From positions 1-49,963 of the forward strand of contig JAFNSO010000013.1 in the NCBI GenBank assembly GCA_017384945.1: a stretch of DNA of 49,963 nt, given 5' to 3'. A model generated the notes under the pieces. That model did no database searches and was not told the DNA's origin. It saw nothing but the letters and a program-made list of their open reading frames with translations. Source of the DNA: Ruminococcus sp. Its GTDB lineage: Bacteria > Bacillota > Clostridia > Oscillospirales > Acutalibacteraceae. Numbering within the stretch: the stretch's first letter is position 1; the number at the start of each line of letters is the position of its first letter. Of the stretch, positions 1 through 49,963 are shown piece by piece. The position numbers were made by a program, and so were the translations under genes.

Positions 1-264
1 AATACAATAAGACCTGTTTCTGATTTAAGAAACAATTTCGCTGATATCTCAAGGACTGTTCACGAAACTTCGCAACCGGTTTTCCTTACAAAAAACGGTT
101 TTGGCGATATGGTCGTGCTGAGTATGGAAGCCTATGAAAATCTGCAATTTGAAAGCGAGGTATATTTTAAGCTTCAGGAAGCAGAAAAAGAAGCCGAGCT
201 TAATAACAAACGCTATTCCCCGAAAGAAGTTCTGAGTTCCATTAAAGGTGAACTTAATGTATAA
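1..264 (+). CDS. Phd/YefM-type antitoxin, 5' end cut by window
   Basis: Open reading frame in frame 1 from the window edge to TAA at 262-264, giving 87 visible residues. The visible start, IRPVSDLRNNFADISR, followed by PVFLTKNGFGDMVVLSMEAYE, is the typical N-terminal DNA-binding and dimerisation pattern of the Phd/YefM antitoxin family. The charged C-terminal tail is where such antitoxins wrap their toxin. Only the first few codons appear to be missing. The stop overlaps the start of the RelE-like gene by 8 bp, as expected for a co-translated toxin-antitoxin pair. By family knowledge the protein would neutralise the toxin and repress its own operon; the promoter lies outside the window. Confidence 0.88.
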   Translation, partial: NTIRPVSDLRNNFADISRTVHETSQPVFLTKNGFGDMVVLSMEAYENLQFESEVYFKLQEAEKEAELNNKRYSPKEVLSSIKGELNV

Positions 265-571
265 GGTTGTATTTCTGCCTGTCGCCAAACAGGATTTGCG
301 CGAGATTGCATTGTACATCAGTAATGAGTTATGTAATCCTACAGCAGCAGTTAATCTAGTTGATGAAATTGTAGAAGCCACAGAAAATCTTTCAACTTTC
401 CCCTACTCTCATCAGGTATATTATCCCATCAGATCATTGAAAAAGGAATACAGAAAATTTCCTATTAAGAATTATATGATATTTTATACCGTTGATGAAC
501 AGCAGAAAAACGTCACAGTAAGCCGTATAATTTACGCAAAACGCAACCTGAATTCTCAAATTACTGATTAA
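257..571 (+). CDS. RelE/ParE-family toxin
   Basis: Product of 104 residues starting MYKVVFLPVAKQDLREIALY, with the RelE/ParE fold signature: an N-terminal strand, a helix carrying A-x-x-D-L-x-x-I, then Y..R.....Y..F.I.NY.IFY and a final RIIYAKRN strand. I chose ATG at 257, overlapping the antitoxin stop, with an AAAGGTG Shine-Dalgarno 6-9 bases upstream; a GTG at 248 is in frame but has no better site. RelE members cleave mRNA on the ribosome and ParE members poison gyrase. The sequence alone does not settle which applies. A strong palindromic terminator follows directly. Confidence 0.88.
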   Translation: MYKVVFLPVAKQDLREIALYISNELCNPTAAVNLVDEIVEATENLSTFPYSHQVYYPIRSLKKEYRKFPIKNYMIFYTVDEQQKNVTVSRIIYAKRNLNSQITD

Positions 572-586
572 GCTTTTAGCAAAATA

Positions 587-610
587 GGGCTGTCGCGCGA
601 CAGCCCTTTG
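587..610. terminator. Bidirectional terminator between relE-like and fic-like genes
   Basis: Perfect 20-bp palindrome GGGCTGTCGCGCGACAGCCC at 587-606 followed by TTTG on plus and by A/T-rich sequence on minus. It sits between two convergent genes (stops at 571 and 613). Confidence 0.85.
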
Positions 611-612
611 TT

Positions 613-1521
613 CTATTCTATATCAAAAATTTTCATCAGTTTTTTAAAGGTATCCTGACCGTCAAGGCAGGTATCGATAAGATAGCCGGGTTCATTTTTC
701 CATTCAGAGAGACCTCTGTAATAGAAGAGTTTCTTTGAATCCTCGATTATAAACGGGATAATTGAGTGGCGTAAGCATTCCTTCAAAGCAATGAGCCTGC
801 CTACTCTGCCATTACCGTCCTGGAAAGGGTGAATACTCTCAAATTCATAATGAAATTCAATAATATCTCTTATTTCGATCTTGTCCTTGCTTTCATAGCT
901 TGATACAAGGTCTTTCATTTTTTGAGGAACATCTTTAGGCTTGGTTGTTTCGTGACCGCCTACAACATTGGCGCGCTGTTTGTAATCGCCTACAGCGAAC
1001 CATGATAGTGTTGAATCCTTTGTGCCCTGCTTCAAAATACGGTGCAGTTCCTTAATGTGCTGCTCTGTCAGAGGTTCCTCTGCAACATCAATTACATAAT
1101 CAATCGCTCTGAAATGATTGACAGTCTCGATAATATCATCAACGGGAATCCCCTCACCTATATCTACAGTATTGGTTTCAAAGATATATCTGGTCTGATC
1201 CTCGCTTAGCTTACTGCCCTCTATGTGATTTGAGTTGTAGGTCATCCTAACCTGCAACTCATGATAAAGACCGCCTGACATTTGTATGCTTTTTTCTTCC
1301 TGAAGCGTTCTGAGCAGAGGATTGTCCGCAACTGTTTTATATAAATCATCAACCTCGCAGGATAGATAATCAGTTATCTTTTGAAGCACATGATCAGCTA
1401 TCTTCTCTCCCCTATTCAGCTTTGCGATCGTTCTTGATGAAATGCCAAGCTCTTTTGTTAATGAGGATATCGTGATACCCTTTTCTTTTAGCTTGAGATA
1501 TAGATTTTCATAAGAAATCAT
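613..1521 (-). CDS. Fic/DOC-family protein with N-terminal HTH
   Basis: Product of 302 residues. Residues 1-60 resemble a Cro/CI-type helix-turn-helix (ISSLTKELGISSRTIAKLNRG). The Fic core motif HPFQDGNGRVGR at 231-242 is complete, with the catalytic His231 and the anion-binding and NTP-binding Gly/Arg residues. Upstream, S-N-H-I-E-G at 97-102 matches the inhibitory-helix motif [S/T]xxxE[G/N] of class II Fic proteins, in which the motif lies N-terminal to the core in the same chain. Fic enzymes usually AMPylate hydroxyl side chains of target proteins; the target here is unknown. A TATAAT promoter lies just upstream. The HTH suggests that it may bind DNA, possibly its own promoter. Confidence 0.88.
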   Translation of the reverse strand: MISYENLYLKLKEKGITISSLTKELGISSRTIAKLNRGEKIADHVLQKITDYLSCEVDDLYKTVADNPLLRTLQEEKSIQMSGGLYHELQVRMTYNSNHIEGSKLSEDQTRYIFETNTVDIGEGIPVDDIIETVNHFRAIDYVIDVAEEPLTEQHIKELHRILKQGTKDSTLSWFAVGDYKQRANVVGGHETTKPKDVPQKMKDLVSSYESKDKIEIRDIIEFHYEFESIHPFQDGNGRVGRLIALKECLRHSIIPFIIEDSKKLFYYRGLSEWKNEPGYLIDTCLDGQDTFKKLMKIFDIE

Positions 1522-1544
1522 ACAATCACCGTCTTTCTTTACTT

Positions 1545-1573
1545 ATTATACACCAAACTAAGCGAAAAGTAAA
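1545..1573 (-). promoter_or_regulatory. Predicted promoter of the fic-like gene
   Basis: On the minus strand TTTACT (1568-1573), a 17-nt spacer and TATAAT (1545-1550). The -35 box overlaps the first bases of the 288-bp direct repeat that starts at 1567. Confidence 0.55.
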
Positions 1574-1854
1574 GATTTTTAATGTTTTTAACTACTGTTT
1601 AAGTAGCATTCTCTGAGCAAAAAGCCCGCACGACTTACGACAACATTCTCAGGTTTGCGGATGATCCCGACGTCAAGGACGCGATTCGCTTTCTGCGTGA
1701 GCGCGAGGTAGTGCACTATCAACGCTTCGGCGAGAACCTGAGAATCCTCACCGACAAGCTTGACGAAAAGAACTTTTACGCCTTCAACCCGAGCTTTGAT
1801 AAAAATTGCTTTAAAAACCGGATGAAGAAGAAATAATTCTTATAAGAAACTAAA
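1567..1854 (+). repeat. 288-bp direct repeat, copy 1
   Basis: Matches 6475-6763 over its whole length. It holds about 36 bp of non-coding sequence, including the inverted repeat CTACT-GTTTA-AGTAG, then 77 codons of a manganese-catalase-like C-terminus, then a shared tail ending AATAATTCTTATAA. Both copies begin and end at equivalent points, so they are copies of each other rather than two independent truncations. The two copies bracket a 4.6-kb block. Confidence 0.85.
1603..1836 (+). pseudogene. Manganese-catalase (CotJC-like) C-terminal fragment, copy 1
   Basis: Open frame without a start codon, bounded upstream by TAA at 1600-1602 and ending with TAA at 1834-1836. The translation contains RFLREREVVHYQRFGENL and KNFYAFNPSFD, which resemble the C-terminus of manganese-containing catalases of the spore-coat CotJC group. 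Only about the last 77 residues of a protein normally near 190-200 residues remain, so the di-manganese site is incomplete. Compared with copy 2, I count 25 synonymous and 5 non-synonymous codon differences, so the pair diverged under protein-level selection. No ribosome binding site is visible. Confidence 0.72.
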
Positions 1855-1881
1855 CGCAGCTTCTGTTGCGACGATATTAAA

Positions 1882-1924
1882 AACACAAGCGCGGTTTCCG
1901 TTAATTCGGAGCCGCGCTTGTGTT
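1882..1924. terminator. Bidirectional hairpin terminator
   Basis: 13-bp perfect stem AACACAAGCGCGG (1882-1894) with CCGCGCTTGTGTT (1912-1924). It lies just downstream of the helicase gene (minus strand, stop at 1943) and after the catalase fragment. T-rich sequence lies on the minus-strand exit side. Confidence 0.8.
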
Positions 1925-1942
1925 ATAAAGAGTGTTGGAGTA

Positions 1943-4528
1943 TTACCATTCTTCAATGTCAAACTTTGTCATATTACCGTAAAGAAAGTGTTCACATTCC
2001 TCATAGTTTTTGAACCTGTGTTCTTTTTGTCTGAATTCTTTGTCGTGATAAGGGTAATCCCTGTGAAGAAGTTCATGATAAATTACAAATTTAACAATTT
2101 CTCTGCTTACACTTTCAGAGTTTAGAATGTTGTTGATTTCTATTCTGTTATCGTTAAAAAAGAAACGACCATAGAAAGTCCTGTAAGGCTTATCTGTCCA
2201 GCTGATTGATGAAATACCGTCATAACTGCCACCGAACATTTCATCAATAACTTCATCAACAAGCTCATCAAGATTATAGCATGGAGTACGGTCAAAGGGA
2301 ATCTCTTCTTCTGGGATTTCCTGCACTTTACTTCCGTAAACAGGCTGAGTTCCCTTGTAAATTTTTGCGTTTACAACCTTAGAGATATAATTGCGTATAT
2401 CTCCGTATAATTCTTCAGCCATAGAGTACTCATTGTACCTCTGCTCGGCAAGCTTGAAAATATCAAGATCAAGAGTATCTGCTTCCTCAGCTACACAGAC
2501 AGGGTCAATCTTCTTTCTGTCCGCAAACATATGGAGAATAGGTTTTTCTTCAAATCTTACCATATTGTCAATGAATATTCTAACATCATCCTCCGATGGT
2601 CTTACACTGTAATCAGGAAATAATTTCAATACTTTTGAATAATCAATTATCTCCCGGGAGGTTATTTGTCGGATATTCTTTTTGATATTCTTATATCCTC
2701 CGATTTGACTCTCAAAAACAAACAAAAAATAACTGTCTCCGTAGTTATCAATCAGCTCATACCAACCCACGGGAACAGAAATGATTTTGCTGTACCTGCT
2801 CTCGTTAATCGCCAGTGAGGAATATGCTTCTTTAAGTATTTTCCATGGGATATAAACTACATCGGTATTATTCGGAACATATTCTTTTTCGATAAACTCA
2901 GGTTCATCCTCGATCTCCCCAAAGTACCACTTAGGATTAAGCCATTTATTGAACACCGTCCATTTGTCGTGGAAATCAACTATGTTCAGGTTTTCAGTAC
3001 CGCCTGACTTCACGCCTCTCATTCCTCTGCCAATCATCTGCAAAAGCAGACCTTCGCTTTGGGTAGGTCGCGTCAGGAACACAGTTTCAATATCGGGCAC
3101 ATCACTGCCCTCGGTCATAATATTTACATTTACAAGCACGTCGAGTTCATTGTTTCTGAATCTCTCAATAACAAACTTGTTATCCTCTTTTCCCGAGTAA
3201 ATGCAACCACAGCGCACTTTGCGGCGTACTAACTCGTCACAAAGCAAACGGCAATGAGTTACGTTCATGGCAAATATCAGAGTTTTTCCGTATTTGTCGG
3301 CGTTGTTGAGATACTCGCCGAGTATCAGCTTGTTTCTAACTGCGGAATCTACGATTTTATTTACGACAGATTCGGGAAGGTTATGTCTTCTCCTTATATA
3401 CGCCGCCTCGTTCTCGTCAATCCGTGGCTCAAAATTTTCATTCGTCTTAATCTCTACCGGTTGAGGGTTTGAAAGTATGCCCATAGATATAAGTTTACTC
3501 AGAGAAATATTATAAACTATATTGTTGTCAAAAAGCTTCAACAAGGCGGCGCTGTCATTATCGTTTGCGCGAACAGGCGTAGCGGTCAGTCCGAGCAACT
3601 TAGTATTCTTGCGGTACTTAAACAGAGCGCGGATAGTTTTATGGTATGAAGGAGCAAGGGTATGGTGAGCTTCATCAACCACAATCATAAGCTTCCCCTT
3701 GGTTATTCTTCTGAGGTGTTCGGGGCTGCGGCAGATTGATTGAATACTGCAAACAATAACATTTGTGTCTTCGTCGACGGATTTAATGCTCTGATGCTCG
3801 GATGAAATACAACTGATTTTGTATTTCTTTATTTGTGGATTCTCAATTTTTGAAAGACCCGCGAATTTATCAAAGCATCTTGCCGCCTGATCAATCAGCA
3901 TATGACGGTGAGCAATCCAAAGAACTTTATATCCTCGGCTTATCATCTTTCTGATCAGAAAATACGAAGCAGTTCTGCTTTTGCCGCTTCCTGTCGGCAT
4001 AACCAGCATTCCGCGCTGCTTATCCTGAGTTATAAAATGCTCTTCGAGCGCGTCGACCGCGTCCTTTTGAAAATCATATAAATCTATATCCCCGGCAGGA
4101 GTATATTTCATATTTATCTGAACTGACCATCTGTATTTCAGGTACTCGGAATATACTAAATCTTTACAGCCGCCTATCTCCGACAATGCCAGACCGTATA
4201 GATTCAGAAGTTCATTTGTTGAGGGCAACACCTTAAGTTTATCAAACTTTTCCTTTTGATTTTTTCCTTCGATTTCAAGTATGGAAAATACATTCTCGAA
4301 AACTTGAGGATACGCGTCAAAAAGCGTGTTCTCTATTATCTCACGGTATTTTTTTACAAACTTCAGATTCGGAATATCGCTGATTTCGTTCATCGTATTC
4401 GAGTAGTCTTCTAAATCTCTGTATCCGTATTCAATCCGCACAGATGGATCAGTTACGGGAGAGTAAATTACCTGACGCATAAATTCAGTGCCTTTTTCGC
4501 CGAAATTATACCAATTAAATTTGCTCAT
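1943..4528 (-). CDS. DEAD/DEAH helicase fused to SprT/YgjP-like zinc metalloprotease
   Basis: Product of 861 residues. Residues 1-145 are an unrecognised N-terminal region. A superfamily 2 helicase core follows: Walker A MPTGSGKS (177-184), DEAH (285-288), motif III LTATP (314-318), and motif VI QMIGRGMRG (497-505). The C-terminal 60 residues carry HELLH at 818-822, with a third His at 828 and a following Phe. This HExxH-x5-H-x3-F pattern is typical of SprT and YgjP-type metalloproteases. The start overlaps the stop of the preceding 208-aa gene in an ATGA, with AGGAGG upstream, so the two are co-translated. A helicase joined to a DNA-protein-crosslink-type protease suggests action on protein-bound nucleic acid. 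A phage-defence role is only inference. It resembles type I restriction R-subunits in the motor, but no nuclease motif was seen. Confidence 0.8.
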   Translation of the reverse strand: MSKFNWYNFGEKGTEFMRQVIYSPVTDPSVRIEYGYRDLEDYSNTMNEISDIPNLKFVKKYREIIENTLFDAYPQVFENVFSILEIEGKNQKEKFDKLKVLPSTNELLNLYGLALSEIGGCKDLVYSEYLKYRWSVQINMKYTPAGDIDLYDFQKDAVDALEEHFITQDKQRGMLVMPTGSGKSRTASYFLIRKMISRGYKVLWIAHRHMLIDQAARCFDKFAGLSKIENPQIKKYKISCISSEHQSIKSVDEDTNVIVCSIQSICRSPEHLRRITKGKLMIVVDEAHHTLAPSYHKTIRALFKYRKNTKLLGLTATPVRANDNDSAALLKLFDNNIVYNISLSKLISMGILSNPQPVEIKTNENFEPRIDENEAAYIRRRHNLPESVVNKIVDSAVRNKLILGEYLNNADKYGKTLIFAMNVTHCRLLCDELVRRKVRCGCIYSGKEDNKFVIERFRNNELDVLVNVNIMTEGSDVPDIETVFLTRPTQSEGLLLQMIGRGMRGVKSGGTENLNIVDFHDKWTVFNKWLNPKWYFGEIEDEPEFIEKEYVPNNTDVVYIPWKILKEAYSSLAINESRYSKIISVPVGWYELIDNYGDSYFLFVFESQIGGYKNIKKNIRQITSREIIDYSKVLKLFPDYSVRPSEDDVRIFIDNMVRFEEKPILHMFADRKKIDPVCVAEEADTLDLDIFKLAEQRYNEYSMAEELYGDIRNYISKVVNAKIYKGTQPVYGSKVQEIPEEEIPFDRTPCYNLDELVDEVIDEMFGGSYDGISSISWTDKPYRTFYGRFFFNDNRIEINNILNSESVSREIVKFVIYHELLHRDYPYHDKEFRQKEHRFKNYEECEHFLYGNMTKFDIEEW

Positions 4529-5151
4529 TTTAAATCCTCCTCTGTCATAAGATTCTTGCCGTCATAGTTACCGATTTGAGACAAAATCCTGTCAATAAAC
4601 GTAGTCATCCTTGAGTCGTTGCCCGACGCGTACCAAACGTTAGCCCTTCCGAATCCAAAATTATATCCGTTGTGACCGCTTCGGGGAAAATCCCACTGAT
4701 AACGGAATCTCTCACTCTCGGGAAGAAGAACACAGTCCTCTGCCTCAGCGACAAAGTTGTACCCCTGCTCATATCCGTTTTGGAATACAACGCACTGTTG
4801 CTCTCTGTAAACAGTCGCGTTGTTGTACCAGCCTACAACTCTCGTACCGCCGCTGCGGCGTGATCTCGCGCACCATACAACCGTTACTCCGTCCGCGAAG
4901 TTTTCTTTTTCCAGTGCCTGACAGCCGATAATTTTTTCAATAGCAATCCGTCCGAAGTCAGAATTCGTCATCACAAAACCAAGCAAATAGTTTTTACCTT
5001 CTTTGTCGGTTACTATGTCAAAGTTATATGATTCGTGCGCGTCCTTTTGTTCTTTGACGTATTTGCCGCCATTCTCAGGTTCATCAACACCATTGATTAT
5101 TCCGCGGTAATACTTCATATACGCTATGTTGCAAAAAATTACAGGTCTCAT
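4525..5151 (-). CDS. Unidentified 208-aa partner of the helicase-protease
   Basis: I recognise no named family. The protein starts MRPVIFCNIAYMKYYRGI and has a conserved-looking centre with VVWCARSRRSGGTRVVGWYNNATVYRE, a strand-turn-strand pattern rich in Trp, Tyr and Arg. This is reminiscent of small PUA/EVE-like base-reader barrels, but that is inference only. There are no membrane segments or signal peptide. It is translated first in a two-gene operon: its TGA overlaps the helicase ATG by 4 bp. It has its own promoter at 5180-5208 and a strong AAGGAGG site. The tight coupling suggests that it supplies recognition or regulation for the helicase-protease. Confidence 0.75.
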   Translation of the reverse strand: MRPVIFCNIAYMKYYRGIINGVDEPENGGKYVKEQKDAHESYNFDIVTDKEGKNYLLGFVMTNSDFGRIAIEKIIGCQALEKENFADGVTVVWCARSRRSGGTRVVGWYNNATVYREQQCVVFQNGYEQGYNFVAEAEDCVLLPESERFRYQWDFPRSGHNGYNFGFGRANVWYASGNDSRMTTFIDRILSQIGNYDGKNLMTEEDLK

Positions 5152-5179
5152 TATAATGCCTCCTTTTTATTATGAGGCT

Positions 5180-5208
5180 ATTATAACATCGATATTTTTG
5201 CTTGTCCA
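5180..5208 (-). promoter_or_regulatory. Promoter of the 208-aa/helicase operon
   Basis: Minus strand: TGGACA (5203-5208), a 17-nt spacer and TATAAT (5180-5185), 29 bp upstream of the ATG at 5151. It lies just after the 156-aa gene, so the operon can be transcribed independently of it. Confidence 0.75.
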
Positions 5209-5225
5209 GAGATAAGTTTTCCCCT

Positions 5226-5696
5226 TTACATTTTTCTTTCTCTCATAGAGATTTTTTTGCCCGTACATTTTTCATAATCTTCTATAAAAGTGAAGATATC
5301 ATCTCCGTCACGAACAGCGTTTATAAAAATATGGTCGCTGTCGCTTCCCGAAAGGGGTCCTCCTTCCGAAAGAGCAAAAAGCTCCTCTGCTTCTTCCATG
5401 GTCAAGTGCATACCGATACAAAACTTATACAATAACTCCCTGGTTATCCTTGCTTTTTTCTGAAAAATCTTCTTAAAGCTGTCCCAACTCTGCTGACACT
5501 GCTCGCTTACATATTCCGCCGCTTTGTATCGGCTGCAATCATTTTCGACTTCGTATTTAATAATATAACCATTAAGCTTATTGGCAAGCTTGTTCCGTTT
5601 TTCGGCAAACTCCCTTATTTCCTCGTCCGTGACCTGATAGGATGCTCTTTTATCTTTAGCACGTTTTCCGTTACTATTTTTATTTTCCATATCCAT
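5226..5696 (-). CDS. Small acidic protein, possible HTH regulator
   Basis: Product of 156 residues. The first 20 residues are basic and charged. The rest looks all-helical, with LYKFCIGMHLTMEEAEELFAL followed by the DDIFTFIEDYEKCTGK region. This second half resembles the C-terminal part of small XRE-like proteins common in clostridia, whose DNA-binding capacity is uncertain. The start at 5696 has an AGGAGG 6 bases upstream. It lies directly upstream of, and in the same direction as, the 208-aa/helicase operon but is separated from it by that operon's promoter. A regulatory role is plausible but not shown. Confidence 0.6.
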   Translation of the reverse strand: MDMENKNSNGKRAKDKRASYQVTDEEIREFAEKRNKLANKLNGYIIKYEVENDCSRYKAAEYVSEQCQQSWDSFKKIFQKKARITRELLYKFCIGMHLTMEEAEELFALSEGGPLSGSDSDHIFINAVRDGDDIFTFIEDYEKCTGKKISMRERKM

Positions 5697-5940
5697 TTCA
5701 TCCTCCTAAAAATTCATTATGCTTATACGTAAATACATATTAACGCGTCTTAAATCTACATAAAACACTTTTTAATTTTATAACTAATTATAACATCTAC
5801 TAACAGCTATTTCAAACAGATTTTACCATTACTATATATTTATATGAAATCCTTGCTTAAATCTTCTATCCCCTGTTCATCTCGGCGGTAAGATAGAAAA
5901 TTCTTGTGTTTATTTGAATTTACAGGTGACATTATTCCGT

Positions 5941-6433
5941 ATGAATATCATCAAACGAAAAATTGATATACCTTATATTGACGGTCATCAGCCTGTAACA
6001 TTGAAATCGATGGGGAATATTCAAGAAATCGGAATAACGAATAGTAATAATCACAGCGCAACTATTATGCCTTTATCAAAGGATAAATTCATTGTTATTT
6101 CTACAGGAGAATTAAAACAAGTTGAACATCACGCAACGGACAGAACCGAAAATTTGCGTAATCTTGAAAAGTCTATGCGAGTTTTATCTGACTTGATAAA
6201 TGCTAATATCTCTCCCGAAAAAACTTATTTCTACCGCTTTATCACATTAACGTATAAAGAAAATATGCAAAATCCCGAACAGCTTTATATAGATTTCCGA
6301 AATTTTAACAAACGATTTAAAAGATTCATCGAAAAGCAAGGCTATAGCTATGAATATATTGTGACAATTGAAGCGTAGGAACGAGGAGCTTTTCACCTAT
6401 ATTGCATTTTTATTCTAATAAAAAAGCTCCTTA
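5941..6433 (+). pseudogene. Decayed rolling-circle replication initiator (Rep)
   Basis: The frame from ATG 5941 (a TTG at 5914 is also in frame) reads to an amber TAG at 6376-6378. The translated part contains TGELKQVEHH, RTENLRNLEKSMRVL and FITLTYKENMQNPEQLY, which match the N-terminal half of Rep proteins of the rolling-circle type found on small Bacillota plasmids and integrated elements. Past the amber codon the frame continues ERGAFHLYCIFIL, where functional relatives have a hydrophobic-flanked HUH metal motif (H-x-H). Here the second His is Tyr. After a further one-base shift NKKAP is readable and then the sequence ends. Nonsense codon, damaged HUH, frameshift and missing C-terminus together mark a relic. 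Confidence 0.78.
6384..6431. repeat. 10-bp inverted repeat at the end of the rep relic
   Basis: AGGAGCTTTT (6384-6393) and AAAAGCTCCT (6422-6431) form a perfect 10-bp stem with a 28-nt loop. It could be a weak hairpin terminator for the relic, or chance within A/T-rich decayed sequence. Confidence 0.45.
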
Positions 6434-6474
6434 AAATAACAATTCTTTACTCACAACAACTGATTTATGGAAAT

Positions 6475-6763
6475 AAGTAAAGATTTTAGAACATTTTTAC
6501 TACTGTTTAAGTAGCATTCTCTGAACAAAAAGCCCGCACAACCTACGACAACATTCTGCGCTTTGCGGATGATCCCGATGTCAAAGATGTTATCCGCTTC
6601 CTCAGAGAGCGCGAGGTGGTGCATTACCAGCGCTTCGGCGAGAACCTGCGTATCCTCACCGACAAGCTCGACAGCAAAAACTTCTACGCCTTTAACCCCG
6701 AGTTTGATAAAAAATGTTTTAAGAATCAGATGAAGAAGAAATAATTCTTATAAAGAACTAAAA
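6475..6763 (+). repeat. 288-bp direct repeat, copy 2
   Basis: Counterpart of 1567-1854, in the same orientation, with the same non-coding prefix and the same catalase-fragment tail. The 500-bp gap between the rep relic and the CAP gene contains this repeat, the hairpin at 6764-6789 and the promoter at 6937. Nothing else was seen there. Confidence 0.85.
6511..6744 (+). pseudogene. Manganese-catalase (CotJC-like) C-terminal fragment, copy 2
   Basis: Same extent as copy 1: in-frame TAA at 6508-6510, no start codon, stop TAA at 6742-6744. It contains REREVVHYQRFGENLRILTD and ends KNQMKKK. It keeps the reading frame intact and differs from copy 1 mainly at third codon positions. It is truncated relative to the enzyme and unlikely to be catalytic by itself. 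Confidence 0.72.
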
Positions 6764-6789
6764 CAGCGGAGACAGTTTTGCCTCCGCTG
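6764..6789. repeat. GGAGGCA-type hairpin, copy 1
   Basis: CAGCGGAG (6764-6771) pairs with CTCCGCTG (6782-6789) around a 10-nt loop. Closely related hairpins occur at 17866-17891 and 19608-19634. Here and at 19608 the hairpin follows a catalase-tail remnant. No clear T-run follows, so terminator function is uncertain. Confidence 0.65.
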
Positions 6790-6936
6790 AAATGATATTT
6801 ACCGTCTTTATATTTTTTGGATTGTCTGAATCGGCGTTTATTCTCACTCAAGCATTGTATTTTCCCCTAAAACAAATAGATTATATTATAACCAATATAA
6901 TAATTATCCCCCCTGCCCACAATTTTTTCCACTATA

Positions 6937-6965
6937 TTGACAAAGCTCAACCTAAAGTCTAAAAT
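6937..6965 (+). promoter_or_regulatory. Promoter of the CAP-domain gene
   Basis: TTGACA (6937-6942), a 17-nt spacer and TAAAAT (6960-6965), about 30 bp upstream of the start codon at 6997. Confidence 0.85.
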
Positions 6966-6996
6966 AAAAGTGAACAAATCATTACGGAGGCGCATC

Positions 6997-8262
6997 ATGA
7001 AAAGAATTCTATCGATTATATGCATATTATCCATACTCACCGCGGCTTTTACATTTTCAGCCTTGGCAGAGACAAATATTTTACAGACCGATGTCAGTCA
7101 GGCAGGCGAAGGCTGTGTGATGGTCGGAATAAAGGGCAGCTATATCGCGGACGCCGCCGCGGCTGTTAAGCGTATTAACGAGCTCAGAAAGGAAGCCTGC
7201 GATGAAGGAGTAAAAGACCCGCGCGACAAAAGCAGAAAGCTCACGCCTGATGACTACAAGCCAATAAGCTGGTCGTCGGATCTGGAATACATAGCAAGAA
7301 TCCGCGCCGCGGAGGCGAGCGTAATCACGGGTCATACGCGTCCGAACGGAAAGGACTGCTTCTCACTTTCATCTCCAAACGGAGTTTCTGGATGGGGCGA
7401 GGTTCTCGCGTGGAATTTCTCTCAAAATATGCTCGACGGCATAGAACAGTGGTACGAGGAAAAATACGACTGGATTAACAACACGGGAGGAGTAACGGGT
7501 CATTACACACAGATGATCGACCCCGATAATCTGTACGTAGGTCTCGGAACATTTTATTCAAAATACGGCGCTTTTCCAAACTGCACATCAGGTGAATTCA
7601 GTTTTGAAGAAAAACTTGATTCAAGTGAATCGAAGCCGCTAAAGGATTGCATACAAACGATTGAAATTCAGAAATCCTTACTGAGTTCACTCAAGCTTAA
7701 CGCGCTTAACGGAATCGAAGAGCTATACCCGGGAAGCAAGATTGAATTAGAGCCAATATATGTTGTTAACAGCGACTTCGGAAGTTCGGCGGTCACGCCA
7801 TTGGAGAGCGTTGATTGGAGCTCCTCGGACAGCTCGACAGTCTCGGTAAGCAACGGTAAGGTCGAGTGTAATAAAGCGGGCAAAGCTGTAATAACCGCGA
7901 CCCTAAGCTCGGGAGATACGGCATCTGTCACTCTGAATATCCATAAGGATCAGCAAAAAATAACCGTAAAAGCAAAAGCTCAGAAGTTAAAGTCAGCTTC
8001 TCTTAAAAAGAAAACCAAAAAAATCAAAAACGCTTTTACCGTAAAAAACGCATACGGCAAAATCACCTACACCATCGTAAAAAACGGAACATCAAAGCAG
8101 CTTTATTCTAAAGTCTCAATAAGTAAAAACGGAGTTATATCCATAAGGAAAGGAAAATACAAAAAAGCGACATATAAGCTAAAGGTCAGAATAACCGCCG
8201 CGGGCAATCAAAGCTTTAGCCGAGCGTCAAAAACCGTTGCTGTAAAAATTCAAGTTAAATAA
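6997..8262 (+). CDS. Secreted CAP/SCP-domain protein with Ig-like and lysine-rich C-terminal domain
   Basis: Start ATG at 6997, six bases after ACGGAGG; 421 residues. Signal peptide 1-24 (MKRILSIICILSILTAAFTF, cleavage near SALA). Residues about 55-190 form a CAP/SCP/PR-1-like domain with IRAAEASVITGHTRPNG, WGEVLAW and TGHYTQM, the conserved His/Glu set of that family. Residues about 225-312 are a Big_2-type Ig-like domain (WSSSDSSTVSVSNGKVECNK). The last 100 residues are the lysine-rich module shared with seven other proteins in the window. Bacterial CAP proteins are extracellular and of mostly unknown activity. The protein is likely retained at the cell surface. The N-to-C order is functional domain, Ig spacer, basic module. 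Confidence 0.88.
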   Translation: MKRILSIICILSILTAAFTFSALAETNILQTDVSQAGEGCVMVGIKGSYIADAAAAVKRINELRKEACDEGVKDPRDKSRKLTPDDYKPISWSSDLEYIARIRAAEASVITGHTRPNGKDCFSLSSPNGVSGWGEVLAWNFSQNMLDGIEQWYEEKYDWINNTGGVTGHYTQMIDPDNLYVGLGTFYSKYGAFPNCTSGEFSFEEKLDSSESKPLKDCIQTIEIQKSLLSSLKLNALNGIEELYPGSKIELEPIYVVNSDFGSSAVTPLESVDWSSSDSSTVSVSNGKVECNKAGKAVITATLSSGDTASVTLNIHKDQQKITVKAKAQKLKSASLKKKTKKIKNAFTVKNAYGKITYTIVKNGTSKQLYSKVSISKNGVISIRKGKYKKATYKLKVRITAAGNQSFSRASKTVAVKIQVK

Positions 8263-8287
8263 TTCAACAAAAAATTCAATAAATGTT

Positions 8288-8316
8288 TTGCAATGGATTT
8301 AAAAATATGATATAAT
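8288..8316 (+). promoter_or_regulatory. Promoter of the BspA-like gene leader
   Basis: TTGCAA (8288-8293), a 17-nt spacer and TATAAT (8311-8316). Transcription should start near 8323, giving a leader of about 155 nt before the start codon at 8479. Confidence 0.8.
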
Positions 8317-8322
8317 AAACAA

Positions 8323-8478
8323 AAATATCCTGCAAAGGGGCTGACAAGGTTGAAAAAACGAGCGAAAGTATTATCGGACTATCGGGCAGCCTTGTCCTGC
8401 CGCGCAAAAGGATTTAATTTGTAGTTTGACGGACGCTGTTACTGCGTCCGTTTTTCGTTTATCTAAGGAGGAATGTTT
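8323..8478 (+). promoter_or_regulatory. Structured leader with internal terminator, candidate attenuator or riboswitch
   Basis: The leader has a long-range stem, GACAAGG (8343-8349) with CCTTGTC (8390-8396). A competing GC-rich pairing is possible between CGGGCAG (8383-8389) and CTGCCG (8397-8402). A complete intrinsic terminator (8430-8455) follows, all upstream of AAGGAGG at 8465-8471. That arrangement of aptamer-like domain, terminator and ribosome binding site is typical of transcription attenuation. I could not match it to a known riboswitch class by eye. Confidence 0.5.
8430..8455 (+). terminator. Intrinsic terminator inside the leader
   Basis: CGGACGC (8430-8436), 7-nt loop, GCGTCCG (8444-8450), then TTTTT. 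It lies after the promoter at 8288 and before the gene start at 8479, so full-length transcription needs read-through. Confidence 0.78.
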
Positions 8479-11400
8479 ATGTTTAAAAAATCAGTCAGCC
8501 TCATGCTCGCTGTGCTCATGACTCTGAGCGTGTTTGTTCTCGCGCCTCTTACTGCGAACGCCGTGGATGAGTACGGAGTGGACAAGGGCTTCGGAAAGAC
8601 CGTTGGTGATTACGGCAAATACTCATACGATGAGGACGGCAATATCCTTATGTCTGTCACAATGGATAAACATTTATTGTATACTGAGAACGGGATATCA
8701 TATTTCAAAGGAACGAACCCGACGAAGATAACCTTCGGCGGCTTACTGCCGGAGGTACTCAGCGTGGGAAAAAGTATACTTATTTCCACAATGATATAGA
8801 GATGAAGGGTTACTGGCCTAATCATAGTCCGATCAAATATAACTTAAATATCCCTTACAGCGTAAAGGAGATAGCGGAAAGATCGTTCTGGGGCTTCGGT
8901 ATATATGACCAAAAGAATGAACTTACCGGAGAGACCAATAGATATTATAACAATTACGGAGCGATCGTAAAGGTGCGCATGGGCAAAAACGTCAGGAAAA
9001 TCGGCTACAGAGCCTTCTTCAACTGCGGCTTCACAAAGCTCATGCTGCCCGAGTCCCTCGAGGAGATAGGCAAGGAAGCCTTCGCCCGTAGAGAGAATTA
9101 TTTAAAGGGTGAGGATTACATAAATCTTCAGACTGTATATATCCCGCCCAATGTTAAAACCATAGCCGAGGACGCCTTCGACGGCAACACGGGTATGACC
9201 ATCTGGGGCTTCAAGGGCACCTTAGCCGAGACCTACGCCAAGGAACACGGCTTTAATTTTGAGAGCGCCTACGACTACACAGAGCTGCCCGACGGTACTG
9301 TAAGCCTCGATAAATGCAATATAAATACATATAAATTCGAGAAGCTTATAGATATACCCCTGAATGTGAACGGCAAGACTGTATCGGAGCTCGGCAAAAA
9401 CCTTTACGTTGCAAAAGATTTCAGAGAACCCGGAGTAGCAACCGTGGGCGGCGTACAGTACGACCCGCCTATCGTCATTCCCGACACTGTGAAGAAGATA
9501 GGCTCTCGGGCTCTTCCTTGGACGTATCAGGAATTGGTCGTCAACCTGAAGAACGACGCGGAGGCTTCATCGACAGCGTTTTCCGAGTGCCACAGCGTCA
9601 CGCTCAACCTCACCGGCGAAGGCAGTATAAATGACAACGCGTTCGATGAATGCAAAAACGTAAAACACCTGAATATCGGCGAGGGGATAAAGAGCATCGG
9701 GAAGGAAGCTTTCATGCTCGACGAAGACATCGAGACTGTGAGCTTACCCGATTCGCTGGAAACTATCGGAGATGAAGCCTTTTATAATTGCTATAAGCTC
9801 GGCGCCGACTCGGCGGTAATTATCCCGAAAAATGTCACCTCTATCGGGGAAGAAGCTTTTTGCGGATGTACGGACTTGAAATCGGTCATCCTGCCCGAGG
9901 GTCTTAAAGAGATCGGTACATTAGCATTCAGCTACTGTACGAGCCTCAGAGAGATAGTTATCCCCGAGAGCGTTACCAAGTTAGGCGTGCATGTGTTCGA
10001 TAACATGGGCAGCGACTTTACTATGTACGTAAAACCCGGCTCCACGGCGGAGGCCTACGCCAAGAAAAACAATATCCGCTATATCTCCGGGATATTCAGA
10101 TACGAGATCTACGGCGGCGATGATTACATAACCCTGACCGGCTTGGTATATGAGCCTACCGAACCTACCGACCTCGAGATCCCGACCGAGTACCTGTACA
10201 GAACGGTCTCGAATGTAATCGGGTTCACTAATATCGACGCGCTCAAGAGCGTAAGGATACCCGCAAGCGTTTTAAACATCGGGATCGCAGCCTTTACGGG
10301 CTGTAAGAACCTAGATTCCTTCGAGATCGACCCCGGGACCACAAAATACTGCTCCGTCGACGGATTCCTTTACAATAAGGACAAGACCGAGCTCCTGCGA
10401 TGTCTTCCGGGCAAGATGGGCGAGGAATATACCGTGCCCGACGGAGTCGAAAAGATAAGCGGTTTTGCGTTCGACGGCTGCGAAAACCTTAAAAAGATAA
10501 ATATCCCGAAAAGCGTGACGGAGATCGACAAATACGTGTTCGATTACTGCCCGAGCCTCGCGGAGATAAATGTTGCCGAGGATAACGAGAGCTTCTGCTC
10601 CGTCGACGGCGTGCTCTACACGAAGGACGGCAAGTCGCTCGTAAAATACCCCCGCGCCAAATCCGGAGCTGTATTCAGCGTACCGATCAGCGTCGATACG
10701 ATAATGGGATCGGCGTTTTCGCGCTGCGGCGAATTAAAGGTGCTTACCGTGCCCGAGAAAGTAACGACCTTCGGCGACTGGGCTGTCTCTGGCGTTCCCG
10801 AGGATTTTGTGATGTCGGTAGAGAAGGACTCCGAAGCGGAGAATTACGCGAAGAACAACAAAATAAAATACGTCTATAGCGAAATACAGTCCGGCAAGGT
10901 CGGCGACTGCGAGTGGGTATTTGACAACACTTCGGGTGTCTTTACCGCCAAGGGTCCCGGAAAGTTCGACTGGGACGACAGCGTTAACGATATCCTTACG
11001 AAAACCAAGCATTTTGTCGCCCTGGACGGCGTAACGGCGATCGGCGATTATGTGCTTCTGAACGGTGAAGAGCTCGAGAGCGTGAGTCTGGCAGGTTCCG
11101 TTAAGGAGCTCGGCGAGGACTGCTTCTCGAACTGCCCGAAGCTGACGAATATAGAGCTGAACGAAGGCTTGGAGGTCATCGGCAGCGGTACTATCGCAGA
11201 GCTGCCGCTCCTGAGCGAGCTTAAGCTCCCCGGTACGCTGAAGGTGCTGAAAGGCTGCTCTAGCCTCGACAGCATTAAAAAGATCGACATTCCCGAGGGC
11301 GTTACCGAGATCAGCGGCGGTCTCTGCGTTCTTGGCTCGGTGGAAGAAATAAGCCTGCCCGGCTCGCTGAAAACCATCGGCGAATTCTCGTTCTCGGATG

Positions 11401-12454
11401 TACCTAAGATGAAGAAGATAACCGTCCCTGCGGCTGTCGAAACGATCGGCGAGAAATCGCTCGGCTACGCCGGCGGAAAATACATGGGCAAGGAGTTCAC
11501 GATCATAGGAGAAGCAGGCAGCGCGGCTCAGAAATACGCCGGGGAGCACGGGCTGAATTTCGAGGTATTCGTAAAGCCCACCGAGCCGACCCAAACGGAG
11601 CCGACCAAGCCCACGGAAACCGAAACCACCTTACCTGTCGAAACGACGACCGAAGCCGCTGAGACTACCGAAACCACAATCCCCACCGACAATCCGACCG
11701 AAGCGACGGAAACAACCGAGACCACAGTCCCCAACGATACGACCGAGCCTGTCGAGACGACGACCTCAGAGGTCAAGCCGACAACTCCCGCGGGCGTTCG
11801 GGTCGTGAACTACCTCCCGAGCAAGGAGCAGTTTGAAAAGGGAAATATCGTCAAGCTCGTGATCCAAAACAGGGACAAGCAGTTTGCAATCTACAATATG
11901 ACGGCCTCCCCGATGATTATTGACGGCGCGCCCGTCTTTACGGCTGAAATCCCCGAGAACACAGACCCGATTACGGTTCAAGTTCAAATCTACAAGGGCG
12001 AAACGTGGGTAGACCAGATAACCCTGACCCCCGAGCAGTTCAACTCAGCGCAGAGTAAAATCATAACCTCCGACGGCAGTGTTTACGGCGAAATAGCCCG
12101 ACCGAGCCGACCCAGACCGAGCCTTCAACCGTCAAAGCCGAAAAGAAAGCAAACCCCGTAAAGGTCACCGCAAAAGCAAAGACCGTAAAACTCAAAAAGC
12201 TAAAGAAAAAGGCGCAAAAAGCCGCGACCTTCAAGGTAACGAACGCTCAGGGAAAGGTGAGCTTCAAGATTACGTCCGCTAAGAAGAATATCAAAAAATT
12301 CCTCACAATCTCCAAAAAGGGCGTACTTAAAATCAAGAAGTGGAAAAAGCCCAAGAAAGGAACCTACAAAATCAAAATAAAAATCACCGCCAAGGGCAAC
12401 GACGCGTACAAGGCGAAAACAGTAACCAAGACGGTGAAAATAAAAATAAAGTAA
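8479..12454 (+). pseudogene. BspA-like LRR surface protein, interrupted by two -1 frameshifts
   Basis: ATG at 8479 (AAGGAGG 7 bases upstream) opens with signal peptide MFKKSVSLMLAVLMTLSVFV. The frame stops at 8799, but the protein clearly continues in the -1 frame, crossing at GGGAAAAAG (8766-8774), up to a stop at 12161. It then continues in a second -1 frame (crossing near 12089-12104) to 12454. The joined product is about 1320 residues. It has many LRR_5/BspA-type repeats (pattern IGKEAF, LPDSLETIGDEAFYNC), a Thr/Glu/Pro linker from about 11580 to 11775, an Ig-like segment, then the lysine-rich C-terminal module. Such proteins are secreted adhesion or recognition factors. The first shift has features of programmed frameshifting; the second does not, so the gene may be a recent pseudogene or contain assembly indels. 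Confidence 0.8.
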
Positions 12455-12476
12455 AATTTTTCAAAGGAGGAAAACA

Positions 12477-15400
12477 ATGAAAAAACTGTTGGCAATTCTA
12501 CTGTCGGTACTGATGCTCGCGGGCGTTCTGGCTCTTCCCGTTACCGTCGGCGCGCAGGTGCAGACAAAATCGATTATGTTTACGGATTACTCCGAGCTCG
12601 GAATCGCTGCTCCGGAGGACACCTATCCGTGGAATCATTACGTCGTATCTCAGTTCGACGACGGAGATATCGTTTACGACACCTACAACGGCGCGGAGTT
12701 TTATCCCGAAAGCAATACTCTCGTGCTCAGTGATTTCACCTACAACGGCGAACACAACTGCTCTCTCCAAATACTCGGAATGGGCAAAATCACCGTTAAG
12801 GTCGAGGGCAATTGCCAGATTTCCAATATGGAGATCATCCGCTCCGACGTAACGATAACGGGTTCGGGAACCCTCAATATCAATGACCCTGTCGAGGGCG
12901 ATTATTGGACAGGTACAGCTGTACGCGTTTCGAACGGAACATTGAAGATCGCTTCCGACGCGACAGTTCACATCATCAACAATCCCGACGTTCCCGAGCA
13001 GTATGAGATAACCCCGAGGCTGATGTCCTTTGAGTGGGCAAGCCAGGACAGTTCTCCCTCAGACGTGTTCTCTTACTACGGCGACGCTTCAACTGAACCT
13101 CAGTGGCAGAGCGAACCCTATGAAGAGGGCTACAAAAAATTCACAATGCTGGGCGACGAGATATCCTTCTATCCCAAGGGCAATGAAGAACAGCCGCAAG
13201 ACAACGATATAAGGGTAAGCCTCTACTACGCGCCCACCGACGAGGAGCTCGCCGCGGGCTACAAATACAGTATCCTGATGAAGCGCGGCGACGATACAGC
13301 CTGGACTACAGGCAACTCCGCATACTCTTACGGAACCATGGCGACCTGCAAGGGACGCGAAATTTTCGGTTACAGATCAAGCTTTGAATTTGCGACGACC
13401 CCTGAGCTCTGGGTGCAGAGATATAAGAATGACAACGGTGAGTACGTTGACTGCGGCAAGGCTGTTACACTCACTAACGTTGACCTCAGAGAAATCGGCG
13501 ATAAGGTCATCTGCCCTGACGGCTCCCTTGCCGAGCTCGACAAGCACACCTATACCTTCGCCTACGCTCCTACGGACAATGAGCTCTCAAACGACGATTA
13601 TTACTTCACCGTATCCGTCAGCAACGATCTTTGGGACTATGAAACAATAGAGAAGGAGATCCCCGCTCCCAAGACTCTCAAATACTACGCCGTGACCGCA
13701 AACGACAACACAGGCGGAACCGAGTACCGCAAGGCGGGCGTTGTGAAAATGGAGCTCAATTTCACATCCTCAAAGGAGCTCACCTTCCACATCAAGAAGA
13801 AGAGCGGAAACTATGACAATACTATAAACTTCAGAGACGTTGATTTTGACGACTACAACGGCATGGTAGCTCTGCCCGACGAAACCGTAACAAACCTCAA
13901 CGTCTTTGAGAATATCGAAGAGGACGACAGCGAGGGTATCGCTCCTCCTCCGGGCTCCACCGAAATTGAAAAGCCCGATCCCTCCGATTTCGATGATCCC
14001 GAGACTCCGTTCGGCTATATCAGCGCGGAAATCGGCGACGACAGAACAGAGATAGTAAATCTTTTCCACTCCGAGGAGGTTCATCCCTACAAGGGCTTGA
14101 GCTACGACCTAAAGACAAACACACTCACTATAAACAACGTAAACGAGCCCGATCTTGCTCTGGGCTTCGACGGAATGCAGCACATCAAGCTCAACATCGT
14201 CGGTACCAACGTCATAAGCGAAATGTGGTTCGCCGGCGCTTATCCCGAGTTTGTCGGAAGCGGCTCGATCACAATAAAACAGCCGTTGAGTAATTACGTA
14301 GACGCCGAGGTCATTGAGGCGGGCGTTATGCCGATCAAAATCGGCAAGGACGTCACCGTTAAGCTCAACGGCGGCAGCGAGGGCTGCGCGACTCTTTCTG
14401 TCGGCAGCTATACTCCCGAATACGACGAGTCCAAGCTCATTTCCTACGACGGCGGCGTATCCGAGAAGCCCAAGTGGGAGCTGCAAAGCAAGGAAGGCGG
14501 CATTTCCGGGAATTGGAGCACCGTTAACAGCATTAGAGTCCGCACAAAATTCGCCGCCGAGAGCATTGTGAAGCTCAACAACGATACCGAAAAGAGATAT
14601 TTTGTTAAGAGTCTCAGAAACGTCGGCTACAACCCCTACAACGCTTGTCATTATTATCAGATTGTTGAAAAGGACGGCTATTGGTACGAGCTGGGCTACG
14701 GCGAAAATTACTGGGGCAAGGACTATATGTTTACGCCTCTTACCGTGGAGGAGCTAAATGAGCTGCCCGATACTCTCGTTGACAGCGACGGAATCGCCAC
14801 CGCGTACCTTGCGACTCAGAGAGATTACGACAACTACGGTTACGTAAAGGACAATAAGCTCTTTGTATTCAGCTCCGAGGGCAGAGTGCGTAACCTGCTT
14901 ATGTATCCCGATTATCCTCAGATCAGCTTCTACGGAAACGACGTTTCTCCCAAAATGATGTTCAGAGCCGTTAAGCAGATCGACGGTTATACACTCGTAC
15001 GTCCCGAGGAGGAGTTCGAGACGATTGATGAGGGCTACGATAAACAGGCGGAGTTTTTGAAAACCAAGGGCTACGAAAAGTATATGAAGTCCGTCTGCTA
15101 TCCCTACAGCTTTGAGTACACTCTTACGAATAACAGCATAACCTTCGGCTCGTTCGACGCTCCCACCGAGAGCACAGCCGCGACTTCGCCGCAGGAAACA
15201 ACCGAGGCTACCGAAGCGACAACGAAGGCTCAAGAGCCCACCGAGGCTACCGAAGCGACAACAATGGCTCAGGAGCCCACCGAGGCTACCGAAGCGACTG
15301 CGGAAACTCAGATAATCACAAAAGCGACAGAACCTATCGCAACAAAGCCTATTGCAACAGAGCCTATCGCAACTGAGCCTATTGCAACTGAGCCTATCGC

Positions 15401-16091
15401 AACAGAGCCTATTGCAACAGAGCCTATCGCAACAGAGCCTATTGCAACAGAGCCTATCGCAACAGAGCCTATCGCAACAGAGCCTATCGCAACAGAGCCC
15501 GAGACCACGGAGCCCGCGGCTACCGAGCCCGAGACTACCGTTCCCAACGAGGACGTTAAGACCGACATTACAAAAGCGGTAGTAAGCGGTATCAAGAACA
15601 AGACCTTCATTGATAAGGCAATCACCCAGGAAATAACTCTTACATATCAGGGCAGAACCTTGGAGGAGGAAACTCACTACAAGGTCAGCTACAAGAAAAA
15701 CAAAAACGCAGGTAAAGCCACAGTAACGATCACAGGCATAAACACCTGCGAAGGAGTTATCACAAAGAGCTTCATTATTTACAAGGCGGCTAACCCGATG
15801 ACCGTCAAGGTCAAATCAAAGTCTGTCGAGGCCTATGCTCTTAAGAAAAACAAAAAGACGGTAAAGAACGCCGTTATCGTTAAGTCATCAAAAGGCAAAG
15901 TAGTTTACTCCATTGAAAAGAAGAAAGATAAGAAGAAGTTTTCAGTCTCCAAAAAGGGCGTCATTACAATCAAAAAGCGCAGTTACAAAAAGAATTCAAC
16001 TATTAAGGTCAAGCTCAAGATAACCGCCAAGGGCAACAATAACTACAAATCCATAGTTAAGACCGTGACGGTAAAAATTAGAGTAAAATAA
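12477..16091 (+). CDS. Large secreted protein with PIATE-repeat linker and lysine-rich C-terminal module
   Basis: 1204 residues; ATG at 12477 preceded by AAAGGAGG. Signal peptide MKKLLAILLSVLMLAGVLAL. The ectodomain holds two copies of a short beta-rich module, near residues 75-150 (SNTLVLSDF to TITGSGTLNI) and 545-615 (TNTLTINNV to SGSITIKQ). The same module recurs in the N-terminus of the 2432-aa protein. Between residues about 900 and 1020 lies a Thr/Ala/Glu/Pro linker containing 11 units of PIAT(E/K). It is followed by an Ig-like repeat (SGIKNKTFIDKAITQEIT to KSFIIYK) and the lysine-rich C-terminal module. The gene starts 22 bp after the preceding reading frame with no promoter between, so it is probably co-transcribed with it. 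Function unknown; surface display is inferred. Confidence 0.85.
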   Translation: MKKLLAILLSVLMLAGVLALPVTVGAQVQTKSIMFTDYSELGIAAPEDTYPWNHYVVSQFDDGDIVYDTYNGAEFYPESNTLVLSDFTYNGEHNCSLQILGMGKITVKVEGNCQISNMEIIRSDVTITGSGTLNINDPVEGDYWTGTAVRVSNGTLKIASDATVHIINNPDVPEQYEITPRLMSFEWASQDSSPSDVFSYYGDASTEPQWQSEPYEEGYKKFTMLGDEISFYPKGNEEQPQDNDIRVSLYYAPTDEELAAGYKYSILMKRGDDTAWTTGNSAYSYGTMATCKGREIFGYRSSFEFATTPELWVQRYKNDNGEYVDCGKAVTLTNVDLREIGDKVICPDGSLAELDKHTYTFAYAPTDNELSNDDYYFTVSVSNDLWDYETIEKEIPAPKTLKYYAVTANDNTGGTEYRKAGVVKMELNFTSSKELTFHIKKKSGNYDNTINFRDVDFDDYNGMVALPDETVTNLNVFENIEEDDSEGIAPPPGSTEIEKPDPSDFDDPETPFGYISAEIGDDRTEIVNLFHSEEVHPYKGLSYDLKTNTLTINNVNEPDLALGFDGMQHIKLNIVGTNVISEMWFAGAYPEFVGSGSITIKQPLSNYVDAEVIEAGVMPIKIGKDVTVKLNGGSEGCATLSVGSYTPEYDESKLISYDGGVSEKPKWELQSKEGGISGNWSTVNSIRVRTKFAAESIVKLNNDTEKRYFVKSLRNVGYNPYNACHYYQIVEKDGYWYELGYGENYWGKDYMFTPLTVEELNELPDTLVDSDGIATAYLATQRDYDNYGYVKDNKLFVFSSEGRVRNLLMYPDYPQISFYGNDVSPKMMFRAVKQIDGYTLVRPEEEFETIDEGYDKQAEFLKTKGYEKYMKSVCYPYSFEYTLTNNSITFGSFDAPTESTAATSPQETTEATEATTKAQEPTEATEATTMAQEPTEATEATAETQIITKATEPIATKPIATEPIATEPIATEPIATEPIATEPIATEPIATEPIATEPIATEPIATEPETTEPAATEPETTVPNEDVKTDITKAVVSGIKNKTFIDKAITQEITLTYQGRTLEEETHYKVSYKKNKNAGKATVTITGINTCEGVITKSFIIYKAANPMTVKVKSKSVEAYALKKNKKTVKNAVIVKSSKGKVVYSIEKKKDKKKFSVSKKGVITIKKRSYKKNSTIKVKLKITAKGNNNYKSIVKTVTVKIRVK
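15333..15497 (+). repeat. 11 tandem 15-bp units encoding PIAT(E/K)
   Basis: Eleven perfect-length 15-bp units, each CCTAT(C/T)GCAAC(A/T)(G/A)AG, in frame within the linker of the preceding gene. Variants alternate ATC/ATT and ACA/ACT in a pattern suggesting duplication of 30-bp pairs. The array is likely to vary in length between strains. Confidence 0.9.
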
Positions 16092-16115
16092 GACGCAAGC
16101 TTTAAAAGAAAAACA

Positions 16116-16162
16116 GGAGCTGTGAAGAAATTAAGGGTAAAACCTCATTTCTTCACAGCTCC
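16116..16162. terminator. Hairpin terminator after the PIATE protein gene
   Basis: 16-bp perfect stem GGAGCTGTGAAGAAAT (16116-16131) with its complement at 16147-16162, followed by CTTTCTTG. It separates the plus-strand secreted genes from the convergent chromate-transporter operon. Nothing else was seen in 16163-16288. Confidence 0.8.
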
Positions 16163-16288
16163 CTTTCTTGTACTGTGCTTTCCGCAAAACGGCGGAATCA
16201 AGAATTTTCTATAGAAGTTGACATCTGTAATTGACGCGGGAACTTCAAAGCGTTTTGCTCTACTGTAATAAACTGACTGCAAAATGAT

Positions 16289-16855
16289 TTATGTCGGCAA
16301 GAAATATCCTGCCGTAACTCCGACAACGGCTGAAAGCAGGATTATAAGAATCGGGTGTAGCTTTTTGAACGCAAGAACGACCGCCGCGGCAAAAATACCG
16401 AGCGATACATAAAACTGTACTGTGCCGAAAACCGACACGCTCAATCCCGTCGGGAAAAATACCGTTTGCGAGAGTGAAAGCAGCGCCGCCGCAATCAGCC
16501 CGACCACAGCGGGTTTCAAGCCGTTCATCGCTCCGACGACCAATTTGCTGCGTTTGAATTTTTGATAGCATTTTGCGACAATCAGTATAATCACAAACGA
16601 CGGAAGCACCACTCCGAGAGTCGCGCATAAGCTGCCGAAAATGCCGCCTGTCCGTGTGCCGATAAAGGTCGCGATATTCACCGCGAAAGGTCCGGGAGTA
16701 CTCTCGCTGACGGCAATAAAATCTATAAGCTCACTCTGATTCAGCCAGCCGTGAGCTTTTACTTCCTCCTGAATCATCGGCAGCATCGCGTAGCCGCCGC
16801 CGAATGTAAACATTCCGATTTTCAGAAAGGAAAGGAACAAATCAAGATAAATCAT
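16289..16855 (-). CDS. chrA: Chromate transporter-family protein, second half-size subunit
   Basis: 188 residues starting MIYLDLFLSFLKIGMFTFGG. The chromate_transp motifs FTFGGGYAMLPMIQ and SESTPGPFAVN are complete, followed by several hydrophobic membrane segments. I chose ATG 16855 because it overlaps the stop of the upstream half-gene in an ATGA; the longer open frame is not supported. Half-size ChrA proteins come as adjacent pairs with opposite topology that act together. Chromate efflux is demonstrated only for some members, so the natural anion here is uncertain. Symbol given for the family only. Confidence 0.85.
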   Translation of the reverse strand: MIYLDLFLSFLKIGMFTFGGGYAMLPMIQEEVKAHGWLNQSELIDFIAVSESTPGPFAVNIATFIGTRTGGIFGSLCATLGVVLPSFVIILIVAKCYQKFKRSKLVVGAMNGLKPAVVGLIAAALLSLSQTVFFPTGLSVSVFGTVQFYVSLGIFAAAVVLAFKKLHPILIILLSAVVGVTAGYFLPT

Positions 16856-17409
16856 TTCTTGTCCCTCCTGCTCATAATCAACGCCTGAACGATTCCCGCC
16901 GCCGCGCAGGTCAGTATCACAAAGACGACGTTGACGGGCAAAAACGCGGTCACAAAGAACGCGCCGAGCATAATCAGGTAAGCAAAAATCCCTTTCGGGC
17001 TTTGCTTGTACATCATATACAAGGCTTTGACTATCAACGCCAGAACGCCTGCGCGTATGCCGTTGAAGGCGTACCGAATCCAACGGATATTTTGAAATTC
17101 CGCAAGAACAAAAGATATTACGGTGATAATCGCAAAGGACGGAAGCACTATGCCGACGGTTGCCGCCAGCGCTCCCGAAAAGCCGCCGACTCGATAACCC
17201 ACAAAGGTCGCCGCGTTTATGGCTATAGGTCCCGGGGTAGACTCGGCTATCGCGACTATATCAAGTATATCCTCGTCGCTTATCCACTTTTTATTTTCGG
17301 CGGTCTCACGCTGAATAAGCGGAATCATCGCGTAGCCGCCGCCGAAGGTAAACAGCCCGATTTTCATAAATGTGAGAAAGAGGCTGATTATATTTTGTAT
17401 TCGTTTCAT
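16852..17409 (-). CDS. chrA: Chromate transporter-family protein, first half-size subunit
   Basis: 185 residues, MKRIQNIISLFLTFMKIGLF. It carries the paired family motifs FTFGGGYAMIPLIQ and AESTPGPIAIN and about five hydrophobic segments. It overlaps the second subunit by 4 bp and lies 46 bp downstream of the crcB-like gene on the same strand. The near-identical motifs in the two halves indicate the usual gene-pair form of short-chain chromate transporters. Confidence 0.86.
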   Translation of the reverse strand: MKRIQNIISLFLTFMKIGLFTFGGGYAMIPLIQRETAENKKWISDEDILDIVAIAESTPGPIAINAATFVGYRVGGFSGALAATVGIVLPSFAIITVISFVLAEFQNIRWIRYAFNGIRAGVLALIVKALYMMYKQSPKGIFAYLIMLGAFFVTAFLPVNVVFVILTCAAAGIVQALIMSRRDKK

Positions 17410-17455
17410 TACTTTTCACTTCGTTTACTGCTTTGTTTACGCTTTGATACTGTTT

Positions 17456-17821
17456 TCAGCGCAACATCATAGCGAGCCTTTTTCCGAGTAAAACTCCAAA
17501 AATGCAAAACGCCGCGCTCAGTACAACATAAACGCTTCCGAAAAAATATGATTTCTTTTCAAACAAAATTAATGCCTCGAGCGAAAATGTCGAGAACGTC
17601 GTAAAGCCTCCGCATACGCCCGTTTTCCAGAACAGAACCGTATTATCGGATACGTCGCTTTTGCTGCTGACAACGCCTACGATAAAGCCGATAAGTACGG
17701 CGCCGATGATATTTGTTATAAGCGTCAGCACAGGAAACTCCGTTTTAACGGGAATAAGGCCGATTGCGTATCTTCCTATCGCTCCCAACGCACCGCCGAG
17801 GGCTACAAACAAAAAACTCAT
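17456..17821 (-). CDS. crcB: CrcB/FluC fluoride channel
   Basis: 121 residues with four hydrophobic segments. It has the family hallmarks: an N-terminal GGALGAIGRYAIG, a pore-lining Asn in TNIIGAVLIG, and GGFTTFSTFS at 71-80, whose Phe residues line the fluoride path. FluC proteins are dual-topology dimers that export fluoride by passive conduction. Length is typical. It is first in an apparent operon with two chromate-transporter subunits. No fluoride riboswitch is recognisable in the 85 bp upstream. Confidence 0.92.
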   Translation of the reverse strand: MSFLFVALGGALGAIGRYAIGLIPVKTEFPVLTLITNIIGAVLIGFIVGVVSSKSDVSDNTVLFWKTGVCGGFTTFSTFSLEALILFEKKSYFFGSVYVVLSAAFCIFGVLLGKRLAMMLR

Positions 17822-17865
17822 TTTCCGATCTCCGTAAATCTACATATTTTATTAAATGATACACC

Positions 17866-17891
17866 AAGCGGAGGCAGTTTTGCCTCCGCTT
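17866..17891. repeat. GGAGGCA-type hairpin, copy 2
   Basis: AAGCGGAGGC (17866-17875) pairs perfectly with GCCTCCGCTT (17882-17891) around AGTTTT. It lies between the crcB start and the beta-lactamase-like gene's stop and is related to the hairpins at 6764 and 19608. It may terminate the upstream minus-strand gene, although no T-run follows on that strand. Confidence 0.7.
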
Positions 17892-17906
17892 AATCTCTAA
17901 GGTGTT

Positions 17907-19400
17907 TTAGTATGTATTGTTTTTGACAAATACCGATAACTGTTTGAATATGTTATAATCATCCCTGTTCGTGGAAACAAACACGTTATATCCTTTTTTC
18001 GGAGCAATCAACTCATAGGTAAGGTAGCTGTCAATACTTCCCTCGTGATTCCACGTCTCCTTTGAGTCGAACATAAAACCATAGCCGTACTTAATTCCCG
18101 AGCCCTGCGAATAGTCGGTGGTCATTTCGTTGATCGATTCCTCGCTCAACAAGGTATGACGGCGCAGGGAAGTCATCCACTTGTCCATATCGGCGGCGGT
18201 CGAGACAATGCCTCCGTCACCGAAGGCTACACCCTTGGTGTATATTTCGGCGGGATATTTGCCCGTAATCGGAGTAACCAGACGCGAACGATCAACAAGC
18301 TCGGAGCCTGTATCGGTGTCGTTCATATTAAGCGGAGCAAAGATTTTTTCTTTGACAAACCTTGTGAAGCTGATACCCGAGGTCTTTTCTACGATCTCGG
18401 CAAGCAGGAAATAATTTGAATTTGAATAGACGGTTTTTGTGTCGGGCGCAAATGTCAAATCCCTTGAAAAAATCCAGTCGCGCGTCGCCTTGCGGTTTTC
18501 CTCTTCGGTTGCCGAATCACTGTAATTATATCGGCTGTAGTACTCGTCAAGCGACTCATATTCGTTGGCGTAGTCGGGTATGCCCGAGCGCATTGTGAGC
18601 AGGTTCTTGACCGTTATTGTTCCCGCGTATTTATAATCGGGGAACCATTTGTCGATTTTATCGTCAACGCTGAGCTTTCCGTCCTCCTTCAAAAGCATTA
18701 CCGCGGCGGCGGTGAACTGCTTGGACACCGAACCAATCGCGAATTGGCTGTCGACGGTAATGAGCGCGTCGCTGTCGTCGCTTATTGTACCGTTCGCAAC
18801 CTCAAACAGGAGCTCGTCGTTTTTTGTGACTCTGACAACACCGCAGAATTTAAGGCTTTCCATTTTTTCCTTAATCATTGTTTTTATATCTTTTTCCTCA
18901 TTTGGCTCGGACGCAGGCTCAGAAGAGGGCTCGGACGCAGGCTCAGTGGCAGGCTCGGACGCAGGCTCAGAATTGGGCTCCGACGCGGGTTCCGACGCAG
19001 GCTCCGAAACGGATGTTGAGGCTTTCTTTACGGTAATAATCATCTTTTTGCTTAGTTTTTTGCCTTTTGAGTTCTTTCCCTTGGTTGTAACGGTGATCTT
19101 CGCCTTACCCGCTTTTTTGGCGGTGACTTTGATATATCCCTTACTTACCTTTACATCTGCCACGGAAGGCTTGCTTGACTTTGCCGTAAAGCCTTTTGAA
19201 GCCTTTCCGCGAGTTTTTACGGTCACCTTGTAAGCCTTTGTCAATGTCTTTTTTGATGAAGGAATCGTAACAGTCGCCTTCGACTTTAGTTTGATTGACC
19301 TGACGCTGCCCGACGACTTTGCCGCTGCGTTCGCGGCAAGGGCGCCGCAGCAAACCGCGGCGCAGAGAATTACGCTTATAATCGATTTTATCTTCTTCAT
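17907..19400 (-). CDS. Secreted serine beta-lactamase-like hydrolase with N-terminal Ig-like domain
   Basis: 497 residues from ATG 19400 (AGGTGA 5-6 bases upstream; a GTG three codons earlier is in frame). Signal peptide MKKIKSIISVILCAAVCCGA. Residues about 31-126 are a lysine-rich Ig-like domain, then a Ser-Glu-Pro-Ala linker (132-166). The catalytic domain follows: S224-V-S-K227 (SxxK), Y325-S-N327 (YxN) and H452-E-G454 in the third-motif position. This is the class C/serine hydrolase pattern shared by D-Ala-D-Ala carboxypeptidases, esterases and true beta-lactamases. The HxG third motif is common in the esterase/peptidase members. It probably acts on peptidoglycan peptides or esters at the surface. 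Here the basic domain precedes the enzyme rather than following it. Confidence 0.87.
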   Translation of the reverse strand: MKKIKSIISVILCAAVCCGALAANAAAKSSGSVRSIKLKSKATVTIPSSKKTLTKAYKVTVKTRGKASKGFTAKSSKPSVADVKVSKGYIKVTAKKAGKAKITVTTKGKNSKGKKLSKKMIITVKKASTSVSEPASEPASEPNSEPASEPATEPASEPSSEPASEPNEEKDIKTMIKEKMESLKFCGVVRVTKNDELLFEVANGTISDDSDALITVDSQFAIGSVSKQFTAAAVMLLKEDGKLSVDDKIDKWFPDYKYAGTITVKNLLTMRSGIPDYANEYESLDEYYSRYNYSDSATEEENRKATRDWIFSRDLTFAPDTKTVYSNSNYFLLAEIVEKTSGISFTRFVKEKIFAPLNMNDTDTGSELVDRSRLVTPITGKYPAEIYTKGVAFGDGGIVSTAADMDKWMTSLRRHTLLSEESINEMTTDYSQGSGIKYGYGFMFDSKETWNHEGSIDSYLTYELIAPKKGYNVFVSTNRDDYNIFKQLSVFVKNNTY

Positions 19401-19491
19401 AAAAATCACCTGAAATCATCTTTTTTATCAGGGGCGATTCCTGATTCTTCGCATACTGCCTGCCGAAAGCACAGCACGCTCCCGATAAAAC

Positions 19492-19520
19492 ATTTTACCA
19501 TATTTTCAGCCGCTTATCAA
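19492..19520 (-). promoter_or_regulatory. Promoter of the beta-lactamase-like gene
   Basis: Minus strand: TTGATA (19515-19520), a 17-nt spacer and TAAAAT (19492-19497). The implied leader is about 85 nt and contains a small ATCAGG/CCTGAT hairpin (19427-19445). Confidence 0.75.
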
Positions 19521-19546
19521 TAGTTTATCGTACAGATAATCGATGT

Positions 19547-19607
19547 CCCGAGTTTGAGAAAAGCGCTTTAAGAAACAGATGAAATAATAATTCTGATAAA
19601 GAAAAAA
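19547..19607 (+). pseudogene. Third, very short catalase-tail remnant
   Basis: CCCGAGTTTGAGAAAAG at 19547-19563, followed by TTTAAGAAACAGATGAA and AATAATTCTGATAAAG, matches the last codons and downstream tail of the 6475-6763 repeat (CCCGAGTTTGATAAAA and AATAATTCTTATAAAG), with small indels breaking the frame. It ends in the same type of hairpin as copy 2. Confidence 0.6.
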
Positions 19608-19634
19608 CAGCGGAGGCAGCCTTTGCCTCCGCTG
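19608..19634. repeat. GGAGGCA-type hairpin, copy 3
   Basis: CAGCGGAGGCA (19608-19618) pairs with TGCCTCCGCTG (19624-19634). It lies 5 bp from the stop of the minus-strand 2432-aa gene. The following TGAAATG and TATTT also resemble the sequence after the hairpin at 6764. Confidence 0.7.
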
Positions 19635-19639
19635 AAATG

Positions 19640-22600
19640 CTATTTGATCTTGATTTTCACCGTCTTGGTAACTGTTTTTGACTTATACTTATCGTTGCCC
19701 TTGGCGGTAATCTTTATCTTGATTTTGTAGGTTCCCTTCTTCGGCTTTTTCCACCTTTTGATTGTGATAACACCCTTGGAGGAAAGCTTTATAAGCTTGC
19801 GGATTTTCTTTGAGATTCCCTTCTTTACAAGCTTGAAAGAAACCTTTCCCTGTGCCTTTTTGACGGTGATTGCCTTGACTTTCTGAGCCTTTTTCTTAAG
19901 CTTTTTGAGCTTCACAGACTTTTTCTTGACAGTCACCTTGATCGGGTTCTCCTTTTTACCGCTCGGCTGAGGTTTGACAGTCGGCTCGTTCGGCTCCGTA
20001 GCCTCGGTCGAGGCAGGCTCGGTTACCTCGGTTGAAGCGGGCTCTGTAGCCTCGGTTGAGCTTGCGGTCGGCTCCGTGGTCAGATTCTCCGTGGGAGCCT
20101 GAGTCGGCTCGGTCGGTTCGGAATAATATGTCCACGTCGGCTGAGTCGTCGGAGCGGGCTCGGTTGCGGGAGGTTCGGTTTCCTCGGTTTCGGGAACGGT
20201 GCACACTCCCCTCTCCTCCGAGGAGGTCATTATGCTGTATTCCGCCTGAACCGCGTCGCTCGTTTCAAAGCCGGTCTTTACGGCAATCGCTCTTACCGTT
20301 ACATCCTCGAGCAGGGTGATTTCAACCTCTGACTGAGCTTTTTTGCCGTTTGTAGTGGTCGGAAGAGTACCGTCGGTCGTGTAGATGATATCCGCGCCGT
20401 CCTCACAGGTGAGCTTTAAGGATGTATATCTCTTAACCTTGCCCTCCTTAAGCGAGAACTCGGGAGCCTTGAGCTTTGTTTTGCCCTCGACCTTGAATAT
20501 GTCGCCGTAGGGATTTTCCATACTGACGCCCGCGTAGCTCTTGAGAGCGCCGTCCACCCTTAGGGTTACCTCGTCGTCGGCGACAAGCTCGCAGCCGAGC
20601 TTCACGGTGCTCGTATAGCTCGGGGTCTCGCCGTCATATACGATGTTTGACGGAGCCTTTTCGCTGTCGAGCTTTTCGAGCGTAAAGGCGATTTCCTTTC
20701 CGTTATAATCGGTGAGTGAGAAGTTTTCGGGAACGAGCCCGCCTTCGTCCATATATTTTGTAAAGGTGATATACACGCCGTCGGTCTTGACCTTAACGTC
20801 CCTGACCTCGGGAGCCTTAAGGCTTACAAGCGGGATGTTTACATTGAGCTGCGGAGGAAGAACAGGCAGATAATTGCGGTCACCGTGCTTGACCTTCGCC
20901 TCTGCGTCGCTGTTGCTTGTGCCCTGCTCGTAGCCGTCCTTCTTCGCAATAACGAACCACTCACCCTCGGGAACATCCCAGCGGTAATAGCCCTTGCTGT
21001 CGGTGTGAACCGGATTGTCTTGTCCGAGATAGTCGCTGTCATCCCAGACATTCAGCATTTTTTCGTCGCTCTCGTAGTTATACAGCGTGACCTCCGCGTC
21101 CTTGACGGGATTCGAGAGCACAGCCTCGTACACAATACCCGACGGGTCATGAACATTGTTGACTGTTACATCAGCGCCCGCGGGCTCCTCGCCGCCGATC
21201 GGATCTTCGAGATTACCGCCCATTCCCGCGGCGACCTGCTTACGGGTTTTGATGTTAGCGCCCATATTCTGATGGCGCTTGCGGAGCTCCTCGTCCTGCT
21301 TGATGTACTCCTTCTCCTCCTTGTCCGCCTCGAGATACTCGGCGTATTCCTGGATAAACGCCATAACCGCCTGCTGAACCTTTTCATTTCGGGTATCGTT
21401 CGCGGCGGAAAGCAGGAAGCTGACGGAGTCAAAGGTCAGCGCAGCGAGCGTTCCGTACTCGGGAATGAGGCTCGATACCATCGAAACCCAGCCGAGGGAA
21501 TCGGTGCAGCTCTTTGTGAAGCTGTCCTGAGTCTGAGCGTCCTCGACAGCCTTCTGGATGTCGGTGAGTCTGTCGGCGACCTTGCGGGTGCGTTTAATCA
21601 TTCTGTCAGCCGCGTATACGTCGATTGAGTAGTTTCCGAGCGAGCCGCCGTTTGAGTCGTCGGAGGTAGCCTTCGCTACGGACTTGATATTGCCCCAGTA
21701 GCGCATATTGTCGCGCAGCTGCTTTTCGAGGTAATCGAGGCCGTCGTTAGCGCTACCGTTAGACTTGTGAGTGCTGTCGTTGATTTTGTTCAGAGCGAAG
21801 GTAACAGCCGCGCCGCCGATCGACTCTCTGGTCACGCCGACGGTGAACATACTCTTGCTGCCCTTCACGTAGTGCATAAGACTTTCGTCGATAACGTCAA
21901 GCTTGTTGAGCGCGATCGGATTGCTCCAGCCCCACTTCTGAATGTTGATCGGCGCGTCCTTCGGGATTTTGCAGGTGTTTGTGACAAAGGTATTTGACGC
22001 GAACTTGCTGTACGCGGCGCCGCCGATTGAAATAGCGCCCGAGGTCCATGTTTTCGCGCTTACCTTGCCGAAGTCTATGCTGAAATCAATTCCCGACCAC
22101 TTGTTGCCGTCGCCGCTCTTTTTCTTTGAGGAGGTGCTTGCGGAGGTTTTTATACGGCTGTCGTTGATTGAAAAGACGTTCGCGGGGGTGTAGGAGTACG
22201 GAGCGTCGGTTCGGCAGGGAATCTGGCTCGCCGCGGTATGGATCGGTGACTTAGCTCCCGGGGAGATCGTCGCCGTCTGGAGTCTGAACCACCTCTTAGT
22301 CGTCGCGTCGAAGCAGTAGGTTACGTCGAGCTGAGAGCCGACCATTTTATCCGAATGATACAGACGCGGATCCTCCTCGGTCTTTTTGATACCGCTGTAG
22401 ACCTTCTTTATCGTTTTTGACGGAACAGGCATCGCGTAATGGTCGTAGTAGAAGCTGCCTGTGAACATAAACATCGTATGACCAGTACTTTCGTCGGTGT
22501 AGGTTGAGCAGACATAGCCCTTGTAGCCGAGCTCCTGCTGACGGAGCTTGAAATTCTGCTTGGTGTATGTCCAGGGCTGAGCGTCGGTGTATGAGCGCAG

Positions 22601-25600
22601 GATGTACTTGTCCTCGGGACACTTCCCTGCCGCCTGCTCGGCTGAAATCGAGTTATAATTACCAGGTCCGTTGCCCTTGTTCATAACCCAGGTCATAACC
22701 TCGTGAGCCTGGTCGTTTGTAAGCGGAGTATCGTCCTCTTCTTCGGACTTGGTCGAGGTATCCTCCTTGTCCGAGGAGCTTTCCTTTCCTGTGGGAGTTT
22801 TTTCCTTGTCCGAGGGATGCTCCTTTAAGTAAGCCTTATAAAGCTCCTTCATCCACGAGACGTAGTTTGTGCCGTTCGAGTAGCTTCCGTCGGAGGTTTT
22901 TTCGGAGTTGACGCGCTTGAGCGAGCGCTCGACCTCGTATTCCTCTCCGTCGTAGGTGATCTTCGAGCTGTGGTCGGCCTGCTTTGAGCTGAACAGCACG
23001 TTTATGCTCTTTACAAGCTCGCCGCTGAGCTTGAGCTTATCCGTCTTGTAGCCTCTGTCGTCCTTTTCGGCGGGAAGGATGTAGGTCTTGTTCCTTGTGG
23101 TGCGGATTTTGAAGAATACCTTTCCCGTGACCTCCTTGCCGTCTATTGTATATGTGTTATCATCGAGCATATTTTCGTTATCGAAGCGAACGAAGAAAAC
23201 GAAACTGTTATTGTCCACGGTTCGATAGCTGTAATTCGACTCACCCTTGCGCGGGAGACGCTCTGCGTCCGCCCAGCTCGAGTTTTTGCCCATATAAATA
23301 TCCTTTATGACCGCCTGATCAGGGGTATAGGTGCAGGAAGCGGTCGCGACGGCGGTCTCGCCCTCTATAACGGACTCCGCTCGGATTTCGTGAAGCACCT
23401 CGCTGTCGGCAAAGGTGAAGTTACCCTTATATACGCCTGCCGCGTTTGACTTAGTTACGGCGCAGAGAACGTCGTTATCGTACAGTCTTACCTCGGTATA
23501 TCCCGCTGTTTTTCCGTAGAAGAAAACCGGGTTCGGAGTGTAGCTCTTTATTCCCTTTTCATCGGTTACCTCAAAGCCCGCTACCTTATCCGAAACCTCA
23601 AGAGAAATCGAGGGTGAATAGAAGGTAGTGACGCTTCCCGCGCGCGTAGCATTGCTTAAATCATTTATTTTCTCGTCGGGATCGTCGCCCGTCTTTATAA
23701 GGACAGATACCGTCTGAGCGACAGTCGCCTTTGTCGCCGCCTGCTTGCAATAAAGGGTGATATCGAGCGGAAGCGACCAGTCCGCGTCCTTGTTGTCTCT
23801 TCTGTATATAACGTTATTGTCGATATTAACTCGGGTTCCGTTTACAGTCGCGTAATCGACCTTCTCGAACGAGGAGTTTTTCAGATTACGGCACTCAAGC
23901 TTTAAAGCCGTGACGTGCTTTGCGTCGATTGAGTTGATCGTGCCGTTGATTCGGTACTGCTCGCCGATCATAGCCTTGTCGGGACCCGTGAAGTAAGCCG
24001 AGGAGGTTCCGAGACTCTCGGCTCCCTCGGGGAGTTTTTCGGTGACGTAAACCGTCTTGCCCGCCTCTACGGTGAGCTTTTGAGTGATTATCGGGCTTGT
24101 ATCCCATACGCCCTTAGTGATTGTGACGGTGTAGCTGCCCTCGGGGAGATCGACAGAGTTGATTTGTCCCGCGAGGAAGGTGCTGCCGTTTACGTGAACA
24201 TAGTAGCCGTTGTAATCGTTGACGGGATTTTTGTCCGCGTCGGGCTCATACCAGCTTACGGTGCCCATTCTAACGGGAGTAAGCTCAGCCTCGGCGCTGC
24301 CGTCCTTGACGGTTACGGTGGTCTTTGCCTCTCCGACAGTATCGTCCGAGGTAAGCGTGATTTCACAATTGCCGTTCAAAACGCTTACGGGAAGAGTGAA
24401 TCGACTTCCTCTTACTCCGCTGAGCTGAGGCCCGCCCAAGGACCATTTGATTGTCGCGTTTTTGACCTCTCCGTCGGTGATAGTCAGCGTAACGGCGCTT
24501 TGTTTTTCGAGAGTAAAGTCGGTTTTTTCACCGCTCTTTTTGACTGTCTTTCTGCTGCCGAAATATTTATCGGAGGAAACCTCGATTTCCGCCGGAACTC
24601 CGTCGATAAGACCCTCCGCCTTGTATTCGCCGTCTTTATCCGTGACGGTCATAAACGAGGTCGAGTAGTAATGGAAATCCTGAGAAACAGACACACGCGC
24701 GCCCTCGATGGGTTCGCCGTCCTCGTTCGTTACCTTGCCACTGACGGCAAAGCTTCTTTTGATCTGCTTGACCGAAAATACGAGCTTGTCGCCCTGAACG
24801 GTGAACTCGGGTTTTTCGGAGACGAGCGTATCCAGACCCTTCTCCGCGAAATAGAAGTTGCTCAACGTCGGAGTTGTATCTTCGGTAAAGGTTCTCGCGA
24901 CGTAATTACCGCCGTCTTTGACCGCAACCTCTCTTTTTCCGTTGCTGAGAAAAACGGAGCCGAATTCGTCGGGAATACCGCTTACTGTGTATTTTGTAAA
25001 GCTTTCGGAGTCGATATCGAGAGTGTAGGTGTTTCCGTCACGGGAGGGATTGTCCTTTGAGACGATCTCGATATCGTCGAACATATCGTAGAAATAGGCG
25101 TAAACCCTGCTGACCTTGCCGCCGTCCTTGAGCACGTCGGGCAGGACGACGTAATCCTTCTCGCCGTCGTAATAGCAGGATGAATTTTCCTTGCTGTTTT
25201 CAAGCTCGGCAACAACAAAAAGAGAGCCGAACTTTTCAATCTTGGCTTTGTCCGTGAAGCGAACCATAATCGAGCTTTCGTTCGGAGCCACGCTCGGGTC
25301 GGACGGTGAAATACTGACGATGTTCAATGAGTTTTCCTCAACGGTCAAATCAGCCTTTGAGTTCTTGTAGGAAACGACGCAGCCTGTTGCCTCGCCTACG
25401 AGCTCGACCTCGTACTCTCCCGCGGGGAGCTCGCCGAGACTGTAGACGGAGTTCTTTGAGATTTTGCCGCTTTTCAGATTGAGCGTCTTAACGACCGACT
25501 TGTCGGACTTTTTTCTCGCGACAAGCTTATGGTAATAGCTGTCGTTTAAGGCGTTTTCAAATTTGACCCTGTTGTTCGGGTCGGAAACCTTTATGTAAAT

Positions 25601-26938
25601 CGAAACGGAAGCGCTCTCCAATTTCTTTTCGCCGAGGGTTTCTACGGCGACGACGTTAAGGTTGTAATTTCCCGCCTTTTCGGGCTTACCCGAAAGGGCT
25701 CCCTTTTCGTCGACGGTGAGCCAGTCGGTAGCGCTGCCCGAGAGCTTGTAGGAGGTGATTTCACCGCCGTTCGAGGGCTTAGCCTCGAGCTGAGCGGAGT
25801 ATCTTCTGCCTGTAACTCCGTTTTCGAGCTTTGCGGTCAGAACCTCCGGCAAATCCTCAATAACAGCATCGGAGGGATAAATGCTGACGCTGTCGAGCGC
25901 GTCGTTGTTGTTGTCGACAATACTCCATTCATCCGTAAGGTGGTAGGTGTCAACGAGCTCGTAATCGGAGTCGACCATATCGTAGGTGACGTTTCTGTAG
26001 TTCTCCTTGAGCTCAGGGAACCTCGGGTCGTCGTCCCAGATCAACTTTTGAGTCAGCGTCGTCTTGATGATAAGGTCGCCGTTTTCGTCCTCCTCGAGCG
26101 CCATAAGCGTGAACTGAAGAGCCTCGTGCTCGGCGTTGTCGGTGGTTCGGGTGGCGGTGCGCAGAATCGGCTCGTTGATTCCGAAGTAAACCGTATTCTC
26201 GAAGTCGCTGTAGCTTGAGTAGGGCTTGTTCGGATTGAAGAATACATAATAAGGAGACTTGAGTTCCTTATTATAGTGCCACGGGAGCTCAGCCTTCTGC
26301 ATACGGATCCTTCCCGCCTTGCCGCCGTTCTTCTCCTTGCCCTTAAAGACAACGGGCTTTTCGGCGGTTGTGGAATTTACGGAAATCGCTTTGCTTCCCT
26401 TGTAGGACGCGTTCAAAGTAACGTACTTGTCGATTGTGAGCGCAGCCTCGCAGCCGTTTCCGTAAAGACTGATTCCGTAGTCTTTCACGTTCAGCGTTCC
26501 TGTACCGCAAATCGTAATCGAGCAGTCGCCCTCGTAGCCGAACGCCTCGAGGGAGCTTATGGTGCTTGTGCCCGACAGACTGATCTTGAAATCATCGCCC
26601 ATATTGCAGATTTCAAAGGTTCTTTGAGCGCCGTTGAAATCCTTGAGCGTGAGTGTGTTTGAGTTCAAATCATAGCTCACGGCTCCGTCAAACAGGCTGT
26701 TCGCGCCGTGGGCGTTAGTGTACGCGTACAAAAAGCCCTCGGAATAGTCAGAGCTCGGAGCCTTTGCTTCCTCGTCGGTTACGGCGACGTAGGAATGCTT
26801 TGAGTCAGGTGAGTTCGCGGCCGCGGGTGTGTTCGACTTCTGAGCAGCCAGCGCGTTTATCGGGACGAGCGACACGCACATTATGACAGCCAAAACAATC
26901 GAAACAGCACTGAGCAGCCGACGCTTTGTTTTGTTCAT
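19640..26938 (-). CDS. Giant (2432 aa) multidomain surface protein with lysine-rich C-terminal module
   Basis: ATG at 26938 with AAAGGAGG upstream. Signal peptide 1-32 (MNKTKRRLLSAVSIVLAVIM). Residues about 85-170 carry the SNTLTLKDF/CGTGTLNV beta module also found in the 12477 gene. Residues about 365-450 form a cadherin-like/He_PIG Ig domain. Two carboxypeptidase-regulatory-like segments follow (FAVSGKVTNEDGEPIEGARV and, later, NPVKDAEVTLYNYESD). There is a large unassigned middle region. Near the end come a chitobiase-type FN3-like domain (IIYTTDGTLPTTTNG), a Thr/Glu/Pro linker and the lysine-rich module ending KTVKIKIK. Extracellular; probably adhesion or substrate binding. No catalytic motif was seen. 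It has its own consensus promoter. Confidence 0.85.
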   Translation of the reverse strand: MNKTKRRLLSAVSIVLAVIMCVSLVPINALAAQKSNTPAAANSPDSKHSYVAVTDEEAKAPSSDYSEGFLYAYTNAHGANSLFDGAVSYDLNSNTLTLKDFNGAQRTFEICNMGDDFKISLSGTSTISSLEAFGYEGDCSITICGTGTLNVKDYGISLYGNGCEAALTIDKYVTLNASYKGSKAISVNSTTAEKPVVFKGKEKNGGKAGRIRMQKAELPWHYNKELKSPYYVFFNPNKPYSSYSDFENTVYFGINEPILRTATRTTDNAEHEALQFTLMALEEDENGDLIIKTTLTQKLIWDDDPRFPELKENYRNVTYDMVDSDYELVDTYHLTDEWSIVDNNNDALDSVSIYPSDAVIEDLPEVLTAKLENGVTGRRYSAQLEAKPSNGGEITSYKLSGSATDWLTVDEKGALSGKPEKAGNYNLNVVAVETLGEKKLESASVSIYIKVSDPNNRVKFENALNDSYYHKLVARKKSDKSVVKTLNLKSGKISKNSVYSLGELPAGEYEVELVGEATGCVVSYKNSKADLTVEENSLNIVSISPSDPSVAPNESSIMVRFTDKAKIEKFGSLFVVAELENSKENSSCYYDGEKDYVVLPDVLKDGGKVSRVYAYFYDMFDDIEIVSKDNPSRDGNTYTLDIDSESFTKYTVSGIPDEFGSVFLSNGKREVAVKDGGNYVARTFTEDTTPTLSNFYFAEKGLDTLVSEKPEFTVQGDKLVFSVKQIKRSFAVSGKVTNEDGEPIEGARVSVSQDFHYYSTSFMTVTDKDGEYKAEGLIDGVPAEIEVSSDKYFGSRKTVKKSGEKTDFTLEKQSAVTLTITDGEVKNATIKWSLGGPQLSGVRGSRFTLPVSVLNGNCEITLTSDDTVGEAKTTVTVKDGSAEAELTPVRMGTVSWYEPDADKNPVNDYNGYYVHVNGSTFLAGQINSVDLPEGSYTVTITKGVWDTSPIITQKLTVEAGKTVYVTEKLPEGAESLGTSSAYFTGPDKAMIGEQYRINGTINSIDAKHVTALKLECRNLKNSSFEKVDYATVNGTRVNIDNNVIYRRDNKDADWSLPLDITLYCKQAATKATVAQTVSVLIKTGDDPDEKINDLSNATRAGSVTTFYSPSISLEVSDKVAGFEVTDEKGIKSYTPNPVFFYGKTAGYTEVRLYDNDVLCAVTKSNAAGVYKGNFTFADSEVLHEIRAESVIEGETAVATASCTYTPDQAVIKDIYMGKNSSWADAERLPRKGESNYSYRTVDNNSFVFFVRFDNENMLDDNTYTIDGKEVTGKVFFKIRTTRNKTYILPAEKDDRGYKTDKLKLSGELVKSINVLFSSKQADHSSKITYDGEEYEVERSLKRVNSEKTSDGSYSNGTNYVSWMKELYKAYLKEHPSDKEKTPTGKESSSDKEDTSTKSEEEDDTPLTNDQAHEVMTWVMNKGNGPGNYNSISAEQAAGKCPEDKYILRSYTDAQPWTYTKQNFKLRQQELGYKGYVCSTYTDESTGHTMFMFTGSFYYDHYAMPVPSKTIKKVYSGIKKTEEDPRLYHSDKMVGSQLDVTYCFDATTKRWFRLQTATISPGAKSPIHTAASQIPCRTDAPYSYTPANVFSINDSRIKTSASTSSKKKSGDGNKWSGIDFSIDFGKVSAKTWTSGAISIGGAAYSKFASNTFVTNTCKIPKDAPINIQKWGWSNPIALNKLDVIDESLMHYVKGSKSMFTVGVTRESIGGAAVTFALNKINDSTHKSNGSANDGLDYLEKQLRDNMRYWGNIKSVAKATSDDSNGGSLGNYSIDVYAADRMIKRTRKVADRLTDIQKAVEDAQTQDSFTKSCTDSLGWVSMVSSLIPEYGTLAALTFDSVSFLLSAANDTRNEKVQQAVMAFIQEYAEYLEADKEEKEYIKQDEELRKRHQNMGANIKTRKQVAAGMGGNLEDPIGGEEPAGADVTVNNVHDPSGIVYEAVLSNPVKDAEVTLYNYESDEKMLNVWDDSDYLGQDNPVHTDSKGYYRWDVPEGEWFVIAKKDGYEQGTSNSDAEAKVKHGDRNYLPVLPPQLNVNIPLVSLKAPEVRDVKVKTDGVYITFTKYMDEGGLVPENFSLTDYNGKEIAFTLEKLDSEKAPSNIVYDGETPSYTSTVKLGCELVADDEVTLRVDGALKSYAGVSMENPYGDIFKVEGKTKLKAPEFSLKEGKVKRYTSLKLTCEDGADIIYTTDGTLPTTTNGKKAQSEVEITLLEDVTVRAIAVKTGFETSDAVQAEYSIMTSSEERGVCTVPETEETEPPATEPAPTTQPTWTYYSEPTEPTQAPTENLTTEPTASSTEATEPASTEVTEPASTEATEPNEPTVKPQPSGKKENPIKVTVKKKSVKLKKLKKKAQKVKAITVKKAQGKVSFKLVKKGISKKIRKLIKLSSKGVITIKRWKKPKKGTYKIKIKITAKGNDKYKSKTVTKTVKIKIK

Positions 26939-27004
26939 AGTAATCCTCCTTTTGATTGTATAAAACCGATAGATTTGTTGAATATTTTTGTATATTTTTC
27001 ACTT

Positions 27005-27033
27005 ATTATATCATATTGTATTCAGAATAACAA
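27005..27033 (-). promoter_or_regulatory. Promoter of the 2432-aa gene
   Basis: Minus strand: TTGTTA (27028-27033), a 17-nt spacer and TATAAT (27005-27010). Confidence 0.8.
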
Positions 27034-27054
27034 TACCGTATCAAAAAAACAACG

Positions 27055-27090
27055 CAAAAAATCGGCGCCCGCTGACAATTCGGACGCCGA
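27055..27090 (-). terminator. Terminator of the alarmone synthetase/two-component operon
   Basis: TCGGCG (27062-27067) pairs with CGCCGA (27085-27090), extended by CCG/CGG with one mismatch. On the minus strand the stem is followed directly by TTTTTT (27055-27060). It lies 17 bp after the histidine kinase stop. Confidence 0.82.
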
Positions 27091-27106
27091 AACAATCATT
27101 TATCGC

Positions 27107-28345
27107 TTATTTTCTTTTTCTTTCCTTTAATTTGTTGGGAAGCTTTACTATAAAGCTCAGACCATCCCCCGAGGGGATCGCTTCAATGCTGCCGCTGTGG
27201 AGCTTTACTATTCTCTTTGCTATACTCAGTCCGACTCCGTGACCTCCCGTTTTTGAGGTTCTGGACGAGTCGGGGCGGTAGAATCGGTCAAAAAGCTGGT
27301 TGTAATCGACGCTTTCGTCAATCTCGCAGGTGTTATACACCGTCAGTCTCGTAAAGCGCGGTTCCCTTTTCAGGCTGACTTTGACCTCTCCGTTTTCGCT
27401 GACATACTTTGAGGCGTTCTCAGTCAGCACCGAAATCAGCCGCTCGAGCTGCGAGGGGTTTCCGTTTAGAACAACGTCGGGCTGGATTTCACGCGAAAGA
27501 GCGGCGTTTTTTCCGCTGAATACCTGCGCGAAGGAGTCGAGAGCCGCGTTCGTCTTTTCGCTTAAATTGACGCTCTCTATACCCGAGATCTCCTCGACCT
27601 CCTCAAGACGGTTGAGCGTCAAAAGCTCGTCAACAAGCTCGCTTACCCTCGCCACCTGAGAGGTTATATTTGAAATCCACTCGTTTTCGCCGTCCTTAAA
27701 GGCGAGCACCTCGGCGTTCGCGGAGATAATCGCAAGCGGAGTTTTGAGCTCATGGCTGGCGTCGGTGATGAACTGCTTCTGCATTTTTGAATTTCTCTCA
27801 AACGGACGCACGATTCGCTTTGAAAGAAACCAAAAGACGAGCGTAATCATCAGCACAAAGAACACCGCTACAAGCGATAGAATCAGAACAAGCTGTCTTG
27901 TCGAGCCAACCTCGTCGGAATTGTCGAGAAATACAACGAGCTTTCCGTCCTCGCTTACCCGATAGCGGTAATTATCGAGATAGCCGACGGAATCCTTATT
28001 CTTTCTGACCTTTTCAGCCATAGAAAGCGCTTTTTCGCTGTCGATTGACGCGATGTACGACAAATCGCTGTGCTTGCCCTCGTCGTCGAAATATACCGAG
28101 AAGAAGCGCAGACGGTACAAGGTCTCGTTGCCGAAGAAGTCCCCGTCGAACAGGGCGTCGCGGTTCTTGAAATCCTTCTTTTCGGGAAGCTCGCCGTCGT
28201 TTTCAACAATCAGCAGTGTCATTGTATCTGCGCGTCGGGCAACCCGAAGATTAAGCGAGATACCCACGAACAGAACGGTCAGCAAAAACACCGCCGTCGC
28301 GGAGAGCAGCACGCCGAAAACGATTTTTCTTCTCAGCTTTTTCAT
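27107..28345 (-). CDS. Sensor histidine kinase
   Basis: 412 residues. One membrane segment at about 8-32, an extracellular loop of about 115 residues with no named fold, and a second segment at about 152-174. The HisKA domain carries SHELKTPLAI with phospho-acceptor His198. The ATPase domain has an N-box (TENASKY) and the G2 box GGHGVGLSIAKR; the G1 Asp box is degenerate (YNTCEIDES), as often seen in this Gram-positive subgroup. The gene overlaps the response regulator by 4 bp. Its signal is unknown. The neighbouring MacB-type exporter and surface proteins suggest envelope sensing. Confidence 0.92.
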   Translation of the reverse strand: MKKLRRKIVFGVLLSATAVFLLTVLFVGISLNLRVARRADTMTLLIVENDGELPEKKDFKNRDALFDGDFFGNETLYRLRFFSVYFDDEGKHSDLSYIASIDSEKALSMAEKVRKNKDSVGYLDNYRYRVSEDGKLVVFLDNSDEVGSTRQLVLILSLVAVFFVLMITLVFWFLSKRIVRPFERNSKMQKQFITDASHELKTPLAIISANAEVLAFKDGENEWISNITSQVARVSELVDELLTLNRLEEVEEISGIESVNLSEKTNAALDSFAQVFSGKNAALSREIQPDVVLNGNPSQLERLISVLTENASKYVSENGEVKVSLKREPRFTRLTVYNTCEIDESVDYNQLFDRFYRPDSSRTSKTGGHGVGLSIAKRIVKLHSGSIEAIPSGDGLSFIVKLPNKLKERKRK

Positions 28346-29007
28346 ACGTTTTCTCCCAGCGCGTAGCTCTCACCCTCAACCAGAATCCCGATTTCGGAAT
28401 GAATCTGTCTGAGCTTGTTTTTAAGGTAAAATATGTACAGCTCCGCCTTTTCGGGGCTTTCCCTGCCGCCCCAGACAGCGCTGTTGATTTCCTCGGCTGT
28501 AAAATAACGGTCCGTGTTTCGTATAAGGAAGGTCAGAAGCTCCGCCTCGGTGTTGTTAAGCCTGAGACTGCCCTTGTCGGACTTGAGCTCGCAGGTGTTC
28601 GAGTCAAGCTCGATGTTCGAGCGCTTCAAGGTCGAATAGCGGTAGTCGCTCTGACGGCGAAGCATTGAGCGAACCCTCGCGACGAGCTCCTTCATTGCGA
28701 AGGGCTTTGAAAGATAATCGTCCGCGCCCTCGCTCAGTCCCGCGATCCGGTCGTCGACCGCCGCCTTCGCGGTGAGCATCAGAACGGGTACGTGGACCCC
28801 GTTTTCGCGCGCTCTTTTGAGCACCTCGATCCCGTCGACCTTCGGCATCATTATGTCGAGTATCAGCGCGTCGAAGAAATCATTTTCAAGCGCGTCGAGC
28901 GCCTGTTGTCCGTCATAAACGGGCGTGACGGAAAAGCCCTCCATTTTCAAAATCTCCGCCACGGCGACAGAAAGCTGTTTTTCGTCCTCGGCGTACAGAA
29001 TTTTCAT
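28342..29007 (-). CDS. OmpR-family response regulator
   Basis: 221 residues. The receiver domain has acidic Glu7-Asp8, phospho-acceptor Asp51 in LILDIMMP and Lys101 in LSKPF. A C-terminal winged helix follows (about 125-218; TEAELLTFLIRN, AEEINSAVWGG). It is co-translated with the kinase (ATGA overlap) and starts 4 bp after the alarmone synthetase stop. OmpR-type regulators bind tandem half-sites about 11 bp apart. Such repeats occur at three nearby promoters (31996-32017, 34417-34438, 36878-36899), which are plausible targets. Confidence 0.94.
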   Translation of the reverse strand: MKILYAEDEKQLSVAVAEILKMEGFSVTPVYDGQQALDALENDFFDALILDIMMPKVDGIEVLKRARENGVHVPVLMLTAKAAVDDRIAGLSEGADDYLSKPFAMKELVARVRSMLRRQSDYRYSTLKRSNIELDSNTCELKSDKGSLRLNNTEAELLTFLIRNTDRYFTAEEINSAVWGGRESPEKAELYIFYLKNKLRQIHSEIGILVEGESYALGENV

Positions 29008-29011
29008 CGTT

Positions 29012-29620
29012 TTACCCCCTCTGAATCAAGTCCCGTATAGTCTGCATCGTAAGGTCGGTGGACGCCATTTCATCCGCGCAGCGTTTCAGCTCGTCAACGA
29101 TAAGCGAGCTGTTTTTTACGCTCTTCTTGTATTTGAGCTGGTGCTCAAGGCTTGCCCAGCAATCCATAGCGATCGTGCGAAGCTGGATCTCCGCGTCGAC
29201 CGTCTCTATCCCGCCTACACCGAACGGTAGAGTCAGGATAACGTGCAGACTGCGGTAACCGTTGGGCTTCATATCGGCTATATAATCCTTAATTATTTTA
29301 ACCTTCCAATTTGGGTTTGCCTTGATCAGATCGAGAACGGTATAAATATCGCCGATAAAGTGCGTGATCACTCGCGCTCCGACAAGGTCGGAAAGATTTT
29401 TCAGTCCGCTTTCGGCGGTTTCCTCGAGACCGGAACGGCAAAGCTTTTCCCGAAGGCTGTCGGCGCTCTTTATTCTGCACTTGATGTGCTCGGCGACGGC
29501 TGTCTCGGAATCGGTCCCGAGGCTGTCGAGCATTTTCTGAATTTCCGTGAGCAGAAGGGTCTTGATTTCCCCGAGTTTCTGCGCGTATTCTCCGTAGAAT
29601 AATAAGTCATCCCTCTTCAT
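29012..29620 (-). CDS. Small alarmone synthetase (RelA/SpoT synthetase domain)
   Basis: 202 residues, the size of RelP/RelQ-type small alarmone synthetases (about 210). Family motifs are present: the substrate-binding KCRIKSADSLREKL, DLVGARVI, the NGYRSLHV strand and EIQLRTIAMDCWASLEHQL. No HD hydrolase or TGS/ACT regulatory domain is present. By family knowledge it transfers pyrophosphate from ATP to GTP or GDP to make (p)ppGpp. It is the first gene of a three-gene operon with a two-component system, driven by a consensus promoter. This suggests that alarmone production and the envelope signalling system are co-expressed. Confidence 0.9.
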   Translation of the reverse strand: MKRDDLLFYGEYAQKLGEIKTLLLTEIQKMLDSLGTDSETAVAEHIKCRIKSADSLREKLCRSGLEETAESGLKNLSDLVGARVITHFIGDIYTVLDLIKANPNWKVKIIKDYIADMKPNGYRSLHVILTLPFGVGGIETVDAEIQLRTIAMDCWASLEHQLKYKKSVKNSSLIVDELKRCADEMASTDLTMQTIRDLIQRG

Positions 29621-29648
29621 TTTTGTACTCCTGAAGCCTTTTTATATC

Positions 29649-29677
29649 ATTATACTTTTTACTATAAAAAATTTCAA
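29649..29677 (-). promoter_or_regulatory. Promoter of the alarmone synthetase/two-component operon
   Basis: Minus strand: TTGAAA (29672-29677), a 17-nt spacer and TATAAT (29649-29654). It lacks the CAATAAA direct repeat found at the exporter and surface-protein promoters. Confidence 0.85.
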
Positions 29678-29682
29678 GCGAT

Positions 29683-30330
29683 TTACGCTTTTTTCAATTC
29701 ATAGGTTACGTCGCTCGCTGCCGCAACGTCTGCCGAGTGCGTAACGATGATCACGCATTTGCCCTCGCTTGCGAGCATTTTGAAAAGACCGATGATTTCG
29801 TCCTGAGTTTCCGCGTCGAGATTTCCTGTCGGTTCGTCGGCAAGAATCATGCTGGGATGGGAAATGACGGCACGGGCAATGGCACATCGCTGCTGCTGAC
29901 CGCCCGACAGCTTGAGCACCCTGCGCTTTGCCTCGTCGGCGCTCAGCCCGACCTTGCCCAGAAGCTCGAGGGCAAGTTCCTTTTTGGGCGTATCAAAGCT
30001 TTTGCCCGAAATATCCATTGACAGCACCACGTTTTCAAGAGCGGTCAGATGCGTGAGCAGATTAAAGCTCTGAAAAATCACTCCGACGTATTTGCTTCGG
30101 AATCGGTACCTGTCTATTTTTGCAACGTTTTGATCGTCCAGAAGGATTTCGCCGCCTGTCAGTCTCGCCAGACTCGAGAGCACAGACAGAAGGGTCGTCT
30201 TGCCCGCGCCCGATTTGCCGACGATTGTATATATTTTGCCCGCGTCAAAGTCCATACACACGTTATCAAGGACGTTTTCGGAGCTTTTTTCGTATCTGTA
30301 GGATACATTGTTTAATTTTAGCTTACTCAT
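29683..30330 (-). CDS. ABC transporter ATP-binding protein, MacB/LolD type
   Basis: 215 residues. Walker A GKSGAGKTT (38-46), Q-loop (FQSFNLLTHLTALENV), signature LSGGQQQR and Walker B MILADEPTGNLD, with a final H-loop THS. The sequence is typical of the ATPase partner of FtsX/MacB-like permeases, which use ATP to drive extracytoplasmic movements rather than classical import. It lies 13 bp after the permease gene in the same operon. Confidence 0.93.
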   Translation of the reverse strand: MSKLKLNNVSYRYEKSSENVLDNVCMDFDAGKIYTIVGKSGAGKTTLLSVLSSLARLTGGEILLDDQNVAKIDRYRFRSKYVGVIFQSFNLLTHLTALENVVLSMDISGKSFDTPKKELALELLGKVGLSADEAKRRVLKLSGGQQQRCAIARAVISHPSMILADEPTGNLDAETQDEIIGLFKMLASEGKCVIIVTHSADVAAASDVTYELKKA

Positions 30331-30343
30331 AACGGTCTCTCCT

Positions 30344-31960
30344 TTACGATCTATTTGAAAGAATTTTCAGCGGTTCATATCTCATTATGCTTACAAGCGC
30401 CGCCAAGCCTGAAATCAGAATCAAAAACAAGCCAACAAGCGCAAGCTCGAGGATAACAAAAATGTTCGACGCGCTTGAAACGCTGTCCACATATTTTACT
30501 GCCGACGAGACTCTTCCGAAGCCCTGAGGCGGCTCAGACATACCGCTGTCGCTCTTATCGTTTTTGAAGCCGAAATTGTCGTTTACTTTATCCTGAGACG
30601 ACTGACTGCTGCTTATCTGATTTGCGAGCAGAGTATTAGTCAACGGAACAGATACCGCCGAGCCTATACTTGAGCCGATGATCATCGCGATCATTGTAAC
30701 AATAAAAATCTCGGTTATGAACTGCAGGGCTACCTTTGCTTTTTTCATTCCGATCGCCGTCAGAACGCCGACCTCGTACTTGCGTTCTCTGAGGTTAAAG
30801 ATATTGAGCGTAATCAGTATGATACCGCCTACTCCGAGAACGATGAAGAAGAACCACATCGCCGTACTGCTGAGGGTATTGAGCGGCGTCAGGCTGTTTT
30901 CGTACGCCTGCAAATCGCTTGAGCTCACCTTGTAATCATCGCTTAGTCCGAGGTCGTAGACCTTCTTTGAGAACTTCTCGTAGTTTTCAACATTTGCGAA
31001 GGTGTAGGTGAACGCCATATTTTCGCTGAGAACAGCGGAGGTCTCGTTGCCGTCACTGTCTGTGGTCTTGTTATCAGCCTTTTCGGATGCTTTGATAAGC
31101 TTTGAGAACGCCTTGTAGCTCATATAGATGTTGTTTGCGGGGTCGTTCATCCTGAATCGGTTGTTTTCCTCGGAGGATGAATCCGAATTTGTATATATTC
31201 CCGTTATTTTGAGCTTGTAGGTTTCCTTCTCATAGCTCGGGTTTGCGAGCTTTATTGTATCGCCGACCTTGAGGTTGTTATAGACGGCGAGCTCGTTTGA
31301 TATGATACACTCGTAATCCGAGGACGAAAAGTCAAACATACTGCCGTCGGTTATCTTATAGCTTCCGTCCTCGCCGAACATTGAGAGCATAGCGTCGCTT
31401 GACGAATAGCCGGTGATCGAAAAGTCGCCCTGATTGACCTGAAACGGCATACCAAAGGACTTTGAGCTGTCAGAGTCCATCTGAGGCGGCTGACCGGGCA
31501 TATTGCCGTTCTCTTGGCTGTCGGAGCTTTTGCTGTCGGAGTCTTCGCTGTCCTCGCTTGTACCGTAAGGAATCAGATCGCCCGTCGCGTCGAGGGAAAT
31601 AGCTCCCGAGTAATAATAGCCGTCGGACTTGGTGAGCGCCTTGGTGTATTTCATATAATCGTCAAGAGTCAGCGACGAGCCCTGGAGCACATCAAAATCA
31701 AACTTCCCGCGGTCAAAGCCTTCGTCGGAATCGGAGTCGTCGTTCTTTGACATCTCCTCCATCGCCTTTTTCCTGTCGAATGAAATCTGAGCGGTCACAT
31801 TAAGGCTGCTCAGGGTGTCCTCTCTTGCCGCCTCGGCAGCCTGCTGAATAGACAGCGCCGCGCAGGCGGAGACGGAAATGATCAGAACGATCACTCCGAT
31901 CAGGATATTTCTCAGTTTGTTACGTGTTATGCTTTTTAAAGCGTTTTTTATTATATACAT
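30344..31960 (-). CDS. ABC transporter permease, MacB/FtsX type
   Basis: 538 residues with four predicted membrane segments: about 17-37, then three after residue 360. A large extracytoplasmic region (about 38-355) follows the first segment. The FtsX-like core contains IFNLRERKYEVGVLTAIGMKK. The extracellular part has Ser/Asp-rich stretches and GNMPGQPPQMDSDSS, and a later SGMSEPPQGFG. These resemble the linkers of the two adjacent surface proteins. AAGGAGG precedes the ATG, and the promoter carries the shared CAATAAA direct repeat. Likely substrate: a peptide or envelope component; unknown. Confidence 0.9.
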   Translation of the reverse strand: MYIIKNALKSITRNKLRNILIGVIVLIISVSACAALSIQQAAEAAREDTLSSLNVTAQISFDRKKAMEEMSKNDDSDSDEGFDRGKFDFDVLQGSSLTLDDYMKYTKALTKSDGYYYSGAISLDATGDLIPYGTSEDSEDSDSKSSDSQENGNMPGQPPQMDSDSSKSFGMPFQVNQGDFSITGYSSSDAMLSMFGEDGSYKITDGSMFDFSSSDYECIISNELAVYNNLKVGDTIKLANPSYEKETYKLKITGIYTNSDSSSEENNRFRMNDPANNIYMSYKAFSKLIKASEKADNKTTDSDGNETSAVLSENMAFTYTFANVENYEKFSKKVYDLGLSDDYKVSSSDLQAYENSLTPLNTLSSTAMWFFFIVLGVGGIILITLNIFNLRERKYEVGVLTAIGMKKAKVALQFITEIFIVTMIAMIIGSSIGSAVSVPLTNTLLANQISSSQSSQDKVNDNFGFKNDKSDSGMSEPPQGFGRVSSAVKYVDSVSSASNIFVILELALVGLFLILISGLAALVSIMRYEPLKILSNRS

Positions 31961-31986
31961 TTACACACGCCTCCTTGTTTTTTTAT

Positions 31987-32017
31987 ATCTTACAGTAGTT
32001 TTCTTTATGTTTTATTG
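31987..32017 (-). promoter_or_regulatory. Regulated promoter of the ABC operon (direct-repeat box and -10)
   Basis: Minus strand: CAATAAAACAT and AAAGAAAACTA form an 11-bp-period direct repeat (32017 down to 31996), 25 nt from its start to the -10 TAAGAT (31987-31992). There is no consensus -35, as in activator-dependent promoters. Confidence 0.6.
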
Positions 32018-32028
32018 AAATTTTAAAG

Positions 32029-32079
32029 CTTCACAAAGACTTCACACAGAATTCGGCACCCGCGTTATACGGGTGCCGA
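32029..32079. terminator. Hairpin and TGTGAAG repeat between surface gene and ABC operon
   Basis: Stem TCGGCACCCG (32053-32062) with CGGGTGCCGA (32070-32079) after the stop of the minus-strand gene at 32114. Beyond it, TGTGAAGTCTT and TGTGAAG (minus strand, 32046-32029) form another 11-bp-period direct repeat. The block is almost repeated at 34460-34510. Confidence 0.65.
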
Positions 32080-32113
32080 CGTGAGGGGTATATAGCAAAT
32101 GTCGTATCGACAC

Positions 32114-34375
32114 TTACCTGACCTTTACTTTTACCGTCACGGTTTTTGACTTTGCCTTATAGGAGCTGTTGCCCTTGGCGGTGACTTTTACCTTGATTTT
32201 GTAGGTACCTTTCTTTGTGCCCTTTTTGACGGTGATCGTGCCGTTTTTGCTAATTGAAAGCTTTTTTGAGCCGCTGAGCTTTTTGTAGCTTACACTGCCC
32301 TGCGCGTTTGTGACGGTGATTGCGTTTTTGATTTTAACCGAGGATTTTTTCACCTTGGACGCCTTGACTGATTTGGACTTGGAGGCCGCCTTGATTGTGT
32401 TGGACTTTTTGGTTTCCTTTTCCGAGGTCTGAGTATCGGTTGAAGAGTTTGACTCGGTGTCCTCTGTCACGGTCGGACTTTCCGATGAAGGCTGAGCTGA
32501 CTCCGTAGTCGGCTGAGTTGAGTCGGTCGACGGTTGAGTTGTATCTGTCGACGGCTGAGTCGCGGGCTGCGAGTTATCCTGTGACAGCTGTTGGCTTTCG
32601 CCTGTCGGGGGCTGCTGCGGGTTTCCGTTCGAGTCTGTCGGGGGCTCGGGAGGAGTCTGCTGTCCGTTGCTGTCGCCCGAGGGAGGTGTCGGCATTTGTC
32701 CGTTCTCTCCTGTCGGCGGCTGCTGGGGGTTGCCGTTCGAGTCTGTCGGGGGCTCGGGAGGAGTCTGCTGCCCGTTGCTGTCGCCCGAGGGAGGCGTCGG
32801 CATTTGTCCGTTCTCGCCTGTCGGGGGCTGTTGCAGGTTGCCGTTCGAGTCTGTCGGAGGCTCGGGAGGAGTCTGATGTCCGTTATTGTCGCCCGAGGGA
32901 GGCGTCGGCATTTGTCCGTTTTCTCCTGTCGGGGGCTGTTGCGGGTTGCCGTTCGAGTCTGTCGGGGGCTCGGGAGGAGTCTGCTGTCCGTTGTTGCCCT
33001 GAGAATTCTGATTATTGTTATCCTCGGCGGGCTCGGTTGTGCTCTGAGTATCGGACGAGGTTGCTTCCTCAGTCGCGGACTGCGGAGCGGTCTCGCCTGT
33101 GCTGATATCGGTGCCGTTCACATAGAGCTTGTGACCGTTGAAGTTGATGTTTGAATAGCTTGTGTCTTCGTCGGTAAGGGACTTGACATATGTGTCTCCC
33201 GTGAGAGTGAGAGTCGAATCCTTCGAGAGTGTCAGGCTGACTGTTCCCTTATTTGCGTTGTTGATAGCGCCCTTGTAGGAGCTGCCGTCGGAAAGCGACA
33301 TCGTGAGTGATGAAATACTGTCGACGATTATATCGCCTTCAACCGCCTGATTGCTGAGCTTGAGGGTTACGTCGCCGCCGTTTTTGCCGCTTGTGCCCCA
33401 CTTTGCCGCCTCGATTCTCATAAAATCGCCGTCGGTGTTTGTAAACTTATTGTTGGTGAGCGTGATCACGGCGTCGGTGTTGGTGATATAGAAGGTGTCG
33501 CCCTTATTGGTTGTGATTGTGGAGTTTGTCGCCGTAAAGTTGCCTGTACCGACCGAAGCGTCGCCCGACATACTCTGATAGATAAAGATGTTTTTGTAGG
33601 TTGTGGAGTTGCCGTTGAGGGTATTGTTTGTGTCGGTTAGGGTCGTGTTATTCAGGGTTACGGAATTCTTACCCTCTACAACGACGCCCTCGGATTTGGT
33701 TGAAATGAGCTTAGCGTCGTTAACCGTAACCTCGGCTGTGCTGTAGATTGCGGGCGAGCCCTGACCGTTTGTGGTATAGGTTCCGCCGTTGACGGTCATC
33801 GTGCCGCCGCCTCTGTCGCTGCGGATAGCGGCTGAGGAATTACCCTGAGTTGTGACTGTCAGATTATCGGCGGTAAGCGTTCCGCCGCCTGTCACCATAA
33901 TACCGCCCGAGTTGTTTGAGCTTGTATTGATTTCGGTGTTGCTCAGATTTATTTTGCCTGTGCCGTAAGCGAAAACTCCGTTCGCGTGAGAGCCGTTGGT
34001 AGTTACAGTACCGCCCTCGATATTGAGAGTCGCGCCGTTATACGCGAGCACCGCGGCGTTTGTGCCTGTGAAGTCGGAGTTTTCCGAGCTTTCACCGCCC
34101 GACTTGGTAACTGTGGCGTTCTTGATCGTCGAGGTTCCTCCCGATACAAGCAGAGCATTCTGACCGCCTGTTGTTGAGGAATAAGTCTTTCCTGTTTCCG
34201 TTGTTGAAGAGCTGAAGGTCGTCGCTCCGGAGTAGCTTGCGGAGGATGAACTGCTCTGACTGCTCGGAGGGCTTCCACCCGCCGCCGAAGCTGAGAGAGC
34301 GACCGCCGAGACCATACTTCCTGCCATTACCGTTGATAATGCGATTGATAATACTTTTTTCCTAAGGTTTTTCAT
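32114..34375 (-). CDS. Secreted beta-helix-like surface protein with PPQ-repeat linker and lysine-rich C-terminal module
   Basis: 753 residues; ATG at 34375 with AAGGAGG. Signal peptide MKNLRKKVLSIALSTVMAGS. Residues about 45-425 are built of short beta-strand repeats rich in Thr, Ser, Asn and Gly (NAAVLAYNGATLNIEGGTV and similar), consistent with a right-handed parallel beta-helix. A linker follows with four 36-residue units (TPPEPPTDSNGNPQQPPTGE), then a Ser/Thr/Gln stretch, then the lysine-rich module ending VTVKVKVR. It is adjacent to the Cthe_2159-like gene and shares nearly the same 3' end with it. Probable role: cell-surface binding of polysaccharide or assembly into a surface layer; inferred. 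Confidence 0.83.
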   Translation of the reverse strand: MKNLRKKVLSIALSTVMAGSMVSAVALSASAAGGSPPSSQSSSSSASYSGATTFSSSTTETGKTYSSTTGGQNALLVSGGTSTIKNATVTKSGGESSENSDFTGTNAAVLAYNGATLNIEGGTVTTNGSHANGVFAYGTGKINLSNTEINTSSNNSGGIMVTGGGTLTADNLTVTTQGNSSAAIRSDRGGGTMTVNGGTYTTNGQGSPAIYSTAEVTVNDAKLISTKSEGVVVEGKNSVTLNNTTLTDTNNTLNGNSTTYKNIFIYQSMSGDASVGTGNFTATNSTITTNKGDTFYITNTDAVITLTNNKFTNTDGDFMRIEAAKWGTSGKNGGDVTLKLSNQAVEGDIIVDSISSLTMSLSDGSSYKGAINNANKGTVSLTLSKDSTLTLTGDTYVKSLTDEDTSYSNINFNGHKLYVNGTDISTGETAPQSATEEATSSDTQSTTEPAEDNNNQNSQGNNGQQTPPEPPTDSNGNPQQPPTGENGQMPTPPSGDNNGHQTPPEPPTDSNGNLQQPPTGENGQMPTPPSGDSNGQQTPPEPPTDSNGNPQQPPTGENGQMPTPPSGDSNGQQTPPEPPTDSNGNPQQPPTGESQQLSQDNSQPATQPSTDTTQPSTDSTQPTTESAQPSSESPTVTEDTESNSSTDTQTSEKETKKSNTIKAASKSKSVKASKVKKSSVKIKNAITVTNAQGSVSYKKLSGSKKLSISKNGTITVKKGTKKGTYKIKVKVTAKGNSSYKAKSKTVTVKVKVR
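32601..32995 (-). repeat. Four tandem 108-bp coding units
   Basis: The plus-strand marker CCTGTCGG recurs at 32601, 32709, 32817 and 32925, exactly 108 bp apart. Each unit encodes 36 residues with QTPPEPPTDSNGN. High identity between units implies recent expansion. Confidence 0.9.
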
Positions 34376-34407
34376 TGTAGTTACCTCCTTGTCTTTGATT
34401 TGTATAT

Positions 34408-34438
34408 ATCATACAAGAGTTTTCTTAAAGTTTTATTG
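34408..34438 (-). promoter_or_regulatory. Regulated promoter of the beta-helix gene (direct-repeat box and -10)
   Basis: Minus strand: CAATAAAACTT and TAAGAAAACTC (34438 down to 34417), again 25 nt from the start of the box to the -10 TATGAT (34408-34413). Confidence 0.6.
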
Positions 34439-34459
34439 AAAAAACCGACTTTTTAATTT

Positions 34460-34510
34460 TTCACAAAGACTTCACACAGAATTCGGCACCCGCTTGATAC
34501 GGGTGCCGAA
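34460..34510. terminator. Hairpin and TGTGAAG repeat after the Cthe_2159-like gene
   Basis: Stem TTCGGCACCCG (about 34482-34492) with CGGGTGCCGAA (34500-34510), adjoining TGTGAAGTCTTTGTGAA on the minus strand (34476-34460). Nearly identical to the block at 32029-32079. Confidence 0.65.
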
Positions 34511-34543
34511 GCTTGGAGAATATGGCAAATGTCGCCCTGACAC

Positions 34544-36805
34544 TTACTTTACCTTGACTTTTACTGTCACGGTCTTGGACTTAGCCTTGTAGGAGCTGTT
34601 GCCCTTGGCGGTGACCTTTACCTTAATTTTGTAGGTACCTTTCTTTGTGCCCTTTTTGACGGTGATCGTGCCGTTTTTGCTTATTGAAAGCTTTTTTGAG
34701 CCGCTGAGCTTTTTGTAGCTTACGCTGCCCTTCGCGTTTGTAACAGTGATCGCGTTTTTGATTTTTACGCTTGACTTCTTTGTGTTTTTAGACTTGACCG
34801 ACTTGGTTTTTGCCTTGACGGTTATTGTGTTCGCCTTTTTTGAAGCCTTTTCGGTCGTAGGCTCGGTGGCGGAGTCTGTCGTCGGCTGAGTAACGGTCGT
34901 CGCTTGAGTAGCCTCGGTTGACTCTGTTGTCGCTTCTGTAGCCGCCGTTGTCTCCGTTGACTCTGTTGTCGGTTCCGCAACGGTTGTAGCTTGAGTCGCG
35001 GTCTCGGAGGGCTCGGTCGTCTCGGTTGTGTCTGTTGACTCACCCGTGAAGTCCGTAACTCCGCTGAAGGTGTGCTGTGAGCTTGTCAGTTCAAAATCAA
35101 CCGAACCGTTCGAGTTGACCTGCTGATTCTGACCGTCCTGACCGTTCGGTGGCGTCTGAGTGTTGCCGTCCGAGTCGGTCGGGGGCTGAGGAGGATTGCC
35201 GTTCTGACCGTCAGAGCTGCCCGAGGGAGCCTGAAAATTGCCGTCCGAATCGGTCGGAGGCTCGGGAGGATTGCCGCCGTCACCCGACGCGGGCTGTGAA
35301 GAATCCGTGCTGTTCATATCGGGAGGTGTCATCTGACCGTTCGGAGCCTGTCCCCCGGGGCCGCCTATAGAGCCTGCGGATGTATAGCACTGCTGAGTAC
35401 CCTTTGTATAGCTTGTAATCGTGGTATAGAGACCCTGCGACTGAGTTCCGACGAGCTCGCCGTCTTTGTAAACGTGGTATGTACCCTCGGTGAGCGCCGA
35501 TGAAGCGAGTACGAGATTTGTAAAGGTTCTGTCCGACTTATACGCTATAACGGGGTTATCGCTGCTGTCTGTTACAACAATTGTAGTTCCCTCGGGGAGC
35601 TGAGAGCCGAAGTTTAGGTAGATAAAGCCCTGCTTTGAATCGTCCTTGACTTCGTCGCTCATATTGCCTGTCGCCGCTACGGTGCCGCCGTTTATGTATG
35701 TACCGCTGTCGGAGTCGATACCTGCGTCCTGACTTTTTGCCGAGGCTCTCGCGGTGATCGTACCGCCCTCGATATAGATATAGCCGTTGGAGTCGATTCC
35801 GTCGCCCTCGTCGGCATCGGTGGAGACGTTTACAAGCATTGAGTTTACGTCAATATAAATCTTTGTTCCGCTTGTGGAAGCGTTGAGGCAGTCGTCGAGC
35901 GAGGTGATCGAGTAATCGCCCGTACCGCCCGTGAAGATGAGGTCGCCCTTTGTCTCTATTCCCTCGTCCTTGAGGCTTACGACCTCGAGCTTGCCCGAGC
36001 CCTTGAAGGTGAGAGCTGTGTCGGAGCTTATTGCGCCCGACTCGTGGAAGTAGTATTTCGGAGCGCCCTCAGCGAGCTTCTCGGCGTCAGCCGTTTCCTT
36101 CGCGAAAATAACCTTTTCCAGCTCGTCCGCAGAGTAGATTCCGTAGTATCCGCTGTAGGTCGCGTAATCGTCTGTCAGGCTGTCCTTGTCCATAAGACTT
36201 GTTTTGCTGATTTTGCCGCCCGAGATGTAGTTCTCTGTGCCGTCCTTGGGGATGATCGTCACGTTGCAGGAGGTGCTTGTTACATCCTTGTTCGCAACCA
36301 GAACAGCGGGCGTCTTTTTTGTCGAGGTCAGGCTAACGTTGTTGAGGATGAGGTTAATGTCGCCCGAAATCGTGTTGGAGTTAATCATAATCATTGTTTT
36401 TTCGGCTGTGCCCGTGAACTCGACGTTTGCCGCAGTGTTGATATTAATAGCGGTTATGCTGATATCCTCAACCTCGATTTCCTTTGTGTCGTCATCGAGA
36501 CTGTATTTTTTGAGGATACCCGTTCCGTCGAAAATAAACTTTGTAATGTAAATATCCGGCAGCTTTCCCGCCGTATACGCCTCGGTGAACTCGTCGAGGT
36601 CGTCCGTTGTGTATACCTTAATCGACTCAGAAGAGCCGTCCTTTGACACGGTAAGGTCGCTCAGGTTGACGGTGAAGTCGGCTGAAAGCTCCGAATCCTC
36701 CGCGAAAAAGGCAACCGAACCCGCGCTGAGCATAAGCAAAGCCGCAAGGAATACTGATAAGGTGATTCTTAGCTTCTTCGGGATTGTTCTCAAACTTTTT
36801 GTCAT
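34544..36805 (-). CDS. Cthe_2159-like carbohydrate-binding beta-helix protein with lysine-rich C-terminal module
   Basis: 753 residues, by coincidence or common design the same length as its neighbour. Signal peptide within 1-36 (ITLSVFLAALLMLSAGSVAF). The ectodomain contains the hallmark region of the Cthe_2159 family, including DEGIETKGDLIFTGG, TDADEGDGIDSNGYIYIEGG and KSQDAGIDSDSGTYINGG. That family forms right-handed beta-helices; the founding Clostridium thermocellum protein binds acidic polysaccharide such as polygalacturonate. A Pro/Gln/Asp linker (residues about 490-560), a Thr/Glu/Ala linker and the lysine-rich module follow. The promoter carries the shared direct-repeat box. Confidence 0.86.
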   Translation of the reverse strand: MTKSLRTIPKKLRITLSVFLAALLMLSAGSVAFFAEDSELSADFTVNLSDLTVSKDGSSESIKVYTTDDLDEFTEAYTAGKLPDIYITKFIFDGTGILKKYSLDDDTKEIEVEDISITAININTAANVEFTGTAEKTMIMINSNTISGDINLILNNVSLTSTKKTPAVLVANKDVTSTSCNVTIIPKDGTENYISGGKISKTSLMDKDSLTDDYATYSGYYGIYSADELEKVIFAKETADAEKLAEGAPKYYFHESGAISSDTALTFKGSGKLEVVSLKDEGIETKGDLIFTGGTGDYSITSLDDCLNASTSGTKIYIDVNSMLVNVSTDADEGDGIDSNGYIYIEGGTITARASAKSQDAGIDSDSGTYINGGTVAATGNMSDEVKDDSKQGFIYLNFGSQLPEGTTIVVTDSSDNPVIAYKSDRTFTNLVLASSALTEGTYHVYKDGELVGTQSQGLYTTITSYTKGTQQCYTSAGSIGGPGGQAPNGQMTPPDMNSTDSSQPASGDGGNPPEPPTDSDGNFQAPSGSSDGQNGNPPQPPTDSDGNTQTPPNGQDGQNQQVNSNGSVDFELTSSQHTFSGVTDFTGESTDTTETTEPSETATQATTVAEPTTESTETTAATEATTESTEATQATTVTQPTTDSATEPTTEKASKKANTITVKAKTKSVKSKNTKKSSVKIKNAITVTNAKGSVSYKKLSGSKKLSISKNGTITVKKGTKKGTYKIKVKVTAKGNSSYKAKSKTVTVKVKVK

Positions 36806-36868
36806 TTCAAAAACCTCTTTTCTCGGCGTTAGCCTTTGTATTTTACAGGTTTGTCCTGTGTTGGTTAT

Positions 36869-36899
36869 AGTATAAGGGCTGAATATTGAAGATTTATTG
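36869..36899 (-). promoter_or_regulatory. Regulated promoter of the Cthe_2159-like gene (direct-repeat box and -10)
   Basis: Minus strand: CAATAAATCTT and CAATATTCAGC (36899 down to 36878), with the same 25-nt distance to the -10 TATACT (36869-36874). It is divergent from the mgtE promoter. Confidence 0.58.
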
Positions 36900-36926
36900 A
36901 AAAAACTTAAAAACTTTAAATTAATG

Positions 36927-36955
36927 TTGACTTATCCACGCCGAAAGAGTAAAAT
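36927..36955 (+). promoter_or_regulatory. Promoter of mgtE
   Basis: TTGACT (36927-36932), a 17-nt spacer and TAAAAT (36950-36955). The transcript would have a leader of about 215 nt. Confidence 0.85.
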
Positions 36956-36979
36956 AACTAGTGGTTAGAGACCAAATCC

Positions 36980-37170
36980 AACAAAAAGTGAGGCGAGATG
37001 AATGGACGCGGGAAGTAGCAGCGGCGCCGCGGGAGGGCGAAGCGGTTTTGCGGGCGTTTATTCGTCGCGCGCGTAAGCTCACCCAATAAACGGATCGCAA
37101 AAGTCAGAGCCTTTTCGGGAGTTGACTTTTGTTATTCGCGGCGCCTTCTACGATTAGCTTTGGTAGGAGG
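36980..37170 (+). promoter_or_regulatory. Structured leader of mgtE, candidate metal-sensing riboswitch
   Basis: GGCGCCGCG (37023-37031) can pair with CGCGGCGCC (37137-37145), enclosing two further perfect hairpins: CGTTTATT with AATAAACG, and AAAAGTCA with TGACTTTT. The ends carry GTGAGGC (about 36989) and TCTACGATT (37148-37156), which resemble the termini of the ykoK/M-box magnesium riboswitch. The M-box core is not recognisable by eye. The ribosome binding site TAGGAGG follows at 37164-37170. Confidence 0.5.
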
Positions 37171-37178
37171 TATTTTTT

Positions 37179-38561
37179 ATGGAAAGGACAAACACAGTCA
37201 CCCTGTTTGAGACAATCGCGACTCTGCTTGAGAAAAAGCGTTACCCGACTCTCAGGGATATTCTTACAACAATGAACCCCGTCGACATCGCGGCGGCGTT
37301 CGAGGAAATCGGCTCAGAAAAATGCGCTCTGCTGTTCAGGCTTCTGCCCAAGGAGCTTGCGGCGGATACCTTTGTCGAGATGGACGAGGATATGCAGGAG
37401 GCGCTGATTCACGGCTTTTCGGACACGGAGCTGAAGGAAATCATCGACGAGCTCTACGTTGACGACGCGGTAGACATCATCGAGGAAATGCCCGCGAACG
37501 TCGTAAAACGTATTCTGCATCAGGCAGACCCGCAGACCCGAAGGGAAATCAACGAGATTTTAAAATACCCCGAGGACAGCGCGGGCTCGATTATGACGAC
37601 CGAGTGCGTGATCCTGCGCCCCGATATGACGGTTGAGGAGTCGATAAAGCGAATCAGAAGAACGGGTATCGACAAGGAGACGATTTACACCTGCTACGTC
37701 GCGGACGATTCGGCGACGCTGATTGGAATTGTCACAATAAAGAGCCTGCTCCTCTCCGAGGAGGACGAGCTGATCAAGAACATAATGGAGACTAACGTGA
37801 TCTCCGTAAACACCCTCGACGACCAGGAGGAGGTCGCGAAAATCTTCAACAAATACAACTTCCTCGCCCTGCCCGTTGTGGACAAGGAGAACCGAATCGT
37901 CGGAATAGTCACCGTCGACGACGCGATCGACGTTATGGAGGAAGAGGCGACCGAGGATATCCAGAAGATGGCGGCTATCACGCCGACAGCCGACAAGCCC
38001 TACGACAAGGTCGGGGTGTTCGAGACCTTCATCAGCCGTATTCCGTGGCTGCTTATCCTTATGATTTCGGCTACATTTACGGGAATGATTATAACAGGCT
38101 TTGAAAATGCTCTCGCGGGTTCGCTGGTGCTTTCGTCGTTCATCCCAATGCTGATGGACACGGGCGGTAACTCGGGCTCTCAGGCGAGCGTCACGGTTAT
38201 ACGTGCGATTTCGCTCGGAGAAATTGAGTTTAAGGATATTTTCAGGGTCATTTTTAAGGAATGCAGAGTGTCGCTTTTGTGCGGACTGACGCTCGCAGCG
38301 GCGAACTTTGCAAAAATTATGCTGTTTGACCGACTTGTCCTCGGCAACACCTCGCTGACGTTCCCCGTCGCGCTGGTGGTGTGCCTGACAATGGTGGTCA
38401 CGGTTTTCATCGCGAAGCTCGTGGGCTGTACGCTGCCGATGATTGCGAAGAAGCTGGGCTTTGACCCCGCAGTAATGGCGTCGCCGTTCATCACCACAAT
38501 AGTAGACGCGATTTCGCTTTTCGTATATTTTCAGATCGCGACAGCGCTTTTGCACTTGTAA
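37179..38561 (+). CDS. mgtE: MgtE-family magnesium transporter
   Basis: 460 residues. The cytosolic N-domain (about 20-130; superhelical, with repeated ELYVDDAVDIIEEMP) precedes two CBS domains (about 135-260; GSIMTTECVILRPDMTVEE, NFLALPVVDKENRIVGIVTV). Five membrane segments follow (about 285-455), including the pore-lining region with PMLMDTGGNSGSQAS and, near the end, PFITTIVDAISL. This is the complete MgtE architecture: Mg2+ binding between N and CBS domains closes the channel when cytosolic Mg2+ is high. The ATG has TAGGAGG 8 bases upstream. Expression is probably controlled by the structured leader. Confidence 0.96.
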   Translation: MERTNTVTLFETIATLLEKKRYPTLRDILTTMNPVDIAAAFEEIGSEKCALLFRLLPKELAADTFVEMDEDMQEALIHGFSDTELKEIIDELYVDDAVDIIEEMPANVVKRILHQADPQTRREINEILKYPEDSAGSIMTTECVILRPDMTVEESIKRIRRTGIDKETIYTCYVADDSATLIGIVTIKSLLLSEEDELIKNIMETNVISVNTLDDQEEVAKIFNKYNFLALPVVDKENRIVGIVTVDDAIDVMEEEATEDIQKMAAITPTADKPYDKVGVFETFISRIPWLLILMISATFTGMIITGFENALAGSLVLSSFIPMLMDTGGNSGSQASVTVIRAISLGEIEFKDIFRVIFKECRVSLLCGLTLAAANFAKIMLFDRLVLGNTSLTFPVALVVCLTMVVTVFIAKLVGCTLPMIAKKLGFDPAVMASPFITTIVDAISLFVYFQIATALLHL

Positions 38562-38570
38562 AACAAAACA

Positions 38571-38610
38571 ACAGCCGCGGGAAAGGCTTGGTTCCTTCCC
38601 GCGGCTGTTT
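38571..38610. terminator. Bidirectional terminator after mgtE
   Basis: 13-bp stem ACAGCCGCGGGAA (38571-38583) with TTCCCGCGGCTGT (38596-38608), followed by TTCGTTTATTT. It separates mgtE from the convergent five-gene operon. Confidence 0.85.
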
Positions 38611-38633
38611 CGTTTATTTGATTTTAAGCACTT

Positions 38634-39281
38634 TTAATTCTTGCTTTTTACCATAGAATTATGAATGAATCGTGCCAATAGCGCCATCAGGTATGTCGCA
38701 ATGAGGATAACGAACATCGTTATATACCAGTAGCCGCCTCGGTTGAAGGTATAGAAGTCCATCCAACCGCCGTTTTTTTCGCCGATTATTACAACCTCGA
38801 CGAGATAAACGGATCCGTACAGCACACTCGGAATCAGCGCGAGAAACGCCTCGGGGAGCCTGATTTTTACGTCCGTCTCGAGGAAAAGGAAAGTAACGAG
38901 CGCCGCGATGGGTCCCGCGAGGTGCATATAAAACGACGTTCCCAAAAGCAGGAAAACCGCGCCGTACTGCGGCAAAAGCAAGGTTATTACCGTCACGAAG
39001 GTGAGCATCACCGAGGTCATCCCGACGAACTTGAACAAAACAGCGCCGCGCGGAAGGGATTCTCTTTTCCCCTTTAAAATCTGAACCTCATACGGAATCA
39101 GGACGAGCGAGGAAAGCGCCGCGAGGATGTTTGAGTCGGTTGTGAAGAATTTGAACGAGTCAACCCCCGTCTCGACTAGCGGGTTGTTGCTGTAGAAAAA
39201 ATACGAAATCGTTATCGCCGCCGTTGATACGACCACGAGGATGTTGAGTATCAGCGCGGCGAGGTTTTTTTTGTTAACCAT
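38634..39281 (-). CDS. Pr6Pr-like six-helix membrane protein
   Basis: 215 residues with about six hydrophobic segments and almost no soluble part. The pattern YFTTDSNIL (here FKFFTTDSNILAALSSL), a central FYMHLAGPIAALVTF and a late YWYITMFVILIATY resembles the Pr6Pr family, related to FAR-17a/AIG1-like proteins, whose enzymatic role in bacteria is unclear. It overlaps the preceding 290-aa gene by 8 bp and is last in a five-gene operon. Confidence 0.68.
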   Translation of the reverse strand: MVNKKNLAALILNILVVVSTAAITISYFFYSNNPLVETGVDSFKFFTTDSNILAALSSLVLIPYEVQILKGKRESLPRGAVLFKFVGMTSVMLTFVTVITLLLPQYGAVFLLLGTSFYMHLAGPIAALVTFLFLETDVKIRLPEAFLALIPSVLYGSVYLVEVVIIGEKNGGWMDFYTFNRGGYWYITMFVILIATYLMALLARFIHNSMVKSKN

Positions 39282-40146
39282 TATGAAGCTCCGTTTCTAT
39301 CTTGTAAAAGACTCCTGAGAGCGGCGCGGGGAGCAGTCTGTCGTCCTGTATTGTGATTTCCGAGCCGTCAGAAAAGGCGAAGGTGATTGACTTTTTAATC
39401 ACCATACCAAAACTCCGCTTCGGAAAGTCGTCCCACAAAGGAAGCGCCGAATCACGTACAAGCGCTTCAATTCTGCCGAGCTTTTCGGGAGAAGCCTTTT
39501 CGTTATACTCGGAGACGCGGGGGTCGTCGAATTTGTAGACCTTTTTCAGATTAAGCTCTTCGCCGCGTTTTTCGAGCTCAAAGCGGGTGTAGCCGCCGCC
39601 GAGCTCCTCATAAAAGCGGACGGCGCAAAGCTCTCCGACCTCGGGGAAAGCCGCCCTCTCCCCCTTCATCGCGTCTTTAAAAAGCTTAAAGAGCTTGATC
39701 GCGAGCTCGATTTGAAAAATCGGGGTCTGATTGTCAGAAAAGCTGATTTCCTCGCCGCTTTCGTAGCGCGCGGAAAGCGAGCCGCCGAAGTTCATCGGGA
39801 GACCGTGGGTGAAGCTGTGGTAACCGTTGTTTTTCGCAAGCTCATACTCGCGGGCGAGCGCGTCGAGCGTCGGGAAAACGTCCCCGCTTATGTACGCCCA
39901 TTCAAGTCCTCTCTCACCGCCTGAAAAGCGGGCGTCGAGGGTCAGGAAGCTTCCGCCTCTAAGCCTTGCGGCGTAGACGGAGATAAAGTCGAGCCCACCG
40001 TATTCGCCGAGGGTCGAGCGGTCAACGGCAAGCGTCTCAAAGGATGACTCCGCCGTGAAGAAGGTCATTTTTCGGGAATTGATTGTCTTTGGAGCGGAGG
40101 AATCGACGTTTCTTGTCGTACCTCCGCAAATCGGCGTGTTGCGCAT
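39274..40146 (-). CDS. Unidentified 290-aa cytosolic protein
   Basis: I do not recognise a family. The ATG at 40146 has AAGGAGG upstream, 9 bp after the stop of the 645-aa gene. There is no signal peptide or membrane segment. The first 26 residues are basic and Ser/Thr-rich, followed by MTFFTAESSFETLAVDRSTL. The rest alternates short strands and helices with many aromatic and acidic residues (GLEWAYISGDVF, FSDNQTPIFQIELAIKLFKL). No catalytic motif is evident. Its placement between a secreted protein and a membrane protein gives no clear role. Confidence 0.7.
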   Translation of the reverse strand: MRNTPICGGTTRNVDSSAPKTINSRKMTFFTAESSFETLAVDRSTLGEYGGLDFISVYAARLRGGSFLTLDARFSGGERGLEWAYISGDVFPTLDALAREYELAKNNGYHSFTHGLPMNFGGSLSARYESGEEISFSDNQTPIFQIELAIKLFKLFKDAMKGERAAFPEVGELCAVRFYEELGGGYTRFELEKRGEELNLKKVYKFDDPRVSEYNEKASPEKLGRIEALVRDSALPLWDDFPKRSFGMVIKKSITFAFSDGSEITIQDDRLLPAPLSGVFYKIETELHNG

Positions 40147-40155
40147 AATTCCTCC

Positions 40156-42093
40156 TTATACAATCCTTATCGTGAGCGTCACTCTCTCGGTCTTTGAGCG
40201 GTAGAGGCTGTCGCCCTCTGCCGTAACCGAGAGGACGGCCGTGTACGCTCCCTTTTTGAGCGAGCACCTTTTGAGAGTAAGGACACCCGAGGTGAAATCG
40301 AGCTTTCCTGTCAGCTCCTTGCTTGTTCCGTCCTTCAAAACAGAGGTAGTGAGAGCGCCTACGGGATTTCTGATTACGGGCTGATATAGCCTCTGGTCGG
40401 CTTTTTTCAGGTCATTGAGCTTAACCTCGACCTCCGACGCTGAAACCGCAAGGGTATTATCGGCTTTCAGCTCCTCCTCAAGCGGTCTGATTGTATTGTT
40501 TTTGTCAAAATATTCAAAGCTAATCCTCGATTTTCCATTCAGAACATAAGGCTCAACTCCGCCGTAATACTGCGAGCGGCAGACGAGAAGTCTAAAATAC
40601 CCAGCGCCCTGCGGGACATCAAGCTCGGCTGATTCTGTGTTGTTCTTAGGCGGGATGTATGGCGAGAGCGCCGAAATAAAGCTTTTGTCAGCTCTGTACC
40701 AAAAGACGTTGTACATATATGTTTGGTCGCTGACGTTTACTTTCAGACGCTTCATATTGCCGCAGTCAACGTAATTTGAAGCATAGTAGTTACCAGAGGC
40801 GTCGGCGGTCTCGAGACCGTTCTGAGTGAAAATATTTGCGGTTTTGAACGCGCCTTGAGTGTTGAGTTCAGCCTTAAAATCGCCGTCAAAGCCGAGCTCA
40901 AAGCGTATTCTGCCGCCCGAAAGCGACTTTTTGTCGGTACCAGAGGGCAGACTTACGGAAAATCTGAGATATTTTACGTCGTCGGGGAACAGCGTTTTAC
41001 CGCTGAGATTTGTATTTTGCGGGGAGTTATATTTCTCTACAGGAATAAAGCTTTTGTCCTTGTCGTAATAGAAAACGCTGTACGACGCGTTCATATCGGG
41101 TACGCAGGCGTAAAATACATTAAAGCTCTCCGCGCTGAGATAGTCCGAGCTGAAAACGTTTTTTGAAGCGGTTTTCTCGCTTGCTCCCGTTGAGGGCGAG
41201 ATACCGCCCGCGCTCCACAAATCCCCTGCCGTCGTGGTGAGCGGCTGAGAGTTTTCGCCCGTAAAACAAAGCTTGTCGCCCTGCTCAAGCTGAGAGAGCG
41301 TCAGACCCGAGCCGTCAACATAGCGGCATACGAACAGTCTCAGGTATTTCGCGCTCTCGGGGGTCAGGTAGGAGGCGGTTTTGTTTATCGTCGAGCCCGT
41401 TTTGGTTTGCAGACAACCGATAAACGCCTTGTTTTCGTCATAGTAGAAGATGTTGTAGCGGCAGGTGTTGTCGAGCACCGTCGCTTTGACGGAGTTGAAA
41501 CCCTCGCGGGGGATAAAGTCCGTCCTGAAATACGCGCCCGAGTAATCTGAGACCTCGCCGCCCGAAATTGGGTCGAGTCTGCCGATTTGCCAGCAGTAGA
41601 AGGGATTTTTCTTTCCTTTTTCAATCTCAGTCAGACAGAAAACCCTGTTTTTACCGCTGAGTATCATAGGCTCGGTGAAATTCTTGCCGCTGAGCTCAAG
41701 CTTTTTCTTTCCCGCGCAGACAAGGCGCGCGAATACCGAATTGACCTTCGCCGAGGTTTTGCCCGAAAGAGAGGGCTTAGTTTCGCTTGAAGCTGCGGAG
41801 AGAAGCTTTTTGTTTGAGTTGTAGTAAAGAATGTTGTATTTTATATTATCGTCCTTCGGCTGAACGGTGATTTCATCGTAATCGGCGACGCACACAAAGC
41901 CCGAACGGACAAAATCCTCCGAGCCGTCCTCGGTCTGAGCCCCGCTCGTCGGGTCTAGGGAGCCGTACTCCCAGCCGCAGAGGAGCTCTCTTTCGGCTGT
42001 TCCGACGCTTTTTCCCGACGAAACGACCGCGCCCGCCGCGAGGGATGTCATTAGCAGAAGCGCCGCGGATAGTATTATCAGTAGTTTTTTCAT
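40156..42093 (-). CDS. Secreted protein of four related beta modules plus divergent C-terminal domain
   Basis: 645 residues, signal peptide MKKLLIILSAALLLMTSLAA. Four consecutive modules of about 115-130 residues follow, each with W/F near the start, an F/Y..S/T-x-F/Y..., then YNILYYNSNKKLLSA / YNIFYYDENKAFIG / YSVFYYDKDKSFIP / YNVFWYRADKSFIS, then KYLRLFVCR-type strands. I recognise no family name; the modules look like beta-sandwich binding domains. The last 100 residues are a divergent, less basic member of the shared C-terminal module (GAYTAVLSVTAEGDSLYRSK). It lies 13 bp downstream of the GDPD lipoprotein gene, suggesting joint action on a surface polymer. Confidence 0.78.
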   Translation of the reverse strand: MKKLLIILSAALLLMTSLAAGAVVSSGKSVGTAERELLCGWEYGSLDPTSGAQTEDGSEDFVRSGFVCVADYDEITVQPKDDNIKYNILYYNSNKKLLSAASSETKPSLSGKTSAKVNSVFARLVCAGKKKLELSGKNFTEPMILSGKNRVFCLTEIEKGKKNPFYCWQIGRLDPISGGEVSDYSGAYFRTDFIPREGFNSVKATVLDNTCRYNIFYYDENKAFIGCLQTKTGSTINKTASYLTPESAKYLRLFVCRYVDGSGLTLSQLEQGDKLCFTGENSQPLTTTAGDLWSAGGISPSTGASEKTASKNVFSSDYLSAESFNVFYACVPDMNASYSVFYYDKDKSFIPVEKYNSPQNTNLSGKTLFPDDVKYLRFSVSLPSGTDKKSLSGGRIRFELGFDGDFKAELNTQGAFKTANIFTQNGLETADASGNYYASNYVDCGNMKRLKVNVSDQTYMYNVFWYRADKSFISALSPYIPPKNNTESAELDVPQGAGYFRLLVCRSQYYGGVEPYVLNGKSRISFEYFDKNNTIRPLEEELKADNTLAVSASEVEVKLNDLKKADQRLYQPVIRNPVGALTTSVLKDGTSKELTGKLDFTSGVLTLKRCSLKKGAYTAVLSVTAEGDSLYRSKTERVTLTIRIV

Positions 42094-42106
42094 ACTAATC
42101 CCCTCC

Positions 42107-43216
42107 TCACTTTAACAGACACTTGTTGGTGAAAATCGCGTCCTGACCGCACTCGCGGGTCGTGTTCAGCTCTTCCTCGTTGTTTACGACGTAGCTGACC
42201 ATTTCGATTCCGTTTTCGTGGATTTTGCTCACGATTTCGGGTATCGGAACGAGGTACGGACCGCCGTTGTGGTACTCGAAGAGGATTGTTTTCGCTTTGT
42301 GGTTGAGGCACCAGCGCACTTCCTTTTCGCAGTACTCGACGCTGTTGCTTTTTAGGAAAATACCCTTGTTTATGTCGTCGCCGAGGTTGAGAATGAGGTC
42401 GCCGCTGTAGAACACGACTACGATTCTGTCAATAAGCCCTCGCGATCTTATGAGGTTTGCAAGCCTTTGAGCGTCAGCGTCCTCGAGCTTTGTTTTCAGG
42501 TGGAGATACACCCTCTCAAACTCGGGGGTCTCGGCAATCAGGTCAAGCACCTCCTCGACCGTCGGGATATACTGCGGCTCCATTGTTTTCGGGTCATAGC
42601 CGCGCTTTAAGGGATACTGAGTTCTGTTTTGGAGGGTGAGCTTTTTAATATCCAAATCAACTCCGCACATATACGAAAGGTTCGTATTGTGCAGGATGTA
42701 CATATTTTTGTCGTCTGCTATATTTACGTCGAACTCGAACCGCTTGTATCCGAGCTCAGCCGCCTTTTTGAACGCGAGCAGGGAGTTTTCGGGAGCTGCG
42801 TCCATCGCTCCCCTGTGCGCAATGTGAACGGGCTCGCTCTTTACAACCTTGACGGTTACACTCTGCTCGTGGTTGAAATATCTTACGTTGATAAAGGTCG
42901 AGCCGAGTCTGCCGCCCGTAATCACGCCGTCCTTGCTGACTCTCGCGACGCCCTCATCCGCGGAGACAAAGGTACAGTCGGAGGTGATGTCGCGCTTCTC
43001 TGACTCGCCGAGGGCTTCATCGCCGTCGATATTATAGACAGCGGAGACCGACTTTACGACTCTGAGCTTATAAATATCGTTGACCTTAACCGTCACGCTC
43101 GAGGGAAGTTCCTTTAAATAAGGGTCGCTCGCGCGCTCGACCTTCTGACAGGAGCCCAAGGGCAAAACGAGCATTATAAGCAGTAAAACCGCAAGAAATG
43201 ATTTTGTTATTTTCAA
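42107..43216 (-). CDS. Glycerophosphodiester phosphodiesterase lipoprotein with Ig-like domain
   Basis: 369 residues. A lipoprotein signal ends at LPLGSC with Cys23. Residues about 35-125 are a Big_2-like Ig domain (TFVSADEGVARVSKDGVITG). The GDPD TIM-barrel begins at HIAHRGAMDAAPENSL. His134-Arg135, Glu143-Asn144, Glu161/Asp163 and His176 match the catalytic and metal-binding set. By family knowledge it hydrolyses glycerophosphodiesters to glycerol-3-phosphate and an alcohol, possibly acting on teichoic acid or lipid headgroups outside the membrane. It starts 2 bp after the SNF2 helicase stop, so the two are in one transcript. Confidence 0.9.
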   Translation of the reverse strand: MKITKSFLAVLLLIMLVLPLGSCQKVERASDPYLKELPSSVTVKVNDIYKLRVVKSVSAVYNIDGDEALGESEKRDITSDCTFVSADEGVARVSKDGVITGGRLGSTFINVRYFNHEQSVTVKVVKSEPVHIAHRGAMDAAPENSLLAFKKAAELGYKRFEFDVNIADDKNMYILHNTNLSYMCGVDLDIKKLTLQNRTQYPLKRGYDPKTMEPQYIPTVEEVLDLIAETPEFERVYLHLKTKLEDADAQRLANLIRSRGLIDRIVVVFYSGDLILNLGDDINKGIFLKSNSVEYCEKEVRWCLNHKAKTILFEYHNGGPYLVPIPEIVSKIHENGIEMVSYVVNNEEELNTTRECGQDAIFTNKCLLK

Positions 43217-43218
43217 AG

Positions 43219-45375
43219 CTATCCTTCCTTTATATCTTCACTTTTAAGCTTTTCGACCTCACGGGCGAAAACGTCGTTTAAGGAGCTTTCGTCAAGTGAA
43301 AGGCTCTCCTGTCCGCTGACGGAAACGTCGGCGAAGCTGTCGAACAGAAGCTGCTTTGCCCTCAGAAGCTCGAGTATGCGCTCGTCAATCGTCTCGTCGG
43401 CAAGGAGCCTGTGGACGATTACGCTTCTGACCTGACCCATTCGGTAGGCTCGGCTGATTGCCTGATGCTCGATCGAGGGCTTGATCTGCGGCTCGCAGAT
43501 TATAACGACCGACGCGGACTGGATGTTCAGACCTGTGCCGCCCGCCTGTATCTGAGCGAGGAGCACCGCTCCGCTCGGGGCTTTGTCAAATTCGTCGATG
43601 ATTTCCTGCCGTCTTTTGGGTTGGATCTCGCCCGTGATCGGCTCGAGACACAGCTCGCCGAGCGCTTGCTTTACGGTATTAATTGTATTGATAAAGAATG
43701 AGAAAATAAGCACCTTTCGGTTGTCGTCCTTCGCCTCCTCGCAGATTTGCAGGAGTCTTTGAAGCTTTGAGGAGCTTTCGGGAGCTACGCCGAGGAAGGA
43801 GACCTGACGCATTTGCATATAATTCTCGCTTTCAGCCGAGCGCTTGTAGGCCTTGTATTCCTCACTCGAAACAGTGCACCACTGCTCCTTCTGAATGAGG
43901 TCGGGAAGCTCGGTGAGCACGTCGTCCCTCGTCCTTCTGAAATAGACGGGAGCGATTATTCTTCGGAACTGCGGAGCGCCCGACAAAGCCTGAATATTCT
44001 TCAGCTCGGACGCGATATCGGGGCACAGGCAGCCGATAAGAAAACACATCTCCTCCACCCTGTTTTCGAGCGCGGTGCCCGTCATAAATAGGATACGCTT
44101 CGCGTTATCGCAGATTTCGAGCAGGTTTTTCGTGCGCTTCGCGTTCGGGTTTTTGACGTAATGAGCCTCGTCAACGATCAGCATTCCGAACTTAAAAAGG
44201 TCGCTGAGCTCGAATTTGTCGAGTGTTTCGTAGGTGGTGACGGCTATTCCGCCGTTCTCCTTCCAGTGCTCGAGCGAGCTTTGAGCGTCCTTGCCGTGAA
44301 CCTTTGTGCACTCGATGTCGCAGAACTTTTCGACCTCCCTGCACCAGTTGATAAGCACGCTCGCGGGACAGACGACCACAAAATGGTGCTCGCCCGCGTT
44401 TCTGAGCACGACGAGGGAAGCGATTGCCTGAACGGTCTTGCCCAGTCCCATCTCGTCGCCGAGAAGGACGTTGCCCTGATTTATTATGTATTTAACTCCG
44501 AATTTCTGATATATACGCAGCGTTGCCTTTAGCCCTGTAAGGTCGAGAGCTACGCTTTCGATTTCGTCCCTTAACGCCTCGCTGAGCCCCGCGACCGCCT
44601 CGCTCTCGCCCGCCTTTACAACTCCGAGCTCCTCGAGCAGGGTAAAATACTCGGCTGAGTTTTTCTCGAAATCGCGCAAAGCCTCGCCGCCGAGGTCGGG
44701 AGCGATTCTTGTGACCTGTCTGTGAAGCTCGTCGGCGGTTGAAACAAAACCGCTTTGCATAACGCTTTCGAGATAATCGCACGCGAAACGTGCCTTTTCC
44801 TTCGCCTCAGCGCCCGTGAACATCCATTTGAGCCTGCCCTGAGCGGGCTGAGCGTCATCAAGCGCAGTGGAAATCTCCGCAAAGCTCGACTCGAGAAGTT
44901 CATTTGCCGAATCAAAGCTCGGTTTCAGCCTTTTATATTTAAAAAGCAGCTTAATAAGCGAAAGATTCTCCGCGCTTTTGTCGTCGGCGGCAAGCTTGAC
45001 GGAGGTGTTCTTCGCGGCATTCTTCGCGACCTCGTCGGCGATCGACTTTATCTTCTCCGCGGACTGTCTGCCGATTCCGCTGATTCGCTCGAGGGTCATC
45101 ACGTTCGCCCTCACGATGTCGGCGATTGACTTGTAGCCGGCGCTTCTGAGCAGCGAGGTCTTTATCCCCTGTCTGCCAGAGTTCAGCTCCTCAACGTCGA
45201 TTTCGGCGAGCGTCTGCTTCACCCTCGCCGCGCGGAAGCTCTCAACAGCCTTTGAAATCTCCATACGCTGACTATTATCGCGGGCTCTGACGTCCCTAAG
45301 TCTCGCGGCGGCGGCGCTAATTTTGCTTATGTTTTCCTTTACTCTGCCGAAATCGGGCTTAAATTTGTCGCTCAT
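43219..45375 (-). CDS. SNF2-family helicase with helix-hairpin-helix
   Basis: 718 residues. Residues about 60-118 include a helix-hairpin-helix (ISGIGRQSAEKI, 98-109), a non-specific DNA-binding element. The SNF2 ATPase core starts near 288: DEMGLGKT (307-314), DEAH (402-405), LFMTGTALENR, and in the second lobe AQIQAGGTGLNIQSA and ISRAYRMGQVR. No nuclease or SWIM zinc domain was seen. It is a cytosolic DNA translocase of the Swi2/Snf2 type. It heads an operon whose other products are mostly extracytoplasmic, an unusual combination. AGGAC precedes the ATG; a possible -10 TATAAT lies at 45413-45418. Confidence 0.9.
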   Translation of the reverse strand: MSDKFKPDFGRVKENISKISAAAARLRDVRARDNSQRMEISKAVESFRAARVKQTLAEIDVEELNSGRQGIKTSLLRSAGYKSIADIVRANVMTLERISGIGRQSAEKIKSIADEVAKNAAKNTSVKLAADDKSAENLSLIKLLFKYKRLKPSFDSANELLESSFAEISTALDDAQPAQGRLKWMFTGAEAKEKARFACDYLESVMQSGFVSTADELHRQVTRIAPDLGGEALRDFEKNSAEYFTLLEELGVVKAGESEAVAGLSEALRDEIESVALDLTGLKATLRIYQKFGVKYIINQGNVLLGDEMGLGKTVQAIASLVVLRNAGEHHFVVVCPASVLINWCREVEKFCDIECTKVHGKDAQSSLEHWKENGGIAVTTYETLDKFELSDLFKFGMLIVDEAHYVKNPNAKRTKNLLEICDNAKRILFMTGTALENRVEEMCFLIGCLCPDIASELKNIQALSGAPQFRRIIAPVYFRRTRDDVLTELPDLIQKEQWCTVSSEEYKAYKRSAESENYMQMRQVSFLGVAPESSSKLQRLLQICEEAKDDNRKVLIFSFFINTINTVKQALGELCLEPITGEIQPKRRQEIIDEFDKAPSGAVLLAQIQAGGTGLNIQSASVVIICEPQIKPSIEHQAISRAYRMGQVRSVIVHRLLADETIDERILELLRAKQLLFDSFADVSVSGQESLSLDESSLNDVFAREVEKLKSEDIKEG

Positions 45376-45458
45376 AATGTCCTCCGAAGGGCGTTTTTTC
45401 TATTCTATCACAATTATACATTAATGTCATCAGTTTTCGACCAATTTCGTCAACTTCC

Positions 45459-45487
45459 TTGCGGGATAATTCCGAATGTGGTAAAAT
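45459..45487 (+). promoter_or_regulatory. Promoter of the dockerin nuclease gene
   Basis: TTGCGG (45459-45464), a 17-nt spacer and TAAAAT (45482-45487), 28 bp from the ATG at 45515. Confidence 0.7.
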
Positions 45488-45514
45488 GAGAACAAATGAA
45501 ACTTGGAGAAGATT

Positions 45515-46834
45515 ATGAGACACCTATACAGAATATTCACAATCACACTATCGTTATGCCTTATTGCGCCTGCAACCGCTAAGGCATATGGAAAGCTGCC
45601 CGCGAAAAACTCACAGCCTAGGCATATTGTCTGCGAAAGGCTATCGGACGACGCTCTCGCCTATTATACGGGAGATTACTCAATTGAGAGTCTCGAAAAG
45701 CTCAGCGGAGCCGAGGACACCTCGACAAGCCTCGGCGCAATGCAAAACAACGAGCTTTTTGACAGCTTGAGCGCGCTTATGACAAGTACTCAGACCTACA
45801 ACGCGAGCTATTCGGGCTACAAAAGCGGTTCTCTCGCCTATTTTTGGCAAAACACCGACGCGGCTGAGGGCAGCGACAGCTACATTATGTTCTACTCCGA
45901 CATAATGAACGGTGAAGGCGTAAAGCTTAACCGCGAACACGTCTGGCCGAAAAGCCGAGCGTCATTTCACACAAAGGGCGGAGGGTCTGACCTTCACCAC
46001 CTTAGACCCGCGCTGGACTTTCTGAACAACGCTAAGAGCGACCACTTTTTCGGCTACATAAAGGACACACGCCGGGACGGCTATAAAACAGGCGAAAAAG
46101 ACGGAAAAATACTTTACTACGTCGACAGCGCGAGGGATGTTTTCGAGTGCAAGGACGACGTAAAAGGCGACGTCGCGAGGATTCTACTCTACGTCTACTG
46201 CCGCTACAGACAGCCGAACCTGTACACCTCAATGACCGAAAACCTCCCCGAGCCCGACCCAGACGACACTCAGAACACGGGTAAAAAGGTGGTTGAGAAT
46301 CTTGACACTCTGCTGGAGTGGTGTGAGCTCGACCCGGTGGACAGTTGGGAAATGGAGCGAAACGACCTCACCGAGGACGTTCAGGGCAACAGAAATGTTT
46401 TTATCGACTACCCCGAGCTCGCGTGGAAGATGTTTTCAAGAACGCCGCCCGAGCATATGCAGACCCCGTCAACCAAGGGCTGCGCGCACGAGCTCGAGGA
46501 AACATTCCGCAACGAAGCGTGCAGCGACTGCGGCGGCAGCTTCACACTCAAATGCAAATACTGCGGAAACACATACAAAAGAAAGCTTGCTCCGCTGACC
46601 GATTATGACGAGAGTGAAATCCTGCTAGGCGACATAAACGGCGACAAAAGCGTCACAATAACCGACGCCACTATCCTTCAAAAAAAGCTCGCGGGAATCA
46701 GCGTTGAAGCATTCTATTCCAAAGCTGCCGACACAAACCGCGACGGCAAAACCGACATTCGCGACTCGACCCGCCTCCAAAAATGGCTCGCGGGACTGAT
46801 TGTTGACGAGCAAATCGAACAACCGATTGTTTAA
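45515..46834 (+). CDS. Secreted EndA/endonuclease I-family nuclease with dockerin
   Basis: 439 residues from ATG 45515 (GGAGA upstream; a TTG four codons earlier is in frame). Signal peptide MRHLYRIFTITLSLCLIAPA. The nuclease domain carries EHVWPKS (141-147) and DLHHLRP (159-165), the paired motif of the bacterial endonuclease I/NucM His-Asn-type fold. A small Cys cluster follows (CSDCGG, CKYCGN), likely a zinc knuckle. The C-terminal 65 residues are a type I dockerin with two Ca-binding duplications, GDINGDKSVTITDATILQKK and TNRDGKTDIRDSTRLQKW. It probably degrades extracellular DNA while docked to a cohesin-bearing scaffold. Confidence 0.9.
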   Translation: MRHLYRIFTITLSLCLIAPATAKAYGKLPAKNSQPRHIVCERLSDDALAYYTGDYSIESLEKLSGAEDTSTSLGAMQNNELFDSLSALMTSTQTYNASYSGYKSGSLAYFWQNTDAAEGSDSYIMFYSDIMNGEGVKLNREHVWPKSRASFHTKGGGSDLHHLRPALDFLNNAKSDHFFGYIKDTRRDGYKTGEKDGKILYYVDSARDVFECKDDVKGDVARILLYVYCRYRQPNLYTSMTENLPEPDPDDTQNTGKKVVENLDTLLEWCELDPVDSWEMERNDLTEDVQGNRNVFIDYPELAWKMFSRTPPEHMQTPSTKGCAHELEETFRNEACSDCGGSFTLKCKYCGNTYKRKLAPLTDYDESEILLGDINGDKSVTITDATILQKKLAGISVEAFYSKAADTNRDGKTDIRDSTRLQKWLAGLIVDEQIEQPIV

Positions 46835-46842
46835 AATTTTAA

Positions 46843-46872
46843 GGGCAGACCGAAACTGAATTTGGTCTGCCC
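46843..46872. terminator. Bidirectional terminator between nuclease and BspA-like gene
   Basis: GGGCAGACC (46843-46851) pairs with GGTCTGCCC (46864-46872). It sits between convergent stops at 46834 and 46880. Confidence 0.82.
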
Positions 46873-46879
46873 CTGCTTA

Positions 46880-49411
46880 TTACTTGATTTTTAACTTTAT
46901 CGTCTTGGTGAGTGTTTTCGGAAGGTAGCCCTCGTTGCCCTTCGCGGTTATGCTCACCTTAATTTTATATGTGCCTTTTTTCGGCTTTTTCCACCTTTTC
47001 ACGGTGATTACGCCCTTGGAATTAATTTTCAAAAGCTTTTTTATGCTCTTCTTGGCGCTCTTTATTTTGAAGCAGAGCTTACCCTTAGCGTTTTTGACGG
47101 TGATTGCCTTTAACGTCTGCTTTTTGGCTTTGAGCTTTTTTGACTTTATAGTCTTTTTCTTTACAGTCGCCTTGATTGGATTCGCCTTTTTCTCGGACTT
47201 TGTGACCGTCGGAGTCTGAGTCGCGGGCTCGGTGGTCTGCGGCTCGGTTGAGACCGGCTCAGTCACAGTCACTGGCTCGGTCGGCTCCTGAGTCTCGGGC
47301 TGAGTAGGCTCGGTCGTCGGCTGAGAGGTCGGCTCCGTGGGCTCGACCGTCGGTTCGACGATAAAGCCGTTTTCCTTTTCATATTTTTCTATAAGAGAAA
47401 TATTTTCGCCCGTGAGCTTGAAATACTTGTAGTATGACTCCTGCTTGGTTTCCTCGTCATAGAAACAGCCGAAAGCCTTGGGCTCGATGATTTTTAAGGT
47501 CGCGGGAATGTTGACCTCGGTGAGCGACGGGCAGGAGTAGAACGCGTTCTCCCCTATTCTCTCAACGCTCGCGGGAATCTCGACGCCCGCAAGGTTCTGA
47601 GCTCCCGCAAAGGCTCCCGCAGCGACCGCCTTCACGCCGTCCTTGATTTTCAGGACGTAATTTTCGGGCATTTCACCTTTATAACCGATTAAAACGCTGC
47701 CCGCGTAGACCTCGCCGTCGGGTTGATTCTTGAACCAAGCGGTGTCGTAAAGCGCGTTGAAGCCCATTTCCGAAATCGAATTTGGGATTTTTGAAAGCTC
47801 AAGCTTGCCGCATTCCGCGAACGCGAACGGTCCGAGTCTGAGAAGCGTTTCGGGCAGATTGACACTCTCGAGATTCTCGCAGCCCTCAAAAGCTCCGCCG
47901 TTTATTTCCTCCAAGCCCTCGCTGAGCTCGACGGTTTTAAGATTCTTGCACTGTGAGAAGAAAATCATTCCGATCGTCTTAACGCTGCCCGCGATTTTCG
48001 CGGTCTCAACATTAGTGCCCCGCATTCCGCCTGAGCGCAGAGCTGTAACTCCGTCCTCAACAATCAGAGTCTTTATATCAAAATCCTTCCACGGAGCGCC
48101 CTCCTCGGCGTAGTGAGCGGTTTCGCCGTTGCCGGAGATTGTTAGGGTCTTGTTCGCCGCGTCATATTTCCACTCGCAGCCGCCCGTTGTGCCGCTCATG
48201 TCCTGTGAAACCGAAGCAGTCTCGGTCTCCTTGACGACATTGAGCTTAATCACAGCCGACGCGCCCGAGCAAATTACTCTGAACTCGTGCTCGCCCAAGC
48301 CCCAGTGCTCAAAATACTGATTGCTTTCAAAGAAAACGTCCTCCTTCTCGTACAGCTTTTCGCCGTCCTTCGAGGTGTAGGCAAAGCGGCTTCGACTGTC
48401 GTCCCAAGCGCAGACGTAATCAACTGCGCCCTTGTCGCCCTTGTAGTGAATCGTGAGAACGTCCTTATCGAAAACAGGCACCCAATATTCAAAATACTCG
48501 ACGCCGTTTTCGTCCTTTTTCACGGTGCCGTTTTTGCCCTCTGCAAACTCCGCGGGCGACGCGCTTTTGTACTCAATCGACTCAATCGGACTCTCGACAA
48601 CCTTGACGTTGAAGGTGTCGGACAAGCCGAAATAGCTAATCGTAATCGGATATGTGCCCGTACTTGTCCAGTGCTTGAAATACTGACCGTCGTCGAACGA
48701 GAGCTTGTTCATATCAAGTGAGCCGCCGTTGCCGTCAAAAAAGCCCGCCTCGCCGTCGCGTGAGAAATAGTAGTCGACAGAATAATCGCCGCACTCGTCA
48801 TCATAAGTAACGGTGATTTTGTCGCCCTCTTCAAACCAGCCTGTGTTGTACAGGAAATAGTCCTGACCCTTGCTGTCCTTTTCGGTTCTGCCCGAAAAAT
48901 TGTAGTACAAAACAGGCTCGCGGTCGGTCGTAAACTTGAACTTTTTGACGGGATTCGGAAGAATCTTAACGGGAATCTCGAACTTCTGCTCGCCGAAGTA
49001 GATTAAGAATTTATTTTCGCCGACGCTCCAGTGATTTGTATCCTGCTCGTCTCCGAAATTAAAGTTCTTGCTCTCGACGAGCTTTTTGCCGTCGTCAGAG
49101 ACGAAGAAATTCTCCGCGCCGTTGCCCCATTTGAACTTATAGCTTACAACAGAGCCGTCCTCATAAGTGACGGCGAGTGAATCATCCTCCTCGACGGGGA
49201 TGTAATACTCAAAATATCTCTGATTATTTTCGTCCGTCTGCCAAAAACCCTCAGTGAACTGATAAACGCTCTTTGTCTGACCGCCGAACATTTCAACGCT
49301 GCTGACCTTGAGCGCCGCGGCAAAAGCTGAACAAAGCCCCAAAGCCGAAAACACCGAAGCCACGATACAAGCGCAAAGCAAAACAGCGAGCGCTTTTCTT
49401 AATCGGGTCAT
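46880..49411 (-). CDS. BspA-like LRR surface protein with three N-terminal modules and lysine-rich C-terminal module
   Basis: 843 residues from ATG 49411, which has AGGAGG upstream; the longer open frame lacks one. Signal peptide MTRLRKALAVLLCACIVASV. Three modules of about 100-120 residues follow, each ending near NHWSVGENKFLIYFG, KHWTSTGTYPITISYFG or EHWGLGEHEFRVICSG, with acidic YED/YDDE loops. Then comes a GGCEWKYDAANKTLTISGNG segment and BspA/LRR_5 repeats (IGENAFYSCPSLTEV, LEEINGGAFEGCENL). A Thr/Glu/Pro linker and the lysine-rich module ending LTKTIKLKIK complete it. Intact relative to its frameshifted counterpart at 8479. Probable adhesin or recognition protein. Confidence 0.87.
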   Translation of the reverse strand: MTRLRKALAVLLCACIVASVFSALGLCSAFAAALKVSSVEMFGGQTKSVYQFTEGFWQTDENNQRYFEYYIPVEEDDSLAVTYEDGSVVSYKFKWGNGAENFFVSDDGKKLVESKNFNFGDEQDTNHWSVGENKFLIYFGEQKFEIPVKILPNPVKKFKFTTDREPVLYYNFSGRTEKDSKGQDYFLYNTGWFEEGDKITVTYDDECGDYSVDYYFSRDGEAGFFDGNGGSLDMNKLSFDDGQYFKHWTSTGTYPITISYFGLSDTFNVKVVESPIESIEYKSASPAEFAEGKNGTVKKDENGVEYFEYWVPVFDKDVLTIHYKGDKGAVDYVCAWDDSRSRFAYTSKDGEKLYEKEDVFFESNQYFEHWGLGEHEFRVICSGASAVIKLNVVKETETASVSQDMSGTTGGCEWKYDAANKTLTISGNGETAHYAEEGAPWKDFDIKTLIVEDGVTALRSGGMRGTNVETAKIAGSVKTIGMIFFSQCKNLKTVELSEGLEEINGGAFEGCENLESVNLPETLLRLGPFAFAECGKLELSKIPNSISEMGFNALYDTAWFKNQPDGEVYAGSVLIGYKGEMPENYVLKIKDGVKAVAAGAFAGAQNLAGVEIPASVERIGENAFYSCPSLTEVNIPATLKIIEPKAFGCFYDEETKQESYYKYFKLTGENISLIEKYEKENGFIVEPTVEPTEPTSQPTTEPTQPETQEPTEPVTVTEPVSTEPQTTEPATQTPTVTKSEKKANPIKATVKKKTIKSKKLKAKKQTLKAITVKNAKGKLCFKIKSAKKSIKKLLKINSKGVITVKRWKKPKKGTYKIKVSITAKGNEGYLPKTLTKTIKLKIK

Positions 49412-49540
49412 ATTATTACCTCCTAAGGCAAAAGCCAAATTTTGATTATATTTTATCACACAAACAGCAAAAACGGCAGGACTACACAGAAATTCGTATA
49501 CCTGCATAAACAACCGACCCCGCCGTTGTGCATTATGACG

Positions 49541-49579
49541 AAAGAAAAGGAACTGCTGAAAACACAGTTCCCTTTCTTT
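49541..49579. terminator. Hairpin upstream of the BspA-like gene and downstream of the dockerin fragment
   Basis: AAAGAAAAGGAACTG (49541-49555) pairs with CAGTTCCCTTTCTTT (49565-49579) with one mismatch. It lies after the minus-strand dockerin gene (stop at 49724) and before the BspA-like gene start. The rest of 49412-49723 is A/T-rich with no gene seen. Confidence 0.65.
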
Positions 49580-49723
49580 AAAAGAAATTTATGAAAACAA
49601 AAACGTAGAAGTTATTTTTAGTGCCGCCTTTGGATAGATTATATCTGAAATAAAAGTTCATCAACGGCGGGGTTAAAGTTTTCTTTAATTCTTACATTGC
49701 TTTCTCAAGGAAAACAACGCTTT

Positions 49724-49963
49724 TTAAAACTCGGTAATAATGCTCGCGAGATACCTCTGAATCTGAGTCGCGTCCCTGACGCTGACCTCTCCGTCGCCCG
49801 TTACGTCGGCGGCTCGGAGTCCGGATTTACTCAAAGTCGTAAGACCCGCTTTGAATTTCTGGATAGCGGTAACGTCCTGAATATTCAAGTCTTTATCATA
49901 GTTCGCGTCGCCGATTCTAGGATCAAGCGCCTCAAACTCAATATTATTACTATTGGCATACTC
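49724..49963 (-). CDS. Dockerin-bearing protein, 3' end only
   Basis: The minus-strand frame enters from the window edge and ends with TAA at 49724-49726; 79 residues are visible. They contain two dockerin duplications: GDANYDKDLNIQDVTAIQKF and DVTGDGEVSVRDATQIQRYL, each with the Asp/Asn Ca-binding loop and an Ala/Ile-rich F-helix. The enzyme or binding domain lies outside the window. The stretch is too short for the usual open-frame cut-offs, but the motif match is clear. Confidence 0.88.
   Translation of the reverse strand, partial: EYANSNNIEFEALDPRIGDANYDKDLNIQDVTAIQKFKAGLTTLSKSGLRAADVTGDGEVSVRDATQIQRYLASIITEF

Follow-up and report, generated by a model that had tools for sequence, protein, structure and literature searches.

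In Ruminococcus albus, CBM37 is described as replacing dockerins on many secreted proteins and tying them to the cell surface (PMC4081043), and in Clostridioides difficile the CWB2 domain of cell wall proteins is described as a non-covalent anchor to the anionic wall polymer PSII (PMC4973711). A cohesin followed by a C-terminal surface attachment device is reported for ScaE of R. flavefaciens and for Sca2 and Sca5 of R. bromii (PMC4081043, PMC5814915), a cohesin joined to a substrate-binding domain (CBM) is also given as a known scaffoldin layout (PMC4081043), and a class of 'single-cohesin proteins of unknown function' has been set out (PMC11557425). Here we analysed 49,963 nucleotides of a Ruminococcus sp. 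contig (JAFNSO010000013.1; hereafter the window), in which a homologous domain of ~105 residues, hereafter the module, forms the C-terminal end of eight proteins. We consider it likely that the module, by sequence a small beta-sandwich of the cadherin-type Ig-like kind, serves secreted proteins as a non-covalent anchor to the surface of their own cell, a function deduced from context. Like CBM37, it would be a surface-tying module carried by many secreted proteins in place of a dockerin; compared by description only, CBM37 differs in binding polysaccharides and in residing mostly on carbohydrate-active enzymes. The proposed role also resembles that of CWB2, which likewise attaches to an anionic polymer of the wall with no covalent bond, but CWB2 is described as requiring three tandem motifs and a conserved ILL, and neither the window's module proteins nor the module piece gave a Pfam match to CWB2, SLH or WxL at E ≤ 1.

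On the forward strand, the module ends a CAP and Big_2 protein (6997-8262; CAP 43.7 bits, Big_2 just under its cut-off) at 7930..8259, a split LRR gene, '8479', at 12125..12451, and a protein of 1204 residues (12477-16091) at 15765..16088. The '8479' gene is spread over three frames that were treated unjoined, comprising ORF 8473-8799, ORF 8802-12161 with an LRR_5 ectodomain by Pfam, and the module frame ending at 12454. On the reverse strand, the module was found at 19643..19969 in a protein of 2432 residues (19640-26938; CarboxypepD_reg 61.5 bits), where a Thr/Glu/Pro linker precedes it, at 32117..32428 in a beta-helix protein (32114-34375; Beta_helix 29.8 bits), at 34547..34858 in a Cthe_2159-like protein (34544-36805; 62.3 bits), at 40162..40485 in protein 40156-42093, and at 46883..47209 in an LRR protein (46880-49411; LRR_5 114 bits). 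All eight are profile matches. The original prediction of differing ectodomains thus holds, Pfam giving CAP, LRR_5, CarboxypepD_reg, beta-helix and Cthe_2159; proteins 12477 and 40156 have no Pfam family above cut-off.

Homology of these C-termini, also part of the original prediction, was borne out by a profile built from 29 copies of the same genome lying outside the window, which recovered all eight window copies where they had been placed, with sequence E-values of 5.1e-41 to 5.3e-17. The search set comprised 1,874 ORFs, drawn from the window and from a further 252 kb of this genome; besides the eight window copies it yielded no match with E < 0.5. As the 252 kb were hand-chosen and contain no module, they are uninformative on module frequency. 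Pairwise BLASTP in an eight-sequence database matched 28 of 28 module pairs, the weakest at 4.5e-10 with composition correction off and 1.6e-4 with the default correction. The description of the module as lysine-rich stands for seven of the eight copies and fails for 40156, whose last 95 residues hold 16 K/R against 10 D/E, a net charge of only +6, so that most of the charge has been lost. A composition artefact was ruled out, since the window-free profile recovers this lysine-poor copy (E 5e-17), shuffled modules lose their match to cadherin (see below), and no further match below E 0.5 appears in the 252 kb elsewhere. Window GC is 48.7%, so the lysines are not accounted for by AT-rich codon bias.

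Across the whole genome we counted 37 module copies, of which 36 stop 0-1 residue before the stop codon. The module also stood at the C-terminal end in 27 of 28 complete ORFs at loci from other genomes, and in 96 of the 100 module ORFs of a second collection. The claim that it always stops at the C-terminus is therefore nearly but not strictly correct, the protein continuing past the module in 1/37, 1/28 and 4/100 cases, respectively; internal copies, which had been named as a refuting observation, are rare. Cytosolic occurrence was assessed crudely, by signal-peptide-like starts: these were present in 33 of the 37 own module proteins and in 73 of the 100 second-collection ORFs, the rest of the latter comprising 14 cut at the N-terminus and 13 lacking such a start. 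Alignment A2 took in 33 of the 37 own copies, and alignment A4 32 of 80 non-redundant copies from the genomes of the second collection.

We looked for other attachment signals on the module proteins. Under a refined lipobox rule, requiring a polar stretch after the Cys and set after the first hits had been inspected, a lipobox was found in 1/33 own and 0/73 other module proteins versus 7/30 other secreted proteins; a looser rule gave 4/33 own module proteins versus 9/30 other secreted proteins (p 0.12), and 2/73 elsewhere. A second membrane segment, such as the hydrophobic C-terminal tail of a sortase (LPXTG) substrate would give, was present in none of the 33 own and one of the 73 other module proteins. 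No dockerin calcium-loop motif was detected in 33 own or 100 other module ORFs, nor Dockerin_1 on the window's module proteins. Related ectodomains end in the module in some genomes and in a dockerin in others: CAP and Big_2 proteins terminate in the module (2), a dockerin (3), FN3-like repeats (2) or Big_2 (1), and Cthe_2159-like relatives in four module-free genomes begin with a lipobox and have no module. These swap cases are few and lie between relatives of 31-62% identity. Dockerins are fewer in module-bearing than in module-free genomes (22.5 vs 46.3), a comparison that ignores relatedness and uses module-free genomes chosen for completeness. Every one of 30 genomes, whether or not it carried the module, had sortases; their co-occurrence is uninformative and was dropped as a clue.

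No family model of a characterised wall-binding domain scored above its cut-off; a match of that kind is what the original prediction had named as refuting. NCBIfam NF058595 invert_tail, a 'putative C-terminal anchoring domain', resembles the module in name and C-terminal role; it was ruled out on score (13.7-19.1 bits, where 37 are required) and on place, its 16 sub-threshold matches in the same genome including none at a module and 14 of 14 control genomes also giving matches. Among the open-licence PMC papers listed for the module and for the name lipo-invert, none showed a description of this domain, and neither a database model nor a paper presenting it as an anchor came to light.

The nearest named family is cadherin (PF00028), which matched 23 of 40 copies at E ≤ 0.1 and none of ten shuffled modules. 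When ten copies were scanned singly, nine matched, one of them over the gathering cut-off (29.1 vs 28.8 bits), under which most copies fall. A PDB profile search with 40 copies returned solved cadherins with E-values between 1e-4 and 3e-4 over the whole sequence and of 0.027 for the best single stretch, and one with the eight window copies returned no credible relative (best E 0.015). Cadherins bind calcium through acidic motifs, LDRE and AxD. Despite being matched best by this family, the module copies do not show these motifs and have lysines or a gap in their place: the LDYE of cadherin-23 lies in a gap of the alignment, and where AxD has its Asp, 34 of the 37 own copies have K or A. All 132 aligned module copies carry a net positive charge, with conserved lysine columns, almost no acidic residues and a conserved hairpin, K-K-G-T-K-K-G-T-Y, and the ectodomains of module proteins are mostly acidic.

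The module also caps eight single-cohesin proteins, in six of 11 module-bearing genomes. Candidate cohesin regions were chosen partly by their coincidence with modules, so the 8/24 obtained is not a frequency. Cohesins cut out of these eight ORFs all exceeded the Pfam cut-off, three by 1 bit or less, and whole-protein Pfam scans had overlooked the cohesin in five of six cohesin-module proteins; a PDB search with one cut-out cohesin gave no match. Two of the cohesin-module genes, which belong to the window's genome, each come immediately after a gene whose product ends in cohesin-dockerin. We infer an anchoring scaffoldin layout, near other scaffoldin genes, with the module as the surface device. 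As in ScaE, a cohesin is combined with C-terminal attachment, and the sortase signal of ScaE sits where the module stands here; in ScaE, Sca2 and Sca5 the device is described as a sortase signal, whereas here it is the module. Cohesin-like proteins with a membrane tail were also found in two module-bearing genomes.

A CBM-like role is conceivable but unlikely, in which the target of the module is not its own cell but an anionic or polysaccharide substrate outside it (pectin, mucin, starch granule or host matrix), the cohesin fusions then being substrate-targeted scaffoldins like CipA. It would agree with the known cohesin and CBM layout (PMC4081043), and with the CBM26 encoded by a gene that immediately precedes a cohesin-module gene. 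Furthermore, cadherin-type domains of a marine bacterium reportedly bind polysaccharides. However, the module recurs on ectodomains of widely differing kinds, many of which have no connection with carbohydrate. Where it is absent, the Cthe_2159-like family is tethered to the cell by a lipid anchor instead, and CAP relatives have a dockerin in its place.

Still less probable is that the module is a generic Ig-like spacer or end cap which multiplied as genes and domains were copied and which plays no part in localisation. Neighbouring genes that differ in their ectodomains carry module copies of 82.6% identity, so the module does spread by copying, the nearest families are common cadherin and Ig-type folds, and one CAP relative ends simply in Big_2; yet nothing would require a spacer to alternate with dockerins and lipoboxes, to cap cohesins or to keep conserved lysine columns and near-zero acidic residues over 132 copies. 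We regard it as very improbable that the module is a signal for secretion or sorting which a dedicated machine recognises at the C-terminus, as it does the CTD in the type IX system. The near-strict C-terminal position and the conserved last residue (83% K) would suit such a signal. Two or three copies occur in 13 of the 100 second-collection ORFs and four carry an internal module, which makes a sorting signal proper less likely, and two further proteins have a CxxCxGxG tail after the module. In addition, the T9SS type A sorting domain model (TIGR04183) was ruled out, its cut-off being 23 bits and the score of the '8479' module 14.2, and no partner gene was identified, sortases being present with or without the module. 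Of the predicted 'sorting or wall-retention module', it is retention at the wall or surface that gains partial support, from the alternation with dockerins and lipoboxes and from cohesin-module genes next to cohesin-dockerin genes.

Under the favoured reading, that of an own-cell anchor, a signal peptide would export the module protein, a linker, often rich in Thr/Glu/Pro, would reach across the wall, and the module, folded at the C-terminus, would bind an anionic envelope polymer via outward-facing lysines, above all those of the hairpin. The module would serve in place of a lipobox, a membrane or sortase tail, or a dockerin, and on a single-cohesin protein would create an anchoring scaffoldin displaying dockerin-bearing partners. 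Surface location is suggested by context; ligand and electrostatic mechanism are the least certain parts. The lysines would probably grip a wall polyanion, a step that fits the net positive charge, with one copy (40156) having lost most of it.

More tentatively, gut Clostridia and Coriobacteriia may share an unnamed class of non-covalent surface anchor, a cadherin-type domain in which a lysine hairpin replaces the calcium-binding loop and holds on to an anionic polymer of the envelope. Within one genus, certain lineages may have transferred dozens of surface proteins onto it, along with the anchoring scaffoldins that serve their cohesin-dockerin complexes, replacing sortase, lipid and dockerin attachment. 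Only two of 150 genomes of the family and two of 291 of the class matched the module at E ≤ 1e-6, the window's own genome being one of each pair, so its distribution is patchy and a wide one was ruled out. The libraries searched recognise no anchor on proteins ending in the module, which would be read as freely secreted, and single-cohesin proteins with the module would fall into the class of unknown function as described in PMC11557425. Should the module prove to be an anchor, many uncultured gut bacteria would need their surface proteome redrawn, and the attachment of cellulosome- or amylosome-like complexes without known signals becomes directly testable.

An alternative C-terminal tag occurs inside the same window: a secreted Endonuclease I protein on the forward strand (45503-46834; Endonuclease_1 108.3 bits) carries Dockerin_1 (41.4 bits) over residues 375-427, its dockerin C-terminal part spanning 46461..46834, with the start approximate.

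The original prediction held that eight window proteins end in one related domain, and a profile built from the 29 copies encoded outside the window in the same genome recovered all eight from a search set of 1,874 ORFs (E 5e-41 to 5e-17), with no other match below E 0.5. This homologous C-terminal module of ~105 residues also matched itself in 28/28 pairs by BLASTP against an eight-sequence database; the weakest pair scored E 1.6e-4 with composition correction and 4.5e-10 when it was switched off. Its description as lysine-rich fits seven copies, whose final 95 residues carry a net charge between +27 and +39, but not the copy in the protein at 40156 (+6). The preceding ectodomains differ as predicted, Pfam assigning CAP, LRR, carboxypeptidase-regulatory-like, beta-helix, Cthe_2159 or no family over cut-off. 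The protein at 8479 derives from a split gene, whose pieces we analysed separately; its module lies in a third frame, which ends at 12454. This LRR gene (8473-12454, + strand) is split over three frames, and a pseudogene and assembly errors are both possible. The modules of the adjoining genes 32114-34375 and 34544-36805 (- strand) are 82.6% identical despite differing ectodomains, which suggests that the module was recently copied between them. A short ORF (5914-6378, + strand) may resemble the beginning of a replication-initiator-like protein.

With the profile of the eight window copies, 37 copies were found at E<=0.01 in this genome (2.08 Mb in 106 contigs), and 39 at E<=1e-3 with a broader profile. 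Within the genus, 21/100 genomes carry the module at E<=1e-3 (own included) and 79 have none, with 18 to 39 copies in eight genomes and 1 to 11 in thirteen. At E<=1e-6, matches occurred in 2/150 genomes of the family sample and 2/291 of the class sample, our genome among them in both. A wider collection of genome records yielded 139 relatives, of which 80 were kept, under titles naming Ruminococcus, Eubacterium, Lachnospiraceae, Mogibacterium, other Clostridia and one Bacteroides, together with the actinobacterial Coriobacteriales, Atopobiaceae, Eggerthellaceae and Adlercreutzia.

The module ends exactly at the last codon in 31/37 own copies, one residue earlier in five, and is followed by 85 further residues in one. 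The C-terminal bias for which a profile search had been proposed is evident: 36/37 copies lie within one residue of the stop, as compared to ~0.8% expected within two residues for a randomly placed 100-residue domain. CxxCxGxG zinc-finger-like motifs occupy the tail of the own-genome exception (C102:28836-29159). In the wider collection, 0-1 residue follows the module in 96/100 module ORFs, 13 of the 100 having two or three copies. The remaining four trace back to two genes from a pair of actinobacterial MAGs (Coriobacteriaceae among them), in which two or three modules are followed by a further domain (118 or 267 residues); these are the only internal arrays among the 100. At other loci outside our genome, 0-2 residues follow in 27/28 complete distinct ORFs, the exception (G156:C125) having two modules and then a CxxCxGxG tail. 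The module thus nearly always, rather than always, stops at the C-terminus. The expected co-occurrence with signal peptides was seen in 33/37 own proteins by a crude hydropathy rule, but not in four, the split gene among them.

Across the window modules no Pfam or NCBIfam model scored over its cut-off, known wall-binding families, which the original prediction had set against its own reading, included. At E<=0.1, Pfam Cadherin matched 23/40 diverse copies (best 1.4e-6), and other Ig-type families fewer (RibLong 16, MG2 14). Scanned singly, nine of ten modules matched Cadherin, one over the gathering score, by 0.3 bits; none of ten shuffled modules matched Cadherin, though one hit a different family by chance. 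A PDB search with a profile of the 40 copies returned cadherins and BT_4661 at whole-sequence E of 1e-4 to 3e-4; by single stretch, cadherin-23 matched best (E 0.027). Judged by these matches, the module would be nearest to a cadherin-type fold. In the cadherin-23 alignment, the LDYE calcium motif has no counterpart in the module, whose sequence is gapped there between the paired lysines of KKGT-KKGTY; where the ATD motif has its Asp, the module has K or A. K/R exceed 80% in six columns, of which three fall in the KKGT-KKGTY hairpin and one is the final residue, and acidic residues reach at most 17% in any column.

Net charge is positive in 132/132 module copies (median +31 in our genome, +27 in others), whereas the attached ectodomains are mostly acidic (median per 100 residues: -7.6 for 32 own proteins, -6.2 for 75 others, the latter ranging up to +12.6). 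This contrast is consistent with an anionic envelope polymer as putative ligand, which the module would bind as CWB2 binds the anionic wall polymer PSII (abstract of PMC4973711). We consider a non-covalent surface anchor the simplest account and a fairly probable one; its main rival is that the module binds a substrate instead of the cell's own surface. The closest functional parallel, in an excerpt of PMC4081043, is CBM37 of R. albus, which takes the place of dockerins and attaches proteins to the cell; the two are likened here by function.

Cohesin proteins bear on the anchor reading. A cohesin match was found in 30/30 genomes tested, over cut-off in 29; module proteins hold 3/8 of those in our genome, five other genomes have at least five further cohesin-module ORFs, and such ORFs occur in at least 6/11 module-bearing genomes. 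When cut out, their cohesins exceeded the Pfam cut-off of 24.1 bits in 8/8 cases, three by <=1 bit, whilst whole-protein scans missed the cohesin in 5/6, perhaps owing to composition filtering. The C71 cohesin had no PDB match at E<=0.01. Two own contigs carry scaffoldin-like pairs: on C31 (locus L311, 2485-9761), a 1972-aa ORF with LRR, ending cohesin-dockerin, overlaps a following cohesin-module gene by four bases, and on C71 (locus L053, 1-3696), an ORF that combines CBM26, X25, a cohesin and a dockerin shares a single base with the cohesin-module gene after it. Both look like an amylosome-type system. Across 24 cohesin matches, the C-terminal context was the module in eight, a hydrophobic segment with basic tail in eight (2/8 in module-bearing genomes), the cohesin itself in six, cohesin-dockerin in one and incomplete in one. 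Since cohesin proteins held to be surface-located in R. flavefaciens and R. bromii bear a sortase signal (excerpts of PMC4081043 and PMC5814915), the module would here sit at the anchor position. Separately, a second recurring domain of ~100 residues (YDMTASPMI..PVYTAEIP) precedes linker and module at ~11800-12100 (+ strand), and does so in seven or more further module proteins of our genome. For one copy there is a sub-cut-off match to CBM26 (22.0 vs 28.1 bits).

The module also alternates with other tags. The secreted window Endonuclease I (45503-46834, + strand) has a C-terminal dockerin instead, and could be bound to a cohesin complex. The CAP+Big_2 ectodomain of the protein at 6997 recurs at 8 loci in 7/100 same-genus genomes (own included; others 36-62% identical to it), ending in the module (2), dockerin (3, all confirmed by Pfam), FN3-like repeats (2, one with a sub-cut-off fn3 match and one without any) or further Big_2 (1). 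The Cthe_2159 ectodomain of the protein at 34544 occurs in 6/100 genomes, own included; in four module-free genomes its relatives (31-35% identity over part of the ectodomain) begin with an apparent lipobox and have neither module nor dockerin at the C-terminus, and in G167 it is fused behind dockerin-like repeats, incomplete at the locus end. By a refined rule, a lipobox was found in 1/33 own and 0/73 other module proteins, versus 7/30 among secreted proteins lacking the module (p 9e-5, or 0.02 when only own module proteins are compared); an earlier, looser rule gave 4/33, 2/73 and 9/30 (own versus others, p 0.12). Mean dockerin number was 22.5 in 11 module-bearing versus 46.3 in 19 module-free genomes, the latter chosen for completeness (p 0.001, relatedness ignored). 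At C82:25332-25862 of our genome, and similarly in many same-genus genomes, sortase domains lie inside ORFs of ~620-760 codons, a length well beyond that of usual sortases.
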